A stretch of DNA of 64,000 nucleotides from Stenotrophomonas maltophilia (GTDB taxonomy: Bacteria; Pseudomonadota; Gammaproteobacteria; Xanthomonadales; Xanthomonadaceae): positions 752,750-816,749 of the forward strand of contig NZ_CP033877.1 of the NCBI RefSeq assembly GCF_006970445.1, read 5' to 3'. A program made the translations under genes and the position numbers. Below are positions 1-64,000 of this stretch, in pieces. The notes below the pieces were generated by a model. It had not been told where the DNA came from. It did not search any database and worked only from the letters and a program-made list of their open reading frames with translations. Position 1 is the first letter of the stretch, and each line of letters starts with the position of its first letter.

Positions 1-1449
1 CCGTCCGGGGCGCTGGACGCTCTCGCACTGCTGGACGCGGTCGGCCGCATCCGTCGTGATGTGCGGATCGTGGCCAACGACCTGCTGGGGGCGATCGCGC
101 CGCTGCAGGACCTGCTGCTGCCGGTGCGCATCCTCGGCGGCAAGGCGCAGCGCGGCAGCCTGCATGCCGTGGAGGAAGCATTGGCCGCCGAGCAGTGCGT
201 GATCGTGTTCCCGGCCGGCGAGGTCTCGCGGCTGTCGCTGCGCGGCATCCGCGACGGCCGTTGGCAGCGGGGATTCGTCCGCTTTGCCCGCGCGGCCGGT
301 GCGCCGGTGCTGCCGGTGCGGGTGGAAGCGCGCAATTCGGCGCTGTTCTATGGTGCCTCGACCCTGTTCAAGCCGGCCGGAACCGCGCTGCTGGCGCGCG
401 AGATGTTCACCCGTCGTGGCCGCCCGCTGCGGCTGAGCATCGGTGAGCCGATGCAGCTGGGCAAGGGCGGCGACCCGGGCGCACAGCTGCTGGCCGTGCG
501 CCGCGCGCTCTACGCGCTGGGCCGCAATGGCGCGGCCGGCAATGCCGCTGCCTTCGCAGGCCCCGAGCCACTGGCGTCCCCCGTGCCGCCTTCGCAGGTC
601 GCTGCCGGCATTGCCGCGGCCACCCAGCTGGGCCAGACCGCCGATGGCAAGCAGATCCTGCTGGCGACCTGTACCGCCGATTCACCGCTGCTGCTGGAAC
701 TGGGCCGCCTGCGCGAACTGACCTTCCGCCAGGTGGGCGAGGGCACAGGGCGCAGCCGCGACCTGGACGACTACGACCCGCAGTACGAACACATCGTGAT
801 CTGGGATGCGGCGGCGCAGCGCATCGCCGGTGCCTACCGCATCATGCGCGGCGCCCAGGCCCTGGCCCGGCACGGCCTGTCCGGACTCTACAGCGCGTCG
901 CTGTTCCGCTATTCCGATGATGCGATCACCCACATCGCCGAGGGCCTGGAGCTGGGCCGCAGCTTCGTGGTGCCCGACTACTGGGGCAGCCGCAGCCTGG
1001 ACTACCTGTGGCAGGGCATTGGTGCCTACCTGCAGTGCCGACCGGGCATCCGCTACCTGTTCGGCGCGGTGTCGATCAGCGCGGCCCTGCCACGCGATGC
1101 ACGCGAGCAGCTGGTGGCGTACTACCAGCGCTACTACAGCGGTAGCGCCGGCCTGGCCGAATCGAACCGCCCCTTCCAGTACTTCGCTGCGCCGCCGAGT
1201 TTCGGTGAGCTGGATGCAGGCGCAGCCTTCGATGTGCTCAAGGCCAACCTGGCCGCACTCGGCACCGGGGTGCCGACGCTGTACCGCCAGTACACCGATC
1301 TGTGCGAACCCGGCGGTGCGCGTTTCCTGGCTTTCGGTGTCGATCCGGATTTCAGTGATTCGATCGACGGCCTGATCGAAGTCGACCTGTGCGCGATCCG
1401 GCCGAACAAGCGCAAACGCTACCTGCGCGACGCGGGGACGCCGGCATGA
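1..1449 (+). CDS. PlsC-like acyltransferase fused to GNAT N-acyltransferase (OlsF-like), 5' partial
   Basis: The frame is open from the first base of the window, so the true start lies to the left. The visible part has about 482 residues. Its first third looks like the C-terminal half of a PlsC/lysophospholipid acyltransferase: a FPAGEVS motif near residue 70 and a basic surface follow, while the HX4D catalytic box would lie off the window. From about residue 210 onward it looks like a GNAT-type (OlsB/hemolysin-like) acyl-ACP N-acyltransferase, with an RxVGEGTG-like stretch and the conserved ELGRSFV and PDYWGSRSLDYLW segments. An O-acyltransferase followed by an N-acyltransferase is the domain order of bifunctional ornithine-lipid synthases of the OlsF type, so a membrane-lipid role is inferred. 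The stop overlaps the start of the next gene (ATGA), suggesting co-transcription. Confidence 0.8.
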   Translation, partial: PSGALDALALLDAVGRIRRDVRIVANDLLGAIAPLQDLLLPVRILGGKAQRGSLHAVEEALAAEQCVIVFPAGEVSRLSLRGIRDGRWQRGFVRFARAAGAPVLPVRVEARNSALFYGASTLFKPAGTALLAREMFTRRGRPLRLSIGEPMQLGKGGDPGAQLLAVRRALYALGRNGAAGNAAAFAGPEPLASPVPPSQVAAGIAAATQLGQTADGKQILLATCTADSPLLLELGRLRELTFRQVGEGTGRSRDLDDYDPQYEHIVIWDAAAQRIAGAYRIMRGAQALARHGLSGLYSASLFRYSDDAITHIAEGLELGRSFVVPDYWGSRSLDYLWQGIGAYLQCRPGIRYLFGAVSISAALPRDAREQLVAYYQRYYSGSAGLAESNRPFQYFAAPPSFGELDAGAAFDVLKANLAALGTGVPTLYRQYTDLCEPGGARFLAFGVDPDFSDSIDGLIEVDLCAIRPNKRKRYLRDAGTPA

Positions 1450-2246
1450 GCACGCTGGCGAACCTGTCGCCACACCGGCGCGCAGTGTTCGTCTCCGACG
1501 TGCACCTGGGCTCACGTCATTGCCATGCCACCGAGCTGGCGCGGTTCCTCTCACAGCTGCGCTGCGAACGGCTGTACCTGGTTGGCGACATCATCGACCT
1601 GTGGTGGATGGCGCATCGCCGCGCCAACTGGCGGCAGTCGCACAGTGAAGTCATCCAGGCTCTGCACGCCCTGCGCCGTGCAGGCACCGAGATCATCTAC
1701 ATTCCCGGCAACCACGACGCATCGCTGCGCCACATATGCGGGGTGATGCTGCCGGCCATGCAGGTGCGCCGCCGTGCCATCCACGTGACCGCCGATGGCC
1801 GCAGGTTGCTGGTCGCACACGGGGACGAGTACGACGGCGTGACCCACTTCGGCGGCCTGCAGGAAAAATTCGGCGACTGGCTGTACTACCGCATCCTCAC
1901 CGGCAACCAGGCGCTGAACGCGGTGCGGCGCCGGCTGGGCATGCGCTACTGGTCGCTGTCGGAGTTCCTGAAGAAGCGCAGCGGCGCCGCCGAACGCTAC
2001 ATCGAGCGTTTCGTGCAGGCCGGGCTGGATGACGTGCGTCGGCGCGGCCTGGACGGCATCGTCTGCGGCCATATCCACCGCGCGGCGCTGGTCGAACGCG
2101 ATGGCCTGGTCTACGCCAACGACGGCGACTGGGTGGAGAGCCTGACCGCACTGGCCGAAGACCATGATGGCGCGCTGCGCCTGCTCGACCACAACGGCCA
2201 GACCCTTGTGGAACTGCCGGGTGCGCGCTTGTCGCAGGCAGCATGA
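1446..2246 (+). CDS. LpxH-like UDP-2,3-diacylglucosamine diphosphatase family metallophosphoesterase
   Basis: A 266-residue calcineurin-type metallophosphoesterase. The metal-binding motifs appear in order: SDVHLG near residue 20, GDIIDLWW near 48, IPGNHD near 90, and CGHIH near 205. The GDIIDLWW signature is typical of LpxH and LpxH2-like proteins, which hydrolyse UDP-2,3-diacylglucosamine to lipid X in lipid A synthesis. Homologues outside the main LpxH clade act on unknown substrates, so the exact reaction is not certain. The ATG overlaps the preceding TGA by four bases, linking it to the acyltransferase fusion and hinting at a shared role in envelope lipids. Confidence 0.82.
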   Translation: MSTLANLSPHRRAVFVSDVHLGSRHCHATELARFLSQLRCERLYLVGDIIDLWWMAHRRANWRQSHSEVIQALHALRRAGTEIIYIPGNHDASLRHICGVMLPAMQVRRRAIHVTADGRRLLVAHGDEYDGVTHFGGLQEKFGDWLYYRILTGNQALNAVRRRLGMRYWSLSEFLKKRSGAAERYIERFVQAGLDDVRRRGLDGIVCGHIHRAALVERDGLVYANDGDWVESLTALAEDHDGALRLLDHNGQTLVELPGARLSQAA

Positions 2247-2255
2247 CCCGTTTCC

Positions 2256-2331
2256 GTAGAGTCGCCTGTCGCACGTAGCGCGCGGTTTCCGCAACCTGAT
2301 GGAAGAGCAGTCGACTGGCAGTCGACTCTAC
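2256..2331. repeat. SMAG-type REP pair (head-to-head)
   Basis: GTAGAGTCG at 2256-2264 is mirrored by CGACTCTAC at 2323-2331, and a further palindrome (AGTCGACT) sits inside the right copy. This is the inverted-dimer arrangement known for GTAG-headed SMAG repeats of S. maltophilia. It lies in the 139-base gap between two plus-strand genes. Confidence 0.75.
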
Positions 2332-2385
2332 AGAAGCGGTGTCCGGGAGTGAGACGGCGCGCCCGCAAGCCGCTAGCATCGACCA

Positions 2386-3444
2386 ATGGATTCCCTGACC
2401 CAGATCGTGCTCGGCGGCGCCGTCGCTGCTGCCATCGCTCCGCCCGGCCATCGCCGCGCGGCCCTGCTGGCCGGTGCAGCGCTTGGCACCCTGCCGGACC
2501 TCGATGCCCTGTGGCTCGGCTTCACCGCTGCCGACCCGGTGGCGAACATGATCGAGCACCGCAGCTTCAGCCATTCGCTGCTGGTGCTGCCCTGGGTAGC
2601 GGCGCTGATCTGGTGGCTGTTCAAGCGCTTCGGCAACGGTCGGGTCGCACAGTCACCGGTGCGCTGGTTCTGGGCGATCCAGCTGGCGCTGGTCACCCAT
2701 CCCGTGCTGGATGCATTCACCGTCTATGGCACGCAGCTGTGGTGGCCGCTGCGCCCACATCCGACCATGGGTTCCAGTGTCTTCATCATCGATCTCGGCT
2801 ACACGGTGTGGCTGCTGCTGGGCTGCGTGCTGGCCTGGTTTGGCCGCGCCCGGCCCTGGGCGGGCAAGGTGCTGGGCATGGCCCTGCTGCTCAGCAGTGG
2901 CTATCTGGGCTGGGGCCTGATCGCCAAGGCACAGGTCGACCATGCCGCGCAGCAGGGCCTGGCCGCGATGGGCCTGGGCGATGCGCCGCGCTTCTCGGTG
3001 CCGATGCCGTTCAATACCCTGCTGTGGCGGGTGGTGGCGATGACGCCCAGCGGCTACGTGGTGGGCGACCGCTCGCTGGTGGCCGACCACGGGCCGATGC
3101 GGTTCGAGGGCCACGCGTCCAACGTGCAGGCCTTGCGCGAAGCGGCGGCCATCCCGGCGGTGCAGCAGCTGCAGTGGTTCAACCGCGGCTTCATGCGTGC
3201 GCAGGTCGTGGACGGCCGGCTGGTGCTGAGCGACCTGCGCATGGGGCTGGAGCCGGACTACACCTTCAACTTCGTCGTGGCCGAACAGGCTGATGGGCAG
3301 TGGCGGGCGATCACGCCCGAGCAGGTGCGCGTGGATTACAGCAGTCCTGCCGCGCGCGCTGACGCCGGTCGACGGTTGGCCGCGATGTGGCAGCGGATCT
3401 GGCAGGAGCCGGCAGCCTCCGCGACTGGTGCCGCGCACCCGTAG
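2386..3444 (+). CDS. membrane-bound metal-dependent hydrolase, YdjM family
   Basis: A 352-residue integral membrane protein. The N-terminus (MDSLTQIVLGGAVAAAI) and the conserved polar residues (LPDLDAL near 45, HRSFSHSLL near 60, HPVLDAFTVYGTQ near 108) are the pattern of the YdjM/DUF457 inner-membrane metal-dependent hydrolase family. About four transmembrane helices occupy residues 1-190 and are followed by a soluble C-terminal region of about 150 residues. Substrate is unknown for the family. The stop codon TAG (3442-3444) is formed by the GTAG head of the SMAG repeat that begins at 3441, so the repeat abuts the reading frame. Confidence 0.8.
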   Translation: MDSLTQIVLGGAVAAAIAPPGHRRAALLAGAALGTLPDLDALWLGFTAADPVANMIEHRSFSHSLLVLPWVAALIWWLFKRFGNGRVAQSPVRWFWAIQLALVTHPVLDAFTVYGTQLWWPLRPHPTMGSSVFIIDLGYTVWLLLGCVLAWFGRARPWAGKVLGMALLLSSGYLGWGLIAKAQVDHAAQQGLAAMGLGDAPRFSVPMPFNTLLWRVVAMTPSGYVVGDRSLVADHGPMRFEGHASNVQALREAAAIPAVQQLQWFNRGFMRAQVVDGRLVLSDLRMGLEPDYTFNFVVAEQADGQWRAITPEQVRVDYSSPAARADAGRRLAAMWQRIWQEPAASATGAAHP

Positions 3445-3506
3445 ATCCACGCCATGCGTGGATGAAGGGACATCGGCGGTGACAGCCACGCGTGGCGTGG
3501 CTCTAC
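3441..3506. repeat. SMAG-type REP pair overlapping a stop codon
   Basis: GTAGATCCACGCC followed by GCGTGGATG at 3441-3464 forms the classic GTAG-headed hairpin. An inverted second copy ends in GGCTCTAC at 3506. The first GTAG supplies the TAG stop of the upstream hydrolase gene. The pair lies between convergent genes and could act as a 3'-end stabiliser or terminator. Confidence 0.85.
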
Positions 3507-3525
3507 CGAATCAACACCGTACGGA

Positions 3526-4353
3526 TCAATACACCGTGGCGCGGCCCTGCACGAACGAATAGAAGAACACCGCGTTCGGGTCGTTCTGCACCAGGCGGAA
3601 CTCGCGGCGCATGCCTTCCACGGTTTCCTCGTCCACCGAGCCGGCCTGCAGCAGCTGGTCGGCTGCCGACAGCAGCAGCTGCTCCCAGAACGCGATCATC
3701 GTCTTGCGACGCGCTGGTTCGCGGTTGTCCAGGTGGATGGTCTTGATCTCGGTATGCACGTCGCGGAAGCCGCCGGCCAGCAGCAGGTTGCCCAGCTTGG
3801 CGCCGACGAACGGGTCGCCCCCGTGGTCGTACTGGAAATCGTTGAAGGCCATCCAGTAGCGCCAGATATGCGGCGAATACGGGTCGAGCAGGAACGAGGC
3901 ATTCATCACCTCGGTGATGTACACCGGCGAACCCGGTGCCAGCACCCGGCGCACTTCGCTCAGCACGCGCGCCGGTGACGGCACGTGCTCCAGCACCCAG
4001 CACAGGAACGCCGCGTCGAAGCTGCGTGCTTCGAACGGCAGCTCACCGGCGTCGGCCTGCTGCAGGGTGTAGCGGTCGCTGCACCACGGCGTGCGCGCCA
4101 GGTTCTCACGCGCGGTGGCCAGCTGCGTTTCGCTCAGGTCCACGCCGGTCACGTGCAGCTCGGGGAAGCGGCGCAGCAGGATCTCGGTCTGTGCGCCGAC
4201 GCCGCTGCCGACTTCCAGCAGGCGCCGCGCGCCGCTGTAGTCGATCTGGCCGAAGATGCTCGATTCCAGCAGCCGGGCCTGGGTCATCAGGCGCTGCTGC
4301 TCGGTGCCGGAAAAGCCGTGCAGATAGGTCGGGGAAGAGATCGGCGGCGTCAT
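3526..4353 (-). CDS. class I SAM-dependent methyltransferase
   Basis: A 275-residue protein with a Rossmann methyltransferase fold. Motif I is LLEVGSGVGAQTE near residue 46. An acidic residue ends the second strand (GVDLSE near 72), motif II lies in DAAFLCWVLEHVPSP, and the motif-III region is RVLAPGSPVYITEV. The pattern suits the Methyltransf_11/25 small-molecule methyltransferases. Nothing in the sequence or its neighbours identifies the substrate. The ATG at 4353 is the only start that keeps the full N-terminal helix, and a SMAG repeat lies just upstream. Confidence 0.78.
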   Translation of the reverse strand: MTPPISSPTYLHGFSGTEQQRLMTQARLLESSIFGQIDYSGARRLLEVGSGVGAQTEILLRRFPELHVTGVDLSETQLATARENLARTPWCSDRYTLQQADAGELPFEARSFDAAFLCWVLEHVPSPARVLSEVRRVLAPGSPVYITEVMNASFLLDPYSPHIWRYWMAFNDFQYDHGGDPFVGAKLGNLLLAGGFRDVHTEIKTIHLDNREPARRKTMIAFWEQLLLSAADQLLQAGSVDEETVEGMRREFRLVQNDPNAVFFYSFVQGRATVY

Positions 4354-4364
4354 GGTGGGCTCTT

Positions 4365-4430
4365 GTAGCGTCGAGCGTGCTCGACGGCTCTGGAAATCCG
4401 GGTGTGAGGCAGTCGAGCAGGCTCGACCAC
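4365..4430. repeat. SMAG-type REP pair
   Basis: GTAGCGTCGAGCGTGCTCGA starts at 4365 and a second palindrome, GTCGAGCAGGCTCGAC, lies at 4412-4427. They sit in the short gap between dusB and the methyltransferase gene, both on the minus strand. Confidence 0.65.
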
Positions 4431-4443
4431 GGACTGGGGGCGA

Positions 4444-5439
4444 TCAGGCGGCCGACGGCAGCGCCGGGTCCCCGGCGATCAGGCGGTCGAAGTATTCGGT
4501 GGTCAATGCGATCTGGCTGGCCGGATCCTCGGCACGGTTGACCACTGCGCGGAAGGCCGCATTCTCCGGCCGGTCCTTGGCATACCAGCCCAGGTGCTTG
4601 CGCGCGATGCGCACGCCCTGTGGCTCGCCGTAGAACGCATGCAGCGCATGCAGGTGGCCGAGCAGGATGTCGCGCACTTCCTCCAGCGACGGCGGCGGAA
4701 GCTCCTCGCCGGTGGCCAGGTAGTGCGCCACCTCGCGGAAGATCCATGGCCGGCCCTGTGCCGAGCGGCCGATCATCACTGCGTCCACGCCGGTCTGCTG
4801 CAGCACGTAGGCGGCCTTCTGCGGCGAATCGATATCGCCGTTGGCGATCACCGGAATGCGCAGCGCGGCCTTGATCTCACCGATCGTGGCGTACTCCGCC
4901 TGGCCGGTGTAATGCTGGTCGCGGGTGCGGCCGTGCACGGCCAGTGCAGCGATACCGCTGTCCTCGGCGATGCGCGCGATCACCGGGCCATTGCGGTGGT
5001 CGCAGTCCCAACCGGTGCGGATCTTCAGCGTGACCGGCACGTCCACCGCGTTGACCACGGCTTCGAGGATGCGCGCCACCAGCTGTTCGTCGCGCATCAG
5101 TGCCGAGCCGGCCCAGGCGTTGCACACCTTCTTGGCCGGGCAGCCCATGTTGATGTCGATGATCTGCGCGCCGTGGTCGACGTTGTAGCGTGCGGCCTCG
5201 GCCAGCTGCTGCGGCTCGGTGCCGGCGATCTGCACGCTGATCGGTGCCGGTTCGCCGTCATGGTCCATGCGGTGGATCGACTTGCGCGTGTTCCAGAAGC
5301 GCGGGTCGCTGATGGTCATTTCCGAGGCGGCCAGTCCCGCACCCAGCCGTTTGCACAGCAGGCGGAAGGGCTTGTCGGTGACGCCGGCCATGGGCGCCAG
5401 CACGACGTTGGGGGCAATGGTGTACGGGCCGATCTGCAT
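4444..5439 (-). CDS. dusB: tRNA-dihydrouridine synthase B
   Basis: A 331-residue FMN-dependent enzyme that reduces uridines in the D-loop of tRNA. The N-terminus carries the FMN-barrel signature VLAPMAGVTDKPFR at residues 13-26. The catalytic cysteine lies in INMGCPAKKVCNAWAGSAL at residue 100, the same number as in E. coli DusB. The HGRTRDQ and GNGDI segments that contact FMN and RNA are present. I chose the ATG at 5439: longer frames add an unconserved leader that overlaps the upstream intergenic region. E. coli dusB is co-transcribed with fis, but no fis follows here. Confidence 0.93.
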   Translation of the reverse strand: MQIGPYTIAPNVVLAPMAGVTDKPFRLLCKRLGAGLAASEMTISDPRFWNTRKSIHRMDHDGEPAPISVQIAGTEPQQLAEAARYNVDHGAQIIDINMGCPAKKVCNAWAGSALMRDEQLVARILEAVVNAVDVPVTLKIRTGWDCDHRNGPVIARIAEDSGIAALAVHGRTRDQHYTGQAEYATIGEIKAALRIPVIANGDIDSPQKAAYVLQQTGVDAVMIGRSAQGRPWIFREVAHYLATGEELPPPSLEEVRDILLGHLHALHAFYGEPQGVRIARKHLGWYAKDRPENAAFRAVVNRAEDPASQIALTTEYFDRLIAGDPALPSAA

Positions 5440-5586
5440 GCGCCCATTGTAGGGCGAGGGCGGCGGTACGGCCGTGTCGGGCGCGTCCCGGTTCAGGCCG
5501 ATCGGCACCGACCTCATGCTGTACCGGCATCAGCAGATGCTTGACGGTTGCTTCCGCCGCCCCCAAGGGCGGGCGATGGTAGGCGG

Positions 5587-6018
5587 CTAGCCCAGGCTCT
5601 GCCAGGCCTGGCGGGTACCCACGGCGAAGGCCAGCCCCAGGCCCAGGCAGACCAGCGAACTGGCCGCCCAGAAGCGTACGCCGTTGTAGCCGGGGCGGAA
5701 CAGCGCCAGGCCGAAGCCCATTGCCGCGCGCAGCAGCAGCAAGGCAGCGATGGCGGGCAGGACCAGGCGGCTGGCCGGCAGCGGTGAATGCCAACCCGCG
5801 GCGGCCAGTGCATACAGGGTCCAGGCCACCAGCACGGCCGTGATGCCGGCGGTCATCAGCGGTGGCCACCAATGCCCGGCCTGTGCCAGCTGGACCATGC
5901 GCGGGCCGGCACCGAAGTACCTGTACCAAGGGGCACCAAAAGCGATGCAGCCGATATGCAGCAGGGCCGCGATGGCACTGCCGGCGGCCGCGACCAGCAA
6001 CCAGGGGAATCCGTCCAT
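5587..6018 (-). CDS. small four-helix membrane protein, uncharacterised
   Basis: A 143-residue protein with four hydrophobic segments at about residues 6-24, 48-68, 78-100 and 115-135. It looks like a small inner-membrane protein. A conserved-looking motif, GAPWYRYFGAG, lies between helices one and two, and FRPGYNGVRFW between three and four. No catalytic signature is visible and I do not recognise a characterised family. The ATG at 6018 was chosen because the protein then begins directly at the first helix; the longer frame adds a low-complexity leader. It lies downstream of rbsK on the same strand. Confidence 0.6.
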   Translation of the reverse strand: MDGFPWLLVAAAGSAIAALLHIGCIAFGAPWYRYFGAGPRMVQLAQAGHWWPPLMTAGITAVLVAWTLYALAAAGWHSPLPASRLVLPAIAALLLLRAAMGFGLALFRPGYNGVRFWAASSLVCLGLGLAFAVGTRQAWQSLG

Positions 6019-6147
6019 GTCCTGCCCGTGCAAGGAAGCTGCGCGGATGGTGGGCGAGGGGCAGGGTGTGGGCAATGCGACCGGCAGTCGCAGCCGCTGG
6101 GAACTGGCCAAAAGAAAGGCCCGGGTGCCTGCACATCCGGGCCCTCT

Positions 6148-6170
6148 CATCCACGCATGGCGTGGATCTA
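6148..6170. repeat. degenerate SMAG REP overlapping the rbsK stop
   Basis: Read on the minus strand this is TAGATCCACGCCATGCGTGG plus ATG, the usual SMAG sequence, but its head is ATAG rather than GTAG. The TAG is the stop codon of rbsK (6168-6170). Confidence 0.7.
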
Positions 6171-7133
6171 TTTTGCTTCGGCGTCTGCCGGGGTGAAGCG
6201 CGGCATCGCCGCAGCGGCGCCTTCCTTCTCGGTCGAACGACCGGCGAACTGGTTGGCGAAGCGCACGTGGCGGGCGAACGGGGCGTCGACGACCTGCGCC
6301 AGCGACGCGGCCAGCGCGCCGTTGAAGGCGTCACCGGCACCCGTGGTGTCGATGGCCTGCACCTGTTCGGCACCGACACGGTAGTACGGCTGGGTATCGC
6401 CGCGCAGGTTCTCGTCGGCGTGCGACACGAACACGCCCACCGAACCCAGGGTCACCACCACGGTGCCATTGCCGACCAGCTTGCGGCACAGCGCATGCAG
6501 GCTGGCGCCATCCAGCGCGGCGACGTCGTTGGCATCCACGCGCTCACCCACATGGCGGCCGAGCAGGGCAGCGAACTCGGTCTCGTTCGGGGTGATCACA
6601 TCGGCCAGCTTGAGCAGGCCGATGGTCGAGGGCGCGTCGGCCGGTGCAGTGTTGAGCACGGTGGTGACACCGGCCTCGCGGGCCGTGGCCAGCGCCGCCT
6701 CGATGGTCTGCACCGGCGATTCCAGTTGCACCAGCACCACCTTGGCGCGGGTCAGCAGGGCCTGCTGCTGTTGCAGGAAGTCGGTGCTCAGCGCGGCGTT
6801 GGCACCCGGGCCGATCACGATGGTGTTGCGGCCACGCGCGTCCACATAGATGCCCGCGGTGCCGGTCGGCTCGCTGCTGGCTTCGGCGATCAGCCCGAAG
6901 CCATCCTGTGCGGCCAGTTCGCGCGCGGTGGCGCCACCGGCGTCATCGCCCAGCGCGCACACGAAGTGGGTGTCGGCGCCGGCGCGGCAGGCCGCCACGG
7001 CCTGGTTGAAGCCCTTGCCACCGGGGCCGGTGCTGTAGCGGCCGGCAATGGTCGCACCCGGTGCCGGCAGCGACTCGCACCGCCACACGTGATCGACATT
7101 GAAGGAACCGACGACAACGACACTGCTGCTCAT
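6168..7133 (-). CDS. rbsK: ribokinase
   Basis: A 321-residue PfkB-family sugar kinase. It has the N-terminal VVGSFNVDHVW motif, the glycine-rich GRYSTGPGGKGFNQAVA near residue 40, and the C-terminal catalytic signature DTTGAGDAFNGALA near 262 with the anion-hole GAGD. Ribokinase phosphorylates ribose at O5 to feed the pentose phosphate pathway. It follows nupC by 25 bases on the same strand, so imported nucleosides probably yield the ribose that it salvages. Some PfkB proteins in this context act on other nucleoside-derived sugars. The start at 7133 has MSSSVVVVGSFN; an upstream in-frame start at 7154 is possible. Its TAG stop lies inside a REP. Confidence 0.85.
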   Translation of the reverse strand: MSSSVVVVGSFNVDHVWRCESLPAPGATIAGRYSTGPGGKGFNQAVAACRAGADTHFVCALGDDAGGATARELAAQDGFGLIAEASSEPTGTAGIYVDARGRNTIVIGPGANAALSTDFLQQQQALLTRAKVVLVQLESPVQTIEAALATAREAGVTTVLNTAPADAPSTIGLLKLADVITPNETEFAALLGRHVGERVDANDVAALDGASLHALCRKLVGNGTVVVTLGSVGVFVSHADENLRGDTQPYYRVGAEQVQAIDTTGAGDAFNGALAASLAQVVDAPFARHVRFANQFAGRSTEKEGAAAAMPRFTPADAEAK

Positions 7134-7158
7134 AGGGAATCTTTTCTCAACCAAGGGT

Positions 7159-8457
7159 TCAACTGAAGTGCGTCAGCACGCCGGCGATGGTCGCCGTCAT
7201 GAAGGTGGCAATGGTACCGCCCAACACCGCGCGCAGGCCGAACTTGGCCAGATCGTGGCGACGTTCCGGAGCCAGGCCGCCGATACCGCCGATCTGGATC
7301 GCGATCGAGCTGAAGTTGGCAAAGCCGCACAGCGCGTAGGTGGCGATCAGGCGACCTTCTTCGGACAGGCTCACGCCGGCCACCTGGCCGTTCACGATCT
7401 GCGACAGCTCGGTGTAGGCCACGAACTCGTTGATCACGACCTTCTGGCCGATCAGCGAACCGACGGTGGTGGCATCGGCCCACGGGGTACCGATCACCCA
7501 GGCGATCGGGGCCAGCACGTAACCGAAAATGGTCGACAGGTTGGTCGGCTTGCCGATGGCAGCGGCCAGGCCGGTCACATCGCCGATCCAGGTCAGCGGG
7601 GCGTTCAGCAGCGCGATCAGGGCGATGAAGGCCAGCAGCATCGCGCCGATGTTCAGCGCCAGCTTCAGGCCGTCACCGGCACCGGCAGCGGCCGCGTCGA
7701 TGATGTTGCTGGAGGTCTTTTCGACTTCCATCTTCACCGTGCCGCGGGTCAGCGGGGTGCCGGTTTCCGGGATCAGCAGCTTGGCCACGACCAGGGTGGC
7801 CGGAGCCGCCATGATGCTCGCCGCCAGCAGGTGCTTGGCGTAGAAGGCCTGTTGCGCCGGGTCGCCACCGCCGAGCATGCCCACGTAGGCCGCCAGCACG
7901 CCGCCGGCGATGTGGGCCATGCCGCCGATCATCATGGTCAGCAGCTCGGACTGGGTCATCTTGGCAATGTACGGGCGCACGGTCAGCGGCGCCTCGGTCT
8001 GGCCGATGAAGACGCTGGCGCAGACGCTGGTGGTTTCCGCGCCGGACACGCGCATCACCTTGGTGATGGACCAGGCCATCACGCGCACGATGCCCTGCAT
8101 GACGTTGAGGTGGTACATCACCCCCATCAGCGCCGAGAAGAAGATGATGGTCGGCAGCACCTGGAAGGCGAAGATGAAGCCGTAGTTCTTGGTGTCCATC
8201 AACGAGCCGAAGATGAAGCCCGAGCCCTCGTTGACGAAGCTGAGAATCTTGACGAAGCCCTTGCCCAGCGCGTCGAACACGTCGCGCCCGCCCGGCACCA
8301 GGATCACCAGCGCCGCGAATGCGATCTGCAGGGTGATACCGGTGGCAACCAGCTTCCAGTCAACCGCACGCTTGTTGTTGGAAAACAACCAGGTGATGCC
8401 GATCAGCACCGCCAACCCGAACAGGCCGAAGCCGATCCTGCCCAAACCTTCGACCAT
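7159..8457 (-). CDS. nupC: concentrative nucleoside transporter, NupC family
   Basis: A 432-residue inner-membrane permease of the CNT family with about ten hydrophobic helices. Diagnostic segments include GQTEAPLTVRPYIAKMTQSE near residue 150, MIGGMAHIAGGVLAAYV near 177, and GTPWADATTVGSLIGQKVV near 320. These line the nucleoside and cation sites in CNT structures. Ion-coupled uptake of pyrimidine or purine nucleosides is the family role; exact specificity cannot be read from sequence. It leads a two-gene unit with rbsK. Confidence 0.9.
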   Translation of the reverse strand: MVEGLGRIGFGLFGLAVLIGITWLFSNNKRAVDWKLVATGITLQIAFAALVILVPGGRDVFDALGKGFVKILSFVNEGSGFIFGSLMDTKNYGFIFAFQVLPTIIFFSALMGVMYHLNVMQGIVRVMAWSITKVMRVSGAETTSVCASVFIGQTEAPLTVRPYIAKMTQSELLTMMIGGMAHIAGGVLAAYVGMLGGGDPAQQAFYAKHLLAASIMAAPATLVVAKLLIPETGTPLTRGTVKMEVEKTSSNIIDAAAAGAGDGLKLALNIGAMLLAFIALIALLNAPLTWIGDVTGLAAAIGKPTNLSTIFGYVLAPIAWVIGTPWADATTVGSLIGQKVVINEFVAYTELSQIVNGQVAGVSLSEEGRLIATYALCGFANFSSIAIQIGGIGGLAPERRHDLAKFGLRAVLGGTIATFMTATIAGVLTHFS

Positions 8458-8650
8458 GTGAGTGACTCCCCTGGGGCGTCGCGAAAAACGGGAAGCCTAG
8501 TGCAGGGCAGGGGCCGGGGCAAGAAAAAGCAGCGTGTGCGCACCCATCGGTACCGATCAGGCCAGCAACGGCAAGGGCTTGCGGCCAGCGGCGGCAGGTA
8601 GAATGGGGCTCGATCCCGGCCCGGATGCGGGCCCGCAGCAGGAGATTCGC

Positions 8651-9622
8651 ATGCAATACCGTCGCCTGGGCTCTACCGGCCTGCCGATTTCCGCCCTGTC
8701 CTTCGGCGCCTGGGTGACCTTCGGTGACCAGATCCCGCGCGACGAGGCCCGCAACCTGGTGGCTGCCGCCTGGGACCACGGCGTCAACTTCTTCGACAAC
8801 GCCGAGGGCTATGCCAACGGCCGCGCCGAACAGGTGATGGGCGATGTGATCGCCGACCTGCGCCTGCCGCGCGACGGCATCTGCGTCTCCAGCAAGGTGT
8901 TCTTCGGCAGCGCCAAGGATCCGCGGCCGACCCAGCGCGGCTTGTCGCGCAAGCATGTGACCGACGCCTGCCATGCTGCGCTCAAGCGCCTGCGGGTGGA
9001 CTACCTGGACCTTTATTACTGCCATCGCCCGGATCCGGACGCGCCGATCGCCGAGACCGTGCATGCCATGGATACCCTGGTGCGGCAGGGCAAGATCCTC
9101 TACTGGGGTACCTCGGAGTGGTCGGCGCTGCAGATCCAGCAGGCGCTGGACATCGCCGAGGCGCGCAACCTGCAGGGCCCGTCGATGGAGCAGCCGCAGT
9201 ACAACCTGCTGCACCGCGAGCGCGTCGAGGTCGAGTATGCGCCGCTGTATGCCGGTGCCGGCCTGGGCACGACCATCTTCTCACCGCTGGCCTCGGGCCT
9301 GCTCAGCGGCAAGTACGACCAGGGCATTCCGGTCGATGCGCGGCTGGGCCGCGAGGGCATGGAATGGCTGCAGGCGCTGGTGCTGGGGGACGACACCGAA
9401 GCCCGCCTGGCCCAGGTGCGCCGCTTCAGCGAGGTGGCGCGCGCGCTGGGGCACGCCCCGGCCACGCTGGCCATCGCCTGGTGCCTGCGCAACCCGAACG
9501 TCTCCAGCGTGATCCTCGGTGCCAGCCGGGTCAGCCAGCTGCTGCAGAACCTGCAGGCCCTGGACGTGCTGGAGCAGGTCGACGCGGCTGGCTGGGCGCA
9601 GGTCGAGGCCGTCTTCGCCTGA
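8651..9622 (+). CDS. aldo/keto reductase, voltage-gated K+ channel beta-subunit-like
   Basis: A 323-residue NADPH-dependent oxidoreductase with the AKR TIM barrel. The tetrad residues are visible: Asp in FFDNAEGY, Tyr in the same motif, Lys in CVSSKVFFG, and His in DLYYCHRPD. The C-terminal NADP-binding stretch is NVSSVILGASRVSQL. The sequence is closest to the AKR6 (Kv beta/YghZ-like) subgroup, which reduces aldehydes and ketones. The ATG at 8651 follows a good AGGAGA ribosome site; longer frames lack one. It is divergent from nupC. Confidence 0.85.
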   Translation: MQYRRLGSTGLPISALSFGAWVTFGDQIPRDEARNLVAAAWDHGVNFFDNAEGYANGRAEQVMGDVIADLRLPRDGICVSSKVFFGSAKDPRPTQRGLSRKHVTDACHAALKRLRVDYLDLYYCHRPDPDAPIAETVHAMDTLVRQGKILYWGTSEWSALQIQQALDIAEARNLQGPSMEQPQYNLLHRERVEVEYAPLYAGAGLGTTIFSPLASGLLSGKYDQGIPVDARLGREGMEWLQALVLGDDTEARLAQVRRFSEVARALGHAPATLAIAWCLRNPNVSSVILGASRVSQLLQNLQALDVLEQVDAAGWAQVEAVFA

Positions 9623-9628
9623 CAGCCC

Positions 9629-9662
9629 TTTGTAGAGTCGGGCCACGCTCGACTCTACAAAG
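9629..9662. repeat. SMAG-type hairpin after the reductase gene
   Basis: CTTTGTAGAGTCG is mirrored exactly by CGACTCTACAAAG around a short spacer. It sits seven bases after the reductase stop and probably serves as a 3'-end hairpin. The GTAG head starts at 9632. Confidence 0.75.
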
Positions 9663-9750
9663 GCACGGTGTCGTTCTTTGATTGATGATATCTATCGAAT
9701 TTTCGAATTCGATCATTAATCTCATCAATGAAATTGAGAATGGTTGTTGA

Positions 9751-9780
9751 TTGTCAACTGAGAATCATTATCATTTAACT
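9751..9780 (+). promoter_or_regulatory. hemP promoter with overlapping Fur-like operator
   Basis: A possible -35 TTGTCA (9751-9756) and -10 TTTAAC (9774-9779) are 17 bases apart. The spacer contains TGAGAATCATTATCATT (about 9759-9775), a close match to the Fur-box core. Base composition here is sharply AT-rich compared with the flanks. Iron-dependent repression of the downstream heme genes is inferred from the motif and from the gene content. Confidence 0.75.
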
Positions 9781-9800
9781 CGTCCCTCGCACGAGTCCAG

Positions 9801-10001
9801 ATGCTCATGAATGCTCAACCTGTACTGCTGCGCCCCGAAACGCTGACCCTCCGCGATCGTCCGGTCCGTGTCGTTCCGCCGGAAGAGGTCATCGACAGCG
9901 AAGCCCTGCTCAAGGGCCGTCGTGAAATCCTGATCCAGCACGGCGACCGCTTCTATCGCCTGCGGCACACCAGCAACGACAAGCTGATCCTGACCAAGTA
10001 A
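9801..10001 (+). CDS. hemP: hemin uptake protein HemP
   Basis: A 66-residue protein ending in LIQHGDRFYRLRHTSNDKLI, which is the HemP family signature. These small proteins precede heme-uptake receptor genes in many proteobacteria. In other genera they have been reported to activate transcription of the receptor gene. The start could be ATG 9801 or ATG 9807. The gene lies just after a Fur-like operator and 153 bases before the TonB-dependent receptor, so it belongs to an iron-starvation unit. Confidence 0.9.
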   Translation: MLMNAQPVLLRPETLTLRDRPVRVVPPEEVIDSEALLKGRREILIQHGDRFYRLRHTSNDKLILTK

Positions 10002-10154
10002 TCGCGGCCTGGTCGCCCGCCCCCCTCCCTCCTGCCGGCTGCGCCGACAGGGTGGGCGACCCGTCCGCTCCCGCTCTCTCCCCCTCGGTCTACCGCGTGC
10101 ACCCTCCGGGTGTGCCGGTAACCGGGGGTTCCCCTGCCTGACCGAACGAACCCG

Positions 10155-12347
10155 ATGACCCGCCAAACCGCCCTTTGCCTTGCCGTCTGGATGGCCCTGC
10201 CGCTGTCCGCCCACGCTGCTGCCGCGGCCACCGCCGCACCCGCCGCGCGCGAATTCGACCGTGTGCAGGTCACCGCCACCCGTACCGAGCGGGCGGTGAG
10301 CGATGTGGCGGCCACCGTGGACGTCATCGACCGCGAGCAGATGGACCGGCACCTGGTGCAGGACATCAAGGATCTGCTGCGCTACGAGCCGGGCCTGTCG
10401 GTCAGCCGCAGCGCCGCGCGCTTCGGCCTCGGCAGCATCCGCATCCGTGGCCTGGACGGCAACCGCGTGCGCGTGCAGACCGATGGCATCGCCATGCCCA
10501 CCAGCTTCAACATCGGTTCGTTTTCCAACGCCAACCGCAACTTCACCGATCTGGATACGCTCAAGCGCGTGGAGATCGTGCGTGGCCCGGCCAGCTCGCT
10601 GTACGGGTCCGATGCGCTCGGTGGTGTGGTTGCCTTCGTCACCAAGGATCCGGCCGACTACCTGAAGGATGGCAAGGACAGCTACGTCGGCCTGAAGTTC
10701 GGCTACGACGGTGAGTGGAAGGGCCTGCTCGGTGGCGTCACCAGCGCGTTCGGCGGCGAGCACTGGAGCGGCATGGTCAACATCAACCATCGCCAGGGCC
10801 AGGAAACCGACAACAAGGGCGACGTGCGCAGCCTCGACAACACCCGTACCGCGCCCAACCCGCAGGACCGCGACGGTCGCAGTGGCCTGGCCAAGCTGGT
10901 CTACGCACCGAGCGAGGACCAGCGCTTCCGCCTGACCGTGGAAGGCAACGAAGACAACACCGATACCAACGTGCTTTCCTCGATCGACCGCACCACCACC
11001 ACTGGCATGAAGGCGCGCGACACGCAGAACCGTACCCGCGTGTCGTTCGCCCATGAAATGGATGCGCTGGACAAGGGCTTCGCCGACAGCCTGCATTGGC
11101 AGCTGTATACCCAGCACAGCGAAACCAACCAGATCACCGACGAGGACCGTGCCAACCGCAGCCGTCGCCACCGCGAGTTCAATTTCGACCAGCGCGTGTA
11201 CGGCCTGCAGGCACAGTTCAACAAGGCATTCAGCACCGGCAGCGTCGAGCACGCGTTGACCTATGGCTTCGAGGGTGCGCGCACCGAAATCCGCCAGAAG
11301 CGCGATGGCTACCAGGTGCTGGCCAACGGCCAGACCAGCACCACCATCCTGCCCGACGCCTTCCCGGTACGCGATTTCCCGATCAGCAAGACCACCGAGC
11401 TGGGCCTGTATGCGCAGGATGAAATGCGCATGGCCGGCGGCAAGCTGTCGCTGGTGCCGGGCGTGCGCGTGGACCGCTACGAACTGAAGCCGGAGGTGGA
11501 CAGCATCTTCGCCGAAGACAATCCCGGCGTTGCGGTGGCCAAGCTGACCAAGACCAGCGTGTCGCCGAAGCTGGGCATGGTCTATCGCTTCACCGACGAA
11601 TGGTCGCTGTTTGCCGGCTATTCGCATGGCTTCCGCTCGCCGCCGTACAACGACGTCAACCTGGGCTTCACCAACTTCGCCTTCGGTTACACCGCCATTC
11701 CCAATCCGGACCTGAAGCCGGAAACAAGTGACGGCATGGAACTGGGCCTGCGCTTCCTGTCGCCGGCGGCCTACGTCAGCCTCAGCGGCTACTACAACGA
11801 GTACAAGGACTTCATCGAGTCGCAGTCGCTGGTCGGTACCAACGCACAGGGCCTGATGGTGTTCCAGTCGCGCAACATCGCCGATGCGCGCATCTACGGT
11901 GCCGAGATGAAGGCCGGCGTCGACTTCGGCCAGATCAGCCCGGCGCTGCAGGGTTGGGCGCTGCGCAGTTCGGTGGCGTGGTCGCGCGGCGACAACAAGA
12001 CCGAAGATACGCCGCTGGATTCGGTCGACCCGCTGCGCGGCACCGTCGGCCTGATGTACGACACCGACACCTGGGGCGTCGAACTGGCCGGTACCTTCGT
12101 CAAGCGCAAGGACCGCGTCACCGCGGCCACGGTGTACCGCCCGGCCGGCTACGGCGTGGCCGACCTGATGGCGCACTGGAAATTCGCCCCGGGCGCGACC
12201 TTCAACGTCGGCGTGTTCAACCTGGGCGACAAGCGCTACATCGATTGGTCCAACGTGGGTTCGACGCTGTCGCCGACCAGCCGCGTGCTGGATCGCTACA
12301 CCAGCCCGGGCCGCACCCTCTCCGCCAGCCTTGCCGTTTCCTGGTGA
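10155..12347 (+). CDS. TonB-dependent heme/hemoglobin receptor
   Basis: A 730-residue outer-membrane receptor. Signal peptide is about residues 1-24, followed by a TonB-box-like DRVQVTATR, the plug domain with IRIRGLDGNRVRVQTDG and VEIVRGPASSLYGSDALGG, and a 22-strand barrel ending in a terminal aromatic-type strand (SASLAVSW). The FRSPPYNDVN and NPDLKPETSDG segments correspond to the FRAP and NPNL boxes of heme receptors. The conserved histidine usually found between those boxes in HemR-type proteins is not present here. Context (hemP upstream, Fur-like operator) supports heme or hemoproteins as ligand. The stop is followed four bases later by the next gene. Confidence 0.88.
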   Translation: MTRQTALCLAVWMALPLSAHAAAAATAAPAAREFDRVQVTATRTERAVSDVAATVDVIDREQMDRHLVQDIKDLLRYEPGLSVSRSAARFGLGSIRIRGLDGNRVRVQTDGIAMPTSFNIGSFSNANRNFTDLDTLKRVEIVRGPASSLYGSDALGGVVAFVTKDPADYLKDGKDSYVGLKFGYDGEWKGLLGGVTSAFGGEHWSGMVNINHRQGQETDNKGDVRSLDNTRTAPNPQDRDGRSGLAKLVYAPSEDQRFRLTVEGNEDNTDTNVLSSIDRTTTTGMKARDTQNRTRVSFAHEMDALDKGFADSLHWQLYTQHSETNQITDEDRANRSRRHREFNFDQRVYGLQAQFNKAFSTGSVEHALTYGFEGARTEIRQKRDGYQVLANGQTSTTILPDAFPVRDFPISKTTELGLYAQDEMRMAGGKLSLVPGVRVDRYELKPEVDSIFAEDNPGVAVAKLTKTSVSPKLGMVYRFTDEWSLFAGYSHGFRSPPYNDVNLGFTNFAFGYTAIPNPDLKPETSDGMELGLRFLSPAAYVSLSGYYNEYKDFIESQSLVGTNAQGLMVFQSRNIADARIYGAEMKAGVDFGQISPALQGWALRSSVAWSRGDNKTEDTPLDSVDPLRGTVGLMYDTDTWGVELAGTFVKRKDRVTAATVYRPAGYGVADLMAHWKFAPGATFNVGVFNLGDKRYIDWSNVGSTLSPTSRVLDRYTSPGRTLSASLAVSW

Positions 12348-12351
12348 CCTC

Positions 12352-12951
12352 ATGAGCCGAGCCTTGTCCGCACGCAGGAATGACGCCATCGCCGCGCAGG
12401 GCAGCGCGGCCTGGCCGACGCCGGCACAGCTGGCCACGCTCGGCACCGTGTTGTGCCTGTACCGCGCCGACGGCAACGAACTCGGTGGCTGGCGCCAGGC
12501 GGTACGCGTGCACGCCTGCCAGGGCGTGGACAGCGAGGGCGTGCGCGAAAGCCTGTGTTTCCTCGATGCCCGCGGACGCTGCGTGTGGCGCCTGTACCTG
12601 CTGCCCGACAGCGATTTCTTGGCCTGGGACCGGCTGATCGCGGCGCTGCCGCCGGGCCCGGAGCACGACAGCGACGGCAGTGTTGGCGAACGCCTGTGGC
12701 GGCGCCTGGCCGGCCACCTCGGTGGCCAGCGCTGGCGGCTGTGTGCATTGCGCCTGCACGCCGCCGACGATGGCCGCACCCTCGCTGCAAGCCTCTCGAC
12801 GTTGTCCTCGCTGGGCGCAGCCACCGCGCGTCGCATCGCGCGCTTGGAAGGTGCCGAAGGCGAGCTGGCGATCGACGATTGCTGCTGCGCCGACGCTGCA
12901 CGCCGGCCGACACCGCGGGTTCCCGGCGACCTGCCGCTGATCCGCCTGTGA
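12352..12951 (+). CDS. uncharacterised heme-locus protein
   Basis: A 199-residue soluble-looking protein with no signal peptide and no membrane helix. It has a run of cysteines near the C-terminus (DDCCCADAARR) and several tryptophan/arginine-rich stretches (GWRQAVRVHACQG, CVWRLYLLPDSDF). The position immediately after the heme receptor suggests a cytoplasmic role in handling heme, as HmuS/HemS-type proteins have, but I cannot align it confidently with that family. The start at 12352 (ATGAGC) lies just after the receptor stop, so translation is probably coupled. Confidence 0.65.
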   Translation: MSRALSARRNDAIAAQGSAAWPTPAQLATLGTVLCLYRADGNELGGWRQAVRVHACQGVDSEGVRESLCFLDARGRCVWRLYLLPDSDFLAWDRLIAALPPGPEHDSDGSVGERLWRRLAGHLGGQRWRLCALRLHAADDGRTLAASLSTLSSLGAATARRIARLEGAEGELAIDDCCCADAARRPTPRVPGDLPLIRL

Positions 12952-13024
12952 TCCTTTCCTGATGGAACGCCCGACGGCCACGGATGGCCTCTCAACGAAC
13001 CTGCAACCCCGAAGGAAGACCCCG

Positions 13025-13960
13025 ATGAAGCTCCAGACAGCCAGCGCAATGCTGCTGCTCGCCGCCAGCGGCGCGGCCAGCGCGCAGCCCTCCGATATCG
13101 CCCGTGACCACGACAGCATCCTTGCCATGCAGGGTGAGTACACCGTGGACTTCGCCTTCGACGAAACCGTGCTGCTCAAGCCCGGTTATGAGCGCGCGCC
13201 GGCGATGCGCAGCGGCGGCAACGAAGTGGTCATCGTGGTGGAAGACACGCCGAAGCGCATCGTGCTGCAGCATCTGCTGCTGGACGAGAAGAGCGGTCAC
13301 ATCACCAAGCACTGGCGCCAGGACTGGGTCTACGAAGCGCCGAACCGCTTCGAGTTCAGTGCCGACCAGACCTGGCAGGTACGCAGCATTCCGGCGGCCG
13401 TGAACACGGGCGCCTGGACCCAGTGCGTGTACGAAGTGAGCGATGCACCGCGCTACTGCGGCACCGGCACCTGGACCTACACCAACAACGTGCCGACCTG
13501 GACCAGCGACCTCAGCTGGCGCCCGTTGCCACGCCGTGAGTACACCAAGCGCAGCGATTACAACGCGCTGGCCGTGGTCAACCGCCACACGCTCACGCCC
13601 AATGGCTGGACCCACGAGCAGTTCAACACCAAGGTGCAGCGCAACGCCGACGGCAGCCAGGTGGAGATCGCCCGCGAGTTCGGCTTCAACGACTACGTGA
13701 AGACCACCGAGATCGACTTCACTCCGGCGCGCAATTACTGGAAGGCCACTGCTGGCTACTGGGCCAAGGTGCGTCAGCGCTGGGACGGTTTCCTGACCCA
13801 GGCCCCGGGCGTGCACCTGAAGACCAAGATCGATGGCATGGCGATGATCATTCCGCTGTTCACCCAGGCCGAAGAGATCCAGTCCGGCAAGAAGGTGAAG
13901 GACAAGCAGATCGACGAGGTGTTCGCCAAGTACGTTGAGAAGGCGCCGAAGGAAGGCTGA
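13025..13960 (+). CDS. secreted DUF6607-type protein of the heme locus
   Basis: A 311-residue protein with a signal peptide of about 21 residues (cleavage after SGAASA). The mature part is rich in Trp and Tyr (KHWRQDWVYEAPNRF, TWTSDLSWRPLPRREY, ARNYWKATAGYWAKV) and resembles the family now called DUF6607, which is found beside heme-uptake receptors. A periplasmic role in heme uptake is inferred from location only. A good ribosome site (GAAGGAAGA) precedes ATG 13025. It is the fourth gene of the hemP unit. Confidence 0.72.
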   Translation: MKLQTASAMLLLAASGAASAQPSDIARDHDSILAMQGEYTVDFAFDETVLLKPGYERAPAMRSGGNEVVIVVEDTPKRIVLQHLLLDEKSGHITKHWRQDWVYEAPNRFEFSADQTWQVRSIPAAVNTGAWTQCVYEVSDAPRYCGTGTWTYTNNVPTWTSDLSWRPLPRREYTKRSDYNALAVVNRHTLTPNGWTHEQFNTKVQRNADGSQVEIAREFGFNDYVKTTEIDFTPARNYWKATAGYWAKVRQRWDGFLTQAPGVHLKTKIDGMAMIIPLFTQAEEIQSGKKVKDKQIDEVFAKYVEKAPKEG

Positions 13961-13976
13961 TCGCCACGGCGCCGGT

Positions 13977-14021
13977 GGGTGCCGAGCTTGCTCGGCACCG
14001 CATCCACGCCATGCGTGGATG
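13977..14021. repeat. two adjacent palindromes of SMAG type
   Basis: GGTGCCGAGCTTGCTCGGCA plus CC at 13977-13998 is followed directly by the common SMAG core CATCCACGCCATGCGTGGAT at about 14000-14020. Neither has a clear GTAG head. They sit between convergent genes. Confidence 0.6.
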
Positions 14022-14029
14022 CCCTGCAC

Positions 14030-14515
14030 TCAGGACGCCGGCCCGCTCAAGGTGGTCAGGTCCACCCCGGCGTCCTTGAACGCACGCAGGGTGGCCTGCA
14101 GGCTCGCCTCGTCATCGCGCGTGCGGACGCCCATGATGGCTTCGTTGCAGCGCACGCGATCGGTGCTGCACGCCTGCGGGTCGGGCAGCAGCAGCGCGGT
14201 CTGCGCGACCAGGATCGCCATGTGCGCCACTTCCTTTCTCGGCGTTGGTTGCCCCCGGTAGAACCGGTCGAACTCCGCGCGCAGGTCGGCCAGCACCTCG
14301 GCATCGCCACGCGCGTGCGCTGCATCGGCCGGAACCAGATAGGTCTGGCGGCCCTCATGGAAGGCGCGCACCTCATCGGCCAGTACCGTTTCCAGCACGA
14401 AGGCCTGCACCGGGTCCGGGACATGGCCCACCGCAGTGCGGGCACATGCGGGCAGCATCGCCAACAGCAGCGGCACGCCGACGAGAAGCGCGCGCAGGCA
14501 GAAGCCGTGTCTCAT
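14030..14515 (-). CDS. secreted or lipid-anchored protein of unknown function
   Basis: A 161-residue protein that starts with a hydrophobic export signal (LLVGVPLLLAMLPACA). The LPAC could be a weak lipobox. The rest is helical and hydrophilic, with a small cysteine pair (QACSTDRVRC). No family is recognised. It starts two bases downstream of the stop of the DUF486 gene on the same strand. The ATG at 14515 is chosen because it starts the signal sequence. Confidence 0.55.
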   Translation of the reverse strand: MRHGFCLRALLVGVPLLLAMLPACARTAVGHVPDPVQAFVLETVLADEVRAFHEGRQTYLVPADAAHARGDAEVLADLRAEFDRFYRGQPTPRKEVAHMAILVAQTALLLPDPQACSTDRVRCNEAIMGVRTRDDEASLQATLRAFKDAGVDLTTLSGPAS

Positions 14516-14517
14516 TG

Positions 14518-14871
14518 CTATTCCTTGAACATCAGAAACGCCGCCGCCACGATCAACCCGAACGCGGCGTAGTGGTTCCACTTCAGCGGCTGGCCCAGGT
14601 AGAACGCGGAGAACACCGCGAACACCAGCAGCGTGATCACTTCCTGCATGCCCTTCAGCTGCGGCGCCGAATACACCGCACTGCCCAGCCGGTTGCCGGG
14701 CACCTGCAGGCAGTATTCGAAGAAGGCGATGCCCCAGCTGACCATGATCACCATCATCAACGGCGCGCTCTTGTACTTCAGGTGGCCGTACCAGGCGAAG
14801 GTCATGAAGATGTTGCTGCCGAGCAGCAGCAACACCGGGTACAGGTAAGCAGCGAACGACGTGCCGGGCAT
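14518..14871 (-). CDS. DMT-superfamily DUF486 membrane protein
   Basis: A 117-residue protein with four transmembrane helices. Motifs NIFMTFAWYGHLKY, MVSWGIAFFEYCLQVPGNR and GQPLKWNHYAAFGLI are those of DUF486, a small relative of the drug/metabolite transporters. Members of this size probably work as dimers. Substrate unknown. The start at 14871 (MPGTSF) is preferred over an upstream GTG that adds 16 residues of non-family sequence. Confidence 0.85.
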   Translation of the reverse strand: MPGTSFAAYLYPVLLLLGSNIFMTFAWYGHLKYKSAPLMMVIMVSWGIAFFEYCLQVPGNRLGSAVYSAPQLKGMQEVITLLVFAVFSAFYLGQPLKWNHYAAFGLIVAAAFLMFKE

Positions 14872-14940
14872 CCGGGCGATCTCATCGGGGTGGGGCGCGC
14901 AGCATAGCGCCAGCCCCACCCCGTGCGTGTCATGGCCGCG

Positions 14941-17457
14941 TCAGGCCTCGCGCAGCGCCAATGCCGGCGGCGTATGCAGGATCGCCCGCGTACCCCACCA
15001 GCCCGCCAGCAGGCTCAACCCGATGCCGACCACGCCGCCGATCAGCAGGCCCGGCCACGGCGGCAGCAACGGCAGCTCGAACACCTTCTGCGAGACCGCC
15101 ACGCCGATGGCCGCGGCGGCGCCCACCGCCAGCAACGCCGCCAGCGTGCCCAGCGCGCCGAACTCGACCAGCACCGCGCCACGCAGCTGGCGCCGGGTCG
15201 CGCCCAGCGTGCGCAGCACCGCGCTGTCGTAGCGACGCTCGCCGGCGGTGGCCTGCAGCGCGGCCAGCAGCACCAGCACGCCGGCCAGCAGGCTGAACAC
15301 CATCACCAGCTGCACCGCCTGCGCCACCCGTTCCATCACATCGCGCACCTGCGAGATCACCGCGTCCACGTCCAGCAGCGACAGGTTCGGCTGCGCGCGT
15401 ACCAGCTCGCCCAGTCCCGCTGCCTTGCCGGCCGGCAGATGGAACGCCGACAGCAGGTTGTGCGGGGTGTCACCCACCGCATTCGGGTTCAGTAGCACGA
15501 AGAAGTTCGGCCGGAAGGTGTTCCAGTCGGCCTTGCGCACGCTGGTCACGGTGAATTCGCGTTCCTGCTCGCCCACTGCAATGCTGATGCGGTCGCCCGG
15601 GTACACGCCGTAGCGCTTGGCCCAGCCGATTTCCACCGAAGCCTCTGCCGCGACGCTGTCGGCCTTCCAGAAGGTGCCGTTGACCAGCGTGTTGGCCGGC
15701 GGGAAGGTGCTGCGCCAGCTGAAGTTCAACGGCCGGTTCTCGTCATCGTCGTCGCGCTGGGCCTCGCTGGACGCCGGCTGCCCGTTCTGTTCAGGCGAGC
15801 GGTCCACGCGCAGCGGCGGCTTGCCGTTGATCGCGATCAGGCGGCCGGTGGCCATCGGTTCGATGCTGGCGTCACTGGCGCCCAGTCCACGCAGCGTGGC
15901 CAGCACGCTGTCGCGCTGCTCGGGCTGGATGTTGATCAGGAAGTAGTTGGGGGTATCCGCAGGCAGGCGCTCGCGCCACTGCTGCAGCAGGCCGGGGCCG
16001 GTGACTGCCAGCAGCAACAGCGCGCACAGCGACAGCGACAGTCCGACCAGCTGCATCACCGCCAGCAGCCGGCGCCGGGTCAGCGCGGCCAGGCCCAGCC
16101 GCCAGTTGCCATGCAGGCGGTGCTGCAGGCCGCGCAGCAGCTGCAGCAGCACGAAGCCGGCCCCACCGGCTGCCACCGCCAGTGCGGCCAGGCCGCCCAG
16201 CACCCACAGTGCCAGTTTCAGGTCGCCGGTGACCTGCATCGCCAGCAGCAGGCTGGCGGCCAACGCCGCCACATAGGCCAGCAACGAGGCCGGCGGCAGC
16301 GCGGCGAAGGAACGGTTGAGCACGCGCATCGGCGGCACCCCGCGTAGGCGCAGCAGCGGCGGCAGGCCGAAGCCGAACAGCAGCAACAGGCCGATGCCGG
16401 CGCCGGTCAGCGCCGGCATCGCTTCCGGCAGCGGCAGCCGCTGCGGCACCAGGCTGCCCAGCACCTGCACCAGACCTTCCTGCGCGGCCATGCCCAGGCC
16501 GATGCCGAGCGCACAGGCCGGTACCGCCAGCATCAGCAGCTGCAGCGCCAGGCCCAGCAGGATGTCGCGCTGGCGCGCGCCCAGGCAGCGCAGGATCGCT
16601 ACCTGGTCGATGCGGCGCAGCGCGAAGCGGTTGGCTGCCAGCGCCGTGGCCACACCGGCCAGCAGTACCGCCAGCAGCGCGCTGAGGCCGAGGAAGCGCC
16701 CGGCCAGATCGAATGCCTGGCGCACGCCGCGCTGGGTGTCGTCCACGCTCAGCAGGCGCAGCCCCTTCACCTGCGGCAGCAGCCATTGCCGAAGCGCAGT
16801 GATCTGGTCTGCCGCTCCGGCGAACATCAGCCGGTAGTTGATGCGGCTGCCGGGGCCGAGCAGTCCGGTGCCTTCCACGTCGGCGCGGTTGACCAGCAGG
16901 GTGGGGGAGAGCGTCAACAGGTCGCCACCGGTGTCCGGCTCGGCCTCGATGATGCCGGCGATGCGCAGCGTGCCGGCGCCGAATTCGAGGTCATCGCCGG
17001 CCTTCAGCCCCAGCCCCTGCAGCAGGCGTGGGTCGGCATAGGCATGGCCCTTGGGTGGCGTGCCGGCATCGGTGATCAACGCACCGCCGGGCGTGGCCCG
17101 TACCCGCAGCGTGCCGCGCAGCGGATAGCCCGCCTGCACGGCCTTGATGCTGGCCATCTGGCTGGCATCGCCGTTGAACAGCACGCTGCCGAAACTGGCG
17201 ATGCGGGTGTAGGCCAGTCCTCGCCGCCGCGCCTCGTCGGCGAACGCCTGTGGCGGGTCATCGCGGCCGGCGATGCCGAGGTCGCCGCCGAGCATTTCCG
17301 CCGCGCTGCCGGTCAGCGCCAGGTTGACCCGGTTCACCAGCGTGCCCACCGCGGTCATCACCGCTACGCCCAGCACCAGCGCGGCGAACACGGTCAGCAG
17401 GTCGCCGGCCAGCGCCTCGCGGCGCAGCGCGCGCCACGCATGCCGCAGCAGGTTCAT
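14941..17457 (-). CDS. ybbP: YbbP-type ABC transporter permease
   Basis: An 838-residue FtsX/MacB-superfamily permease with about ten transmembrane helices: one near residue 20, groups at about 250-410 and 440-500, and three near the C-terminus (715-830). Two large periplasmic regions lie at about 50-240 and 510-710. This is the LolE-like double-FtsX architecture of YbbP. It probably acts in transport of lipids or other envelope substances or in mechanotransmission; the substrate is not established. ATG 17457 overlaps the stop of the ATPase gene by four bases, so the two are translationally coupled. Confidence 0.88.
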   Translation of the reverse strand: MNLLRHAWRALRREALAGDLLTVFAALVLGVAVMTAVGTLVNRVNLALTGSAAEMLGGDLGIAGRDDPPQAFADEARRRGLAYTRIASFGSVLFNGDASQMASIKAVQAGYPLRGTLRVRATPGGALITDAGTPPKGHAYADPRLLQGLGLKAGDDLEFGAGTLRIAGIIEAEPDTGGDLLTLSPTLLVNRADVEGTGLLGPGSRINYRLMFAGAADQITALRQWLLPQVKGLRLLSVDDTQRGVRQAFDLAGRFLGLSALLAVLLAGVATALAANRFALRRIDQVAILRCLGARQRDILLGLALQLLMLAVPACALGIGLGMAAQEGLVQVLGSLVPQRLPLPEAMPALTGAGIGLLLLFGFGLPPLLRLRGVPPMRVLNRSFAALPPASLLAYVAALAASLLLAMQVTGDLKLALWVLGGLAALAVAAGGAGFVLLQLLRGLQHRLHGNWRLGLAALTRRRLLAVMQLVGLSLSLCALLLLAVTGPGLLQQWRERLPADTPNYFLINIQPEQRDSVLATLRGLGASDASIEPMATGRLIAINGKPPLRVDRSPEQNGQPASSEAQRDDDDENRPLNFSWRSTFPPANTLVNGTFWKADSVAAEASVEIGWAKRYGVYPGDRISIAVGEQEREFTVTSVRKADWNTFRPNFFVLLNPNAVGDTPHNLLSAFHLPAGKAAGLGELVRAQPNLSLLDVDAVISQVRDVMERVAQAVQLVMVFSLLAGVLVLLAALQATAGERRYDSAVLRTLGATRRQLRGAVLVEFGALGTLAALLAVGAAAAIGVAVSQKVFELPLLPPWPGLLIGGVVGIGLSLLAGWWGTRAILHTPPALALREA

Positions 17458-18164
17458 GCCTGCGCCCCGTGCTCGACCGGCAGCAGGCGGCCGTCGTCGA
17501 TGCGGTGGATGTACTGGCAACGCTGGGCCAGGCGCAGGTCGTGGGTGACCAGCACCAGGGTGGTGCCGCTGCCGGCATTGAGCTCGAACAGCAGGTCGCT
17601 GATGTGCTGGCCGGTGGCATGGTCCAGCGAGCCGGTCGGTTCGTCGGCGAACAGGATGCGCGGGCGGGTGACGAAGGCGCGTGCCAGCGCCACGCGCTGC
17701 TGCTCGCCGCCGGACAGCTGGCGCGGGTAGTGGCGGGCGCGATGGGCCAGGCCGACCTGCGCCAGCACCTCGTCCACCCGCACGCGGTCCTCGCGCCCGG
17801 CCAGTTCCAGCGGCAGTGCGACGTTCTCGGCGGCGGTCAGTGCCGGCAGCAGGTGGAAGCTCTGGAACACGAAGCCGACTTCGCGCGCGCGCAGCTGCGC
17901 ACGCGCCTCTTCATCGAGATCGCCCAGATCCTGGCCGGACAGCGCGATGCGGCCGCGGCTGGGCAGGTCCAGCCCGGCCAGCAGGCCGAGCAGGGTGGTC
18001 TTGCCGGAGCCGGAGGCGCCGACGATGGCCGCGCTGGTGCCTTCATGGACGGTCAGGGTGATGTTGTCCAGTATGTGGACTTCACCCTCCGGGCCCTGCA
18101 CGGACTTGCCGACCTGGTCGACGACGATGGCGACGGACGCGCTGCGGGGGGACAGGCTGTCGAT
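17454..18164 (-). CDS. ybbA: YbbA-type ABC transporter ATP-binding protein (start codon unclear)
   Basis: A LolD-like ATPase with Walker A GASGSGKTT, Q-loop FVFQSFHLLP, signature LSGGEQQR, Walker B ILFADEP, and the switch His in VTHDLR. It powers the YbbP permease. The frame has no ATG, TTG or early GTG. The only GTG (18101) would remove the first beta strand (VAIVVDQVGKSV) that the family needs. An ATC at 18162-18164 lies seven bases after GGAG, ideal ribosome spacing, and CTG 18153-18155 is an alternative. I give the ATC start as an inference. Gene order with divergent tesA matches E. coli. Confidence 0.82.
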   Translation of the reverse strand: MDSLSPRSASVAIVVDQVGKSVQGPEGEVHILDNITLTVHEGTSAAIVGASGSGKTTLLGLLAGLDLPSRGRIALSGQDLGDLDEEARAQLRAREVGFVFQSFHLLPALTAAENVALPLELAGREDRVRVDEVLAQVGLAHRARHYPRQLSGGEQQRVALARAFVTRPRILFADEPTGSLDHATGQHISDLLFELNAGSGTTLVLVTHDLRLAQRCQYIHRIDDGRLLPVEHGAQA

Positions 18165-18176
18165 GAGGAGACTCCA

Positions 18177-18821
18177 ATGCGCAAGACGGGATGGAGCCGG
18201 CGAGCCGGCGCGATGATGGTGCTGCTGCTAGGGTTCCTGCTGCTGCCCGGGCTGGCCTGTGCCAAAGGTCCGGCCGGCACCGTGCTGGTACTCGGCGACA
18301 GCCTCAGTGCTGCCCACAATATCCCTGCCGACGCCGGCTGGGTCAGCCTGCTGCAGCAGCGGGTCAGGCAGCAGTCGAAAACCCCGGCGCGCATCGTCAA
18401 CGCCAGCATGAGCGGGGAAACCACCGCCGGCGCGCTGACCCGCCTGCCGGGCCTGCTGGCGAAGGAAAAACCGACCGTGGTGGTGATTGCGCTGGGCGGC
18501 AATGACGCGCTGCGCGGGCTGACCCCGGCGCAGGTGCAGGGCAACCTGGAGAAGATGGTGCAGGCCAGCCAGAAGGCCGGTGCCAAGGTGCTGCTGCTGG
18601 GCATCGACGTACCGCCCAACTATGGGCCGGCCTATCGCCAGCGCCTGGCGGCGGCCTACAAGGCGCTGGCCACGCAGTACAAGGTGCCGCTGCTGCCGTT
18701 CCTGCTGGAGGGCGTGGCCCTGGAGCCGGGCATGATGCAGGCCGATGGCCTGCACCCCACGGCGCAGGCACAGCCGAAGGTGCTGGACAATGTCTGGCCA
18801 CTGCTCAGGCCGCTGCTCTGA
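18177..18821 (+). CDS. tesA: TesA-type arylesterase / lysophospholipase (SGNH hydrolase)
   Basis: A 214-residue periplasmic multifunctional esterase. A signal peptide ends about residue 29 (GLACA). The SGNH blocks follow: GDSLS near residue 40 with the nucleophile Ser, the block-II Gly in NASMSGETT, GGND near 108, and DGLHP near 190 with the Asp-His pair. The family hydrolyses acyl-CoA, lysophospholipid and aryl esters. The ribosome site GAGGAG (18165-18170) is six bases before the ATG. It diverges from ybbA with only about 12 bases between the starts, the same neighbourhood as E. coli tesA-ybbA-ybbP. Confidence 0.9.
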   Translation: MRKTGWSRRAGAMMVLLLGFLLLPGLACAKGPAGTVLVLGDSLSAAHNIPADAGWVSLLQQRVRQQSKTPARIVNASMSGETTAGALTRLPGLLAKEKPTVVVIALGGNDALRGLTPAQVQGNLEKMVQASQKAGAKVLLLGIDVPPNYGPAYRQRLAAAYKALATQYKVPLLPFLLEGVALEPGMMQADGLHPTAQAQPKVLDNVWPLLRPLL

Positions 18822-18908
18822 ACCATTTGATTTCCTCTTGACGGAACTTCACATCACGTCCACCGTCGATCCGGCATGTTTCACAAAGCTGAAGTTAGAG
18901 GGAATCAC

Positions 18909-19622
18909 ATGCGTCAGACGAAGGAGACTTCCGGCTTGGTGCTGGTGGTCGAAGACAACCGCAACATCTCCGAGATGATCGGGGAATACCTGGAAGGTCG
19001 CGGCTTCGAAGTCGACTATGCACAGGACGGCCTGGATGGCTACCGCCTCGCGGCGGAAAACAGCTATGACGTCGTGGTGCTCGATCTCATGTTGCCGCGC
19101 CTGGATGGCATCGAAGTATGCCGTCGCCTGCGCAACGATGCGCGCAAGTCCACACCGGTGCTGATGCTCACGGCACGCGACACCCTGGACGACAAGCTCA
19201 CCGGCCTGGGTTTCGGCGCCGATGACTACCTGACCAAGCCGTTCGCGATCCAGGAGCTGGAAGCCCGCCTGCGCGCGCTGATCCGTCGCGAACGTCGCCA
19301 GGTCGGTTCGGAGGTGCTGAAGGTCGCCGACCTGGTGCTCGATCCGGTCAGCATGCGTGCTACCCGTGCCGGCACCGAGCTGCAGCTGTCGCCGATCGGC
19401 CTGCGCCTGCTGACCATCCTGATGCGCGAATCGCCGCGCGTGGTCACCCGCCAGGAGATCGAACGCGAGATCTGGGGCAACGGCCTGCCGGATTCGGACA
19501 CCCTGCGCAGCCATCTGTACAACCTGCGCAAGATCATCGACAAGCCGTTCGACCGTCCGCTGCTGCACACGGTGCAGAGCGCCGGCTATCGCATTGCCGA
19601 TATCGCCCAGCCGATGGCCTGA
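18909..19622 (+). CDS. OmpR-family response regulator
   Basis: A 237-residue DNA-binding regulator. The receiver domain (residues 8-125) has the acidic pair ED at 15-16, the phospho-acceptor Asp 59 in VVVLDLMLP, Thr in MLTARD, and Lys 110 in YLTKPF. A winged-helix domain (about 135-235) has the DSDTLRSHLYNLRKII recognition helix region. ATG 18909 is preceded by AGAGGGAAT. The partner kinase begins 155 bases downstream. The signal sensed is unknown. Confidence 0.88.
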   Translation: MRQTKETSGLVLVVEDNRNISEMIGEYLEGRGFEVDYAQDGLDGYRLAAENSYDVVVLDLMLPRLDGIEVCRRLRNDARKSTPVLMLTARDTLDDKLTGLGFGADDYLTKPFAIQELEARLRALIRRERRQVGSEVLKVADLVLDPVSMRATRAGTELQLSPIGLRLLTILMRESPRVVTRQEIEREIWGNGLPDSDTLRSHLYNLRKIIDKPFDRPLLHTVQSAGYRIADIAQPMA

Positions 19623-19683
19623 TCGGGGCCCGCGCCGGTGCAGCAGCAGGCCCGGCCGGGCAACGGCCTCGCACGTGGCAGGG

Positions 19684-19713
19684 GATGACCGGCCGGCGTT
19701 GCCGCCGGTCATC
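19684..19713. terminator. strong GC hairpin between regulator and kinase genes
   Basis: GATGACCGGC at 19684-19693 pairs perfectly with GCCGGTCATC at 19704-19713 around a ten-base loop. There is no U-run after it, so it may be an attenuating hairpin that lowers kinase expression relative to the regulator rather than a full terminator. Confidence 0.5.
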
Positions 19714-19777
19714 GTCCGTGCACGACTACGGCGCGGTGCGCTGCCTATAATCGCAGCGCTCTGACCGGGACCCCGCA

Positions 19778-21049
19778 ATGCCGCACGGCCTGCCGCGCAA
19801 GATCCGTATCGCCTTCATCCTGCAGGCAGTTCTGGCCAGCCTGGGCATCCTGCTCGGTGCCTGGCTGGTCTCGCTGGTGATCAAGCACAGCCTGGTCGGC
19901 GCGGCCCTGCGCGAGGAAGCGGCGTACTACTGGACGCTGCACGAGGCCTCGCCGGTGCAGCCGCCACCCAATACCCAGAACATCCGCGGCTACCTGCTGG
20001 AAAGCGGGCAGTCGGCGCTGTCATTGCCGGCCAACCTGCGCACCCTGGAGCCCGGCTTCCACGAGCTGCCCAAGGACGACCAGCTGGTGCTGGTCGACGT
20101 GCGCCCGGCTGGTCGCCTGTACCTGGTATTCCTGCGTTCGCGAGCGGAGATGCTGGCGTTCTGGTTCGGTATCGTGCCCGTGCTGCTGACCTTGCTGGCG
20201 GTGTATGGCGCCAGCTGGGTCACCTACCGTGCCTCCAAGCGCCTGGTGTCGCCGGTGAACTGGCTGGCACGGCGTGTGTCGCGCTGGGACCCGGGCCATC
20301 CCGAAGCGGCCGACCTGGAGCCGAACAAGCTGCCCGCGGACATGCAGGGCGAGACCCGGCAGCTGGCCGCCGCGCTGCATTCGCTGGCCAACCGGGTCAG
20401 CGCGCATGTGGCCCGCGAGCGCAACTTCACCCGTGATGCCAGCCACGAGCTGCGCACGCCGTTGACCGTCATCCGCGTGGCCAGCGACATGGCCCTGGGC
20501 GATGAAACCCTGCAGCCGCGCCTGCGCCGCAGCCTGCAGCGCATCCAGCGCGCCGGCCGTGACATGGAAGCGGTGATCGATGCGTTCCTGATCCTGGCCC
20601 GCGAGGCCGACGTCGAACCGCAGATCGAGCTGTTCGACGTCAACGACATCGTCCGCTACGAGGTGGACAACGCCAACGAGCTGCTGGGCAACCGGCCGGT
20701 GTCGGTGCACCTGCACAGCGAAGGCCCGGTGCAGCTGCACGCGCCGCCGCGGGTGCTGCAGGTCGTGGTCAGCAACCTGGTACGCAACGCCTGCAGTTAC
20801 ACCGACGAAGGGCGTATCGACGTGCACGTGCTCAATGACCGCGTGGTGGTGCGCGATACCGGCATCGGCATGTCCGCCGAGGCGCTGTCGCGCGCGTTCG
20901 AGCCGTTCTACCGCGCTGAGCCAAGCCGCCCGCAGGGCACCGGCCTGGGCCTGTCGATCGTGCGCCGGTTGTGCGACCGCTTCGGCTGGAAGGTCAGCCT
21001 GGCCAGCGAGCCGGGCAAGGGCACCGAAGCCACGGTGATCTTCCGGTAG
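19778..21049 (+). CDS. sensor histidine kinase
   Basis: A 423-residue HisKA-type kinase. Membrane helices lie at about residues 12-34 and 127-148, with a periplasmic domain of about 90 residues between them. A HAMP-like linker follows. The H-box is RDASHELRTPLT with phospho-acceptor His 223, then N-box NLVRNACSY, G1 VRDTGIGM, F-box FEPFYRAE, and G2 GTGLGLSIV. It forms a two-component pair with the preceding OmpR-type regulator. The periplasmic domain has no recognised ligand motif. The TAG stop is part of a GTAG that may be the head of a degenerate repeat. Confidence 0.88.
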   Translation: MPHGLPRKIRIAFILQAVLASLGILLGAWLVSLVIKHSLVGAALREEAAYYWTLHEASPVQPPPNTQNIRGYLLESGQSALSLPANLRTLEPGFHELPKDDQLVLVDVRPAGRLYLVFLRSRAEMLAFWFGIVPVLLTLLAVYGASWVTYRASKRLVSPVNWLARRVSRWDPGHPEAADLEPNKLPADMQGETRQLAAALHSLANRVSAHVARERNFTRDASHELRTPLTVIRVASDMALGDETLQPRLRRSLQRIQRAGRDMEAVIDAFLILAREADVEPQIELFDVNDIVRYEVDNANELLGNRPVSVHLHSEGPVQLHAPPRVLQVVVSNLVRNACSYTDEGRIDVHVLNDRVVVRDTGIGMSAEALSRAFEPFYRAEPSRPQGTGLGLSIVRRLCDRFGWKVSLASEPGKGTEATVIFR

Positions 21050-21121
21050 TGGGCTTTGGCCGGGCTGCGCCCGGCACCCGCCGAGGCAACATCAACATCA
21101 AAAGCGGGCATTCCGAGGAGT

Positions 21122-21235
21122 GGCGGGGCGGCGTGGGTGTGCAGGACACGCCGTAAACCCATCCATGGGGGCTCGATGGCGCCATCCATGGCGCCAACGG
21201 TCCTGCACACCCACACCGCCCCGCCTTCGACAGTT
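21122..21235 (+). ncRNA. covarying intergenic hairpin element, copy 1
   Basis: The outer stem pairs 21122-21147 with 21200-21225 (25 of 26 bases complementary). Inside are ACGCCGTAAA, hairpin P2 (CCC, loop ATCCAT, GGG) and hairpin P3 (GGCGCC, loop ATCCAT, GGCGCC at 21178-21195). A conserved tail TTCGACAGTT follows. A small palindrome and an AACATCAAC run lie upstream at 21061-21105 and are also seen before copy 2. Transcript status is not known; I call it ncRNA-like because its stems covary between copies. Confidence 0.55.
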
Positions 21236-21250
21236 CCCCGCGATCCGCAG

Positions 21251-21335
21251 TGGATCCACGCCATGCGTGGATGAATTCAGTAGATCCACGCCATGCGTGG
21301 ATAGTGTTGCGGCAGCGCCGGGCCATGCCCGGCGC
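21251..21335. repeat. tandem SMAG REP cluster
   Basis: Two nearly identical units (GGATCCACGCCATGCGTGGA at 21252-21271 and GTAGATCCACGCCATGCGTG from 21280) are followed by GCGCCGGGCCATGCCCGGCG at 21315. All lie between convergent genes. Confidence 0.8.
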
Positions 21336-21344
21336 ACGTCCGCC

Positions 21345-22046
21345 TCAGTTGCAGTTGACCTTCGGCGCCAGCGCCTTGGTCCAGATCGCGTAGCCGGCCG
21401 GGGTCATGTGCAGCATGTCCTCGCGGAACAGCGTCGCATCCGGCTGGCCATCGGCACCGAGCATCGGCGTGTAGACGTCGGTGAAGCCGGTGTTGGGCAG
21501 CTTGGCCAGCGCGGCCTTGATCAGCGTGTTGGCTTCGTTGATCGCCGGCAGCAGATGCGCACGGGACGGGCTCGGCTTGATCGACAGGTACTCCACCCTG
21601 GTCTTCGGCAGGTCGCGGTGCACGCGCTGCACGAAGGCAACCACATCGTCGCGCACCTGCACGGCGCTGCGGCCACTGTTGAGGTCGTTGTCGCCCGCGT
21701 AGAAGAACACCTTGCAGGGCGCATACGGCACCACGATGCGGTCGGCGTACCAGGTGCTGTCTCGCACTTCCGAACCACCAAAGCCGCGGTTGAACACCGG
21801 CTGGCCCGGGAAGTCCGCCGCCAGGCTCGCCCACATGCGGATCGAGGAACTGCCGATGAATTCAATGCCACCGCGCGGCGGCGGGTTGGACTGGTCGGCG
21901 CTGGCGAAGCGGGCCATGTCGCCGGCCCAGGCCACGTTGGAGACCTGTTCGGGCACCTGCGGCGGCTTGGCCGGGCCCAGGGCCTGGGCAAGCGGTGCGG
22001 CGGTCAGCAGGCCCAGCATCAGCAGGCAGGTACGGCGACGGGACAT
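21345..22046 (-). CDS. secreted SGNH/GDSL-family hydrolase
   Basis: A 233-residue protein with a signal peptide of about 24 residues (APLAQA cleavage). The SGNH catalytic set is visible: the Ser in FIGSSSIRMW near 66, the block-II Gly in NRGFGGSE, GDND with Asn near 120, and the Asp-His pair in EDMLHMTPAGY near 213. This is the PAF-acetylhydrolase-like subgroup of esterases and acetyl hydrolases acting in the periplasm or outside. Substrate unknown, although the group includes carbohydrate deacetylases. ATG 22046 starts the signal peptide. Confidence 0.83.
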   Translation of the reverse strand: MSRRRTCLLMLGLLTAAPLAQALGPAKPPQVPEQVSNVAWAGDMARFASADQSNPPPRGGIEFIGSSSIRMWASLAADFPGQPVFNRGFGGSEVRDSTWYADRIVVPYAPCKVFFYAGDNDLNSGRSAVQVRDDVVAFVQRVHRDLPKTRVEYLSIKPSPSRAHLLPAINEANTLIKAALAKLPNTGFTDVYTPMLGADGQPDATLFREDMLHMTPAGYAIWTKALAPKVNCN

Positions 22047-22259
22047 CAGGCGCTCCAGCAGGCAAGGGGGCATCCATCATAGGAGCACGGCCCGGCCCGG
22101 TGCTTGCCCCTGGCAGGCCGTTCAGCGGGCCGGCGCGGGGTGCGGTTGGCGGCCTTGTGGCAAAATGGCGGCCATCTGCCTATTCCTGTGCACCCATGAT
22201 TCCCTGCCGTGCGTCTGAGCGGTCGCTGCGCCGCGTCCCTGTTGCTGGATGTTCCACCC

Positions 22260-22655
22260 GTGGCTGATCAGTTCGGCCACATGCCCCGCGGTCCGCGCCG
22301 CATCTTCCAGGCTGCCCGCTGGTCCTGGCAGGGCCTACGCGCCGCCTGGCTGCACGAGTCCTCGTTCCGGCTGGAGGTGTACCTGCTGGTGATGCTGACT
22401 CCGGTCGCGATCTGGCTGGGCCAGACCCCGGTCGAACGCGCGCTGCTGATCGGCTCGATGCTACTGGTGCTGGCGATGGAACTGGCCAACTCGGCCATCG
22501 AAGCGGTGATCGAACGCTACGGCAGCGAGATCCATGAGCTGGCCGGCCGCGCCAAGGACATGGGCTCGGCCGCGGTGTTCGTGCTGATGATGAACGTGCT
22601 GCTGTGCTGGGCGCTGGTCGTGGTTCCGCACGCGCTGGCCGGCAATTACGGCTGA
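22260..22655 (+). CDS. dgkA: diacylglycerol kinase
   Basis: A 131-residue inner-membrane enzyme with three helices. It has the family signature MELANSAIEAVIERYG near residue 77 and GRAKDMGSAAVF near 101, with Glu and Asn residues of the active site. It recycles diacylglycerol formed when phospholipids donate head groups to periplasmic glucans or lipid A. I chose GTG 22260 (VADQFGHMPRG) because homologues start there; ATG 22281 and GTG 22209 are alternatives. Confidence 0.9.
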   Translation: MADQFGHMPRGPRRIFQAARWSWQGLRAAWLHESSFRLEVYLLVMLTPVAIWLGQTPVERALLIGSMLLVLAMELANSAIEAVIERYGSEIHELAGRAKDMGSAAVFVLMMNVLLCWALVVVPHALAGNYG

Positions 22656-22689
22656 AACCCCCATTCCCCCACTGCCTTGAAGAGTTTCC

Positions 22690-23439
22690 ATGTCCTTTGA
22701 GTTCCTCGCCGACCCCAATGCCTGGGTGACCCTGTTCACCCTCAGTGCGCTGGAAATCGTGCTCGGCATCGACAACCTGGTGTTCATTTCCATCGCCGTC
22801 AGCAAGCTGCCGGAAGAGCGTCGCCCGTTCGCGCGCAAGCTCGGCATCGCCGTGGCGTGCATCACGCGTATCGCGCTGCTGGTGTCGCTGGCCTACCTGG
22901 CGCACATGGCGGCCAACCTGTTCACCGTGGCCGGCATGGGCATCTCCATCCGCGACCTGGTGCTGATCGTCGGTGGCCTGTTCCTGATCATCAAGGGCTT
23001 CATGGAGATCAAGGAACTGATCAGCGGCGGCGAGGATGAAGATCCCAGCACGACCAAGGCGTCGGCCGTGTTCGGCTACGTGATCGCCCAGATCGCGGTG
23101 ATCGACATCGTGTTCTCGCTGGACTCGGTGATCACCGCCGTCGGCATCGCCGACCACATCCCGGTGATGGTGGCCGCCATCCTGCTGTCGGTCCTGGTGA
23201 TGCTGCTGGCCGCCAACCCGCTGGGCCGCTTCATCGATGCCAACCCGACCGTGAAGATGCTGGCCCTGGCCTTCATCCTGCTGATCGGCGCGGTGCTGAT
23301 CCTGGACGGCCTGGACGTGCACGTGCCGAAGCCCTACATCTATGCCGCGATGGGCTTCTCGGTGCTGGTGGAGTGGCTGAACCTGCTGATGCGCCGCCGC
23401 GCCCGCGAACACAACGTGCCGGGCGCCGGCAACTGGTAA
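22690..23439 (+). CDS. TerC-family membrane protein
   Basis: A 249-residue integral membrane protein with seven hydrophobic segments. The TerC hallmarks are ALEIVLGIDNLVFISI at residues 19-34 and IAVIDIVFSLDSVITAVG near 138, with paired acidic residues in the membrane. Members move Mn(II) or Ca(II) or help load exported metalloenzymes; the family was first named for tellurite resistance. The gap from dgkA is only 34 bases, so there is no room for a yybP-type Mn riboswitch. A strong hairpin follows the gene. Confidence 0.85.
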   Translation: MSFEFLADPNAWVTLFTLSALEIVLGIDNLVFISIAVSKLPEERRPFARKLGIAVACITRIALLVSLAYLAHMAANLFTVAGMGISIRDLVLIVGGLFLIIKGFMEIKELISGGEDEDPSTTKASAVFGYVIAQIAVIDIVFSLDSVITAVGIADHIPVMVAAILLSVLVMLLAANPLGRFIDANPTVKMLALAFILLIGAVLILDGLDVHVPKPYIYAAMGFSVLVEWLNLLMRRRAREHNVPGAGNW

Positions 23440-23467
23440 TCGCGCCACTGGCGTGTGCGTCCCTCGG

Positions 23468-23489
23468 AACCCCCGGCATGCCGGGGGTT
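23468..23489 (+). terminator. terC transcription terminator
   Basis: AACCCCCGGCATGCCGGGGG plus TT is an almost loop-free palindrome 29 bases after the terC stop. It is followed by a short T-containing run (TTCTGCGTT). Confidence 0.7.
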
Positions 23490-23666
23490 CTGCGTTGTGG
23501 GGGCGAGGCCGGCCCTGCAGCGGCGCTGCGGCTTTTGCACCTGCAGCGGGATTCTAGCCCCCACTTGTGAACCAGGATCAACAGTGTTTTCCCGGGGCGA
23601 GGCTTAATCCGGTACAGCAAAGCGCGCAGGCTACGCACTCCCGATTCCGCCCCCCAGGAAACCCCC

Positions 23667-24827
23667 ATGAATTCCAGAGCCGCCTTGCTGGCGCTTGCCG
23701 TCGGCGCCTTCGCCATCGGAACCACCGAGTTTGCCCCGATGGGCCTGCTGCCGGTCATCGCCGACGGCGTGGGTGTCGGCATTCCCACCGCCGGCATGCT
23801 GATCACCGCCTACGCCGTGGGCGTGATGCTGGGCGCACCGGTGATGACCCTGCTGATGGGCCGTTTCGGCAAGCGCACCGCGCTGATGCTGCTGATGTCG
23901 ATCTTCGTGGTCGGCAACCTGTTGTCGGCGCTGGCCCCGAACTACGGGCTGCTGTTGTTGTCGCGCCTGGTCACCAGCCTCAACCACGGTGCCTTCTTCG
24001 GCATCGGTGCGGTGGTCGCCGCCAGCCTGGTACCGAAGGAAAAGCAGGCCGCAGCCGTGGCCACCATGTTCATGGGCCTGACCATCGCCAACATCGGCGG
24101 CGTGCCGCTGGCGACCTGGGTCGGCCAGCAGCTGGGCTGGCGCCTGTCCTTCGCCGGTACTGCGGTGCTGGGCCTGGTCGCGATCACCGCGCTGGGCTTC
24201 GCGCTGCCGGCGTCCGCGCCGGGACCGCGCCCGGACGTGCGCCGTGAACTGAAGGCGATCCTGCAACCGCAGGTGCTGCTGGCGATGGCCACCACCGTGC
24301 TCGGCGCCGGTGCCATGTTCACCCTCTACACCTACGTAGCGCCGGTGCTGACCGAACTGACCGGTGCCTCCAACGGCTTCATCGCGATGTCGCTGGCGCT
24401 GATCGGTATCGGCTTCACCCTCGGCAACGGCATCGGCGGGCGCATGGCCGACTGGTCGCTGGATGGCGCCACACGGATCCTGCTGGCCGTCCTGGCGGTG
24501 CTGATGTTCGTGCTGCCGCTGGCCTTCATGAGCCACGCCACCGCTGCCCTCGGTGTGCTGCTGTTCGGTGCGGCGACCTTCGCGCTCGTGCCGCCGCTGC
24601 AGATCCGGGTGATGCAGGCGGCCAGCGAGGCGCCGGGCCTGGCATCGTCGATCAACGTCGGTGCGTTCAACCTGGGCAATGCCGTGGGTGCGGCGCTGGG
24701 CGGTGCGGTGATCAGCTCGGGCCTGGGCTATGCCGCGATTCCGGTGGCCGGTGGCCTGCTGGCGGCATCGGGCCTGCTGCTGGCATGGCTGGGGCGGACG
24801 CGCACTGCGGTGGCCGAGGCCTGCTGA
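23667..24827 (+). CDS. MFS efflux transporter, AraJ/YdhP-like (DHA1)
   Basis: A 386-residue transporter with 12 predicted helices. The N-terminal GTTEFAPMGLLPVIADGV motif is typical of the YdhP/AraJ/YdeA group of drug-H+ or sugar efflux pumps. The loop 2-3 signature is MGRFGKRTALMLL. The helix-5 region GAFFGIGAVVAASLV belongs to the same group. Export of an arabinose-like sugar or of drugs is the family role. Substrate is not readable. One copy of the covarying hairpin element lies about 90 bases after the stop. Confidence 0.83.
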   Translation: MNSRAALLALAVGAFAIGTTEFAPMGLLPVIADGVGVGIPTAGMLITAYAVGVMLGAPVMTLLMGRFGKRTALMLLMSIFVVGNLLSALAPNYGLLLLSRLVTSLNHGAFFGIGAVVAASLVPKEKQAAAVATMFMGLTIANIGGVPLATWVGQQLGWRLSFAGTAVLGLVAITALGFALPASAPGPRPDVRRELKAILQPQVLLAMATTVLGAGAMFTLYTYVAPVLTELTGASNGFIAMSLALIGIGFTLGNGIGGRMADWSLDGATRILLAVLAVLMFVLPLAFMSHATAALGVLLFGAATFALVPPLQIRVMQAASEAPGLASSINVGAFNLGNAVGAALGGAVISSGLGYAAIPVAGGLLAASGLLLAWLGRTRTAVAEAC

Positions 24828-24920
24828 GGAGTGTTGGATTCCGGCAGGGCTTGCAGCCCTGCACCCGCCGAGGCCACTGCAACATCAACAGCAACAGCAA
24901 CAGCGTGCATTCCGTGGGAT

Positions 24921-25036
24921 GGCGGGGTGGGTCCGGTGGCGGGGGACGCCGTAAACCCGTCCATGGGGGCTTGGCCGCGGCATCCATGCCGCGGACACCC
25001 CCGCCACCGGACCCACCCCGCCTTCGACAGTTTTCC
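24921..25036 (+). ncRNA. covarying intergenic hairpin element, copy 2
   Basis: A perfect 25-bp outer stem pairs 24921-24945 with 24998-25022. P2 is CCC, loop GTCCAT, GGG. P3 is CCGCGGC, loop ATCCAT region, GCCGCGG at 24975-24994. The conserved tail is TTCGACAGTTTTCC. The lead-in (CACCCGCCGAGGC, then AACATCAAC and CAGCAA repeats) matches copy 1. Confidence 0.6.
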
Positions 25037-25065
25037 GCGATCGGTCGCAACGGCGTTCCGCTCTG

Positions 25066-25089
25066 GTAGGTGTCGACCTTGGTCGACAC
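25066..25089. repeat. single SMAG-type REP
   Basis: GTAGGTGTCGACCTTGGTCG followed by ACAC: a GTAG head and a TGTCGACC/GGTCGACA stem. It lies between hairpin copies 2 and 3. Confidence 0.7.
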
Positions 25090-25149
25090 GAATGTCTGAA
25101 GAACCGGCTTTTGCTTTTGATTTTTTCTTTTGATCTTCCCGCGGTGCGC

Positions 25150-25267
25150 AGGAAATTGTCCGTGGCCGGGAGGGTGGGTTGGCTGGGGGCGTGAGCGCCA
25201 TGGATGGCGCGACCGAGCCTACAAGGACGTATTCACGGCGTCCCCCAGCCAACCCACCCTCCCGGCC
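25150..25267 (-). ncRNA. covarying intergenic hairpin element, copy 3 (inverted)
   Basis: The outer stem pairs 25164-25189 with 25242-25267 exactly (26 bp). On the minus strand the core reads ACGCCGTGAA, then P2 as TAC, loop GTCCTT, GTA, then P3 as GCGCC, loop ATCCAT, GGCGC. The change of P2 from CCC/GGG to TAC/GTA keeps pairing. On the plus strand, the direction of lemA transcription, the loops read AAGGAC and ATGGAT, and the element ends about 110 bases before the lemA ATG. Confidence 0.6.
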
Positions 25268-25377
25268 AACCCCAGAGAACCAGCAAACAACCCACCGCGG
25301 AGGGGGCGGCGCCCGATGGCCGGTCTTTCACCCGAACCATGGCATGCTCGGCGCCAAGCCCACCCGGAACCTCCGCC

Positions 25378-25995
25378 ATGCGCCTGTTCACCCGCGTCCT
25401 GCCCCTGATGCTGTTGGCCTCCCTGCTGTCCGGCTGCGGCTACAACGCCATCCAGCAGAAGGATGAAGCGGTCAAGGCCAGCTGGTCGGAGGTCATCAAC
25501 CAGTACAAGCGCCGCGCCGACCTGGTGCCCAACCTGGTGCAGACCGTGAAGGGCTTCGCCAGCCAGGAAGAGCGCGTGCTGACCGAAGTGACCAACGCCC
25601 GTTCGCGTGTCGGCCAGATCAACGTCAACGCCGATGACGAAGCCTCGCTCAAGCAGTTCCAACAGGCCCAGGGCGAACTCGGCAGTGCGCTGTCGCGGCT
25701 GCTGGTGGTCACCGAGAACTATCCGCAGCTGAAGTCCGACCAGAACTTCCGCGACCTGCAGGCGCAGCTGGAAGGCACCGAGAACCGGGTCACCGTCGCG
25801 CGCGGCCGCTACATCCAGCAGGTGCAGGACTACAACACCTACATCCGCTCGTTCCCGCAGGTGATCACCGCCAAGATCTTCGGCTACAAGACCAAGCCGA
25901 ACTTCACCGTGGACAACGAAGCGCAGATCTCCAACGCGCCGGCGGTCGATTTCGGCAACGCGCCGCAGCAGCCGGCACCGCAGCCGGGCCACTGA
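25378..25995 (+). CDS. LemA family lipoprotein
   Basis: A 205-residue protein with a lipoprotein signal (LLASLLSGCGYNAI; lipobox LSGC, Cys 19). The mature part is the LemA fold, a long helical bundle with NQYKRRADLVPNLVQTVKGF at about residues 42-61 and FPQVITAKIFGYKTKPNF near 162. LemA proteins are envelope-anchored and of uncertain function, and they almost always sit beside TPM-domain proteins, as here. ATG 25378 begins the signal. It heads a three-gene unit. Confidence 0.9.
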   Translation: MRLFTRVLPLMLLASLLSGCGYNAIQQKDEAVKASWSEVINQYKRRADLVPNLVQTVKGFASQEERVLTEVTNARSRVGQINVNADDEASLKQFQQAQGELGSALSRLLVVTENYPQLKSDQNFRDLQAQLEGTENRVTVARGRYIQQVQDYNTYIRSFPQVITAKIFGYKTKPNFTVDNEAQISNAPAVDFGNAPQQPAPQPGH

Positions 25996-25998
25996 CCG

Positions 25999-26886
25999 AT
26001 GCGCCTGGCCACTGCGCTGCTGGCACTGCTGCTGTGGCTGCCGCTGGCAGCGCAGGCGCAGCAGCTGGCGTCGATTCCTGCGCTGGATTCACCGGTGGTC
26101 GATACCACCGGCACGCTGGACGCCATGCAGAAGCAGGCGCTGGTGCAGCAGGCGCTTGAACTGCAGCAGCGCAAGGGCAGCCAGCTGCAGGTGCTGGTGG
26201 TGCCCACCACCCAGCCGGAGGACATCGCGCAGTACACCACGCGGGTCTTCGACCAATGGCAGATCGGCCGCAAGGGCGTGGATGACGGCGTGCTGCTGGT
26301 GGTGGCCAAGGACGACCGGCGCGTGCGCATCGAGCCGGGCTACGGTCTTGAAGGCGCCATCCCCGATGCCATCGCCAACCGGGTCATCCAGGAATACCTG
26401 GTCCCACGCTTCCGCAGCGGCGACTACGCCGGTGGCATCACCGATGCCACGGCGGTACTGGTCAAGCTGATCGACGGCGAAACGCTGCCTGCACCGGTCA
26501 GTGGCCATCGCGGGCGGGAGCCTGGCGGTGGCGGCGACAGCTGGTTCCTGGCGTTGTTCATCGGTGTGTTCGCCGGCAGCATCCTGCGCGGTGTGTTCTC
26601 GCGCGTGCCGCGTCCGCTGCGTGGCCTGCTCGGCGGCGCGGGTGCAGCGCTGCTGGCCTTCGTGTTCACCTCCACCGTGCTGGCCAGCGGTGTGGCCGGC
26701 ATCGTGGGCCTGATCGTGGCGATGCTCTCCGGCCACCCGGGCCGCTTTGCCGGCGGCGGTGGCTGGGGCGGCGGCAGCTGGGGAGGCGGAGGTGGCTTCG
26801 GAGGAGGCGGTGGATTCGGTGGTGGCGGCGGCTGGGGCGGTGGCGGCGGCCGTTCCGGCGGCGGCGGCGCTTCGGGAGGCTGGTGA
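25999..26886 (+). CDS. TPM-domain (YgcG-like) membrane protein with glycine-rich tail
   Basis: A 295-residue protein. Signal peptide about residues 1-21, then a TPM_phosphatase (YgcG) domain at about 35-160 with VVDTTGTLD, VLVVPTTQ and RIEPGYGLEGAIPDA. Then two hydrophobic segments at about 178-198 and 210-240, and a 45-residue tail made almost only of Gly with Trp, Phe and Ser. Such tails are typical of the YgcG/LemA partner protein. It starts three bases after the lemA stop. Confidence 0.85.
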   Translation: MRLATALLALLLWLPLAAQAQQLASIPALDSPVVDTTGTLDAMQKQALVQQALELQQRKGSQLQVLVVPTTQPEDIAQYTTRVFDQWQIGRKGVDDGVLLVVAKDDRRVRIEPGYGLEGAIPDAIANRVIQEYLVPRFRSGDYAGGITDATAVLVKLIDGETLPAPVSGHRGREPGGGGDSWFLALFIGVFAGSILRGVFSRVPRPLRGLLGGAGAALLAFVFTSTVLASGVAGIVGLIVAMLSGHPGRFAGGGGWGGGSWGGGGGFGGGGGFGGGGGWGGGGGRSGGGGASGGW

Positions 26887-27380
26887 TGATCCAACGTCTA
26901 TGTCGCCATGTGTTTTCGCCGTCGGTACGGCGCGCGTTCCCACCCGCCACATTGCAGGCGATCACCGAGGCCATTGCGGCCGGTGAGCAGCGCCACGGCG
27001 GGCAGGTGATGTTCGCGGTGGAAGCGGACCTGCCGCTGGCCGCGCTGTGGCACAAGGTCACCCCGCGCCAGGCCGCCGAGCATGCCTTCGCCCGCCTGCG
27101 CACCTGGGATACCACCCATAACAACGGCGTACTGATCTATCTGCTGCTGGCCGACCACGCCATCGAGATCGTCGCCGACCGTGGCCTGCATGGCCGGGTC
27201 AGCCCGGCGCAGTGGCAGCGGGTCTGCACGCACCTGCGCGAGGGGTTGCGGGGCCCGAACCCGGTCGAGGCGCTGCGCGGCGCCATCGAAGAGGTCTCGA
27301 CCCTGGTGGAGGGGCACTTTCCGGCCTCGATGCGGTCAGACGATGACGGCCTGCCCAACACACCCCAGCTCCTTGGTTGA
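26886..27380 (+). CDS. second TPM-domain protein, soluble
   Basis: A 164-residue protein with a TPM domain (HGGQVMFAVEADLPLAALW near residue 38, TWDTTHNNGVLIYLLLADHA near 76, EIVADRGLHGRV near 96) but no signal peptide and no tail. It overlaps the previous stop (TGATG). The pair of TPM proteins behind LemA is a common arrangement. An alternative GTG start lies three bases upstream. Confidence 0.83.
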   Translation: MIQRLCRHVFSPSVRRAFPPATLQAITEAIAAGEQRHGGQVMFAVEADLPLAALWHKVTPRQAAEHAFARLRTWDTTHNNGVLIYLLLADHAIEIVADRGLHGRVSPAQWQRVCTHLREGLRGPNPVEALRGAIEEVSTLVEGHFPASMRSDDDGLPNTPQLLG

Positions 27381-27431
27381 GCCGGGGCGGCACTGGCCCG
27401 AGAATAGGCGTTCAACCGCAAGGCACCTTCC

Positions 27432-28315
27432 ATGATCTATTTCCACGACATCGACCCCATCGCCCTCTCGCTGGGGCCGATCAAGGTGCATTGGTACGGC
27501 ATCATGTACCTGCTCGGCTTCACTGCGGCCTGGCTGCTGGGCCGCAAGCGCATCGCCGACGGGCGCCTGCCGGGGGTCGATGCCAACGGCTTCTCCGACC
27601 TGCTGTTCTACGCCATGCTCGGCGTGGTGCTGGGCGGACGCATCGGCTACATGCTGTTCTACGCGCTGGGCGATTTCCTGCACAACCCGCTGCTGCTGTT
27701 CAAGGTGTGGGACGGTGGCATGAGCTTCCACGGTGGCCTGCTGGGCGTGATCGCCGCCTGCTGGTGGTGGTCGCGCAAGCACAGGCTGCATTTCTTCGAC
27801 ACCATGGATTTCATGGCGCCGCTGGTGCCGCTGGGCCTGGGCTTCGGCCGCATCGGCAACTTCATCGGTGCCGAGCTGTGGGGCAAGTACACCGACGGTA
27901 CCTGGGGCGTGGTGTTCCCGTCCGGCCTGCCGGCTCCGCTGAACCAGCTCGACCACGCGACGCTGCAGGCGCAGTTCGCGACCGGCGCGCTGAACCAGTT
28001 CGCCCGCCATCCCTCGCAACTGTATGAAGCGTTGCTGGAGGGCCTGGTGATGTTCGTGGTGCTGTGGACGGTGTCGGCCAAGCCGCGTCATCGCTATCTG
28101 GTCGGTGGCCTGTTCGCGCTGCTGTACGGCCTGTTCCGCTTCGCCGTCGAGTTCGTGCGCATGCCCGACAACGGCGTCTACGTGGCCTTCGACTGGCTGA
28201 CCCGCGGCCAGATCCTCAGCCTGCCGCTGATCGCCTTCGGCCTGGTGCTGCTGGTGATGTCGCGCCGCGCACCGGTACTGCAGCCGCAGCTGCCGGTGGC
28301 CACCGAGGGCAAGGC

Positions 28316-28319
<4 letters not shown>
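27432..28319 (+). CDS. lgt: prolipoprotein diacylglyceryl transferase
   Basis: A 295-residue inner-membrane enzyme that transfers diacylglycerol from phosphatidylglycerol to the lipobox cysteine, the first step of lipoprotein maturation. Seven helices are predicted. The essential motifs are present: the YLLGF region near residue 26, [10 protein letters not shown] near 63, MSFHGGLLG near 98 with catalytic His, and [15 protein letters not shown] near 140 with essential Arg. Its stop overlaps the thyA start by four bases, as in E. coli lgt-thyA. Confidence 0.96.
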
Positions 28320-29106
<787 letters not shown>

Positions 29107-29110
<4 letters not shown>

Positions 29111-29670
29111 GTACCCGCCTGCGTTCCAGGGGCCTGCTGGCGCTGTGCGGCATGCTGCCGTTGGCCATGGTGCAGGCCGGACCCGCCGATGCGTTGTCGT
29201 TGGCCCGGCAGGTCAATGAGCAGATCGTGCACAAGCACATGCGCGAGGAAGTGCAGGCGTTCGCCGGGGCATTCAACGGCAGCACGATGTTGCCCCAGGA
29301 TGTGCCGGAAGGGTGCCGGGCGCAGATGCATGAGGCGGTAACCGGGATGTACACGGCGATGACCGAGCATCTGAAGGCCGGTATCGAGGATCCGGTCTAC
29401 CAGCGCACGCTCGAGCAGCAGCTGGCCAACGTCTATTCCAGCGACCAGTTGAAGGCATTTCTGGCACGTCGTGCCAGCACCGACACCGCTGCGTTGTCGG
29501 CAGACATCCTGTCAGGACCGGGCCTGAAGGATATCGAAGAGGCGCAGAAGCAGAAGATCCTCGGTGGCCTGGATGAGCGGTCCACGTCCAACCCTGCGCT
29601 GGCTGCGGCGTTGCAGGCTGCCAGTGCCGCGAACGCTGCCTGCGAACGCCTGCAGATCGACGCCAGCTGA
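29107..29670 (+). CDS. secreted helical protein of unknown function
   Basis: A 187-residue protein with a signal peptide (about residues 1-24, cleavage near VQAG) and a mainly helical mature part. The length and helical pattern recall DUF2059-type periplasmic proteins, but the match is weak. The ATG overlaps the thyA stop (ATGA), and folA follows 13 bases later, so it is embedded in the thymidylate/folate unit. A role in that pathway is unlikely for a secreted protein. Confidence 0.62.
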
Positions 29671-29683
29671 GGAGGTGGCAGCA

Positions 29684-30175
29684 ATGAAGCTCTCGATGAT
29701 CGTGGCACTGGACCGCAACCGTGGCATCGGTCAGGGCAATGCCATGCCCTGGCACCTGCCGGATGATTTCAAGCACTTCAAGGCGCTCACCCTGGGCAAG
29801 CCGATCCTGATGGGGCGCAAGACCGCCGAGTCGATCGGCCGCGTGCTGCCGGGGCGGACCAATCTGGTGCTGACCCGCAGCGGCCAGGTGCCGTTCGAGG
29901 GCATGCGTGCGGTGGCGTCGCTGGACGAGGCGAAGGCGATTGCCGAAGGCGAGGGGGCCAGCGAGCTGTGCATCATCGGCGGCGGCGAGATCTTCCACCA
30001 GATGCTGGACCAGGCCAGTGACCTGTACCTGACCTGGGTCGATGCCGAAGTCCCCGCCGATACCCATTTCCCCGAAGTGGACGTGCAGGACTGGCGGGAA
30101 GTGAGCAGCGAGCCGCACCCGGCCGACGAACGACACGCCTACGCGTTCCGCTTCGTGCACTACGTGCGCCGCTGA
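29684..30175 (+). CDS. folA: dihydrofolate reductase
   Basis: A 163-residue enzyme that reduces dihydrofolate with NADPH. The active-site acid is Asp 28 in MPWHLPDDFKHFK. NADPH-binding motifs are LMGRKTAESIG near 46 and IIGGGEIFHQML near 98. This is the trimethoprim target. A ribosome site (GAGGAGGT) precedes ATG 29684. Downstream are a short tandem repeat and a REP pair. Confidence 0.96.
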   Translation: MKLSMIVALDRNRGIGQGNAMPWHLPDDFKHFKALTLGKPILMGRKTAESIGRVLPGRTNLVLTRSGQVPFEGMRAVASLDEAKAIAEGEGASELCIIGGGEIFHQMLDQASDLYLTWVDAEVPADTHFPEVDVQDWREVSSEPHPADERHAYAFRFVHYVRR

Positions 30176-30185
30176 TCGCGGAAAT

Positions 30186-30230
30186 ACCAACGAAAACACC
30201 GACGAAAACACTGACGAAAACACCGACGGG
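30186..30230 (+). repeat. short 12-base tandem repeat
   Basis: The unit CCGACGAAAACA occurs about three times with single changes (CCAACG, CCGACG, CTGACG, CCGACG before GAAAACA or GGGC). It is AT-richer than its surroundings. Three short copies only, so it is a minor direct repeat after folA. Confidence 0.6.
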
Positions 30231-30231
30231 C

Positions 30232-30315
30232 TAGAGTCGACTGTTAGTTGATTATCGCGCGCAGCGCGGGGTTTTCAGGGGGCGTCAGGAGCAGTCGACT
30301 AACAGTCGACTCTAC
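30232..30315. repeat. SMAG REP inverted pair
   Basis: TAGAGTCGACTGTTAGTTG at 30232-30250 is mirrored by AACAGTCGACTCTAC at 30301-30315, preceded by CAGTCGACT. The pair makes a long hairpin between the convergent folA and DUF1287 genes and probably closes both transcripts. Confidence 0.8.
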
Positions 30316-30326
30316 CGGGACTGTCG

Positions 30327-30971
30327 CTACGGCGCCCGGTAATGCCCGATGATCGCGTGCTGGAACAGCAGGTTTTCTTCGCGCGTGCCGCGCGCGATGT
30401 TGTGCAGCACCAGCGGTGTGCCATTGGCCAGGCGCCGGTCAGAGACGATGCCCACGTGCAGCAGGCCGTTGCCATTGAGCTTCCAGGCAACGATGTCGCC
30501 GGCCGCGTAGTCGGCGGCGACGGCCGTGATCGGTTGCTGCCAACCCTGCCGTTCGAACCAGCGCATCAGGTTCGGTACGCGACGATGATCGATGTTGCGA
30601 TCCGGCCGTGACAGGCCCCAGATCGCGGGATAGGCACTGAAGCTGCCGCGCATGTCTTCATGCACGCGCGCCTGCAGGTCCAGGCCCTGGCTGCGCAGCG
30701 CGCGCACCACCACATCGGTGCACACGCCGCGATCGAGCGGGACGTCTCCACCGGGATAGGCCAGCACCTGATAGGCAGGGTCGTAGCGGGTGGTGACGCC
30801 GATCTGCGCGCGCGCCGCGGCCACCAGTGGCGGCGAAGGCGCCTGCGGTTGCGATGGCGCGTGGCCGGCGTTTCCGGCGCCGGTGGGGGCCGGGGCCGAA
30901 GTGGGCTGGCAGCCGCTGGCCAGGGCCAGCGTCAGCAGCACCGTCCATGGTGCCCGGCCGCGCCGCGTCAT
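30327..30971 (-). CDS. DUF1287 secreted amidase-like lipoprotein
   Basis: A 214-residue protein with a lipoprotein-like signal (LTLALASGCQPTS; Cys 21), a Pro/Ala-rich linker and a DUF1287 domain from about residue 48. DUF1287 belongs to the NlpC/P60-like cysteine peptidase superfamily. The likely nucleophile is Cys in DRGVCTDVVVRALR near 84. His residues follow in NIDHRRVPN and LLHVGIVSD, and LVLHNIARGT closes the fold. A cell-wall role is inferred. ATG 30971 overlaps the apaH stop by four bases. Confidence 0.8.
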   Translation of the reverse strand: MTRRGRAPWTVLLTLALASGCQPTSAPAPTGAGNAGHAPSQPQAPSPPLVAAARAQIGVTTRYDPAYQVLAYPGGDVPLDRGVCTDVVVRALRSQGLDLQARVHEDMRGSFSAYPAIWGLSRPDRNIDHRRVPNLMRWFERQGWQQPITAVAADYAAGDIVAWKLNGNGLLHVGIVSDRRLANGTPLVLHNIARGTREENLLFQHAIIGHYRAP

Positions 30972-31984
30972 GCCTGCGGCGGGGGACTGTTGCTGCCGGG
31001 GCCCGCAGAGCCACCACCACCACGGCGACGACGGCGGCGGGGACCACGGTTGCCCGGGTTGGCAGCGGCGGCGTTGCCGCCGCCCTGTTCCTTGCCCTGC
31101 GCCGCAGTGGCGGGGCGCTCGTGCGCCGGTCGCGCCGGCGGGCGGGCGTTGGGCACCGGTGCCGGTACATCGCGGCCCGGCACCTGCACCACGCGCAGTT
31201 CGTCGGTATCGAGCTGGATCGCGGTCAGCTTGCCGCCCCACACCGCGCCGGTGTCGATGGCATGCACGCCCTGGGTGATGGTCAGGCCCAGCGCCGACCA
31301 ATGGCCGCAGACGACCTTGAGGTCGCGCTCGACCCGGCCCGGCACTTCGAACCAGGGATACAGCCCCTGCTCCTGCGTGCCCGGCGTGCCCTTGTCCTCG
31401 ATGCCGATGCGCCCACGCGGGGTGCAGTAGCGCATGCGGGTGAGCACGTTGATGATCGCGCGCGAACGGTCGTAGCCGGACAGGTTCGGGGCCCAGCTCG
31501 GCTTGTCTCCGTACATGTTGCGGAACAGCTTGCGGTAGCCGGCGCCATGCAGCTGCACCTCGACCTCGGCGGCATGCTTCTCGGCCATCTGCGTGGTCCA
31601 CTTCGGCGCCAGGCCGGCATGCACCATCATCCAGCCCAGTTCACGGTCCACATGCACCAGCTTCTGCAGGCGCAGCCAGTCCAGCAGTTCGTCGCGGTCC
31701 TCGGCCTGCACGATGCGCAGCAGGTCCGGGTTGACCTTGCGCTGTTCCTCTTCGGTGCGTGCACCGACGGCCAACAGCGAAAGATCATGGTTGCCCAGCA
31801 CCACCACGCTGTGCTCGCGCAGCGAATGCACCAGCCGCAGCGTTTCCAGCGACTGGCCGCCACGGTTGACCAGGTCGCCGCAGAACCACAGGGTGTCCTG
31901 CGCCGGGTCGAAGCGGATTTTCTCCAGCAATCGCTGGGTGACGTCATAGCAGCCCTGCAGGTCGCCGATCGCCCACACACTCAT
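30968..31984 (-). CDS. apaH: symmetrical bis(5'-nucleosyl)-tetraphosphatase with long basic tail
   Basis: A 338-residue metallophosphatase that cleaves Ap4A to two ADP and removes Np4A caps from RNA. Motifs: GDLQGCYD at 7-14, FCGDLVNRG near 35, VVLGNHDLSLL near 62, and WMMVHAGLAPKW near 118. E. coli ApaH has about 280 residues. Here the last 60 or so are a Pro/Ala/Gly-rich, highly basic extension with a run of six arginines followed by glycines. Follows apaG by 15 bases, as in other gammaproteobacteria. Confidence 0.93.
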   Translation of the reverse strand: MSVWAIGDLQGCYDVTQRLLEKIRFDPAQDTLWFCGDLVNRGGQSLETLRLVHSLREHSVVVLGNHDLSLLAVGARTEEEQRKVNPDLLRIVQAEDRDELLDWLRLQKLVHVDRELGWMMVHAGLAPKWTTQMAEKHAAEVEVQLHGAGYRKLFRNMYGDKPSWAPNLSGYDRSRAIINVLTRMRYCTPRGRIGIEDKGTPGTQEQGLYPWFEVPGRVERDLKVVCGHWSALGLTITQGVHAIDTGAVWGGKLTAIQLDTDELRVVQVPGRDVPAPVPNARPPARPAHERPATAAQGKEQGGGNAAAANPGNRGPRRRRRRGGGGSAGPGSNSPPPQA

Positions 31985-31999
31985 CGTTCGGCCTCCGTG

Positions 32000-32383
32000 T
32001 CAGTGCAGGGTACGCGGGACGGCCAGCACGAACGGTGCGACCGGCGCGGCAAATTCGGTGCCATCGTCGGCGACCATGTCGTAGTGCCCCTGCATGGTCC
32101 CGTGATCGGTCCCCAGCATGACACCGGACGTGTAACGGAAGTCTTCACCGGGGCGCAGCCGCGGCTGCTCGCCGATCACTCCGTCGCCATCGACATGCTC
32201 GACACGGCCATTGGCATCGGTGATGCGCCAGTGGCGTGCGACCAGGCGTGCAGCGACCCGCCCCTGGTTGTGGATGCGGATCGTGTAGGCGAACGCAAAG
32301 CGACCGTCTTCCGGCGCGGATTGATCGTCGAGGAAGCGCGGCGCGACTTCGACGGAGATGGCATAAACGTCAGCGTCTTCCAT
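32000..32383 (-). CDS. apaG: ApaG (CorD) domain protein
   Basis: A 127-residue beta-sandwich protein. It has the core [22 protein letters not shown] at about residues 28-49 (quoted here in part) and the [22 protein letters not shown] motif with MQGHYDM near 100. ApaG is linked to ApaH in gene order and in Mg/Co resistance phenotypes; its biochemical role is unsettled. ATG 32383 gives [13 protein letters not shown], the usual family start. Confidence 0.93.
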
Positions 32384-32396
32384 ACCGGCAGTGTAA

Positions 32397-33200
32397 TCAG
32401 GAGGCATTGGCCAAAGCGATGAATTCGGCCACGTCCAGCTGTTCGGCGCGGGCATCGGGACGCACGCCGGCGGCGATGAACTGCTCGGCGGACACCACGT
32501 TGTTCAGGGCATTGCGCAGGGTCTTGCGGCGCTGCCCGAAGGCGGCCTTGACCACGTCGGCGAAGCGCTTGTGGTCGTTGATGTTGATCGTGGCCGGGTC
32601 ACGCGGCACCAGCCGCACCACGGCCGAATCGACCTTCGGCGGCGGCCGGAACGCGCCCGGCGGCACCACGAACAGCGACGTCACCTGGCAGTAGGCCTGC
32701 AGCATCACGCTGAGGCGGCCATAGACCTTGCTGCCGGGGCCGGCTGCCATGCGGTCGACCACTTCCTTCTGCAGCATGAAGTGCATGTCGCGGATGACCG
32801 CGGCGTGCTCCAGCGCGTGGAACAGGATCGGCGAGGAGATGTTGTAGGGCAGGTTGCCGACCAGGCGGATCGGCTGGCCGTCGGCCAGTTCGGTGAAGTC
32901 CACGCGCAGCACGTCGCGATGGACGATGGTCAGCTCGCCCAGCGGCTCGGCGGCGGCGGTCAGTGGCGCGATCAGGTCGCGGTCGAACTCGATCACCGTC
33001 AGCGTGGGGTGCACGCGCAGCAGCGGCAGGGTGATCGCGCCCTGGCCGGGACCGATCTCGACCAGGCGGTCACCGTCTTTCGGGTTGACCGCCATCACGA
33101 TCTTGTCGATGTAGTGGCGGTCGGCCAGGAAATGCTGGCCAAGCTGCTTCTTGGCTGGTGCGGTGAACACCGGGCCGGAGGGGGAATGCGGGGAATTCAT
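32397..33200 (-). CDS. rsmA: 16S rRNA (adenine(1518)-N6/adenine(1519)-N6)-dimethyltransferase
   Basis: A 267-residue enzyme (KsgA) that dimethylates two adjacent adenines in helix 45 of 16S rRNA late in 30S assembly. Motifs: [11 protein letters not shown] near 18, [15 protein letters not shown] near 48, and the catalytic [16 protein letters not shown] near 117 (motif IV NLPY). Loss of the enzyme gives kasugamycin resistance in other bacteria. ATG 33200 overlaps pdxA by four bases. Confidence 0.96.
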
Positions 33201-34177
33201 GCGCCCAGTGTACGTTGCCGCGCAAGCTGCGCACACAGCGTCGTTGCCGCCTGCAGGCTGGAGGGATCGGCGATGCCGCGGCCGGCCAGGTCCAGTGCGG
33301 TGCCATGGTCCACCGCCACGCGCGGGTAGGGCAGGCCCAGGGTCAGATTCACCGCCTGCTCGAAGCCGGAATACTTCAGTACCGGCAGGCCCTGGTCGTG
33401 GTACATCGCCAATACGGTGTCGAAGCCGGCCAGCTTGGCCGGCAGGAAGGCGGTGTCGGCCGGCAGCGGCCCGACCAGGTCCATGCCCTCCGCGCGCAGG
33501 CGCTGCAGCAGGGGGATGACCAGGTCCAGTTCCTCGCGGCCCAGGTGGCCGTCTTCGCCGGCGTGCGGGTTCAGGCCGAGCACGGCGATGCGCGGTGCGG
33601 GCAGGCCGAATTCGCGGCGCAATGCCGCATGCACGGTGCGCAGCGTGTGCTCCAGGCCCGGGGCGGTGATCGCATCGGCCACCTCGCGCAGCGGCAGGTG
33701 GGTGGTGGCCAGGGCCACGCGCACGATGTGGTTGGCCAGCATCATCACCACCTTCACCCCGGCCTGGTCGGCCAGCAGTTCAGTGGTGCCGCTGTAGGCA
33801 ATGCCGCCTTCGTTGATGACCGCCTTGTGCACCGGGCCGGTCACCACGCCGTGCAGTTCGCCGGACAGGCAGGCCTGGCCGGCGCCGAGCAGGGCGCCAA
33901 TGACCGCGCCGGCATTGGCTGGATCGGCCTGGCCGAAGTGGCTGGGTGCAGTGTTACGTACGGCGCGCAGGCGCAGATCGCCGGGGACGCGTGCTTCGGC
34001 GTCCTCGGGCAGCAGTTGCAGGGGCAGATTCAGCGCGGCTGCGGCCGCGCACAGGGTGTCCGGGTCGGCAAAGGCCAGCAGCCGGCAATCTTCACGCGGC
34101 TGCTGGACGAGTCGGACACACAGCTCCGGGCCGATCCCGGCGGGCTCGCCCGGTACCAGAGCGAGCTCGGGGCGCAT
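33197..34177 (-). CDS. pdxA: 4-hydroxythreonine-4-phosphate dehydrogenase
   Basis: A 326-residue NAD-dependent enzyme of pyridoxal phosphate synthesis (DXP-dependent route). It starts with LVPGEPAGIGPELC, the family signature. Metal-binding histidines are in HNPHAGE-like LGLNPHAGEDGH near 207 and in AMYHDQGLPVLKY near 262, with the C-terminal DHGTALDLAGRG. It follows surA directly, the order found in E. coli. Confidence 0.95.
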   Translation of the reverse strand: MRPELALVPGEPAGIGPELCVRLVQQPREDCRLLAFADPDTLCAAAAALNLPLQLLPEDAEARVPGDLRLRAVRNTAPSHFGQADPANAGAVIGALLGAGQACLSGELHGVVTGPVHKAVINEGGIAYSGTTELLADQAGVKVVMMLANHIVRVALATTHLPLREVADAITAPGLEHTLRTVHAALRREFGLPAPRIAVLGLNPHAGEDGHLGREELDLVIPLLQRLRAEGMDLVGPLPADTAFLPAKLAGFDTVLAMYHDQGLPVLKYSGFEQAVNLTLGLPYPRVAVDHGTALDLAGRGIADPSSLQAATTLCAQLARQRTLGA

Positions 34178-34180
34178 CGG

Positions 34181-35527
34181 TCAGGACTGCGGCGGGGTGG
34201 CGGTGTTTTCCGCGCGGTCGCCGCTGCGGAAGCTGACGTAGGCTTCGCCACGCAGTTCCTGCAGGAAGCGGTTGTACTCGTCTTCCAGCTTGCGACGGCC
34301 GATGGTCTCGCGGACCTGGGCACGCTGGTTGTCGGTGGTCACGTCGGTCTGGCGGGTCGCCACGCGCTGCACGATGTGCCAACCGGCGTCGGTGCGGAAC
34401 GGCTGGCTGACGCCACCGTCCTGGAGGCCACTCACCTGCTGGCCGAAGGCCGGACCGAACGCGTCGGCCGGGAACCAGCCCAGATCACCGCCCTGGCCCT
34501 TGCTGTTGTTGTCCTCGGAGGACTCCTTGGCAACGGTCTGGAACTCGGCACCACCGGCAATGCGGGCGCGCAGGGTGTCGATCTTGGCCTTGGCCGCGGC
34601 GTCGGTCTGGTGGTCGTCCACGCGCACCAGGATATGGCGGCCGTGGAACTCGGTGACCGTGTGCTCACCGGCGGCGGCGGAGCTGGAATCACGTACTTCC
34701 ACCAGCTTCAGCAGCTGGAAGCCGCTCGGGCCACGGATCGGGCCGACCACTTCGCCCGGCTTCATCTTTTCCATCATCTGGGCAAAGGCCTGCGGGATTT
34801 CATCCAGGCTGCGCCAGCCCAGGTCGCCGCCTTCCAGTGCGTTCGGGCTGTCCGAATAGCGCACGGCTGCAGCGTTGAAGTCCAGCTCGCCCTTGTCGAG
34901 CAGGGTCTTCACGCCATCGGCCTTCTTCTGGCCGGTGGCGATCTGGTCGGCGCTGGCACCGTCGGGCAGGGCGATCAGGATGTGCGCCAGGTGATACTGG
35001 TTACCCACCGTGGCCTGCTGCTTCAGCGCGGCGTCGACTTCACCCTCGCTGACGCTGATGCGGCTCTGCGCGAAGCTCTGGCGCAGGCGCTGCACGGTGA
35101 TCTCGTCACGCACCGAGGCACGGAAATCGTTGAAGTCGATGCCGTCATGGGCCAGGCGCTGGCGCAGGGCATCCAGGTTCGAACCATTCTGCTGGGCGAT
35201 GGAATTCATCGCCTGGTTCAGCTCCTGGTCGCTGACACGGATGCCGCTGCCCTGGGCGCGGGCCACCTGCAGCTTGACCAGCACGAGGCGCTCGAGCACC
35301 TGGCGGCTGAGCACATCTTCCGGCGGCAGCTGGTTTTCACGGCCGGCGTACTGCGCCTTGATGTTGGCGATCGCACGCTGGAGCTCGCTCTGCAGGATCA
35401 CGTCCTCATCGACGACGGCGGCGATGCGGTCAAGCGGCTGCGCCTCCTGGGCAAGCACCTGCAGGGGGGCGGACACGCTGGACACCGCCAGCAGCGAGGC
35501 GAGAAGAACGGGGAAGCGCTTGGTCAT
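34181..35527 (-). CDS. surA: periplasmic chaperone and peptidyl-prolyl isomerase SurA
   Basis: A 448-residue protein with a signal peptide of about 26 residues, an N-terminal SurA chaperone domain (about 30-170), and two parvulin domains at about 175-280 and 290-390. The parvulin core motifs are QYHLAHILIALPDG and FHGRHILVRVDDH, with GDLGWRSLDEIP and GDLGWFPADAF. It escorts outer-membrane proteins, LptD among them, which is encoded just upstream. The ATG overlaps the lptD stop by four bases. Confidence 0.95.
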   Translation of the reverse strand: MTKRFPVLLASLLAVSSVSAPLQVLAQEAQPLDRIAAVVDEDVILQSELQRAIANIKAQYAGRENQLPPEDVLSRQVLERLVLVKLQVARAQGSGIRVSDQELNQAMNSIAQQNGSNLDALRQRLAHDGIDFNDFRASVRDEITVQRLRQSFAQSRISVSEGEVDAALKQQATVGNQYHLAHILIALPDGASADQIATGQKKADGVKTLLDKGELDFNAAAVRYSDSPNALEGGDLGWRSLDEIPQAFAQMMEKMKPGEVVGPIRGPSGFQLLKLVEVRDSSSAAAGEHTVTEFHGRHILVRVDDHQTDAAAKAKIDTLRARIAGGAEFQTVAKESSEDNNSKGQGGDLGWFPADAFGPAFGQQVSGLQDGGVSQPFRTDAGWHIVQRVATRQTDVTTDNQRAQVRETIGRRKLEDEYNRFLQELRGEAYVSFRSGDRAENTATPPQS

Positions 35528-38022
35528 GGGATCAGGTTCGGATCGTAGTCATCCCGGGTCGCCCCGGTGTTGCTCGGCGGCACGAGATAGAGGTCGTCGC
35601 GGTTGTAGCCGAGGATAGCACGGCGCAGGGTGCGGTCCGTGTCCTGCCCCAGGGAGCTCAGGCCCTTGAGCACGAACTCCAGCTGGATGGCATTGTTCAT
35701 CTCGCCTTCGCGGTTGCGGACGTAGCGGCGGCCGACCACACGCACGGCCAGGCAGCAGCTGTCCCACTGGACGCCGGCGATGATTTCCAGCGGTTCCTTG
35801 TCCTGCAGCGAGTAGTAGTAGCGGCCAACCAGGCTCCAGCGCGCATTCAGCGGATACAGGAACGACAGGTCGGCCTGTTCCAGCAGCGTCCGGTCATGCT
35901 TGTTGGCGGTGGCCGGAGCGCCGGAGTTGATGCGGTAGCGGTAGCTGAGGTTGATCACGCCATCGTTGGGCATCAGGTAGCGGGCACGGACGCTGGCCAG
36001 ATCCTCGCGCTTGTACTTCGGGTCCCACTGGTAGGTGGCGCCCAGGGTCCAGCGGTCGTTGATCATGTAGTTGCCGTCGGCGATCCAGGCCGACTTGCCC
36101 TTCTCCACCGGCGCGCCGCCCGGGAGTGTCACCCGCGACTCGTCGAAGTACTGGATCTGGCCGATGGAGGCCGAGAACCGTTCCTTGCCGGTGGTCTGGT
36201 CGATGAAGCGGGTACCCAGTGCCAGGGTCAGCTGGTTGGCATCGTTCTGGCGATCGGCGCCGGTATAGCGCGAATCGCGGAACAGCTGGCCCCAGCTGAA
36301 GGTGAAGTCGCGGGTGTCGAAGATCGGCAGCTCGTCCTGGTCGCGGTACGGCGTGCGCAGGTAGAACAGGCGCGGTTCCAGGGTCTGCAGGAAGGACTTG
36401 CCACCGATGCGGGTCTCGCGATCGAAGAACAGGCCGGCATCGATGCTGCCGATCGGCAGGCTGCGGCTGGGCGAGGTGTTGCCGCGCAGCTGTTCCGGTG
36501 TGGCGGTGGTCGGGTCGATACCCTGCGAACGCAGGATCTGGCCGCGGATGCCGTTGACGCCGTCAGCCAGGCCGCGATCCAGCTGGTAGGCCGTGTATCG
36601 GTAGGCCAGGGTCGGCGTGATGTACCAGGCCGCGCCGCTGATCGGGAACGACACGTAGGGCTTCACGTCAAGGCGTGAGCCACCGCTCACGCCAATGCCG
36701 GATCGCTGTTGGACACCATTGCGCGTGTACTGCAGGTCCGTTCCAGCGCTGGCGTCGTACTTGTAGTTGATGTCGTCGTGGGTGAAGCGCACGGCTTCGG
36801 CGTAGATGCCGGTTTCCAGCCACGGCAGGACCGGCTTGTCCCAGTTGAAGTACAGGCGCGGCTGGCGGTTGTAGGGCAGCGCGCTTTCATTGAGCGTGTA
36901 GTCGGTCAGCTGCCAGCGGTCGGCCATGATGCCAGCCGTCCAGTTCTTGCCGGTGCCGTACAGACCGATGGTGCTCTGCAGGTTCGACGCGGTGACCCCC
37001 ACCAGGCGGTTGGCGAAGTCTTCCACATAGCGCTCGTCGCTGACCCAGGCCAGATTGGCACGGGCCTGCCAGTGGTCGTCGAGGTTGTGGTAGCCGCCGA
37101 ACATCACCCGGCCGCGGTCGCGGTCGCGCAGCTTGTCGTTGGGCATGAACGCGGTCAGCAGTTCGCCGCGGCCGCCGTTGTAGAGGTAGCGGAACTCGTT
37201 GTCGAGCATCAGGCCGCGCCGGCTCATGTAGCGCGGGGTCAACGTGTCGTCGTAGTTCGGCGCCAGGTTGAAGTAGATCGGCTGTGCGTAATCGAAACCG
37301 TTGCGCCCGGACATGCCCAGCTGCGGGAACAGCAGGCCGGTCTTGCGCCGGTCATCGATCGGGAACTTGAAGTACGGCGCCCACAGTACCGGCACCTTGC
37401 CGATGCGCAGCACGGCGTTGCGGGCCGTGCCGAAGCCTTCGTCGTTGTCCACTTCGATCTGCGGCGCCGACAGCTTCCACACCGGCTGCGACGGGTCGCA
37501 GGTGGTGTAGGTGGAGCGGTGCATCTGGCCGACCGCACCCTGCAGGTCGACCGACTCGGCATCGCCGTTGCCGCGGCGCGACACCAGCTGGTACTGGATG
37601 TCGGTGATCTTGTGGGTGTCGCTTTCCTGGTTGCCCTCGGCGCGCTTGGCGACCATGCGGATCGAGGAGTCCTGGTAGCGGACATTGCCGTCGGCAATGT
37701 AGTTGCCGCTCTCGGTATCGAAGCTGAGCTTGTCGGTGCCGACGAACTGGTCGCCCCGGCGCAGGGCCACGTTGCCCTCGTACTGCGGCACGGTGGTGGT
37801 GCCCAGCAGCTGGTCACCCTCGATGTCGGTCGGCTGCTGCTCGCGCGCGGCGCTGGCGGCGGCCTTGTCCTGGCCCGGGACCGGGACCGGGGCATCGGTA
37901 AACGCGGGAATCACGTCGGTAGCCGGGCACAGGCCCCAGTTGAGCGGCTTTTCATCGGCCATTGCCGGCAGGCAGATGGCGATGCTCAGAGGCAGGGGAA
38001 GCAGGCGGAGGGCTCGGCGCAC
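35524..38022 (-). CDS. lptD: LPS-assembly protein LptD
   Basis: An 832-residue outer-membrane protein that inserts lipopolysaccharide with LptE. A signal peptide covers about residues 1-22, an LptA-like OstA domain about 60-200, and the rest is a beta barrel. Four cysteines stand at the positions used for the LptD disulfides: 32 (NWGLCP), 175 (YTTCDPSQP) and the adjacent pair 756-757 (WDSCCLAVR). I chose GTG 38022 because it gives the xanthomonad N-terminus VRRALRLLPLPLSIAICLPA. ATG 38115 would put 31 hydrophilic residues before the signal peptide. Confidence 0.93.
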   Translation of the reverse strand: MRRALRLLPLPLSIAICLPAMADEKPLNWGLCPATDVIPAFTDAPVPVPGQDKAAASAAREQQPTDIEGDQLLGTTTVPQYEGNVALRRGDQFVGTDKLSFDTESGNYIADGNVRYQDSSIRMVAKRAEGNQESDTHKITDIQYQLVSRRGNGDAESVDLQGAVGQMHRSTYTTCDPSQPVWKLSAPQIEVDNDEGFGTARNAVLRIGKVPVLWAPYFKFPIDDRRKTGLLFPQLGMSGRNGFDYAQPIYFNLAPNYDDTLTPRYMSRRGLMLDNEFRYLYNGGRGELLTAFMPNDKLRDRDRGRVMFGGYHNLDDHWQARANLAWVSDERYVEDFANRLVGVTASNLQSTIGLYGTGKNWTAGIMADRWQLTDYTLNESALPYNRQPRLYFNWDKPVLPWLETGIYAEAVRFTHDDINYKYDASAGTDLQYTRNGVQQRSGIGVSGGSRLDVKPYVSFPISGAAWYITPTLAYRYTAYQLDRGLADGVNGIRGQILRSQGIDPTTATPEQLRGNTSPSRSLPIGSIDAGLFFDRETRIGGKSFLQTLEPRLFYLRTPYRDQDELPIFDTRDFTFSWGQLFRDSRYTGADRQNDANQLTLALGTRFIDQTTGKERFSASIGQIQYFDESRVTLPGGAPVEKGKSAWIADGNYMINDRWTLGATYQWDPKYKREDLASVRARYLMPNDGVINLSYRYRINSGAPATANKHDRTLLEQADLSFLYPLNARWSLVGRYYYSLQDKEPLEIIAGVQWDSCCLAVRVVGRRYVRNREGEMNNAIQLEFVLKGLSSLGQDTDRTLRRAILGYNRDDLYLVPPSNTGATRDDYDPNLIP

Positions 38023-38111
38023 GCGGTTCGGATTCGGGCGAAAACGGACGGTAGCTTGCCCCATCCCTTGCATAGGGGCAATGAAGGGCGTCGGATCCTG
38101 CCGGTTCGGGT

Positions 38112-39050
38112 TCATCCGGACACAGTATCCCGAGGGGGCGGCATCAGGGCCCGGACATGGGCCACACTGCACTCAGCAAGGGCCTGCAGGTCATAGCCGC
38201 CTTCCAGCATCGAGACCACCCGGCCGGCCGCATGGCGGCGCGCCAGCGCATGCAGTTCGCGGGTGATCCAGGCGAAATCGTCGGTTTCCAGCATCAGGTC
38301 GGCCTGCGGGTCGCGCAGGTGGGCATCGAAGCCGGCCGAGATCAGCAGCAGCTGCGGCCGGAAGTCGTCGATGGCCGGCAGCATCTCGTCGGCCCACACA
38401 TTGCGGAAGCGGAAACCGCCACTGCCGGGTGGCAGCAGGATGTTCATCAGGTTGCCCGCACCGCGGTCGCGGCGCAGGCCCGAATTGGGGAACAGGCCGG
38501 CCTGGTGGGTGCTGTAGTAGGAGACCCGGGCGTCGTGCTGGAAGATGTCCTGGGTGCCGTTGCCATGGTGGACATCGAAATCGACCACCGCGATCCGCTC
38601 CAGCCCATGGCGGTCGCGGGCATAGGCTGCCGCAATGGCGATGTTGTTGAGCAGGCAGAAGCCCATCGCGGTGCTGCTGGTGGCGTGGTGGCCCGGTGGC
38701 CGCACCGCGCAGAACGCCAGCGGGTCCTCGCCCAGCATCACCGCGTCTACAGCGGCCACGCCGGCACCGGCGGCATGCACGGCGGCGCTGGCCGAGCCCG
38801 GCGAGGTCCAGGTGTCCATGTCCAGCTGGCGCAGCGGCGCGGTCTGCGGCTGCAGCACGAAGTCGAGCAGGGCGCTGTCGTGGACCCGGGTCAGTTCGCC
38901 GAACTTGGCCGGCGGCGCCTCGCGCCAGTCCAGCTGGCCGGGGAAGGCGGCGTGCAGGGCGTCGAGCACATGCTGCAGGCGTTGCGGGCACTCCGGATGG
39001 CCAGGGCCGGGGTCATGCAGCAGGCAGGACGGATGGGTGAAGACCAGCAT
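38112..39050 (-). CDS. class II histone-deacetylase-like (AcuC/HDAC family) deacetylase
   Basis: A 312-residue zinc amidohydrolase. Catalytic signatures: VRPPGHHATSSTAMGFCLLNN with the His-His pair near residue 118, VVDFDVHHGNGTQDIF with Asp/His zinc ligands near 158, and ISAGFDAHLRDPQA with the third ligand near 243. The terminal SMLEGGYDL is also typical. Bacterial members remove acetyl groups from proteins, polyamines or acetoin-related compounds; the substrate is not known here. It lies nine bases after the adenosyltransferase gene and 89 bases before lptD. Confidence 0.88.
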   Translation of the reverse strand: MLVFTHPSCLLHDPGPGHPECPQRLQHVLDALHAAFPGQLDWREAPPAKFGELTRVHDSALLDFVLQPQTAPLRQLDMDTWTSPGSASAAVHAAGAGVAAVDAVMLGEDPLAFCAVRPPGHHATSSTAMGFCLLNNIAIAAAYARDRHGLERIAVVDFDVHHGNGTQDIFQHDARVSYYSTHQAGLFPNSGLRRDRGAGNLMNILLPPGSGGFRFRNVWADEMLPAIDDFRPQLLLISAGFDAHLRDPQADLMLETDDFAWITRELHALARRHAAGRVVSMLEGGYDLQALAECSVAHVRALMPPPRDTVSG

Positions 39051-39059
39051 CGTGCCGAC

Positions 39060-39614
39060 TCAGCGCTGGCGCTGCTGTGGCTGCCACAGCGCTTCGCCAT
39101 GGCCATCGGCGCGGGCCAGTACCCGGGCCAACACGAACAACAGGTCCGACAGCCGGTTGAGGTACTGCAGCGCCTCGCTGCGCACGGCGTCGTGTCGGGC
39201 CAGGGTGACCGTCTCGCGCTCGGCGCGGCGGACGATGGTGCGGGCCAGATGGCAGCGTGCGGCGGCCTCGCCACCGGCCGGCAGGATGAACTCCTTCAAC
39301 ATCGGCAGGCTGGCGTTGTAGTGGTCCAGCTGCTGTTCCAGTGCCGAGATATCGGCGGCGTGGATCGCGGCGTGGCCGGGGATGCACAGTTCGGCGCCCA
39401 AGTCGAACAGCTGGTGCTGCAGATGCACCACCAGCGCGCGGACATCCTCCGGCAGCGCCGTGGCCAGCAGCAGGCCGAGCGCGGCATTGGCTTCATCGAC
39501 GGTGCCGTAGGACGCCACGCGGGCGTCGTCCTTGGCGACGCGCTGGCCGTCGCCAAGGCCGGTAGTGCCGTCGTCGCCGGTGCGGGTATAGATGCGCGAG
39601 AGGCGATGACCCAT
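39060..39614 (-). CDS. cob(I)alamin adenosyltransferase, PduO type
   Basis: A 184-residue helical-bundle enzyme that makes adenosylcobalamin from ATP and cob(I)alamin. The N-terminal signature IYTRTGDDGTTGLGDGQRV at 8-26 binds ATP. Arg and Glu in CHLARTIVRRAERE near 127 and LNRLSDLLFVLAR near 158 complete the site. It is eight bases after a small membrane protein gene and probably forms one unit with it. A salvage role for imported B12 is inferred. Confidence 0.92.
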   Translation of the reverse strand: MGHRLSRIYTRTGDDGTTGLGDGQRVAKDDARVASYGTVDEANAALGLLLATALPEDVRALVVHLQHQLFDLGAELCIPGHAAIHAADISALEQQLDHYNASLPMLKEFILPAGGEAAARCHLARTIVRRAERETVTLARHDAVRSEALQYLNRLSDLLFVLARVLARADGHGEALWQPQQRQR

Positions 39615-39622
39615 GGCGCGGC

Positions 39623-40207
39623 TCAGTGGCGGATGTCGCGGCGGGCCTGCTGGAGCTTCAGCACCTGCTCCACCGCCAGCTGCAGCGCCGCTGCCAGCGC
39701 CACGTAGATCGCGGTGGTGCGCAGGTACGGCCCGAACCACTGGGTGTAGTTCTGTGCCCAGCCGGCCAGCGTTGGTTCGGCTACGTTGCGGCTGGTCCAG
39801 TAGAAGCCGCCCTGCGCCAGCAGGTGGCAGACCGCCACCGAGGCCACCAGCAGCAGCGCACCCTTGGCCAGCACCGGCCAACGCGCAGTCTGGTAGTTGC
39901 GGCCCAGCAGCATGCCGCCGGCCCACAGCGAGAAATACGCCGGCAGCAGCAGCCAGTACCCCGGTGACACGCAGTAGTGCTGCCAGAAATCCAGGCCGCT
40001 GCTGCGGATCACGATCCAGTCCACCAGCACCGCGAACACCATCAGTAGCGGAAACGCCCAGCGTGTCCAGGCGGCCAGGTAGAAGCCGCCGATGAAGAAC
40101 ACCGCCCAGGAGGCATCGGGGATCGCCGCGAAGTGGTTGACCCGGGTCGCCGCCAGCAACAGCACGAGTACGGACAGGACGAAGGCACGGTTGGCGGTGG
40201 CGGACAT
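39623..40207 (-). CDS. small membrane protein, possible S-component-like transporter
   Basis: A 194-residue protein with about five transmembrane helices (residues 8-22, 30-50, 54-68, 80-100, 110-130 and a last one near 165-180). The RVNHFAAIPDASWAVFFIGG and WTRWAFPLLMVFAVLVDWIV segments recall the DUF6580/ECF S-component-like proteins. Its position directly before a B12 adenosyltransferase suggests cobalamin or precursor uptake. This is an inference from context and weak similarity. The start at 40207 has no nearby alternative. Confidence 0.6.
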   Translation of the reverse strand: MSATANRAFVLSVLVLLLAATRVNHFAAIPDASWAVFFIGGFYLAAWTRWAFPLLMVFAVLVDWIVIRSSGLDFWQHYCVSPGYWLLLPAYFSLWAGGMLLGRNYQTARWPVLAKGALLLVASVAVCHLLAQGGFYWTSRNVAEPTLAGWAQNYTQWFGPYLRTTAIYVALAAALQLAVEQVLKLQQARRDIRH

Positions 40208-40307
40208 GGCAGCGGGCCCGGAGCGGATTCAGGTTTCATTCTAGCCCGGCGCGCCGGTTGGCGCAGGTGGGGCGCTGTTGGGTCTGCGGGTGGGGCGAGC
40301 GCGTATC

Positions 40308-41525
40308 ATGAACACCATGAGTGAACGACATGACGTGCTGATCGTCGGTGGTGGCCTGGTCGGTGCCAGTCTGGCCATCGCCCTGGACCGGTTGGGCCGC
40401 GATGTGGGCCTGCTCGAGGCCAGCCCGGCCGGCGAGCTGCCGGCGGTGTTCGACCAGCGCAACCTCAGTTTCGCCGCTGCCACCGTCAACGCGCTGACCG
40501 CGCTGGGGGTCATGCAGAAGCTGTCGATGGCGCCGGGCCCGATCCGCCGCATCCACGTCAGCCGTGCCGGCGATTTCGGCCGCGTGCAGCTGGAGGCTTC
40601 CGACTACGACCGGCCGTGGTTCGGCCAGGTGGTGGTGGCGCGGGACTTCGGCCAGGCGCTGGAAGCGCGGCTGCAGGAGCTGCCGCGGCTGCGGCGCTAC
40701 CGGCCGATGCGGTTCCTGGGCCTGGGCGAGGTGGTCGGCGGCTACCGCCAGGTGCGCGTGGCCGACGAGACCGGCGAGCGCGTGCTGCTGGCACGGCTGG
40801 TGGTGGGTGCCGATGGCACAACCAGCGGCGTGCGCGGCGCGTTGGGCATCGAGGTCGACCGCCATGATTTCCAGCAGACCCTGTTCGTAGCCCGCGTGCG
40901 CAGCCAGCGTGCGCCGGATGGCACCGCCTGGGAGCGTTTCACCGATACCGGCCCGACCGCCCTGCTACCGCGTGGCGATCGCCACTTCGGAACCGTGCAT
41001 GGCGTGGCGCGGGACCAGGCTGATGCGGTGATGGCGCTGGACGATGTGGCCTGGTTGCAGCGCCTGCAGGATGCGATCGGCTGGCGTGCCGGTCGCCTGC
41101 TCGAATCCGGTCCGCGCAGCGCGTACCCGCTCATCCAGGTGCTGGCGCGCGCGTTGGCCGGTGAACGCACGGTGCTGCTTGGCAATGCCGCGCAGACCAT
41201 CCATCCGCTGGGCGCACAGGGCTTCAACCTGGGCCTGCGCGATGCGCTGACCCTGGCCGAACTGTTGGAGGATGCGCATGAGGATGCCGGCAGCGATGCG
41301 CTGCTGCAGGCCTATGTCGCGCGCCGCGAAGAGGACCGCCGGCAGACGGTGGCGTTCTCCGGTGGGCTGGCGCGCCTGACCAGCAACCCGGCGCCGCTGA
41401 TGCGGCCGCTGCGCAGTCTCGGCCTGGTGGCCGCGCAGCGCGCGTCGGTGCAATCGATGCTGGTCGGTGGCGCAATGGGCTTCCGTGGCGAAGTGCCGCG
41501 GCTGTGCCGTGGAGAAGCCGCATGA
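40308..41525 (+). CDS. ubiH: 2-octaprenyl-6-methoxyphenyl hydroxylase (UbiH family)
   Basis: A 405-residue FAD monooxygenase of ubiquinone synthesis. Motifs: N-terminal dinucleotide site VLIVGGGLVGASLAIAL at residues 8-24, the DG motif LVVGADGTTSGVR near 168, and the C-terminal GNAAQTIHPLGAQGFNLGLRD near 290, which is diagnostic of the UbiH/UbiF/UbiI group. The order of tandem genes follows the E. coli ubiH-ubiI pattern. Two ATGs, 40308 and 40317, are possible; GGGGCGAG is well spaced for 40308. Confidence 0.87.
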   Translation: MNTMSERHDVLIVGGGLVGASLAIALDRLGRDVGLLEASPAGELPAVFDQRNLSFAAATVNALTALGVMQKLSMAPGPIRRIHVSRAGDFGRVQLEASDYDRPWFGQVVVARDFGQALEARLQELPRLRRYRPMRFLGLGEVVGGYRQVRVADETGERVLLARLVVGADGTTSGVRGALGIEVDRHDFQQTLFVARVRSQRAPDGTAWERFTDTGPTALLPRGDRHFGTVHGVARDQADAVMALDDVAWLQRLQDAIGWRAGRLLESGPRSAYPLIQVLARALAGERTVLLGNAAQTIHPLGAQGFNLGLRDALTLAELLEDAHEDAGSDALLQAYVARREEDRRQTVAFSGGLARLTSNPAPLMRPLRSLGLVAAQRASVQSMLVGGAMGFRGEVPRLCRGEAA

Positions 41526-42703
41526 GCCGGCGTGCGCGCCTGGACGTGGCCATCGTCGGGGGCGGCGTGGTCGGTGCCGCCTGTGCGCTGGCGCTGGCCG
41601 ATGCCGGTCTGTCGGTTGCGCTGGTGGAGGGCCGCGAGCCGGCGCCGTGGCAGGCCGCACAGCCCGACCTGCGCGTATTCGCCTTCGCCGCTGACAACGT
41701 GCAGCTGTTGAACCGCCTCGGCGTGTGGCCGGCGATCGCGCAGGCCCGCGCCTGGCCCTACCGGCGCATGCAGGTGTGGGATGCGGCGGGTGGTGAGGAT
41801 CTGCTGTTCGACGCCGATCGCTTCGGTCGGCGCGAGCTGGGCTACATCGTCGAGAACGGCCTGCTGCAGGACCGCCTGTGGTCGGCACTGCCGGCGGCGG
41901 GTGTGCAGCTGCACTGCCCGGCACGGGTGGACGCGCTGGAGCAGGACGAGGAAGGCGTGCGCCTGCGCCTGGATGACGGGCGCCGCCTGGAAGCGGCGTT
42001 GGCGGTGGCCGCCGACGGCGCCGAATCGACCCTGCGCCAGCTGGCCGGGATCGAGGTCGAGCGCCACGACTACCACCAGCGTGGCGTGGTGGCCTACGTG
42101 GACAGCGATCTTCCCAACCAGGCCACGGCCTGGCAGCGCTTCCTGCCGAGCGGGCCACTGGCGCTGCTGCCGGTGGCCGAGCGCCGCAGTTCGATCGTCT
42201 GGACCCTGCCCGAGGACGAGGCGGCACGTGTGCTCGCGCTGGACGAGGACAGCTTCAACCGTGAACTGACCCGCGCCTTCGCTGCACGCCTGGGTGAACT
42301 GCGGCTGGCATCACCGCGTGCGGCATTCCCACTGCGCCGCCAGCTGGCCCGCCACTACGTGGCCGGACGCGTGCTGGCGTTGGGCGATGCCGCGCACGTG
42401 GTGCATCCGCTGGCCGGGCAGGGCGTGAACCTGGGGCTACGTGATGTCGCCGCCCTGCAGCAGTGGCTGGCGCCATCGGCGGAGCGCCGTGGCCAGCCGC
42501 GGCTGTCGCCGCAGCGCCTGCAGCGCTGGGCACGCGAACGGCGCAGCGACAACCACATCGCCGCTTACAGCTTCGATGCGATCAACCGCCTGTTCTCCAA
42601 CGACGAAATGCACCTGACCCTGGCCCGTGGACGCGCGCTGGGCTGTGTCGGCAAATGGCCGCCGCTGGTGCAGGCGTTCTGGAAGCGCGCCGCCGGCGTC
42701 TAA
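41522..42703 (+). CDS. UbiI/VisC-family ubiquinone hydroxylase
   Basis: A 393-residue paralogue of the gene before it, with VAIVGGGVVGAACALAL at 9-25, the DG site AVAADGAESTLRQLAG near 165, and LGDAAHVVHPLAGQGVNLGLRD near 288. UbiI hydroxylates C5 of the ring and UbiF C6; the paralogues cannot be told apart from motifs alone. It overlaps the ubiH-like stop by four bases. The gene ends four bases before a perfect 66-bp palindrome. Confidence 0.84.
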   Translation: MSRRARLDVAIVGGGVVGAACALALADAGLSVALVEGREPAPWQAAQPDLRVFAFAADNVQLLNRLGVWPAIAQARAWPYRRMQVWDAAGGEDLLFDADRFGRRELGYIVENGLLQDRLWSALPAAGVQLHCPARVDALEQDEEGVRLRLDDGRRLEAALAVAADGAESTLRQLAGIEVERHDYHQRGVVAYVDSDLPNQATAWQRFLPSGPLALLPVAERRSSIVWTLPEDEAARVLALDEDSFNRELTRAFAARLGELRLASPRAAFPLRRQLARHYVAGRVLALGDAAHVVHPLAGQGVNLGLRDVAALQQWLAPSAERRGQPRLSPQRLQRWARERRSDNHIAAYSFDAINRLFSNDEMHLTLARGRALGCVGKWPPLVQAFWKRAAGV

Positions 42704-42706
42704 CTC

Positions 42707-42772
42707 AAAAAGGGGACGGAGGGGATTAAGTCGTATGTGCACATACGACTTAATCCCCTCCGTCCCCTTTTT
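42707..42772. terminator. perfect 66-bp palindrome, bidirectional terminator
   Basis: Left arm 42707-42739 and right arm 42740-42772 are exact reverse complements over 33 bases, with A5 at the left end and T5 at the right. The centre is CATATGTGCACATACG-like (GTGCAC). It sits between convergent genes, four bases after one stop and overlapping the first base of the other stop, so it fits a bidirectional rho-independent terminator, though it is far longer than needed. Confidence 0.8.
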
Positions 42773-43170
42773 CAATCAACCAGCCATCCAACCAGGTCGG
42801 CGCGGTCCAGCTTGCCGCGATGCCTGCGGTCCAGCGAATTGAATTCATCGGCCAGCGCCGGGTTGGCCTGTGCTTCCTCGCGGCTGATGAAGCCATCGTT
42901 GTTCACGTCGAGGTCGCTGAAGTGGATGCGGTACTGACCGACCACGCTGCTGGGTTCCAGCGAACGCACGGTCACCTGTGCCTCGCCGGCCGGCTGCGGA
43001 ATCTCGACGCTGCCGCTGACCCGTCCGGCATCCAGTGGTTGCTGGCGGATCGCGCCGCCGGTCGGGCCCAGTGGCTGGCTCTGCGCCGGCATGGACGGGC
43101 CGTGCTGGGCCATGGCCGGTACCGAAGCCAGCAGGATGGCCAACAGCACGGCGGAGCGTGGAATGTTCAT
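42772..43170 (-). CDS. secreted protein with one EF-hand
   Basis: A 132-residue protein with a signal peptide of about 23 residues (ASVPAMA cleavage) and a low-complexity Pro/Gln/Gly linker. An EF-hand loop lies in SDLDVNNDGFISREEA (about residues 86-101) with Asp, Asn, Asp, Gly and Glu in the Ca-binding positions. A second partial loop is DRRHRGKLDRADL, whose ligands are poor. Function is unknown; calcium binding in the periplasm is inferred. ATG 43170 starts the signal peptide. Confidence 0.75.
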   Translation of the reverse strand: MNIPRSAVLLAILLASVPAMAQHGPSMPAQSQPLGPTGGAIRQQPLDAGRVSGSVEIPQPAGEAQVTVRSLEPSSVVGQYRIHFSDLDVNNDGFISREEAQANPALADEFNSLDRRHRGKLDRADLVGWLVD

Positions 43171-43234
43171 GACAGGCTCCTTGCCAGAGGGTACCGGGAG
43201 CGTACTCCCGGCAACCTGTGCCGCCGATGACGGA

Positions 43235-44302
43235 TCAGCGCAGCGGCGAGGCCAGCACAGTGATCTCTTCACGGTCGTGATAGAGCTGTTTGGCGCGCAC
43301 CACCAGCGGCTTGCCGGCCTGGTCCTGGAACAGGTCCAGGCACAGCCGGGTCTCGTCCCAGCGCTTCTTCATCGGCAGCTTCAGATTGAAGATCGCGTGC
43401 CTGCACCAGCCTTCGCGGAACCAGGTGGCCATGCGTTCGGCCACGCGGCGCGGCTGCTCGACCATGTCGCAGACCATCCAGTCCAGCGGCTGTTCCGGGT
43501 GCCAGTGGAAGCCATCGGCGCGCAGGTGCTCGACCAGCCCGGTGTCCAGCACGTGCTGGCGCAGCGGACCATTGTCGATGCTCAGCACGTGCATGTGCTG
43601 GCGGGTCAGTACCCAGGTCCAGCCACCGGGTGCGGCGCCGAGGTCAGCCGCGCGCATGCCGGGCTTGGCCAGCGCCTCGCGTTCTTCCGGCGTCAGCAGG
43701 GTCAACAGCGCCTCGTCCAGCTTCAGTGCCGAACGCGAGGGGGCCTCGGGCAGCAGCTTCAGGCGCGGGATGCCCAGTGCCCACGGTGCGCTGTCGGCCG
43801 GATCGGCCACGCAGACGAAGGCGTGGGTGCCGTCGACGAACACGACGTGCAGGCGCGGCAGGCGGTTGTTTGGCTTGTCGCTGAGCTTGCCGGCCTTGCG
43901 CAGCGCCGGGCGCAGCGCATTGCCGAAGGCGCGGGCCAGCCCGGACAGCGGCTTGCCGGCGTCCGAATCGGGATGTTCCACCCACAGGTCGCCGAAGCGC
44001 GGCGCATCGGCCAACACCTCCAGCATCGGGGTGATGCGGTCGCTCGGATCCAGCTGCGGCAGCTCGGCCAGCACCACCAGCTTCTGCCGCGCGAAGATCA
44101 GCTCGCGCCAGCGCAGGCGCGGCGCCAGCGCAGCGGCCTCGTCGCACATGAAAAGCACGTAGCCATCATTGCGCTGGGTGCGCGCATAACCGGCGAAACC
44201 GGCTTCGCCGGCGCGGAACTGCAGCTCGCCGGCCAGCTCGGGCTCGAAGCCCTGCCGGCACAGGCACAGCAGGCCGATGCCGGTTTCAGTAACGTGCGCC
44301 AT
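43235..44302 (-). CDS. rlmM: 23S rRNA (cytidine(2498)-2'-O)-methyltransferase RlmM
   Basis: A 355-residue enzyme (YgdE) with an N-terminal THUMP-like domain and a C-terminal RrmJ-type methyltransferase domain. Motif I is AADLGAAPGGWTWVLT near residue 208, and the K-D-K-E type tetrad lies in this domain (for example MVCDMVEQP near 264 and FNLKLPMKKRW near 297). It modifies C2498 of 23S rRNA. ATG 44302 overlaps the end of the deaminase gene by 17 bases; ATG 44314 is possible. Confidence 0.9.
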   Translation of the reverse strand: MAHVTETGIGLLCLCRQGFEPELAGELQFRAGEAGFAGYARTQRNDGYVLFMCDEAAALAPRLRWRELIFARQKLVVLAELPQLDPSDRITPMLEVLADAPRFGDLWVEHPDSDAGKPLSGLARAFGNALRPALRKAGKLSDKPNNRLPRLHVVFVDGTHAFVCVADPADSAPWALGIPRLKLLPEAPSRSALKLDEALLTLLTPEEREALAKPGMRAADLGAAPGGWTWVLTRQHMHVLSIDNGPLRQHVLDTGLVEHLRADGFHWHPEQPLDWMVCDMVEQPRRVAERMATWFREGWCRHAIFNLKLPMKKRWDETRLCLDLFQDQAGKPLVVRAKQLYHDREEITVLASPLR

Positions 44303-44846
44303 CGCTTTCCCCATAGGCACGCAGCACGCTGCGCGCGGCGTCGCGGTTCAGGCCCTGCACCACCTCGATGCCACGCTTGCTGAGCTCGCCCACCCAGTCG
44401 GCCGGCAGCGGGCCTTCATCGAACGGGGTCAGCTCTTCTACGTCGGCCGAGTTGGCACCGATCAGCAGGCGGTCGATGCCGGCCCACACGGTGGCGCCGT
44501 AGCACTGGCAGCACGGTTGCGAGCTGGTGGCCAGGGTGACCGGCGACAGCACCGCGTTCAGGCGCGGGGTCTGCAGGCGCTGCTGGGCCAGCATGTAGGC
44601 CATGTTCTCGGCGTGCGCCAGCGAGGTCGCGTGCGGCATCACCCGGTTCACGCCGGCGGCGATGACCTTGTCGTCCGGGCCGAACACCACGGCGCCGAAC
44701 GGGCCGCCACTGGCGTGTTCGACGTTCAGCCGCGACAGCTCGATCGCCAGCGCGACCTTGGCCTCGTCGCCCGGATATCGACGATCCAGGTCGATCTGGT
44801 CGTGGATCCAGGCGGGAAGGGTCAGGTGGACTTGCGCGTACAGCAT
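44286..44846 (-). CDS. nucleoside/guanine deaminase-like cytidine-deaminase-fold enzyme
   Basis: A 186-residue zinc deaminase. The catalytic HAE motif is in TSLAHAENMAYML near residue 77, and the zinc cysteines in SSQPCCQCYGATVWAGI near 108 (PCxxC). FGAVVFGPDD near 51 aligns with the substrate-binding strand. It is the guanine-deaminase/TadA-like group. Substrate (guanine, cytosine or a nucleoside) is not determined by these motifs. ATG 44846 is chosen because residues before it do not fit the fold. Confidence 0.82.
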   Translation of the reverse strand: MLYAQVHLTLPAWIHDQIDLDRRYPGDEAKVALAIELSRLNVEHASGGPFGAVVFGPDDKVIAAGVNRVMPHATSLAHAENMAYMLAQQRLQTPRLNAVLSPVTLATSSQPCCQCYGATVWAGIDRLLIGANSADVEELTPFDEGPLPADWVGELSKRGIEVVQGLNRDAARSVLRAYGESDGARY

Positions 44847-44944
44847 CGCGGGGGTGCCTCGTAGTGGAATGGAAGAAGGTGCGGTTGCTTGGGAAACCGG
44901 CGCGCAGTGTAGCCGCACCGGCCTGTATCGGGTGTGGCGGCGGA

Positions 44945-45667
44945 TCAGCCCGGCGCGCCGGTACGGATCACCACGTACTGCTTGCGGAATTCCAGCCCGG
45001 CCTGCGGCCAGCTGGCGGCATAGGCGCGCAGCAGGGGCAGGGCGGCAGCGAAGTCGTGGCCATTGACCCGGCAATCGGCCTCGCACAGTCCATCGGCATC
45101 GCGCGAGGCGAACAGGCGGATGGCGAGGAAGTGGCGGGCTTTAAGCAGCTCATCGAAGGCCTCCATGCTGCGGGTGAACAGGCAGCAGGGGCAGGAACCA
45201 TGGTCGTCCTCGCTGCAGGTGGACGCATCCACTTCCTGCGCGCGGTAGTGTGCCAACGGCCCCAGCACCACGGTGCGCTGGTGTTCCTCGCCATCGTCGC
45301 CGGCCGGATAGGTCAGGCCCATCATCGGCAGGCCCTGAGCGCCTTCGGCGCCGATCGCAGTCTGCAGGGTCACCAGGTCCACCCGGGCCCAGGCCTGGAA
45401 GCCGGACAGCAGCGATGCCTGCTCATCGGCACCGTTGGCGTGCTGGTACTCGAACAGGCCGTCGGCGAACAACACCGGATGCTGGGCCTCGATGACTGTG
45501 GAGGTCTGCCAGCCGCCGTTGTCGCGCGCGTGCGCGGCCATCGCATGCGGAGTCAGGCGCAGGCCGCTGTCCAGCAACAGCGCGCTGCCGTCGATGCGGC
45601 TGGCGGTGCCGGCATCCTGCAGGGCCTGGTGCAGCAGTGGGAGGAGGGCGGTGGCGCTCGTGGTCAT
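44945..45667 (-). CDS. DUF6348-type protein, uncharacterised
   Basis: A 240-residue soluble protein that resembles the family now called DUF6348. Recognisable blocks are EAQHPVLFADGLFEYQHANG near residue 60 and a cysteine cluster (TCSEDDHGSCPCCLFTRSMEA) near 145, which could bind a metal. No catalytic motif is evident. It is part of the minus-strand set between glnS and rlmM. Function unknown. Confidence 0.68.
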   Translation of the reverse strand: MTTSATALLPLLHQALQDAGTASRIDGSALLLDSGLRLTPHAMAAHARDNGGWQTSTVIEAQHPVLFADGLFEYQHANGADEQASLLSGFQAWARVDLVTLQTAIGAEGAQGLPMMGLTYPAGDDGEEHQRTVVLGPLAHYRAQEVDASTCSEDDHGSCPCCLFTRSMEAFDELLKARHFLAIRLFASRDADGLCEADCRVNGHDFAAALPLLRAYAASWPQAGLEFRKQYVVIRTGAPG

Positions 45668-45715
45668 GTCAGGCCTGTGGATGGATGGGGCGGAGCATCC
45701 AGGCAGGGCCTGGGG

Positions 45716-46381
45716 CTAGCGGTCGAGTGCGTCGAGTTCGGCGCGATATCGCAGCGCGTCGGGCTGCTGCTGCGGATCGTTGCCGTGGTCGCGCAGCCAG
45801 GTTTCCAGCTCGCGGCGATAGTCCGCGCGGAAATCGGCATTGCCCGGGCTGAAGTGCAGCTTGCGTGCCGCCACCTCCACGCGCTCGCGTGCGCTGGCCC
45901 GGGCCTGGGCGATGCCATGCGGTGATTCGTTGGTGAGGATGACGAAGTTGCGCGGGAAGCCCGGCGTGTACTTCACCACGAATGGCTGGTCCTGCGCCGG
46001 GATGCGGATGGCGTTTTCCAGTGGCCACAGCGAAGCGGTATTGGTGTGGAACACCACCTCCACATCGCGCCCTTCGGCAGTGCGCAGCACCGCTTCGTAG
46101 CGCCAGATGTACTGCTCGTTGAGCGTGGAGTTGGTTTCCTCGGCCTTGACGATCACCGCTTCGCCACGCTCGCCCACCACGTTGAGGAAGGCGGCGTTGA
46201 GGAAGTGGCCGAGGAAGATATTGAGCATCGCCAGCGGGAACACCACGATGGCGTAGCCCGGAAAGCGCCGCCACCACGAGACCAGCCCGGCCAGCACCAT
46301 CGCCGCAAAGAACGTCAGCAGCGGATGCTGCGAGATGAACCAGAGCAGGGCGGAGAGGGCGGTGATCATCGTCGTGGTCAT
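45716..46381 (-). CDS. membrane-anchored protein of unknown function
   Basis: A 221-residue protein with two N-terminal transmembrane helices (about residues 10-31 and 44-66). The soluble rest has a beta-rich part (YIWRYEAVLRTAEGRDVEVV) with a PFVVKYTPGFPRNF strand, ending in a charged helical tail. No recognised family. It follows glnS by 31 bases on the same strand. The start could be ATG 46381 or 46369. Confidence 0.65.
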   Translation of the reverse strand: MTTTMITALSALLWFISQHPLLTFFAAMVLAGLVSWWRRFPGYAIVVFPLAMLNIFLGHFLNAAFLNVVGERGEAVIVKAEETNSTLNEQYIWRYEAVLRTAEGRDVEVVFHTNTASLWPLENAIRIPAQDQPFVVKYTPGFPRNFVILTNESPHGIAQARASARERVEVAARKLHFSPGNADFRADYRRELETWLRDHGNDPQQQPDALRYRAELDALDR

Positions 46382-46412
46382 GCGGGCGCCGTCCCGGCGC
46401 CCGCGCAGGTCC

Positions 46413-48161
46413 TCAGGCCGACCAGGTGTCGCGCAGGGTCACGCTGCGGTTGAACACCGGCTTGGCTTCGGTGTGGTCGCGGCGGTCGGCGACGAAGTAG
46501 CCGGTACGCTCGAACTGGAACGACTGCTCCGGCGCCGCGCTGGCCGCGGCCGGCTCGACATAGCCGGTGACGGTGCGGCGCGATTCCGGGTTGAGGTAAT
46601 CGCGGTAGGTCTTGCCTTCCGACTCGTCGTCCGGGTTCGGTACCGAGAACAGGCGGTCGTACAGGCGGATCTCGGCCGGCACGCCGTGCACGGCGCTGAC
46701 CCAGTGGATGGTGCCCTTGACCTTGCGGTTGGCGCCTTCCATGCCCGGACGCGATTCCGGATCCAGCCAGCCGCGCAGCTCGGTGATGGTGCCGTCGGCA
46801 TCCTTGATCACTTCGTCGCAGCGGATGATGCCGGCGCCGCGCAGGCGCACTTCGCCACCCGGGACCAGGCGCTTCCAGCCCTTCGGCGGCACTTCGGCGA
46901 AGTCCTCGCGGTCGATCCACACTTCACGTGCGAACGGCACTTCGCGGCTGCCGAAGCTCTCGTCCTTCGGGTGGTTGCTGAAGGTCAGCTGTTCTTCGTG
47001 GCCTTCCGGCAGGTTGGTCAGTACCAGCTTGACCGGATCGACCACCGCCATGCGGCGCGGTGCGGCGCTGTCCAGGTCTTCGCGCAGCGCGCCTTCCAGC
47101 ACGCTGAAGTCGATCAGCGAATTCTGCTTGCTGATGCCCACGCGCTCGGCGAACAGGCGCATCGCGGCCGGGGTGTAGCCACGGCGGCGCAGGCCCTGCA
47201 GGGTCGGCATGCGCGGGTCTTCCCAGCCGTCCACCAGCTGTTCGGTGACCAGCGCCATCAGCTTGCGCTTGCTCATCACCGTGTAGTTGATGTTCAGGCG
47301 CGAGAACTCGATCTGGCGCGGCTTGGCCGCTTCGCGCGGCAGGCCGGCATCGACCAGCGGCTGGGTCAGCGCGTCGTCATGGGCGAAATCGACGTTGTCC
47401 ACGCACCAGTCGTACAGCGGGCGGTGGTCTTCGAATTCCAGCGTGCACAGCGAGTGGGTGATGCCCTCGATCGAATCACCCAGTGCATGGGCGAAGTCGT
47501 ACATCGGGTAGATCGGCCACGCGTTGCCGGTGTTCTGGTGTTCGACGTGCTTGATGCGGTACAGGGCCGGATCGCGCAGGTTGATGTTGCCGCTGGCCAT
47601 GTCGATCTTCGCACGCAGGGTGCGCGCGCCATCCGGGAATTCACCGGCGCGCATGCGGCGGAACAGGTCGAGGTTCTCCTCGACGCTGCGGTCGCGCCAC
47701 GGCGACGGACGGCCCGGTTCGGTCAGGGTGCCGCGGTAGGCGCGCACTTCCTCGGCCGACAGGTCGCAGACGTAGGCCTTGCCCTGTTCGATCAGCTTCT
47801 CGGCGGCCAGGTAATAGGTCTGGAAGTAGTCCGAGGCGTGGCGCAGCTCGTTCCAGCTGAAGCCCAGCCAGCGCACGTCGTCCTGGATCGCGGCCACGTA
47901 CTCCGGATCTTCCTTGGCCGGGTTGGTGTCGTCGAAGCGCAGGTTGCAGACACCGCTGAACTCACCGGCGATGCCGAAGTTCAGGCAGATCGACTTGGCA
48001 TGACCGATGTGCAGATAGCCGTTCGGCTCCGGCGGGAAGCGGGTCTTGATCGCCTGGTGCTTTCCGCTGGCCAGGTCCTCGCGCACGATCTGGCGGATGA
48101 AATCGCGCTTTTCGTGGCTGTCGGCGGGGGTCTCGGGGCTGGCGGGGGTGTGCTCGGACAT
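46413..48161 (-). CDS. glnS: glutaminyl-tRNA synthetase
   Basis: A 582-residue class I synthetase. The HIGH motif is in [17 protein letters not shown] near residue 50, and the KMSKS-type motif is VMSKRKL near 290. The C-terminal part forms the anticodon-binding beta barrels ([22 protein letters not shown]). It charges tRNA-Gln directly. ATG 48161 gives [12 protein letters not shown]; a longer frame upstream is not needed. Confidence 0.97.
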
Positions 48162-48238
48162 GAGTCGGCGAAAAGAAAGGCAGAAAGACCAACAGTCTAG
48201 CGCGTACGGGGCAGGGCTGCCCGGTGGGGGTGTGGGCA

Positions 48239-48340
48239 TGCCGGCCAGCGGCCGGCACTACCAGCCCACTTTCCGGTAGCGCCGGCCGGCGGAACGTGGA
48301 TCGACGTGCAGATGGGTAGTGCCGGCCGCTGGCCGGCAGA
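48239..48340. repeat. cluster of three SMAG REPs
   Basis: TGCCGGCCAGCGGCCGGCAC plus TAC at 48239-48261, GTAGCGCCGGCCGGCGG at 48276, and GTAGTGCCGGCCGCTGGCCG at 48316. They sit between the divergent glnS and the DUF2007 gene, so the promoters of both must lie around or between them. Confidence 0.85.
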
Positions 48341-48413
48341 ACGGTCATGCGCCGTCACCACCACCATTCAGCCCTCGGGCGTATGCTGGACCCCTGCCCC
48401 GAGGAGCCGCCGC

Positions 48414-48677
48414 ATGCACATCGTGTACAAGGCCGACAACCTGTTCGACGCCCATCTGGTCAAGCACGCGCTGGAAGATGCCGGCATTCCCGCCTTCGTG
48501 TTCGGCGAGTCGTTGCTGGGTGGCATGGGGGAATTGCCGCTGTTTGGAGTGCTGCGTGTGGGCATCCCCGATGCGGCGCGGCCACAGGCGGAGGACATCG
48601 TGGCAGCACTGGACTTGGGCCACGCGCCGGACGCCCCCATTTCCGATGCAGACGACATAGCCGGACTTCCGGCGTAG
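48414..48677 (+). CDS. DUF2007-family putative signal-transducing protein
   Basis: An 87-residue protein of the DUF2007 (putative prokaryotic signal transducing) family. The core MHIVYKADNLFDAHLVKHAL, with GIPAFVFGESLLGGMGELP, fits the ferredoxin-like fold found in these proteins. Ligand unknown. ATG 48414 follows GAGGAG at a suitable distance. msrA starts nine bases after the stop. Confidence 0.82.
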   Translation: MHIVYKADNLFDAHLVKHALEDAGIPAFVFGESLLGGMGELPLFGVLRVGIPDAARPQAEDIVAALDLGHAPDAPISDADDIAGLPA

Positions 48678-48686
48678 GAGCGCATC

Positions 48687-49373
48687 ATGTTGGGAATTGG
48701 CCAGGGGATCCTCGGCATCGGCGCCTTCAAGCAGCGCCTGCCGCGCCCGGAAGAAGCACTGCCGGGGCGCGAGCAACCGCTGCCGCTGCACAGCAACCAG
48801 CACTTCGTGAACAGCCATCCGCTGAAGGACCGTTTCGCCGGCCTGCAGCAGATCCGCTTCGCGCTGGGCTGCTTCTGGGGCGCCGAGCGCAAGTTCTGGA
48901 CCGAACCGGGCGTGTACAGCACCTCGGTCGGCTATGCCGGCGGCATCACCCCGAACCCGACCTATGAAGAGGTCTGCTCGGGGCTGACCGGCCACACCGA
49001 AGTGGTGCAGGTGGTGTTCGACCCGGCGGTGGTAAGCCTGGAGCGGCTGCTGCAGCTGTTCTGGGAAAGCCACGACCCGACCCAGGGCATGCGCCAGGGC
49101 AACGACACCGGCACCCAGTACCGCTCGGCGATCCACGCCACCGACGAGGCGCAGTACGCCGCCGCGCTGGCCAGCCGCGAGGCTTACCAGGCGCAGCTGG
49201 ATGCAGCCGGCTACGGCCCGATCACCACCGAGATCGTGTACCCGGCGCCGGAGTACTACTACGCCGAGGACTATCACCAGCAGTACCTGGCGAAGAATCC
49301 GAACGGTTACTGCGGCATCGGCGGCACCGGGGTGAGCTGCCCAATCGGGTTGGATGTGGAGGCGCCGCGCTGA
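48687..49373 (+). CDS. msrA: peptide-methionine (S)-S-oxide reductase
   Basis: A 228-residue repair enzyme. Catalytic Cys 62 is in [14 protein letters not shown]. Other MsrA blocks are [26 protein letters not shown], and THGTQY-like [12 protein letters not shown] near 145. The C-terminal [14 protein letters not shown] carries possible resolving cysteines. It reduces oxidised methionines with thioredoxin, in keeping with the nearby peroxide-defence genes. Two covarying hairpin elements and a terminator follow. Confidence 0.94.
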
Positions 49374-49458
49374 CGCGCGGTGGTCCGCCTGCGGCGGGCA
49401 GAAGCTGAAAGCAACTGCCAAAGCCAAAGCCAAAGCGGCTCTGGGTTGCTGATGGTTT

Positions 49459-49577
49459 GGCGGGACGGGTACAGATGACGGGACACGCCGTGAACCCGTC
49501 CCTGGGGGCTCGGCCACGGCATCCATGCCGTGGACGGTCCCGCCATCTGCACCCGTCCCGCCTCCGATCATTTCCCG
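49459..49577 (+). ncRNA. covarying intergenic hairpin element, copy 4
   Basis: The outer stem pairs 49459-49484 with 49537-49562 (24 of 26 pairs). The core is ACGCCGTGAA, P2 is CCC, loop GTCCCT, GGG. P3 is CCACGGC around the ATCCAT loop and GCCGTGG at 49514-49533. The tail is TCCGATCATTTCCCGG. The hairpin CCGCCTGCGGCGG and AAAGCC repeats upstream correspond to the lead-in of copies 1 and 2. Confidence 0.6.
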
Positions 49578-49620
49578 GTGACGGTGGGCAAGAGCATGGG
49601 TTACTGACGAACTGAAAGAA

Positions 49621-49658
49621 AACAAAAAGGACGCGGCTTTCGCCGCGTCCTTTTTGTT
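49621..49658. terminator. bidirectional terminator between msrA and tal
   Basis: AACAAAAAGGACGCGGC is mirrored exactly by GCCGCGTCCTTTTTGTT around a TTTC loop. It has an A-run on one side and a T-run on the other, which makes it a classic two-way rho-independent terminator. Confidence 0.92.
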
Positions 49659-49675
49659 TGTATGCAGTGCTTTCT

Positions 49676-49699
49676 GTAGAGCGGAGCCATGCTCCGCTC
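49676..49699. repeat. single SMAG REP
   Basis: GTAGAGCGGAGCCATGCTCC followed by GCTC: a GTAG head with a GAGCGGAGC/GCTCCGCTC stem, just after the bidirectional terminator. Confidence 0.78.
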
Positions 49700-49760
49700 C
49701 AAGCAAGCGAAGCGCGCGACCCGCTGTTGCTCTTCTTTCTTTCTTCCGTGGCGGGCGGCC

Positions 49761-49877
49761 ACCGGAAACTGTCAGAGGGCGGGCGGGTTGGGTTCGCGGG
49801 AGTGTCCGCCGCATGGATGCGGCGGCCAAGCCTCCAGGGGTGGGTTCACGGCGTCTCCCGCGAACCCAACCCGCCCG
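49761..49877 (-). ncRNA. covarying intergenic hairpin element, copy 5 (inverted)
   Basis: The outer stem pairs 49780-49802 with 49855-49877 exactly (23 bp). On the minus strand the core is ACGCCGTGAA, P2 is CC(C), loop near ACCCCT, GG, and P3 is CCGCCGC around ATCCAT, GCGGCGG (49806-49825). The tail on the minus strand is CTGACAGTTTCC. It lies in sense orientation behind tal. Confidence 0.58.
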
Positions 49878-49938
49878 ACCCGGCGCGGCTTTTGCTCTGA
49901 GCCCCCGCCACGAGGGGCTCAGCCGTTGGCCGGAATCC

Positions 49939-50895
49939 TCACAGTTCCGAACGAATGCGCTCGCGCAGCGCCTGCAGATCCTTGGCAAACGCATCGATAC
50001 CGGTCGCCAGTTTCTCGGTGGCCATCGGATCGGCCGCCAGATCCGCTGCAAACTTCGCCGCATCGATCGGGGTCACCGCCACGCCGTCGGCGGCACCGGC
50101 CACCAGCTTGCGCGGCAGCTCGCCGTGGTCGGCGTCCAGCTTCTCCAGCAGGTCCGGCGAAATCGTCAGGCGGTCGCAGCCGGCCAGCGCTTCGATCTGC
50201 GCGGTCGAACGGAACGAGGCGCCCATCACCACCGTCGGCGAACCGCGGCGCTTGAATTCGGCGTACACGCCGCGCACGAACTTCACGCCCGGGTCTTCGT
50301 CGATGTTGGCCGGGGCCTGGCCGTTGGCCACGTACCAATCGAGGATACGGCCGACGAACGGCGAGATCAGGAACGCGCCGGCTTCGCTGCAGGCCAGCGC
50401 CTGGGTCGGGTTGAAGATCAGGGTCAGGTTGCAGTCGATGCCTTCGGCCTGCAGGATGCGCGCGGCTTCCACGCCTTCCCAGGTGGCGGCGATCTTGATC
50501 AGGATCTTCTCGCGCGGCACGCCGGCGTCGGCGTACATCTGGATGAACTGGCGGGCCTTGGCCACGGTGGCAGCGGTGTCGTGGGCCTGGTCGGCATCCA
50601 CTTCGGTGGACACGCGGCCCGGCACCAGCGTGCTCAGCAGTGCGCCGACGCCGATGGTCAGGCGGTCTGCCACGGCGTGCACCACGGTCTCGCGGTCGCC
50701 ACCCTGCTGGCGGCCCCAGGCCAGTTCGCGTTCGATCAGCTCGGCGTAGACCGGCAGGTCCAGCGCCTTTTTCACCAGGGTCGGGTTGGTGGTGCAGTCC
50801 ACCGGCTGCAGGCGCTTGATCGCCTCGTAGTCACCGGTATCGGCAACGACCACGGACAGTTCGCGCAGCTGGGACAGTTTGGACGGGGTACTCAT
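49939..50895 (-). CDS. tal: transaldolase
   Basis: A 318-residue enzyme of the non-oxidative pentose phosphate pathway (TalB-like size). The Schiff-base lysine is Lys 134 in [14 protein letters not shown]. The N-terminal block [13 protein letters not shown] at 33-45 and the C-terminal [11 protein letters not shown] near 180 are typical. It transfers dihydroxyacetone units between sugar phosphates. No start choice is open: ATG 50895 gives [13 protein letters not shown]. Confidence 0.96.
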
Positions 50896-50943
50896 TACGG
50901 CTCCTGGTGCAGGGGGATCGAATCGCGCGGTGCGCAGCGGTAA

Positions 50944-51348
50944 TCAGGGGCGGTCGTTGTGGACCGCGGTCACGCGCAGGCGCAGCTTGCGGCCGCCGGG
51001 CGCGTTCCAGTCGATGCTCTGGCCGATGGCCAGGCCGAGCAGGGCACTGCCGACCGGGGCCAGCACGGAAACCTTGCCTTCATCGACGTTGGCTTCGCGG
51101 GGGAAGACCAGGGTCAGGACGTGCTTTTCGCCCGACACCTCATCTTCGCACTCCACGCGCGAATGCATCATGACGATGCCTTCGGGAATCTGGTCCGGTG
51201 CCAGCACGGTGGCCCGGTTGAGTTCTTCAGCAAGCGCGAGCGCGGCAGGCGTCTGGCTCAGCGCAGGGGATTCGAGCATGGCGTCCAGGCGGTCCATGTC
51301 GAAGGTGGAAACGGTGATCGACGGCGGCAGGCCGCTGGCGGTGTTCAT
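50944..51348 (-). CDS. rnk: GreA/GreB-family elongation factor, Rnk-like
   Basis: A 134-residue protein with a short N-terminal helical part and a GreA/B C-terminal FKBP-like domain (VLTLVFPREANVDEGKVSVL near residue 78, GSALLGLAIGQSIDW near 98). This is the Rnk form without the long coiled coil, which binds RNA polymerase and was named regulator of nucleoside diphosphate kinase. The start at 51348 (MNTASG) follows a GGAGC site. Confidence 0.87.
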   Translation of the reverse strand: MNTASGLPPSITVSTFDMDRLDAMLESPALSQTPAALALAEELNRATVLAPDQIPEGIVMMHSRVECEDEVSGEKHVLTLVFPREANVDEGKVSVLAPVGSALLGLAIGQSIDWNAPGGRKLRLRVTAVHNDRP

Positions 51349-51471
51349 GGTGAAGCTCCTTGGTTGAAAGCCATGCAAAAGGCGGCACCTGCTGGCGCCG
51401 CCTGTCTGTATTGTGGGGACAAATGCGGCCGGAATCGACTCCTGCCGATTCCAGGCCGGTACTGCGGGGGC

Positions 51472-52434
51472 TCAGCCGTTCAGCGCGGGGCCGGGCAGGG
51501 CCGGTGCATCGCTGGCGGCATTCAGCGCTTCCAGGGAGAACAGCGCCTGCGGCAGACGCTTGAACTGGTCAGCCAGCTCCATCAGGAAGTCGTTCATGGC
51601 CGAGCTGCGGCGCCAGATCATGGCGATGCGGCGGCTGGGACGGCCTTCGCCGGTGAAGTCGAGCAGGCGGATGTTGTTCGAGCGCGGCACCGGCGGCTGC
51701 ACCGACAGGCTCGGCAGCAGGGTGATGCCGACGTCGGCGGCGACCATCTGCCGCAGCGTTTCCAGGCTGGTGGCGCGGAACTCGGACTTCTCGTTCGCGC
51801 CGAACAGGCGGCAGACTTCCAGCGCCTGATCACGCAGGCAATGGCCGTCTTCCAGCAGCAGCAGCTTCTGCGTGGCCAGTTCCTGCACGTCCAGGTGTTC
51901 GCGGCGGGCCAGCGGATGGCGCCCGGAGACGGCCAGCAGGAACGGTTCCTCGAACAGGAACTCGGCATGCAGCTGGTCGTCGATCACCGGCAGGGCCAGC
52001 AGTGCAGCGTCGAGCTTGCCTTCGCGCAGGCGGTCCAGCAGTACATCGCTCTTTTCCTCGACCAGCAGCAGTTCCAGCTCCGGGAAGCGATCGCGGATGC
52101 GCGGGATCACATGCGGCAGCAGGTACGGGCCGAGGGTCGGGAAGATCCCCAGGCGCACCGTGCCGGCTTCCGGATCGCGGCTGCGTCGCGCCGCTTCCTT
52201 CAGCTGCTCCACTTCGGACACGATCACCCGTGCCCGTGCCGCCGCTTCCTGGCCGGCCGGGGTCAGCATCACCTTGCGCGGTGCGCGTTCCACCAGCGGC
52301 AGGCCCAGCTCTTCTTCCAGCTTGCGGATCTGCGTGGACAGCGTGGGCTGGCTGACAAAGCAGGAAGCGGCGGCCCGGCCGAAATGCTTGTGGTCGGCCA
52401 GGGCTACCAGGTACTTCAGATCACGTAGGTTCAT
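51472..52434 (-). CDS. oxyR: peroxide sensor and LysR-type activator OxyR
   Basis: A 320-residue regulator. The N-terminal winged-helix domain is MNLRDLKYLVALADHKHFGR with a SQPTLSTQIRKLEEELG recognition helix. The redox cysteines are Cys 199 (LLLEDGHCLRDQ) and Cys 208 (ALEVCRLF), the same numbers as in E. coli OxyR. It senses H2O2 through the disulfide and turns on ahpC, ahpF and catalase genes. It is the third gene after ahpC and ahpF, the xanthomonad order. Confidence 0.95.
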   Translation of the reverse strand: MNLRDLKYLVALADHKHFGRAAASCFVSQPTLSTQIRKLEEELGLPLVERAPRKVMLTPAGQEAAARARVIVSEVEQLKEAARRSRDPEAGTVRLGIFPTLGPYLLPHVIPRIRDRFPELELLLVEEKSDVLLDRLREGKLDAALLALPVIDDQLHAEFLFEEPFLLAVSGRHPLARREHLDVQELATQKLLLLEDGHCLRDQALEVCRLFGANEKSEFRATSLETLRQMVAADVGITLLPSLSVQPPVPRSNNIRLLDFTGEGRPSRRIAMIWRRSSAMNDFLMELADQFKRLPQALFSLEALNAASDAPALPGPALNG

Positions 52435-52519
52435 CCTTACACCCCAGGGGTAACGGACCGGCTGACGGCGTGGTTACCCGACAGGCAGACAATGTTCCCG
52501 GTGATCTGGGAACGGTGGA

Positions 52520-54112
52520 TCAGGCAGCTTCAGCAACGGCACCGCTGCTGTTGCTTACCGACGAGCGGATCAGGTGGTCGAACGCGCTCAGTGCGGCGGT
52601 CGAGCCGGCGCCCATGGCGATGATGATCTGCTTGTAGGGCACCGTCGTGCAATCGCCAGCGGCGAACACACCCGGCAGGTTGGTCTGGCCGCGGTCGTCG
52701 ATGACGACCTCGCCACGCGGCGACAGCGCCACCACGTCCTTCAGCCACTCGGTGTTGGGCAGCAGGCCGATCTGCACGAAGATGCCTTCCAGCTCGACGC
52801 GGTGGGCATCGCCGCCGACGCGGTCCTTGTAGACCAGGCCGGTGACGCGGCTGCCGTCGCCCAGCACTTCGGTGGTCTGCGCACTGGTCAGCACGGTGAC
52901 GTTGGCCAGGCTGCGCAGCTTCTTCTGCAGCACTTCATCGGCGCGCAGGCTGGAATCGAACTCCAGCAGGGTTACATGCGACACGATGCCGGCCAGGTCG
53001 ATGGCCGCTTCCACGCCGGAGTTGCCGCCGCCGATCACCGCCACGCGCTTGCCCTTGAACAGCGGGCCATCGCAGTGCGGGCAGTAGGCCACGCCCTTGT
53101 TGCGGTACTGGTCTTCGCCCGGCACGTTCATCTGCCGCCAGCGCGCGCCGGTGGACAGGATCACCGAACGCGACTTCAGCACCGCGCCGTTCTCCAGCTG
53201 CACCTGCACCAGGCCGTCTTCGCCGGCCGGCACCAGCGCACTGGCGCGCTGCAGGTTCATGATGTCCACCTCGTACTCGCGCACGTGCTGTTCCAGCGCC
53301 GCAGCCAGCTTCGGGCCCTCGGTCTCTTTCACCGAAATGAAGTTCTCGATCGCCATGGTATCCAGCACCTGGCCACCGAAACGCTCGGCGGCGATGCCGG
53401 TGCGGATGCCCTTGCGTGCGGCATAGATCGCCGCTGCAGCACCGGCCGGGCCACCGCCGACCACCAGCACGTCGAAGGCGTCCTTGGCGGCGATCTTCTC
53501 GGCATCGCGCTTGCTGGCGTTGGTATCCAGCTTGGCCACGATCTGTTCGAGGGTCATGCGGCCCTGGTCGAACACTTCACCGTTGAGGTACACGGTCGGC
53601 ACCGACATGATCTCGCGCTTCTCGACTTCATCCTGGAACAGGGCGCCGTCGATGGACACATGCTGGATGCGCGGGTTGAGCACCGCGGCCAGGTTCAGCG
53701 CCTGCACCACGTCCGGGCAGTTCTGGCAGGACAGCGAGAAGTAGGTTTCGAACTTGTATTCACCTTCCAGGTTCTGCACCTGCTCGATCAGCTCGGCGGT
53801 GGCCTTGGACGGATGACCGCCAACCTGCAGCAGCGCCAGCACCAGCGAGGTGAACTCGTGGCCCATCGGCAGGCCGGCGAAGGTCAGGTGGATGTCCTGG
53901 CCCGGGGTGCCCAGGTCGAAGGACGGCACGCGGCCCTGACCATCGCGCAGCACCTGCAGCGAGATCTTGTCCGACAGGGTTTCCAGGGTCTGCAGCAGCT
54001 CCAGCATTTCCTGCGACTTGGCGCCGTCGTCGGCGTGCGCGGTGATCTGGATCGGGCGGGTCACGCGCTCCAGATAGGTCTTCAGCTGCGACTGCAGGTT
54101 GGCGTCCAACAT
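52520..54112 (-). CDS. ahpF: alkyl hydroperoxide reductase subunit F
   Basis: A 530-residue flavoprotein that reduces AhpC with NADH or NADPH. The N-terminal double thioredoxin-like domain has the redox pair SCQNCPD near residue 130. Next comes the thioredoxin-reductase-like part, with a FAD motif [19 protein letters not shown] near 217, NADH motif [17 protein letters not shown] near 365, and CPHC in [13 protein letters not shown] near 348. Between it and ahpC lies a strong hairpin (54186-54264) that may lower its expression compared with ahpC. Confidence 0.96.
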
Positions 54113-54185
54113 CGGGTCATCTCCTGGCTTCAGGCAAACAGGGGGCGTGGCACCGCTGTAGAAGGTAGCGGACCAGCAGGGGGTA

Positions 54186-54264
54186 GGGGTGAACCCAAGA
54201 CAGCGACCGTGGAAGGGGCTGGCTGGCCAAGGCTGGCGTGCGTTGGCTGTCTTGGGTTCACCCC
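54186..54264 (-). ncRNA. stable hairpin in the ahpC-ahpF spacer (divergent sixth element)
   Basis: GGGGTGAACCCAAGACAGC at 54186-54204 pairs exactly with GCTGTCTTGGGTTCACCCC at 54246-54264. The 41-base interior (GTGGAAGGGGCTGGCTGG and more) does not show the ACGCCGT or ATCCAT signals of copies 1-5, so it is either a diverged member or an unrelated processing or attenuation hairpin. Confidence 0.55.
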
Positions 54265-54337
54265 CACGCCGGCGGGGGGACCGGCACGGGGATGAAGGGC
54301 GCGCCGTGGCGTGGGGCCACGGCAGGCCGGTACTGCC

Positions 54338-54901
54338 TTAGATCTTGCCGACCAGGTCCAGCGACGGGGTCAGGGTCTTCTCGCCTTCCTTCCACTTGGC
54401 CGGGCAGACCTGGTTCGGGTTGGCGGCGGTGAACTGGGCAGCCTTCAGCTTGCGCAGGGTCTCGGACACGTCACGGGCGATCTCGTTGGAGTGGATCTCC
54501 AGGGTCTTGATCACGCCTTCCGGGTTGATGATGAAGGTGCCGCGCAGGGCCAGGCCTTCTTCTTCAATGTGCACGCCGAAGGCGCGGGTCAGCTGGTGGG
54601 TCGGATCGCCGACCAGCGGGAACTGGGCCTTGCCGACGGCCGGCGAGGTTTCGTGCCACACCTTGTGCGAGAAGTGGGTATCGGTGGTGACGATGTAGAC
54701 CTCGGCGCCAGCCTTCTTGAACTCGGCGTAATGGTCAGCCGCGTCCTCGATCTCGGTCGGGCAGTTGAAGGTGAAGGCGGCCGGCATGAAGATCAGGACC
54801 GACCACTGGCCCTTCAGGGTGCTGTCGGAAACCTTGATGAACTCGCCATTCAGGTAAGCATTGGCTTCGAACGGCTGGATCTGGGTGTTGATCAGGGACA
54901 T
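54338..54901 (-). CDS. ahpC: alkyl hydroperoxide reductase subunit C (2-Cys peroxiredoxin)
   Basis: A 187-residue peroxiredoxin. Peroxidatic Cys 47 is in MPAAFTFNCPTEIED, and resolving Cys 166 in QVCPAKWKEGEK. It reduces H2O2 and organic peroxides and is recycled by AhpF. The MPAAFTFN form before the cysteine differs from the FYPADFTFV of many AhpC proteins; this is the usual xanthomonad form as I recall it. It heads the ahpC-ahpF-oxyR group and has an OxyR-like site upstream. Confidence 0.97.
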   Translation of the reverse strand: MSLINTQIQPFEANAYLNGEFIKVSDSTLKGQWSVLIFMPAAFTFNCPTEIEDAADHYAEFKKAGAEVYIVTTDTHFSHKVWHETSPAVGKAQFPLVGDPTHQLTRAFGVHIEEEGLALRGTFIINPEGVIKTLEIHSNEIARDVSETLRKLKAAQFTAANPNQVCPAKWKEGEKTLTPSLDLVGKI

Positions 54902-54946
54902 CGTTTTTCCTCTGGGTGAAGGGGAGTGGGTGAATCGACAGGAGCT

Positions 54947-55012
54947 AGGTTACCGACTCGCTAGCGATAAGAACAATCCATTGATTGCATCTATTTGATA
55001 GATGGAGTCTAT
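54947..55012 (-). promoter_or_regulatory. ahpC promoter with OxyR-like operator
   Basis: Read on the minus strand: ATAG, 7 bases, CTAT at 54998-55012 is a full half of the OxyR consensus (ATAG-N7-CTAT repeated after N7); the second half is weak (54976-54990). A -35 TTGTTC (54971-54976) and -10 TAACCT (54947-54952), 18 bases apart, lie just downstream, the geometry of an OxyR-activated promoter. The leader is about 40 bases. Confidence 0.7.
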
Positions 55013-55156
55013 CAGAAGGTCATGAGCAGGCACTGAACCCTGCTGCTTCCATCCTGCAACTGCCTGTGTGACAAGGAAAATCTCCCGGAGGCACGGAATG
55101 GGGCCGATAGCCCCTCCTTATTCCCTCCCGTAGGACCTGAACGAATTCCAGCTTTT

Positions 55157-55214
55157 GTAGAGCCGTGCCCATGCTCGGCTGCGGGTGGAGCGGCCGAGCA
55201 TGGGCTCGGCCCTA
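55157..55214. repeat. SMAG REP inverted pair before prmC
   Basis: GTAGAGCCGTGCCCATGCTC starts at 55157 and an inverted copy ends GGGCTCGGCCCTAC at 55214, only ten bases before the prmC ATG. A REP pair this close to a start codon is unusual and would sit in or next to the leader. Confidence 0.8.
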
Positions 55215-55224
55215 CAATTGCGGA

Positions 55225-56082
55225 ATGTCTTTCCAAACCGAACCCACCCTGCGCCAGATCGTGGCCGACGCCAGTGCCCGCCTGGGCGGCGTCGAAGCCC
55301 GCCACGAGGCGGAGCTGCTGCTGCTGCACGTGCTGGACCGCCCGCGCAGCTGGCTGTTCGCACATGCCACCGATCCGCTGGCCGCTGCCGACCAGGCCGC
55401 CTTCGAAGCGTTGCTGGCCCGTCGCGTGGCCGGTGAGCCGGTCGCCTATCTGACCGGTCGACGCGGATTCTGGACACTGGATCTGGAGGTCGACCCGGCC
55501 ACGCTGATCCCGCGTCCGGAAACCGAGCTGCTGGTCGAGCTGGCGCTGGAGCGGCTGCCGTCAGACCAGGCGTTGCAGCTGGCCGACCTGGGCACCGGTA
55601 GCGGCGCGATCGCCTTGGCACTGGCCAGCGAACGGCCGCAGGCACGGGTGCTGGCCACCGATGCCAGCGCGGGCGCGCTGGCCGTGGCTGCGCGCAATGC
55701 CGCCCGCCATGAACTGGGCAACGTCCGCTTCGCCGAGGGCGGGCACGACTGGTATGCGCCGCTGCAGGGCCTGCGCTTCGACCTGATTGCCAGCAACCCG
55801 CCCTATATCGCCAGCGACGACCCGCACCTGGAACAGGGCGACCTGCGCTTCGAACCGACTACCGCGCTGGCCTCCGGCGTCGATGGCCTGGATGACATCC
55901 GCCGTATCGTCGACGGTGGCCAGGCCCACCTGCTGCCCGGCGGCTGGCTGCTGATCGAACACGGATGGGACCAGGGCGCGGCGATCCGCGCGCTGTTCGA
56001 GTCGGCGGGGTTTGCCGAGGTGCAGACCGTGCAGGACCTGGAGCAGCGTGACCGCATCACCCTGGGTCGGCGTCCGGCCTAG
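55225..56082 (+). CDS. prmC: peptide chain release factor N5-glutamine methyltransferase
   Basis: A 285-residue enzyme (HemK) that methylates the GGQ glutamine of release factors RF1 and RF2. Motif I is [17 protein letters not shown] near residue 119, and the catalytic NPPY motif is [17 protein letters not shown] near 189. The N-terminal five-helix domain binds release factors. ATG 55225 ([11 protein letters not shown]) is chosen by homology. In E. coli prmC follows prfA; here it is separate. pip follows 48 bases downstream. Confidence 0.94.
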
Positions 56083-56130
56083 AATGGAGGTTCTCCTGCC
56101 CCGGCAGGGCATCACCCTGGAGCTGCAAGC

Positions 56131-57072
56131 ATGCGTACGCTGTACCCCGCCATCACCCCCTACGACGTCGGTACCCTGAAGGTCGACGACCGCCACACGC
56201 TGTACTTCGAACAGTGCGGCAATCCGGACGGCAAGCCGGTGGTGATGCTGCACGGTGGCCCGGGCGGTGGCTGCAGCGACAAGATGCGCCAGTTCCACGA
56301 CCCGTCCAAGTACCGCATCATCCTGTTCGACCAGCGCGGTGCCGGCCGTTCCACTCCGCACGCCGACCTGGTGGACAACACCACCTGGGACCTCGTTGCC
56401 GACATCGAGAAGCTGCGCGAGCACCTGAAGGTCGATCGCTGGCAGGTGTTCGGCGGCAGCTGGGGCTCGACCCTGGCCCTGGCCTACGCCGAAACCCACC
56501 CGCAGCGCGTGACCGAGCTGGTCCTGCGCGGCATCTTCATGCTGCGCCGCTGGGAGCTGGAATGGTTCTACCAGGAAGGCGCCAACCGCCTGTTCCCGGA
56601 TGCGTGGGAGCATTACCTCAAGCCGATTCCGTCGGTGGAACGCCATGACCTGATCTCGGCCTTCCACCGCCGCCTGACCAGCGAAGACGAAACCACTCGC
56701 CTGGAAGCGGCCAAGGCGTGGGCGGTATGGGAAGGCGCGACCAGCTTCCTGCACGTCGATGATGACTTCATCAACAGCCACGAAGACCCGCACTTCGCAC
56801 TGGCCTTCGCCCGCATCGAGAACCACTACTTCGTCAACGGCGGCTTCTTCGAAGTGGAAGACCAGCTGCTGCGCGACGCCCACCGCATCGCCGACATTCC
56901 TGGCGTGATCGTGCATGGCCGCTACGACGTGGTCTGCCCGCTGGCCAACGCCTGGGACCTGACCAAGGTGTGGCCGAAGGCGAAGCTGGAGATCACCCCG
57001 GCCTCGGGCCATTCGGCGTTCGAGGCCGAGAACGTGGACGCGCTGGTGCGCGCCACCGATAGCTTTGCCTGA
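56131..57072 (+). CDS. pip: prolyl aminopeptidase
   Basis: A 313-residue alpha/beta-hydrolase (S33 family) that removes N-terminal proline. The nucleophile Ser is in VFGGSWGSTLALAYAETHPQ near residue 110; the oxyanion HGGPGGGCSDKM near 41 and the final His in PASGHSAFE near 293 complete the triad, with Asp in GRYDVVCP near 267. It is cytoplasmic. Four SMAG REPs follow the stop. Confidence 0.93.
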   Translation: MRTLYPAITPYDVGTLKVDDRHTLYFEQCGNPDGKPVVMLHGGPGGGCSDKMRQFHDPSKYRIILFDQRGAGRSTPHADLVDNTTWDLVADIEKLREHLKVDRWQVFGGSWGSTLALAYAETHPQRVTELVLRGIFMLRRWELEWFYQEGANRLFPDAWEHYLKPIPSVERHDLISAFHRRLTSEDETTRLEAAKAWAVWEGATSFLHVDDDFINSHEDPHFALAFARIENHYFVNGGFFEVEDQLLRDAHRIADIPGVIVHGRYDVVCPLANAWDLTKVWPKAKLEITPASGHSAFEAENVDALVRATDSFA

Positions 57073-57075
57073 TCG

Positions 57076-57215
57076 GTAACGCCGGGCCATGCCCGGCGCT
57101 ACCAACCCTCATCCACGCATGGCGTGGATCTACCACAGCCCGGTAGTGCCGGCCGCTGGCCAGCAAACCTGAGACGTTTGGATTCCTGCAGGCGCCGGCC
57201 AGCGGCCGGCGCTAC
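57076..57215. repeat. cluster of four SMAG REPs between convergent genes
   Basis: GTAACGCCGGGCCATGCCCG and an inverted CTAC end (57076-57102), a CATCCACGCATGGCGTGGAT unit ending CTAC (57110-57133), GTAGTGCCGGCCGCTGGCCA from 57143, and GGCGCCGGCCAGCGGCCGGC ending CTAC at 57215. The last head (GTAG on the minus strand) provides the TAG stop of the LysR gene (57212-57214). Confidence 0.9.
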
Positions 57216-58096
57216 CAATCCCCGGCCAGCAACGCGTCGGCCAGCACCTGCAGCTTCGGCGAATGCTGGCGCGACGGTGGGTAGATCAGCGACAGCGCGC
57301 GGCTGCGCCCTTCAAACGGCTGCAGCACGCGCTGCAGGCGGCCGTCGGCCAGCGCATCGGCCACCGCGAAATCCATCACCTGCACGATGCCGATACCGGC
57401 GATGGCCGCTTCCACCAGCGGATCACCGCTGTCGAACACCATCCGCGTTGGCGGGGTGAACTCGCGCAGTTGCCCGTCCTGCAGGAACTGCCAGTCCACC
57501 AGCCGGCCACTGCGCAGGTTGCGCACCGCCAGGCATGCGTGGCCCTGCAACGCCGCCACATCGTCCGGTGCACCACAGCGGGCCAGGTAGTCCGGGCTGG
57601 CCACCGTCACCCAGCGCAGAGGGCGCAACGGACGCGCGACGATGCGCTGGTCGGCGATGACGCCGGTGCGCAGCGCGGCGTCGAAACCTTCCTCGACCAG
57701 ATCGACCAGGCGGTCGCTGAGCACGGCTTCCACCTGCAGCTGCGGGTGCTGTTGCAGCAACGGCACCAGCAGCGGCACCAGCACCTTGCGCCCGAACATC
57801 GATGGCGCGCTGATCTTCAGGGTGCCCGCGGGCGTGCACGGACGGTCGGCCAACAGGCGTTCGGCATCCTCGAAACCACACAGCAGGGGCGCGACCTGAT
57901 CGACGAACTGGCGGCCATCCGGGGTCAGCGCCACGTTGCGGGTGTTCCGCTGCAGCAGCTTCACCCCCAGCGTGGCCTCCAGCCGACCGATCGCGCGCGA
58001 CAGGCCTGACTGGCTCAGGCCCAGCTGCCCGGCGGCGACGGTGAAACTGCGGGCTTCGGCCACCTGCACCAGCATGCGCACCGCATTGAGGTCCAT
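57212..58096 (-). CDS. LysR-family transcriptional regulator
   Basis: A 294-residue regulator. The winged-helix region is MDLNAVRMLVQVAEARSFTV with SQSGLSRAIGRLEATLGVKL. The effector domain (about 90-290) is of the CrgA/YafC-like type (LKISAPSMFGRKVLVPLL). It diverges from an MFS pump gene, so it probably controls that gene. I chose ATG 58096 (GGA eight bases upstream) over ATG 58111. The TAG stop belongs to a REP. Confidence 0.86.
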   Translation of the reverse strand: MDLNAVRMLVQVAEARSFTVAAGQLGLSQSGLSRAIGRLEATLGVKLLQRNTRNVALTPDGRQFVDQVAPLLCGFEDAERLLADRPCTPAGTLKISAPSMFGRKVLVPLLVPLLQQHPQLQVEAVLSDRLVDLVEEGFDAALRTGVIADQRIVARPLRPLRWVTVASPDYLARCGAPDDVAALQGHACLAVRNLRSGRLVDWQFLQDGQLREFTPPTRMVFDSGDPLVEAAIAGIGIVQVMDFAVADALADGRLQRVLQPFEGRSRALSLIYPPSRQHSPKLQVLADALLAGDW

Positions 58097-58202
58097 CGAC
58101 AGTCCATTCATGCTGAAAATCATGACAGATATGGCTGGAAAGGGGTTTATTGATCGCTCTGCATCAATGAGACTGCGCTCCCCCCAACGCACCCGACCGC
58201 CG

Positions 58203-59609
58203 ATGCCTCCCCTCAAGTACCCGCGCTGGGCGCTGACCCTGCTGGCCACCGCCCAGCTGATCATCGCCCTGGACGCCACCATCATCTTCGTCGCCTTGCA
58301 TGACATGGGGCGCGCGCTGCAGATCAACGCGCAGCAGCTGCAGTGGGTGGTCAGTGCCTACACCGTCGCCTTCGGCGGCAGCCTGCTGCTTGGGGGGCGT
58401 GCCGCCGACCTGATCGGCCGCCGCCGCTTCTATCGGCTGGGTATGCTGCTGTTCGCACTGGCGTCGCTGCTCGGTGCGCTGGCGCCGAATGCCACTCTGC
58501 TGATCATCGCGCGCGCGGCACAGGGTATCGGCGCGGCACTACTGTTCCCGGCCACGCTGGCACTGATCAACACGCTGTACGCGGAAGGTCCGGTGCGCAA
58601 CCGCGCGCTGGCGATCTGGAGCATGGCCAGCGCGGTGGGCCTGGCGCTGGGCACGCTGCTGGGTGGCGTGCTGACCCAGGCATTCGGCTGGCCGGCGGTG
58701 CTGGCGGTGATCGTGCCGCTGGCCACCGCCTGTGCGGTCGCCGCAGGCGCGTGGTTGCCGGCCGATGGCCCGCGTGCGCAGGGCCGCTCGTTCGATCTGG
58801 CCGGCTGCATCACCGTCACCCTCGGCGGCAGCCTGCTGGTGACCACCCTGGTGCAGGGCCCGGAATGGGGCTGGACCGCACCGGCCACGCTGGGCTGCCT
58901 GCTGCTGTCGGTGCTGCTGCTGGTGGTGTTCGTGCAGATCGAGCAGCGCAGCCGCGATCCGCTGATGCAGTTCGCATTGCTGCGCCTGCCCGGACTGCGC
59001 GCCGCGCTGGGCCTGACCTTCGCCTTCATGAGCAGCTACGGGGTGCAGTACTACTTCATGGCGCTGTACTTCCAGGACGGCTACGGCTGGAGCCCGCTGC
59101 AGGCCGGCCTGGCGTTCCTGCCGGCCACCGCGGTGTGCACGGTCGGCATCCAGCTGGCCGAGTGGACGCTGCAGCGCTGGAGCGCGCGCAAGGTGCTGGT
59201 GGTCGGGCAGCTGGCCGGTGCCATCGGTATCGCCTGGGTGGCCGCGACACTGCCGCACGGCGCGAGCTTCTGGCCGCTGCTGCCCGGCGTGGTGGTGCTG
59301 AGCATCGGCCAGGGCATGACCTGGACCTCCATGTGGATCGTGGCCGGGCAGGGCGTGCCGTCTGCACAGCAGGGCGTGGCGTCGGGCATGGCGGCCACCG
59401 CGCAGCAGATCGGCGGTGCGCTGGGCCTGGCGGTGCTGGTGATGGTGGCCAATGCCGATGCGGGTGCCGCCGGTTCGCCGAATGCACTGGCCGGTCTGGT
59501 GCGCGCCGAATACGGCGCCGCGTTGTTTGCCCTGTTCGGCGTGGTCATCGCGCTGGGCCTGCGCCCGGTAGACTCGGCGGCGAGCGCCTGCCTGGCCAAC
59601 GACGCATGA
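58203..59609 (+). CDS. MFS drug efflux transporter, DHA2 (14-TMS) family
   Basis: A 468-residue transporter with 14 predicted helices. Signatures: helix-1 LDATIIFVALHDMGRAL (LDxTIVNVAL type), loop 2-3 GGRAADLIGRRRFYRLG, and motif C near QGIGAALLFPATLALI. This is the EmrB/QacA group of proton-coupled multidrug exporters. It is divergent from the LysR gene. ATG 58203 is preferred, with ATG 58167 possible. Next gene overlaps the stop by four bases. Confidence 0.86.
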   Translation: MPPLKYPRWALTLLATAQLIIALDATIIFVALHDMGRALQINAQQLQWVVSAYTVAFGGSLLLGGRAADLIGRRRFYRLGMLLFALASLLGALAPNATLLIIARAAQGIGAALLFPATLALINTLYAEGPVRNRALAIWSMASAVGLALGTLLGGVLTQAFGWPAVLAVIVPLATACAVAAGAWLPADGPRAQGRSFDLAGCITVTLGGSLLVTTLVQGPEWGWTAPATLGCLLLSVLLLVVFVQIEQRSRDPLMQFALLRLPGLRAALGLTFAFMSSYGVQYYFMALYFQDGYGWSPLQAGLAFLPATAVCTVGIQLAEWTLQRWSARKVLVVGQLAGAIGIAWVAATLPHGASFWPLLPGVVVLSIGQGMTWTSMWIVAGQGVPSAQQGVASGMAATAQQIGGALGLAVLVMVANADAGAAGSPNALAGLVRAEYGAALFALFGVVIALGLRPVDSAASACLANDA

Positions 59610-60277
59610 ACGAACTGCTGGACCTGCAACAGACCCTGCAAGCCTTCGCGGCCTGCAACGATGACGATGAGGTGTGGGACACCTTCGGCTGGGTAATGGC
59701 CAGCGACGAGAACCTGCTGGAGGCACGGCTGTGGCTGCCTTCGTCCAGCGATGAAGCACTGGATGACGACGGCGAGCGATCGGCCGCTTCGGCAGCGATG
59801 GGGCTGTTCCCGTACCTGGAACCGGCCACGTTCGCCGACGTGCTCGACGTGCAGAAGCGGCAGCGCCCGCTGTCATCCGTGCAGGACTACGCGCAGGCGT
59901 TGGCGTACTACGCTGAATTCGATGCGTTCCAGCAGGTCGATGGCATCGACGTAGCCCTGGGTGAGGCGACGGTCGAAGACCAGGCGGCTGCGCGGGAGGT
60001 GGGTGTGGGCGCAGGTATCTTCGCGTCCTTCGATCTGGTGCTGGGCGCCTGTCCGGAGCTGCAGGTCAAGGCAGCAGCCCAGCGCGTAGCACGCCTGCTG
60101 GAGATTCCGGTGGGCGAGGCGTTGGCACGCTGCCGTGCGTTGCCATTAGTGCTGGGTGAAGCGCTGGATCGTCGCCGCGCGCAGGTGATCAAGGATGACT
60201 TCACCGCCATCGGCGCAACGCTGCAGGTGCGCGGCTACAAGCCGTTCCCGTGGATGGCGGCTCCCGTATTGCGTTGA
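59606..60277 (+). CDS. uncharacterised acidic protein with possible L7/L12-like C-terminus
   Basis: A 223-residue soluble acidic protein with a long helical N-terminal part (DDDEVWDTFGWVMASDENLLEA). The last 55 residues (LEIPVGEALARCRALPLV, then QVIKDDFTAIGATLQVRGYK) have the alternating helix-strand pattern of the ribosomal L7/L12 C-terminal fold, including the closing GATLQV strand. This similarity is my own reading and weak. It overlaps the MFS gene stop (ATGA). Function unknown. Confidence 0.6.
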   Translation: MNELLDLQQTLQAFAACNDDDEVWDTFGWVMASDENLLEARLWLPSSSDEALDDDGERSAASAAMGLFPYLEPATFADVLDVQKRQRPLSSVQDYAQALAYYAEFDAFQQVDGIDVALGEATVEDQAAAREVGVGAGIFASFDLVLGACPELQVKAAAQRVARLLEIPVGEALARCRALPLVLGEALDRRRAQVIKDDFTAIGATLQVRGYKPFPWMAAPVLR

Positions 60278-60286
60278 ACAACACCA

Positions 60287-60306
60287 TCCACGCCATGCGT
60301 GGATGA
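60287..60306. repeat. REP palindrome core without GTAG
   Basis: CATCCACGCCATGCGTGGAT at 60287-60306 is the most common SMAG stem in this window but lacks the GTAG head. It lies between convergent genes. Confidence 0.65.
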
Positions 60307-60309
60307 CCC

Positions 60310-61119
60310 TCACCCGGCCGCCAGCAACTGTGGCTGCAACACGCTGAAGATCCGCGCCAGCCGCTCCGCCCACGCCTGCTGTCCGGCGGCATTGGCGATC
60401 AGGTCCTGGCGGATCTCCAGTTCCACGTGCACCAGCCCACGGCCTTCGCCATGCACCGGCACCGCGTAGTCGCTGGTACTGCTGACCGAATACGGTTCGT
60501 TGTCACCCACCACCAGGTCGCCTTCATCGCGCAGTGCCTGCAGCAGCGCATGCGCAAAGCGCGTGTCCTGGTGGTAAAGCACGCCGGCATGCCACGGCCG
60601 CTGCGTGCCGTTCATCACTGGGGTGAAGCTGTGCATCATCACCAGCAGGGTGGGGCGGCCGGCATCGCGGCGTGCATCCAGTTCCGCGTCGATGCGCGCG
60701 TGGTAGGGCGCGTGGATCGCATCGATGCGCTGCTGCCGCTGTGCCACCGATAGCCCGGCATTGCCCGGGACCACGGTGTGGTCGCTCACTTCCGGAATCA
60801 GCGTCGGCGAGGCCAGTGGGCGGTTGCAGTCGATCAGCAGCCGCGAATAGGTCTGTTCGATCGCCCAGGCGTCCAGCCGTTCGGCCAGTGCACGGGTGGT
60901 GCCGGCAATGCCGATGTCCCAGCCGATGTGGCGGTCCAGCTCGGCCTGGGCCAGGCCGAGCCCGGTCAGCGCGCGCGGCACCTGCTGGCCGGCGTGATCG
61001 GCCAGCAGCAGGTACGGCGAAGCGCCCTGCGGCCGGTGGAGGGTGTAGATCGCCGGGTCGTCGGCGCCGAGCAGTGCTGGCAGCGCATGCAGGTCGGCGT
61101 CAGCCACGCGGGCGTCCAT
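60310..61119 (-). CDS. N-formylglutamate amidohydrolase family protein
   Basis: A 269-residue protein of the N-formylglutamate amidohydrolase family. Conserved blocks: LLLADHAGQQVPRAL with His near residue 42, DRHIGWDIGIAGTTRAL near 62, YSRLLIDCNRP near 90, and MMHSFTPVMNG near 161. The family cleaves N-formylglutamate in one route of histidine catabolism, but many members have other substrates, and no hut genes are present here. It overlaps the NUDIX gene by 20 bases. Confidence 0.83.
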   Translation of the reverse strand: MDARVADADLHALPALLGADDPAIYTLHRPQGASPYLLLADHAGQQVPRALTGLGLAQAELDRHIGWDIGIAGTTRALAERLDAWAIEQTYSRLLIDCNRPLASPTLIPEVSDHTVVPGNAGLSVAQRQQRIDAIHAPYHARIDAELDARRDAGRPTLLVMMHSFTPVMNGTQRPWHAGVLYHQDTRFAHALLQALRDEGDLVVGDNEPYSVSSTSDYAVPVHGEGRGLVHVELEIRQDLIANAAGQQAWAERLARIFSVLQPQLLAAG

Positions 61120-61654
61120 CCAGATGGTGCTCGATCATCCACAGCCCGGCCCACAGCTTGGCGTCCAGCTCGTAGCCTTCGCCCATCTTCTGCACCAGCC
61201 AGGCCGCAGCCTCGCTGCGTGGAATCTCGTGCACGGTGATGTCCTCGCTGTCATCACCGCCACCTTCGCCGATCCGGCGCAGGCCGGTGGCGCGTACGAA
61301 GGCGATCTTTTCGCTGCTGGCACCGGAGGAGGTCGGGCCGATCATCAACACTTCGGCGTGATCGGCGGTCCAGCCGGTTTCTTCTTCCAGCTCGCGAACG
61401 GCCGAAACTTCAATCGATTCGCCGGCGTCGATGTCGCCGACCAGGCCGGCCGGCATCTCGATGGTGGGTGCCTGCAGCGGTACGCGGAACTGTTCGACGA
61501 ACAGCACCTTGTCCTCCGGGGTGACGGCGATGATGATCGCGGCAAGGCCACCAGCATGGGTGCGTTCGCTGTATTCCCAGGTACCGCGCACCAGCATGCG
61601 CTGGTACTTGCCTTCGTAGACGACGCGCGGGGCTTCGGTATTGCGCTGGCTCAT
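61100..61654 (-). CDS. NUDIX hydrolase, ADP-ribose pyrophosphatase-like
   Basis: A 184-residue hydrolase. The Nudix box is in GDIDAGESIEVSAVRELEEETGW (about residues 75-97), with the REXXEE core RELEEETG. The N-terminal RYLG-type segment (RGTWEYSERTHAGGLAAIIIAV) and EMPAGLVG are typical of ADP-sugar or GDP-mannose type NUDIX enzymes. Exact substrate cannot be read. It overlaps the exonuclease gene by four bases at its start. Confidence 0.85.
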   Translation of the reverse strand: MSQRNTEAPRVVYEGKYQRMLVRGTWEYSERTHAGGLAAIIIAVTPEDKVLFVEQFRVPLQAPTIEMPAGLVGDIDAGESIEVSAVRELEEETGWTADHAEVLMIGPTSSGASSEKIAFVRATGLRRIGEGGGDDSEDITVHEIPRSEAAAWLVQKMGEGYELDAKLWAGLWMIEHHLDGRPRG

Positions 61655-62586
61655 GCGGGCTCGCTGTGGGTGGGAAGAGGGTCGGCCACTCCGGCGGCAT
61701 CGAACAGCCGGCGGCGGGTCATCGGGCCGAAGCGCAGGGTCTGGCACAGGCCGCCGAGCAGCTCCGGATCGGCGGATTGGCGCAGCAGCCCGGGTTGGCT
61801 GCCTTCCAGTGGCGCGTCCAGCGCGATGGTGGTCAGCTGGCGCCACAGCTGGGCGTGCTCGCGCTGCTCGCGCAGGCGCACGGCCATCTGTGCAGCGCCA
61901 CGCAGGCGCAGGAACGGCACTTCGTCCAGCCGCTCGTACAGCGCATCCATGCTGCCGAAGTGGGCCAGCAGCACGGCGGCGGACTTGCTGCCGACGCCAC
62001 TGACACCTGGAATGTTGTCCACCGCATCGCCGCACAGCGCCAGGTAGTCGGCGATCTGGTGGGCGTGCACGCCGTGCCGCGCCTTCACTCCGGCCACGTC
62101 CCAGCGCTGGTTGCGGGCGTAGTCCCACTGCTCGTCGTGGTCGACCAGCAGCTGCGACAGGTCCTTGTCGGCGGAGATGATCACCCCGCGATGGCTGCCA
62201 CGGTGCACGTGCAGGGCGCTGCCGATCAGGTCGTCGGCCTCGTATTCGTGGTGGGCCAGGACGGCAAGGCCCAACGCCGCGCACAGCGCCTTGCAGTGCA
62301 CGAACTGGCGCTTGAGCGCCTCCGGTGCCGGATCACGGTTGGCCTTGTAGGCCGGATACAGCCGGTGGCGGAAGCCGCTGTCTAGCGCTTCGTCGAAGGC
62401 GATGGCGATGTGCCGCGGGCGCTCGCGCTCAAGCAGGTCCAGCAGGAAGCGGGCGAAGCCGTGCACCGCATTGGTGGGCCAGCCCTGCGCGTCCTGGAAC
62501 TGATCCGGCAGCGAGTGCCAGGCACGGAACACGTAGATGCTGGCGTCGACCAGGTACAGCGACGGCGGTGGCGCCGGCAGGGTCAT
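61651..62586 (-). CDS. flap endonuclease / 5'-3' exonuclease, Xni-like (exonuclease IX)
   Basis: A 311-residue stand-alone version of the PolA N-terminal nuclease. Acidic metal ligands lie in LYLVDASIYVFRAWHS near residue 14, IAIAFDEALDSGFRH near 65, YEADDLIGSAL near 118, and VIISADKDLSQLL near 137. The helix-hairpin-helix is NIPGVSGVGSKSAAVLLAHFG near 193. It removes flaps or RNA primers. It overlaps the nitroreductase gene end by four bases. Confidence 0.85.
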   Translation of the reverse strand: MTLPAPPPSLYLVDASIYVFRAWHSLPDQFQDAQGWPTNAVHGFARFLLDLLERERPRHIAIAFDEALDSGFRHRLYPAYKANRDPAPEALKRQFVHCKALCAALGLAVLAHHEYEADDLIGSALHVHRGSHRGVIISADKDLSQLLVDHDEQWDYARNQRWDVAGVKARHGVHAHQIADYLALCGDAVDNIPGVSGVGSKSAAVLLAHFGSMDALYERLDEVPFLRLRGAAQMAVRLREQREHAQLWRQLTTIALDAPLEGSQPGLLRQSADPELLGGLCQTLRFGPMTRRRLFDAAGVADPLPTHSEPA

Positions 62587-63182
62587 GCCGGCGGCGTCCA
62601 GTCGCGCAGCAGGGCCGCCGGGTCGGGGCGCTCGCGCTCGGGCACATCGGCCCTGGCTGTGCCGATGTGGATGAAGCCGGCGATGCGTTCGCCTTCGACC
62701 AGGCCCAGCTCGGCCTGCACGACCGGATCGAAGGCCATCCAGGCGGTCAGCCACTGCGCGCCGAAGCCCAGCGCCTGCGCGGCCTGCAGCAGGGCGAAGC
62801 AGACGCAGCCGGCGGTCATCAGCTGTTCCTGTTCGGGCACCTTCGGGTCCGGGCGCGGGCTGGCCACCACCACGATCACCAGCGGTGCATGGCTGAAACG
62901 CTGGCGGTCCTTCTCGAACACGGCCTCGCCCGCATGCGGGTCGCGCTGGCGGCTGCGTTCGGCCAGGAAGTCACCCAGAGTGTGACGTGCATCGCCGGCG
63001 ATTTTCAGGAAGCGGAACGGCACGCGCTTGCCGTGGTCGGGCACGCGCACCGCCGAGGCCAGCATCCGCTGCAGGGTGGCCGGGTCCGGTCCGGGCTCGC
63101 CCAGTTGCCGCGAGGGCACCGAGCGGCGGGCATCCAGGGCGAGCAGGGCAGCGGGGTCGGGCATGGAGTCTGAACCGGTCAT
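62583..63182 (-). CDS. nitroreductase-family FMN oxidoreductase
   Basis: A 199-residue flavoenzyme. The N-terminal DARRSVPSRQL and VRVPDHGKRVPFRFLKI blocks match the YdjA-type nitroreductase group, with phosphate-binding Arg residues. QAAQALGFGAQWLTAW near 140 and the C-terminal GFIHIGTARADVPERERP are typical. It is a small single-domain NAD(P)H oxidoreductase. It has a near-perfect -10 (TATAAT on the minus strand at 63195-63200) only about 13 bases before ATG 63182, so ATG 63164 may be the real start or the mRNA has a very short leader. Confidence 0.84.
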   Translation of the reverse strand: MTGSDSMPDPAALLALDARRSVPSRQLGEPGPDPATLQRMLASAVRVPDHGKRVPFRFLKIAGDARHTLGDFLAERSRQRDPHAGEAVFEKDRQRFSHAPLVIVVVASPRPDPKVPEQEQLMTAGCVCFALLQAAQALGFGAQWLTAWMAFDPVVQAELGLVEGERIAGFIHIGTARADVPERERPDPAALLRDWTPPA

Positions 63183-63495
63183 CACGGGTGTTTGATTATA
63201 GTCGGGGTGGTCAATGACGCCGTCTGTGTCGCGTCCGGCCCCTGAATACCAAACTGTGATGAACATCATGCCACTGGCGGGAAACGGACAGCCGCTTCCC
63301 CTCGCCTCGTGGGCCTTGCACGGCTTACGATATCTGTCTTGCCGGGCCGCCGGTCATGAGGTTTGAAGTGAGGACTGTTTCACTGTCCGTGACGGGCTGG
63401 CCGGCCTACCATCGACGTTCCGGTACATGGGGTGTGCCGGTCGTCGCGAAGTCCGTGCTGTCTGTCGTACCAGAGAAGGTGGGGAGCCTTCCCGA
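63183..63495. other. 313-base region between divergent nitroreductase and DUF1631 genes
   Basis: It must contain both promoters. The TATAAT-like element on the minus strand lies at 63195-63200. On the plus strand I find no clear -10/-35 pair. GGGAGCCTTCCCG at 63483-63495 is a small palindrome right before the DUF1631 start. No gene is seen. Confidence 0.55.
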
Positions 63496-64000
63496 ATGAT
63501 GAGCGTGCCCACACCGATGGGATCGCCGGGCCGTGACCCGGCCCAGCTCCAGCTTGCCCGGGACATGGTCCTGCCCGCGCTGTGCCAGGCCTTCGGGGCG
63601 GCACTGGCGCGTTTCGACGATGCCCTGTTCGACCGCGCCGGCAATGCCGGCTCGTCGCAGTTGCTGTTCCTGGACGCGATGCGCGAACTGCGCCGCCGCC
63701 GTGAGGACATCGCTGCCGCCTTCGCCGGCCACCTGCAGCAGGCCTGGGCCGCATTGGCGGCCGGTGAGCCGCTGTCAGCCGAGGCGACCCTGTCCGGGCC
63801 GGCCGAGGATGGCCTGAGCCTGCTGGCCGAACACGTACTGGAATCGCGGTTGGCGGTGCGCAACTTTGCCACCGTGCTGCTGCGCGACTTCAAGCCGGTG
63901 CTGGCGCGGCTGGATCGCCGCCTGGGCCGGTTGATCGGCGGCGCGGAACTGGACGCCGACCACAATCCGATCAGCCCCGAACATCTGGGCGTGGCCATCC
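63496..64000 (+). CDS. DUF1631-family protein, 3' partial
   Basis: The frame starts with ATG ATG at 63496 and stays open through the right edge (168 codons visible). The sequence is helical, and NPISPEHLG near residue 158 fits the DUF1631 family, whose proteins are several hundred residues long. In pseudomonads DUF1631 proteins are linked to cyclic-di-GMP (PilZ) signalling, but this cannot be judged from the part seen. The second ATG (63499) is an equally good start. Confidence 0.75.
   Translation, partial: MMSVPTPMGSPGRDPAQLQLARDMVLPALCQAFGAALARFDDALFDRAGNAGSSQLLFLDAMRELRRRREDIAAAFAGHLQQAWAALAAGEPLSAEATLSGPAEDGLSLLAEHVLESRLAVRNFATVLLRDFKPVLARLDRRLGRLIGGAELDADHNPISPEHLGVAI

What the first reader, a model, noticed from the sequence alone, without database searches (positions are those of the whole stretch)
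21122..49877. A family of intergenic elements with covarying nested stems
Five copies (21122-21235, 24921-25036, 25150-25267, 49459-49577, 49761-49877) share one plan. An outer stem of 23-26 bp differs in sequence in each copy yet is fully or almost fully complementary. Inside are a conserved ACGCCGTRAA, hairpin P2 and hairpin P3. A GACARTTTYC-like tail follows. P3 stems are GGCGCC, CCGCGGC, GCGCC, CCACGGC and CCGCCGC, all with their exact complements and always around ATCCAT. Such covariation is the classic sign of selection for structure, not sequence. No coding frame explains it.
Basis: seen in the sequence. Interest (0 to 1): 0.85.

Follow-up and report, generated by a model that had tools for sequence, protein, structure and literature searches.

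The report
Dispersed folded RNA repeats with GGA hairpins
This bacterial genome carries more than a hundred copies of a short folded repeat, also found in many distant relatives, whose two hairpin tips look like docking sites for the RNA-binding regulator CsrA/RsmA; whether that protein really binds them has not been tested.

Summary
The five copies share a ~26-bp outer stem (P1) around a 52-nt interior that folds as a three-way junction with hairpins P2 and P3. A 59-sequence alignment shows strong covariation. A covariance model finds 146 copies, 129 strong, in this genome. It matches 63 of 321 genomes of the class; in a 299-genome phylum draw all 19 positives are of this class. Rfam's Ysr224 (RF02770) is a member, but the window copies score below its cut-off.

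P1 mismatches show which strand folds: read on the minus strand they are G-U, G-A, G-G (397) rather than A-C, C-U, C-C (83). On that strand both loops read C[ANGGAN]G, the published CsrA/RsmA loop. Close neighbours in this genome are tails-in pairs, 49 of 49.

Best reading: a class-wide, REPIN-like intergenic repeat that encodes a CsrA/RsmA-docking RNA. The docking step is inferred, and gene orientation speaks against simple read-through of that strand. The main rival is a mobile repeat recognised as folded single-stranded DNA.

The parts
21122..21225 (+). Element E1: left arm 21122-21147, interior 21148-21199, right arm 21200-21225; P2 loop 21161-21166, P3 loop 21184-21189; tail GACAGTTCCC follows. 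Folded (GGA-loop) strand is the minus strand.
   Evidence: model R1 E=2.2e-21
24920..25023 (+). Element E2: interior 24946-24997; P2 loop 24959-24964, P3 loop 24982-24987. First half of tails-in pair E2/E3.
   Evidence: R1 E=2.7e-21
25164..25267 (-). Element E3: interior 25190-25241; P3 loop 25200-25205, P2 loop 25223-25228. Second half of pair E2/E3; its GGA-loop strand is the window + strand.
   Evidence: R1 E=2.8e-19
49459..49562 (+). Element E4: interior 49485-49536; P2 loop 49498-49503, P3 loop 49521-49526. First half of pair E4/E5.
   Evidence: R1 E=1.1e-19
49777..49880 (-). Element E5: interior 49803-49854; P3 loop 49813-49818, P2 loop 49836-49841. Second half of pair E4/E5; its GGA-loop strand is the window + strand.
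   Evidence: R1 E=7.5e-20
49620..49659 (-). Terminator-like hairpin with T-run between E4 and E5: leftward transcripts that passed E5 would stop here before reaching E4's GGA strand.
   Evidence: (consensus scan)

Best explanation
A class-wide interspersed intergenic repeat whose unit folds, on one strand, into a three-way junction: a long outer stem of free sequence that presents two short hairpins. Most likely the element works as RNA that docks CsrA/RsmA, its many copies acting as distributed docking or titration sites. Shown here: the family, the fold, which strand folds, the loop signature, the tails-in pairing, presence/absence at orthologous sites. Inferred: that this strand is transcribed, that CsrA/RsmA binds it, and what that does. 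How copies spread is not known.
For: Covariation in all helices. P1 mismatches on 281 distinct arm pairs, minus reading: G-U 256 vs A-C 48, G-A 96 vs C-U 27, G-G 45 vs C-C 8. Loops C[ANGGAN]G on minus in 105 of 111 P2 and 100 of 111 P3, 6 further P3 loops being AGGA pentaloops (my tally of the table); both N take all four bases in P2. Loci reached through neighbouring genes only: 24 of 24 elements have both loops (two sites, one genus). Closing C-G fixed (59 of 59 and 57 of 59) while other P2 and P3 pairs covary. Published ANGGAN hexaloop, tolerated 5-nt GGA loop and bridging range 10-63 nt (PMC3791407, PMC7652899, passages). GGA-GGA gap 20 nt in 220 of 273 measured. csrA present in 19 of 19 positives and 57 of 61 tested. 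Ysr224 copies are expressed in Yersinia ruckeri (PMC12112432, passage).
Against: In 120 of 171 placed elements the near gene ends toward the element and would read the other strand. Single copies between co-directional genes: GGA strand antisense 52, sense 29. A terminator-like site lies between E5 and E4. No promoter excess upstream of the GGA strand over its reversed control; 0 promoter-like sites in the three window intervals. Rfam places Ysr224 on the other strand. P3 wobbles do not show the strand skew: 12 vs 20, 8 vs 12. csrA is also in 15 of 17 element-free genomes tested, and G490 (98% complete, 9 matches) shows no csrA. Many loci were fetched with patterns or models that include the loops, so loop counts are partly by construction.
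Confidence: 0.45

Rival explanations
1. A non-autonomous mobile DNA repeat of REPIN kind: inverted pairs are the replicating unit, and a transposase (RAYT or another HUH enzyme) recognises one strand folded as single-stranded DNA. Fold and loops serve mobility, not an RNA function.
For: Tails-in pairs 49 of 49 in this genome and 43 vs 1 tails-out in loci of many genomes. Presence/absence and swaps of type at orthologous sites. Several copies per genome and on conjugative plasmids. REPINs are inverted doublets with compensatory changes, singlets being remnants (PMC3116915, passages). Wobble skew would also arise in folded single-stranded DNA.
Against: No reason known for ANGGAN with free N in both loops. 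No clean empty site with target duplication seen. No transposase domain among 10 proteins tested beside three clusters; the genomes were not searched for RAYT genes. Replication-strand bias of unpaired copies is weak, 29 vs 19.
Confidence: 0.33
2. A transcript 3'-end element: the hairpin acts in the other (UCC-loop) strand, downstream of gene ends, as terminator, stabiliser or sRNA source, as Ysr224 is annotated.
For: Near gene ends toward the element in 120 of 171. Pairs lie between convergent genes in 16 of 40 placed and between divergent ones in 2 of 40, against 84 and 60 of 358 gaps of at least 100 bp. Ysr224 is modelled on this strand.
Against: P1 mismatches favour the opposite strand; RNAfold energy lower for minus in 187 of 245. 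No T-run follows the stem in E1-E5.
Confidence: 0.13
3. No selection on structure: palindromes are kept perfect by copying between arms (template switching), and core conservation reflects recent spread.
For: Arms change in compensated blocks at orthologous sites; one relative (L260) keeps a near-perfect palindrome without a core; P3-identical copies in G734 have different arms.
Against: Does not give strand-skewed mismatches, nor covariation in P2 and P3, nor a junction conserved over 55 genera.
Confidence: 0.07

Closest known systems
Ysr224, Yersinia sRNA 224 (Rfam RF02770)
   Same: Same core and outer arms: contig L313 matches RF02770 at 133.9 bits and model R1 at 72.2 bits at the same place.
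   Different: Window copies reach only 35.4 and 32.9 bits against a cut-off of 70. Rfam models the other strand with a different structure line, without the long P1.
REP/REPIN repeats, including Stenotrophomonas SMAG (GTAG REPs)
   Same: Intergenic, palindromic, high copy, inverted doublets with compensatory changes (PMC3116915, passages; PMC2613905, first of four parts read).
   Different: SMAG is a ~23-bp GTAG palindrome of fixed sequence; this unit is ~104 nt, has a three-way junction and free arm sequence. No RAYT link tested.
Csr/Rsm sponge RNAs (CsrB, RsmZ family)
   Same: GGA in ANGGAN hairpin loops, several per molecule.
   Different: One or few dedicated genes (recalled), against 129 dispersed copies here; no promoter signal; binding untested.
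RsmU (sRX061) of Xanthomonas campestris
   Same: RsmA-binding RNA with GGA hairpins from a 3'-UTR in the same family of bacteria (PMC7694677, abstract, passages and section 2.4).
   Different: Not this element: R1 has no match within the comEA 3'-UTR in 10 loci of genus g18 (taken to be Xanthomonas); changing its four GGA did not abolish RsmA binding in that paper.
TwoAYGGAY RNA motif
   Same: Two hairpins with AYGGAY loops (recalled); listed for gamma-Proteobacteria and others (PMC2864571, table passage).
   Different: No family of that name among the 60 weak matches; its alignment was not compared.

Membership tests
Rfam RF02770 (Ysr224) | Score at or above the gathering cut-off of 70 bits | tested here: not met
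   Window copies 35.4 and 32.9 bits, none at cut-off in the window; 0 of 229 class genomes over cut-off. L313 does meet it.
Rfam RF02770 (Ysr224) | Shared core sequence and junction | tested here: met
   E3 aligns over the whole model; L313 matches both RF02770 and R1.
REP / REPIN | GTAG or CGTC tag at the foot of a 20-40 bp palindrome | tested here: not met
   No such tag at the element ends in E1-E5 by reading; definition from the abstract of PMC3733652 and its title.
REP / REPIN | Inverted doublets over-represented | tested here: met
   49 of 49 close neighbours in one relative order.
REP / REPIN | RAYT transposase association | tested here: inconclusive
   No transposase domain in 10 proteins beside three clusters; no genome-wide search.
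CsrA/RsmA-binding RNA | ANGGAN in hairpin loops | tested here: met
   with the loop definition.
CsrA/RsmA-binding RNA | Binds CsrA/RsmA | not testable with these tools
   needs binding assay
CsrA/RsmA-binding RNA | GGA-bearing strand is transcribed | tested here: inconclusive
   Context does not favour it; no RNA data.
Intrinsic terminator | Stem directly followed by a T-run | tested here: not met
   Reading of both flanks of E1-E5. The scan allows loops of 3-8 only, so it cannot score P1.

The most novel reading that the evidence does not exclude
Gammaproteobacteria share a mobile-like, paired RNA repeat that scatters CsrA/RsmA-docking junctions through their genomes, here in over a hundred copies, so that the cell's free CsrA/RsmA is set partly by selfish intergenic repeats and not only by a few dedicated sponge RNAs.
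Probability: 0.3. Interest if true: 0.88.

Novelty: new variant of a known kind. Interest (0 to 1): 0.72.

Why it matters
It turns a single Yersinia sRNA entry into a class-wide repeat family with a defined junction fold, a folded strand and a testable protein partner. If CsrA/RsmA binds, many unannotated sites enter the Csr/Rsm budget; this would bear on xanthomonads in particular, where my one listing on the question showed RsmU as an RsmA-sequestering RNA. If it does not bind, the family is still a large REPIN-like repeat with an unusual fold and fast-changing, always complementary arms.

Tried and rejected
Rfam at the gathering cut-off gave nothing; at E<=10 most of 60 matches were microRNA hairpins matching the long stem, the exception of note being Ysr224. 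BLAST of E1 against plasmids and phages: none. A text search for six core strings: 0 papers. Bordetella BRE (PMC3110155, passages), ERIC/YPAL (PMC2267715, passages), TwoAYGGAY and Alcanivorax Csr RNAs (PMC9788540, passages) were considered from their texts; none was compared by sequence. 'Arms are copied from the target at insertion' was considered because P3-identical copies in G734 have different arms; no clean empty site was seen, so it stays open. 'The core flips freely' was considered from L253-L255, but 49 of 49 pairs in one order speak against frequent flips. RsmU as the same element: rejected. csrA co-occurrence: none of the 20 same-class genomes without csrA that one search lists (list cut, 99 more not shown) is a positive, but lineage confounds this and one search shows no contrast.

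Limits: matches per genome are floors, since only the top candidates of each genome were scored. A3 used 86 of the loci then held, chosen mostly outside Stenotrophomonas. Gene contexts use my own simple ORF caller; 54 of 227 units were dropped as edge and 2 lay inside ORFs, 61 were edge and 6 inside. That the class is Gammaproteobacteria is inferred from named hits. The 29 vs 19 strand count assumes that the contig starts at the origin.
Full report
Observation. The five copies are as described. Arms are 26-28 nt, 92-100% complementary, and the interior is exactly 52 nt in all five. E3 and E5 are in minus orientation; E2/E3 and E4/E5 face each other with their tails inward. The neighbouring genes are ordinary: histidine kinase, GDSL lipase, MFS transporter, LemA, methionine sulfoxide reductase, transaldolase.

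A large family. An exact pattern finds 75 copies in the 4.55-Mb host chromosome, and its reversed control 0. A relaxed pattern finds copies in 81 of 297 genomes of the family. A 59-sequence alignment gave model R1. R1 finds 146 matches at E<=0.001 in the host, 129 of them below 1e-12. It matches 63 of 321 genomes of the class, 55 of 242 genera, and 19 of 299 genomes in a phylum draw, all 19 of this class. The Rfam model RF02770 finds weak matches in 32 of 229 class genomes, none over its cut-off, and in 0 of 14 control genomes.

Fold. On the 59 sequences 90.1% of cells are standard pairs; 529 cells change on both sides against 174 in shuffles (sd 9.9), and sliding partners by 1-3 columns lowers pairing to 36-48%. 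Two measures are weak: 25 pairs with a double change against 22.7 shuffled, and 79 further pair types against 77.7. All 14 modelled P1 pairs change on both sides. P2 is 3+3 pairs with a 5-nt bulge; P3 has nine pairs and one mismatch position. The structure was drawn from these sequences, which favours it in the slide control.

Which strand folds. If a stem is selected as one strand, its mismatches should be those which that strand tolerates. In 281 distinct arm pairs (6638 pairs, 6135 Watson-Crick) the minus reading has G-U 256 vs A-C 48, G-A 96 vs C-U 27, G-G 45 vs C-C 8, and U-U 12 vs A-A 11. Copies are related, so these are not independent events. In the more diverse A3 the counts are P1 57 vs 22, P2 5 vs 2, and P3 12 vs 20, the last one the other way. 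In 231 cores of 52 nt the P2 and P3 wobbles are few and unskewed, 4 vs 3 and 8 vs 12, but a common P3 subtype has T-C next to C-T, which reads as tandem G-A on the minus strand. RNAfold energy is lower for minus in 187 of 245. The strand call therefore rests mainly on P1.

The loops. On the minus strand both hairpins end in C[ANGGAN]G. Among 111 distinct elements of A3, 105 P2 loops and 100 P3 loops fit, and 6 further P3 loops are pentaloops with AGGA (my tally of the table). Part of this is by construction, because many loci were fetched with patterns or models that hold the loops. Elements reached only through neighbouring genes, at two sites in one genus, give 24 of 24 with both loops, including four cores that are otherwise rewritten; in shuffles of 36 rows 3 of 18,000 had two. 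The closing C-G is fixed while most other P2 and P3 pairs vary. Papers give ANGGAN as the hexaloop bound by RsmE and its kin, report binding of a 5-nt GGA loop, and give 10-63 nt as the range one dimer can bridge (PMC3791407, PMC7652899, passages). The two GGA are 20 nt apart in 220 of 273 measured. A third ANGGA just 3' of the stem on the minus strand is commoner than its mirror, 66 vs 14 of 282, and 11 vs 1 of 54 in the class/phylum loci; on the other side it is 26 vs 18. This is the ground for the CsrA/RsmA reading; no call shows binding.

Arrangement and history. All 49 close neighbours among the 146 host matches are tails-in pairs, 180-331 bp apart for the 43 strong ones; 48 matches are unpaired. 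In loci from many genomes there are 43 tails-in pairs, 1 tails-out pair and 8 larger groups. At the E1 site relatives have the element, lack it, or keep remnants. At the E2/E3 site, 16 of 20 relatives could be compared and carry elements of several arm and core types, some truncated. In another genus one site shows the core in one orientation (L251-252, L256-259), inverted (L253-255), lost with a near-perfect palindrome kept (L260), or no element in the other 20 loci by reading; a second site shows compensated arm changes such as T-A to G-C between L285 and L283.

Against the docking reading. In 120 of 171 placed elements the near gene, a median of 83-98 nt away, ends toward the element and would read the other strand. 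Single copies between co-directional genes have the GGA strand antisense in 52 and sense in 29. A terminator-like site lies between E5 and E4. Promoter scores upstream of the GGA strand do not exceed the reversed control. Rfam places Ysr224 on the other strand. csrA does not discriminate: 57 of 61 positive and 15 of 17 negative genomes have it, and G490, 98% complete, has the element without a csrA match.

Known relatives. RF02770 (Ysr224) is a subtype: L313 matches it at 133.9 bits and R1 at 72.2 bits. A review lists Ysr224 among the 20 most prevalent sRNAs by instances (PMC9029176, passages and section 2.2), as a dispersed repeat would be. Yersinia ruckeri expresses several Ysr224 copies differently (PMC12112432, passage). 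My searches listed no paper that describes this family as a class-wide repeat or as CsrA-binding; the library holds open-licence papers only and I read a few of those listed.

Verdict. A real, strand-biased, covarying three-way-junction repeat family. Its partner is most likely CsrA/RsmA, and next a transposition enzyme; both could be true.

Noticed in passing
21280-21302 and the E2-E3 spacer (about 25068-25091): GTAG-type REPs (SMAG-like) lie next to the elements, here and at the orthologous sites of relatives.
   Followed up: partly
L187 (E1 site), L192 and L200 (E2 site), L183 (E3 site): Another repeat unit of roughly 70-110 nt sits inside the P2 loop in L187, L192 and L200, and a different insert inside the P3 loop in L183, as if mobile repeats aim at these loops.
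   Followed up: no
42707-42772: Perfect 33-bp palindrome without spacer.
   Followed up: no
54180-54270: Another inverted repeat, 30-nt arms 87% complementary with 31 nt between, unlike the elements.
   Followed up: no
L206 (G753 C1:94430-95646): Six elements in tandem with a period of about 227 bp.
   Followed up: partly
L334, L335, L336: A relative of the Ysr224 subtype sits about 80-105 nt downstream of a gene end on an IncN conjugative plasmid of Klebsiella, an E. coli chromosome and a Pantoea plasmid.
   Followed up: partly
L294, L299, L304, L305: Diverged cores in which the ACGCCGTRAA side is rewritten yet both NTCCNT loops remain.
   Followed up: partly
G490: Genome 98% complete with 9 element matches but no CsrA match: a possible counter-example to the CsrA reading.
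   Followed up: no
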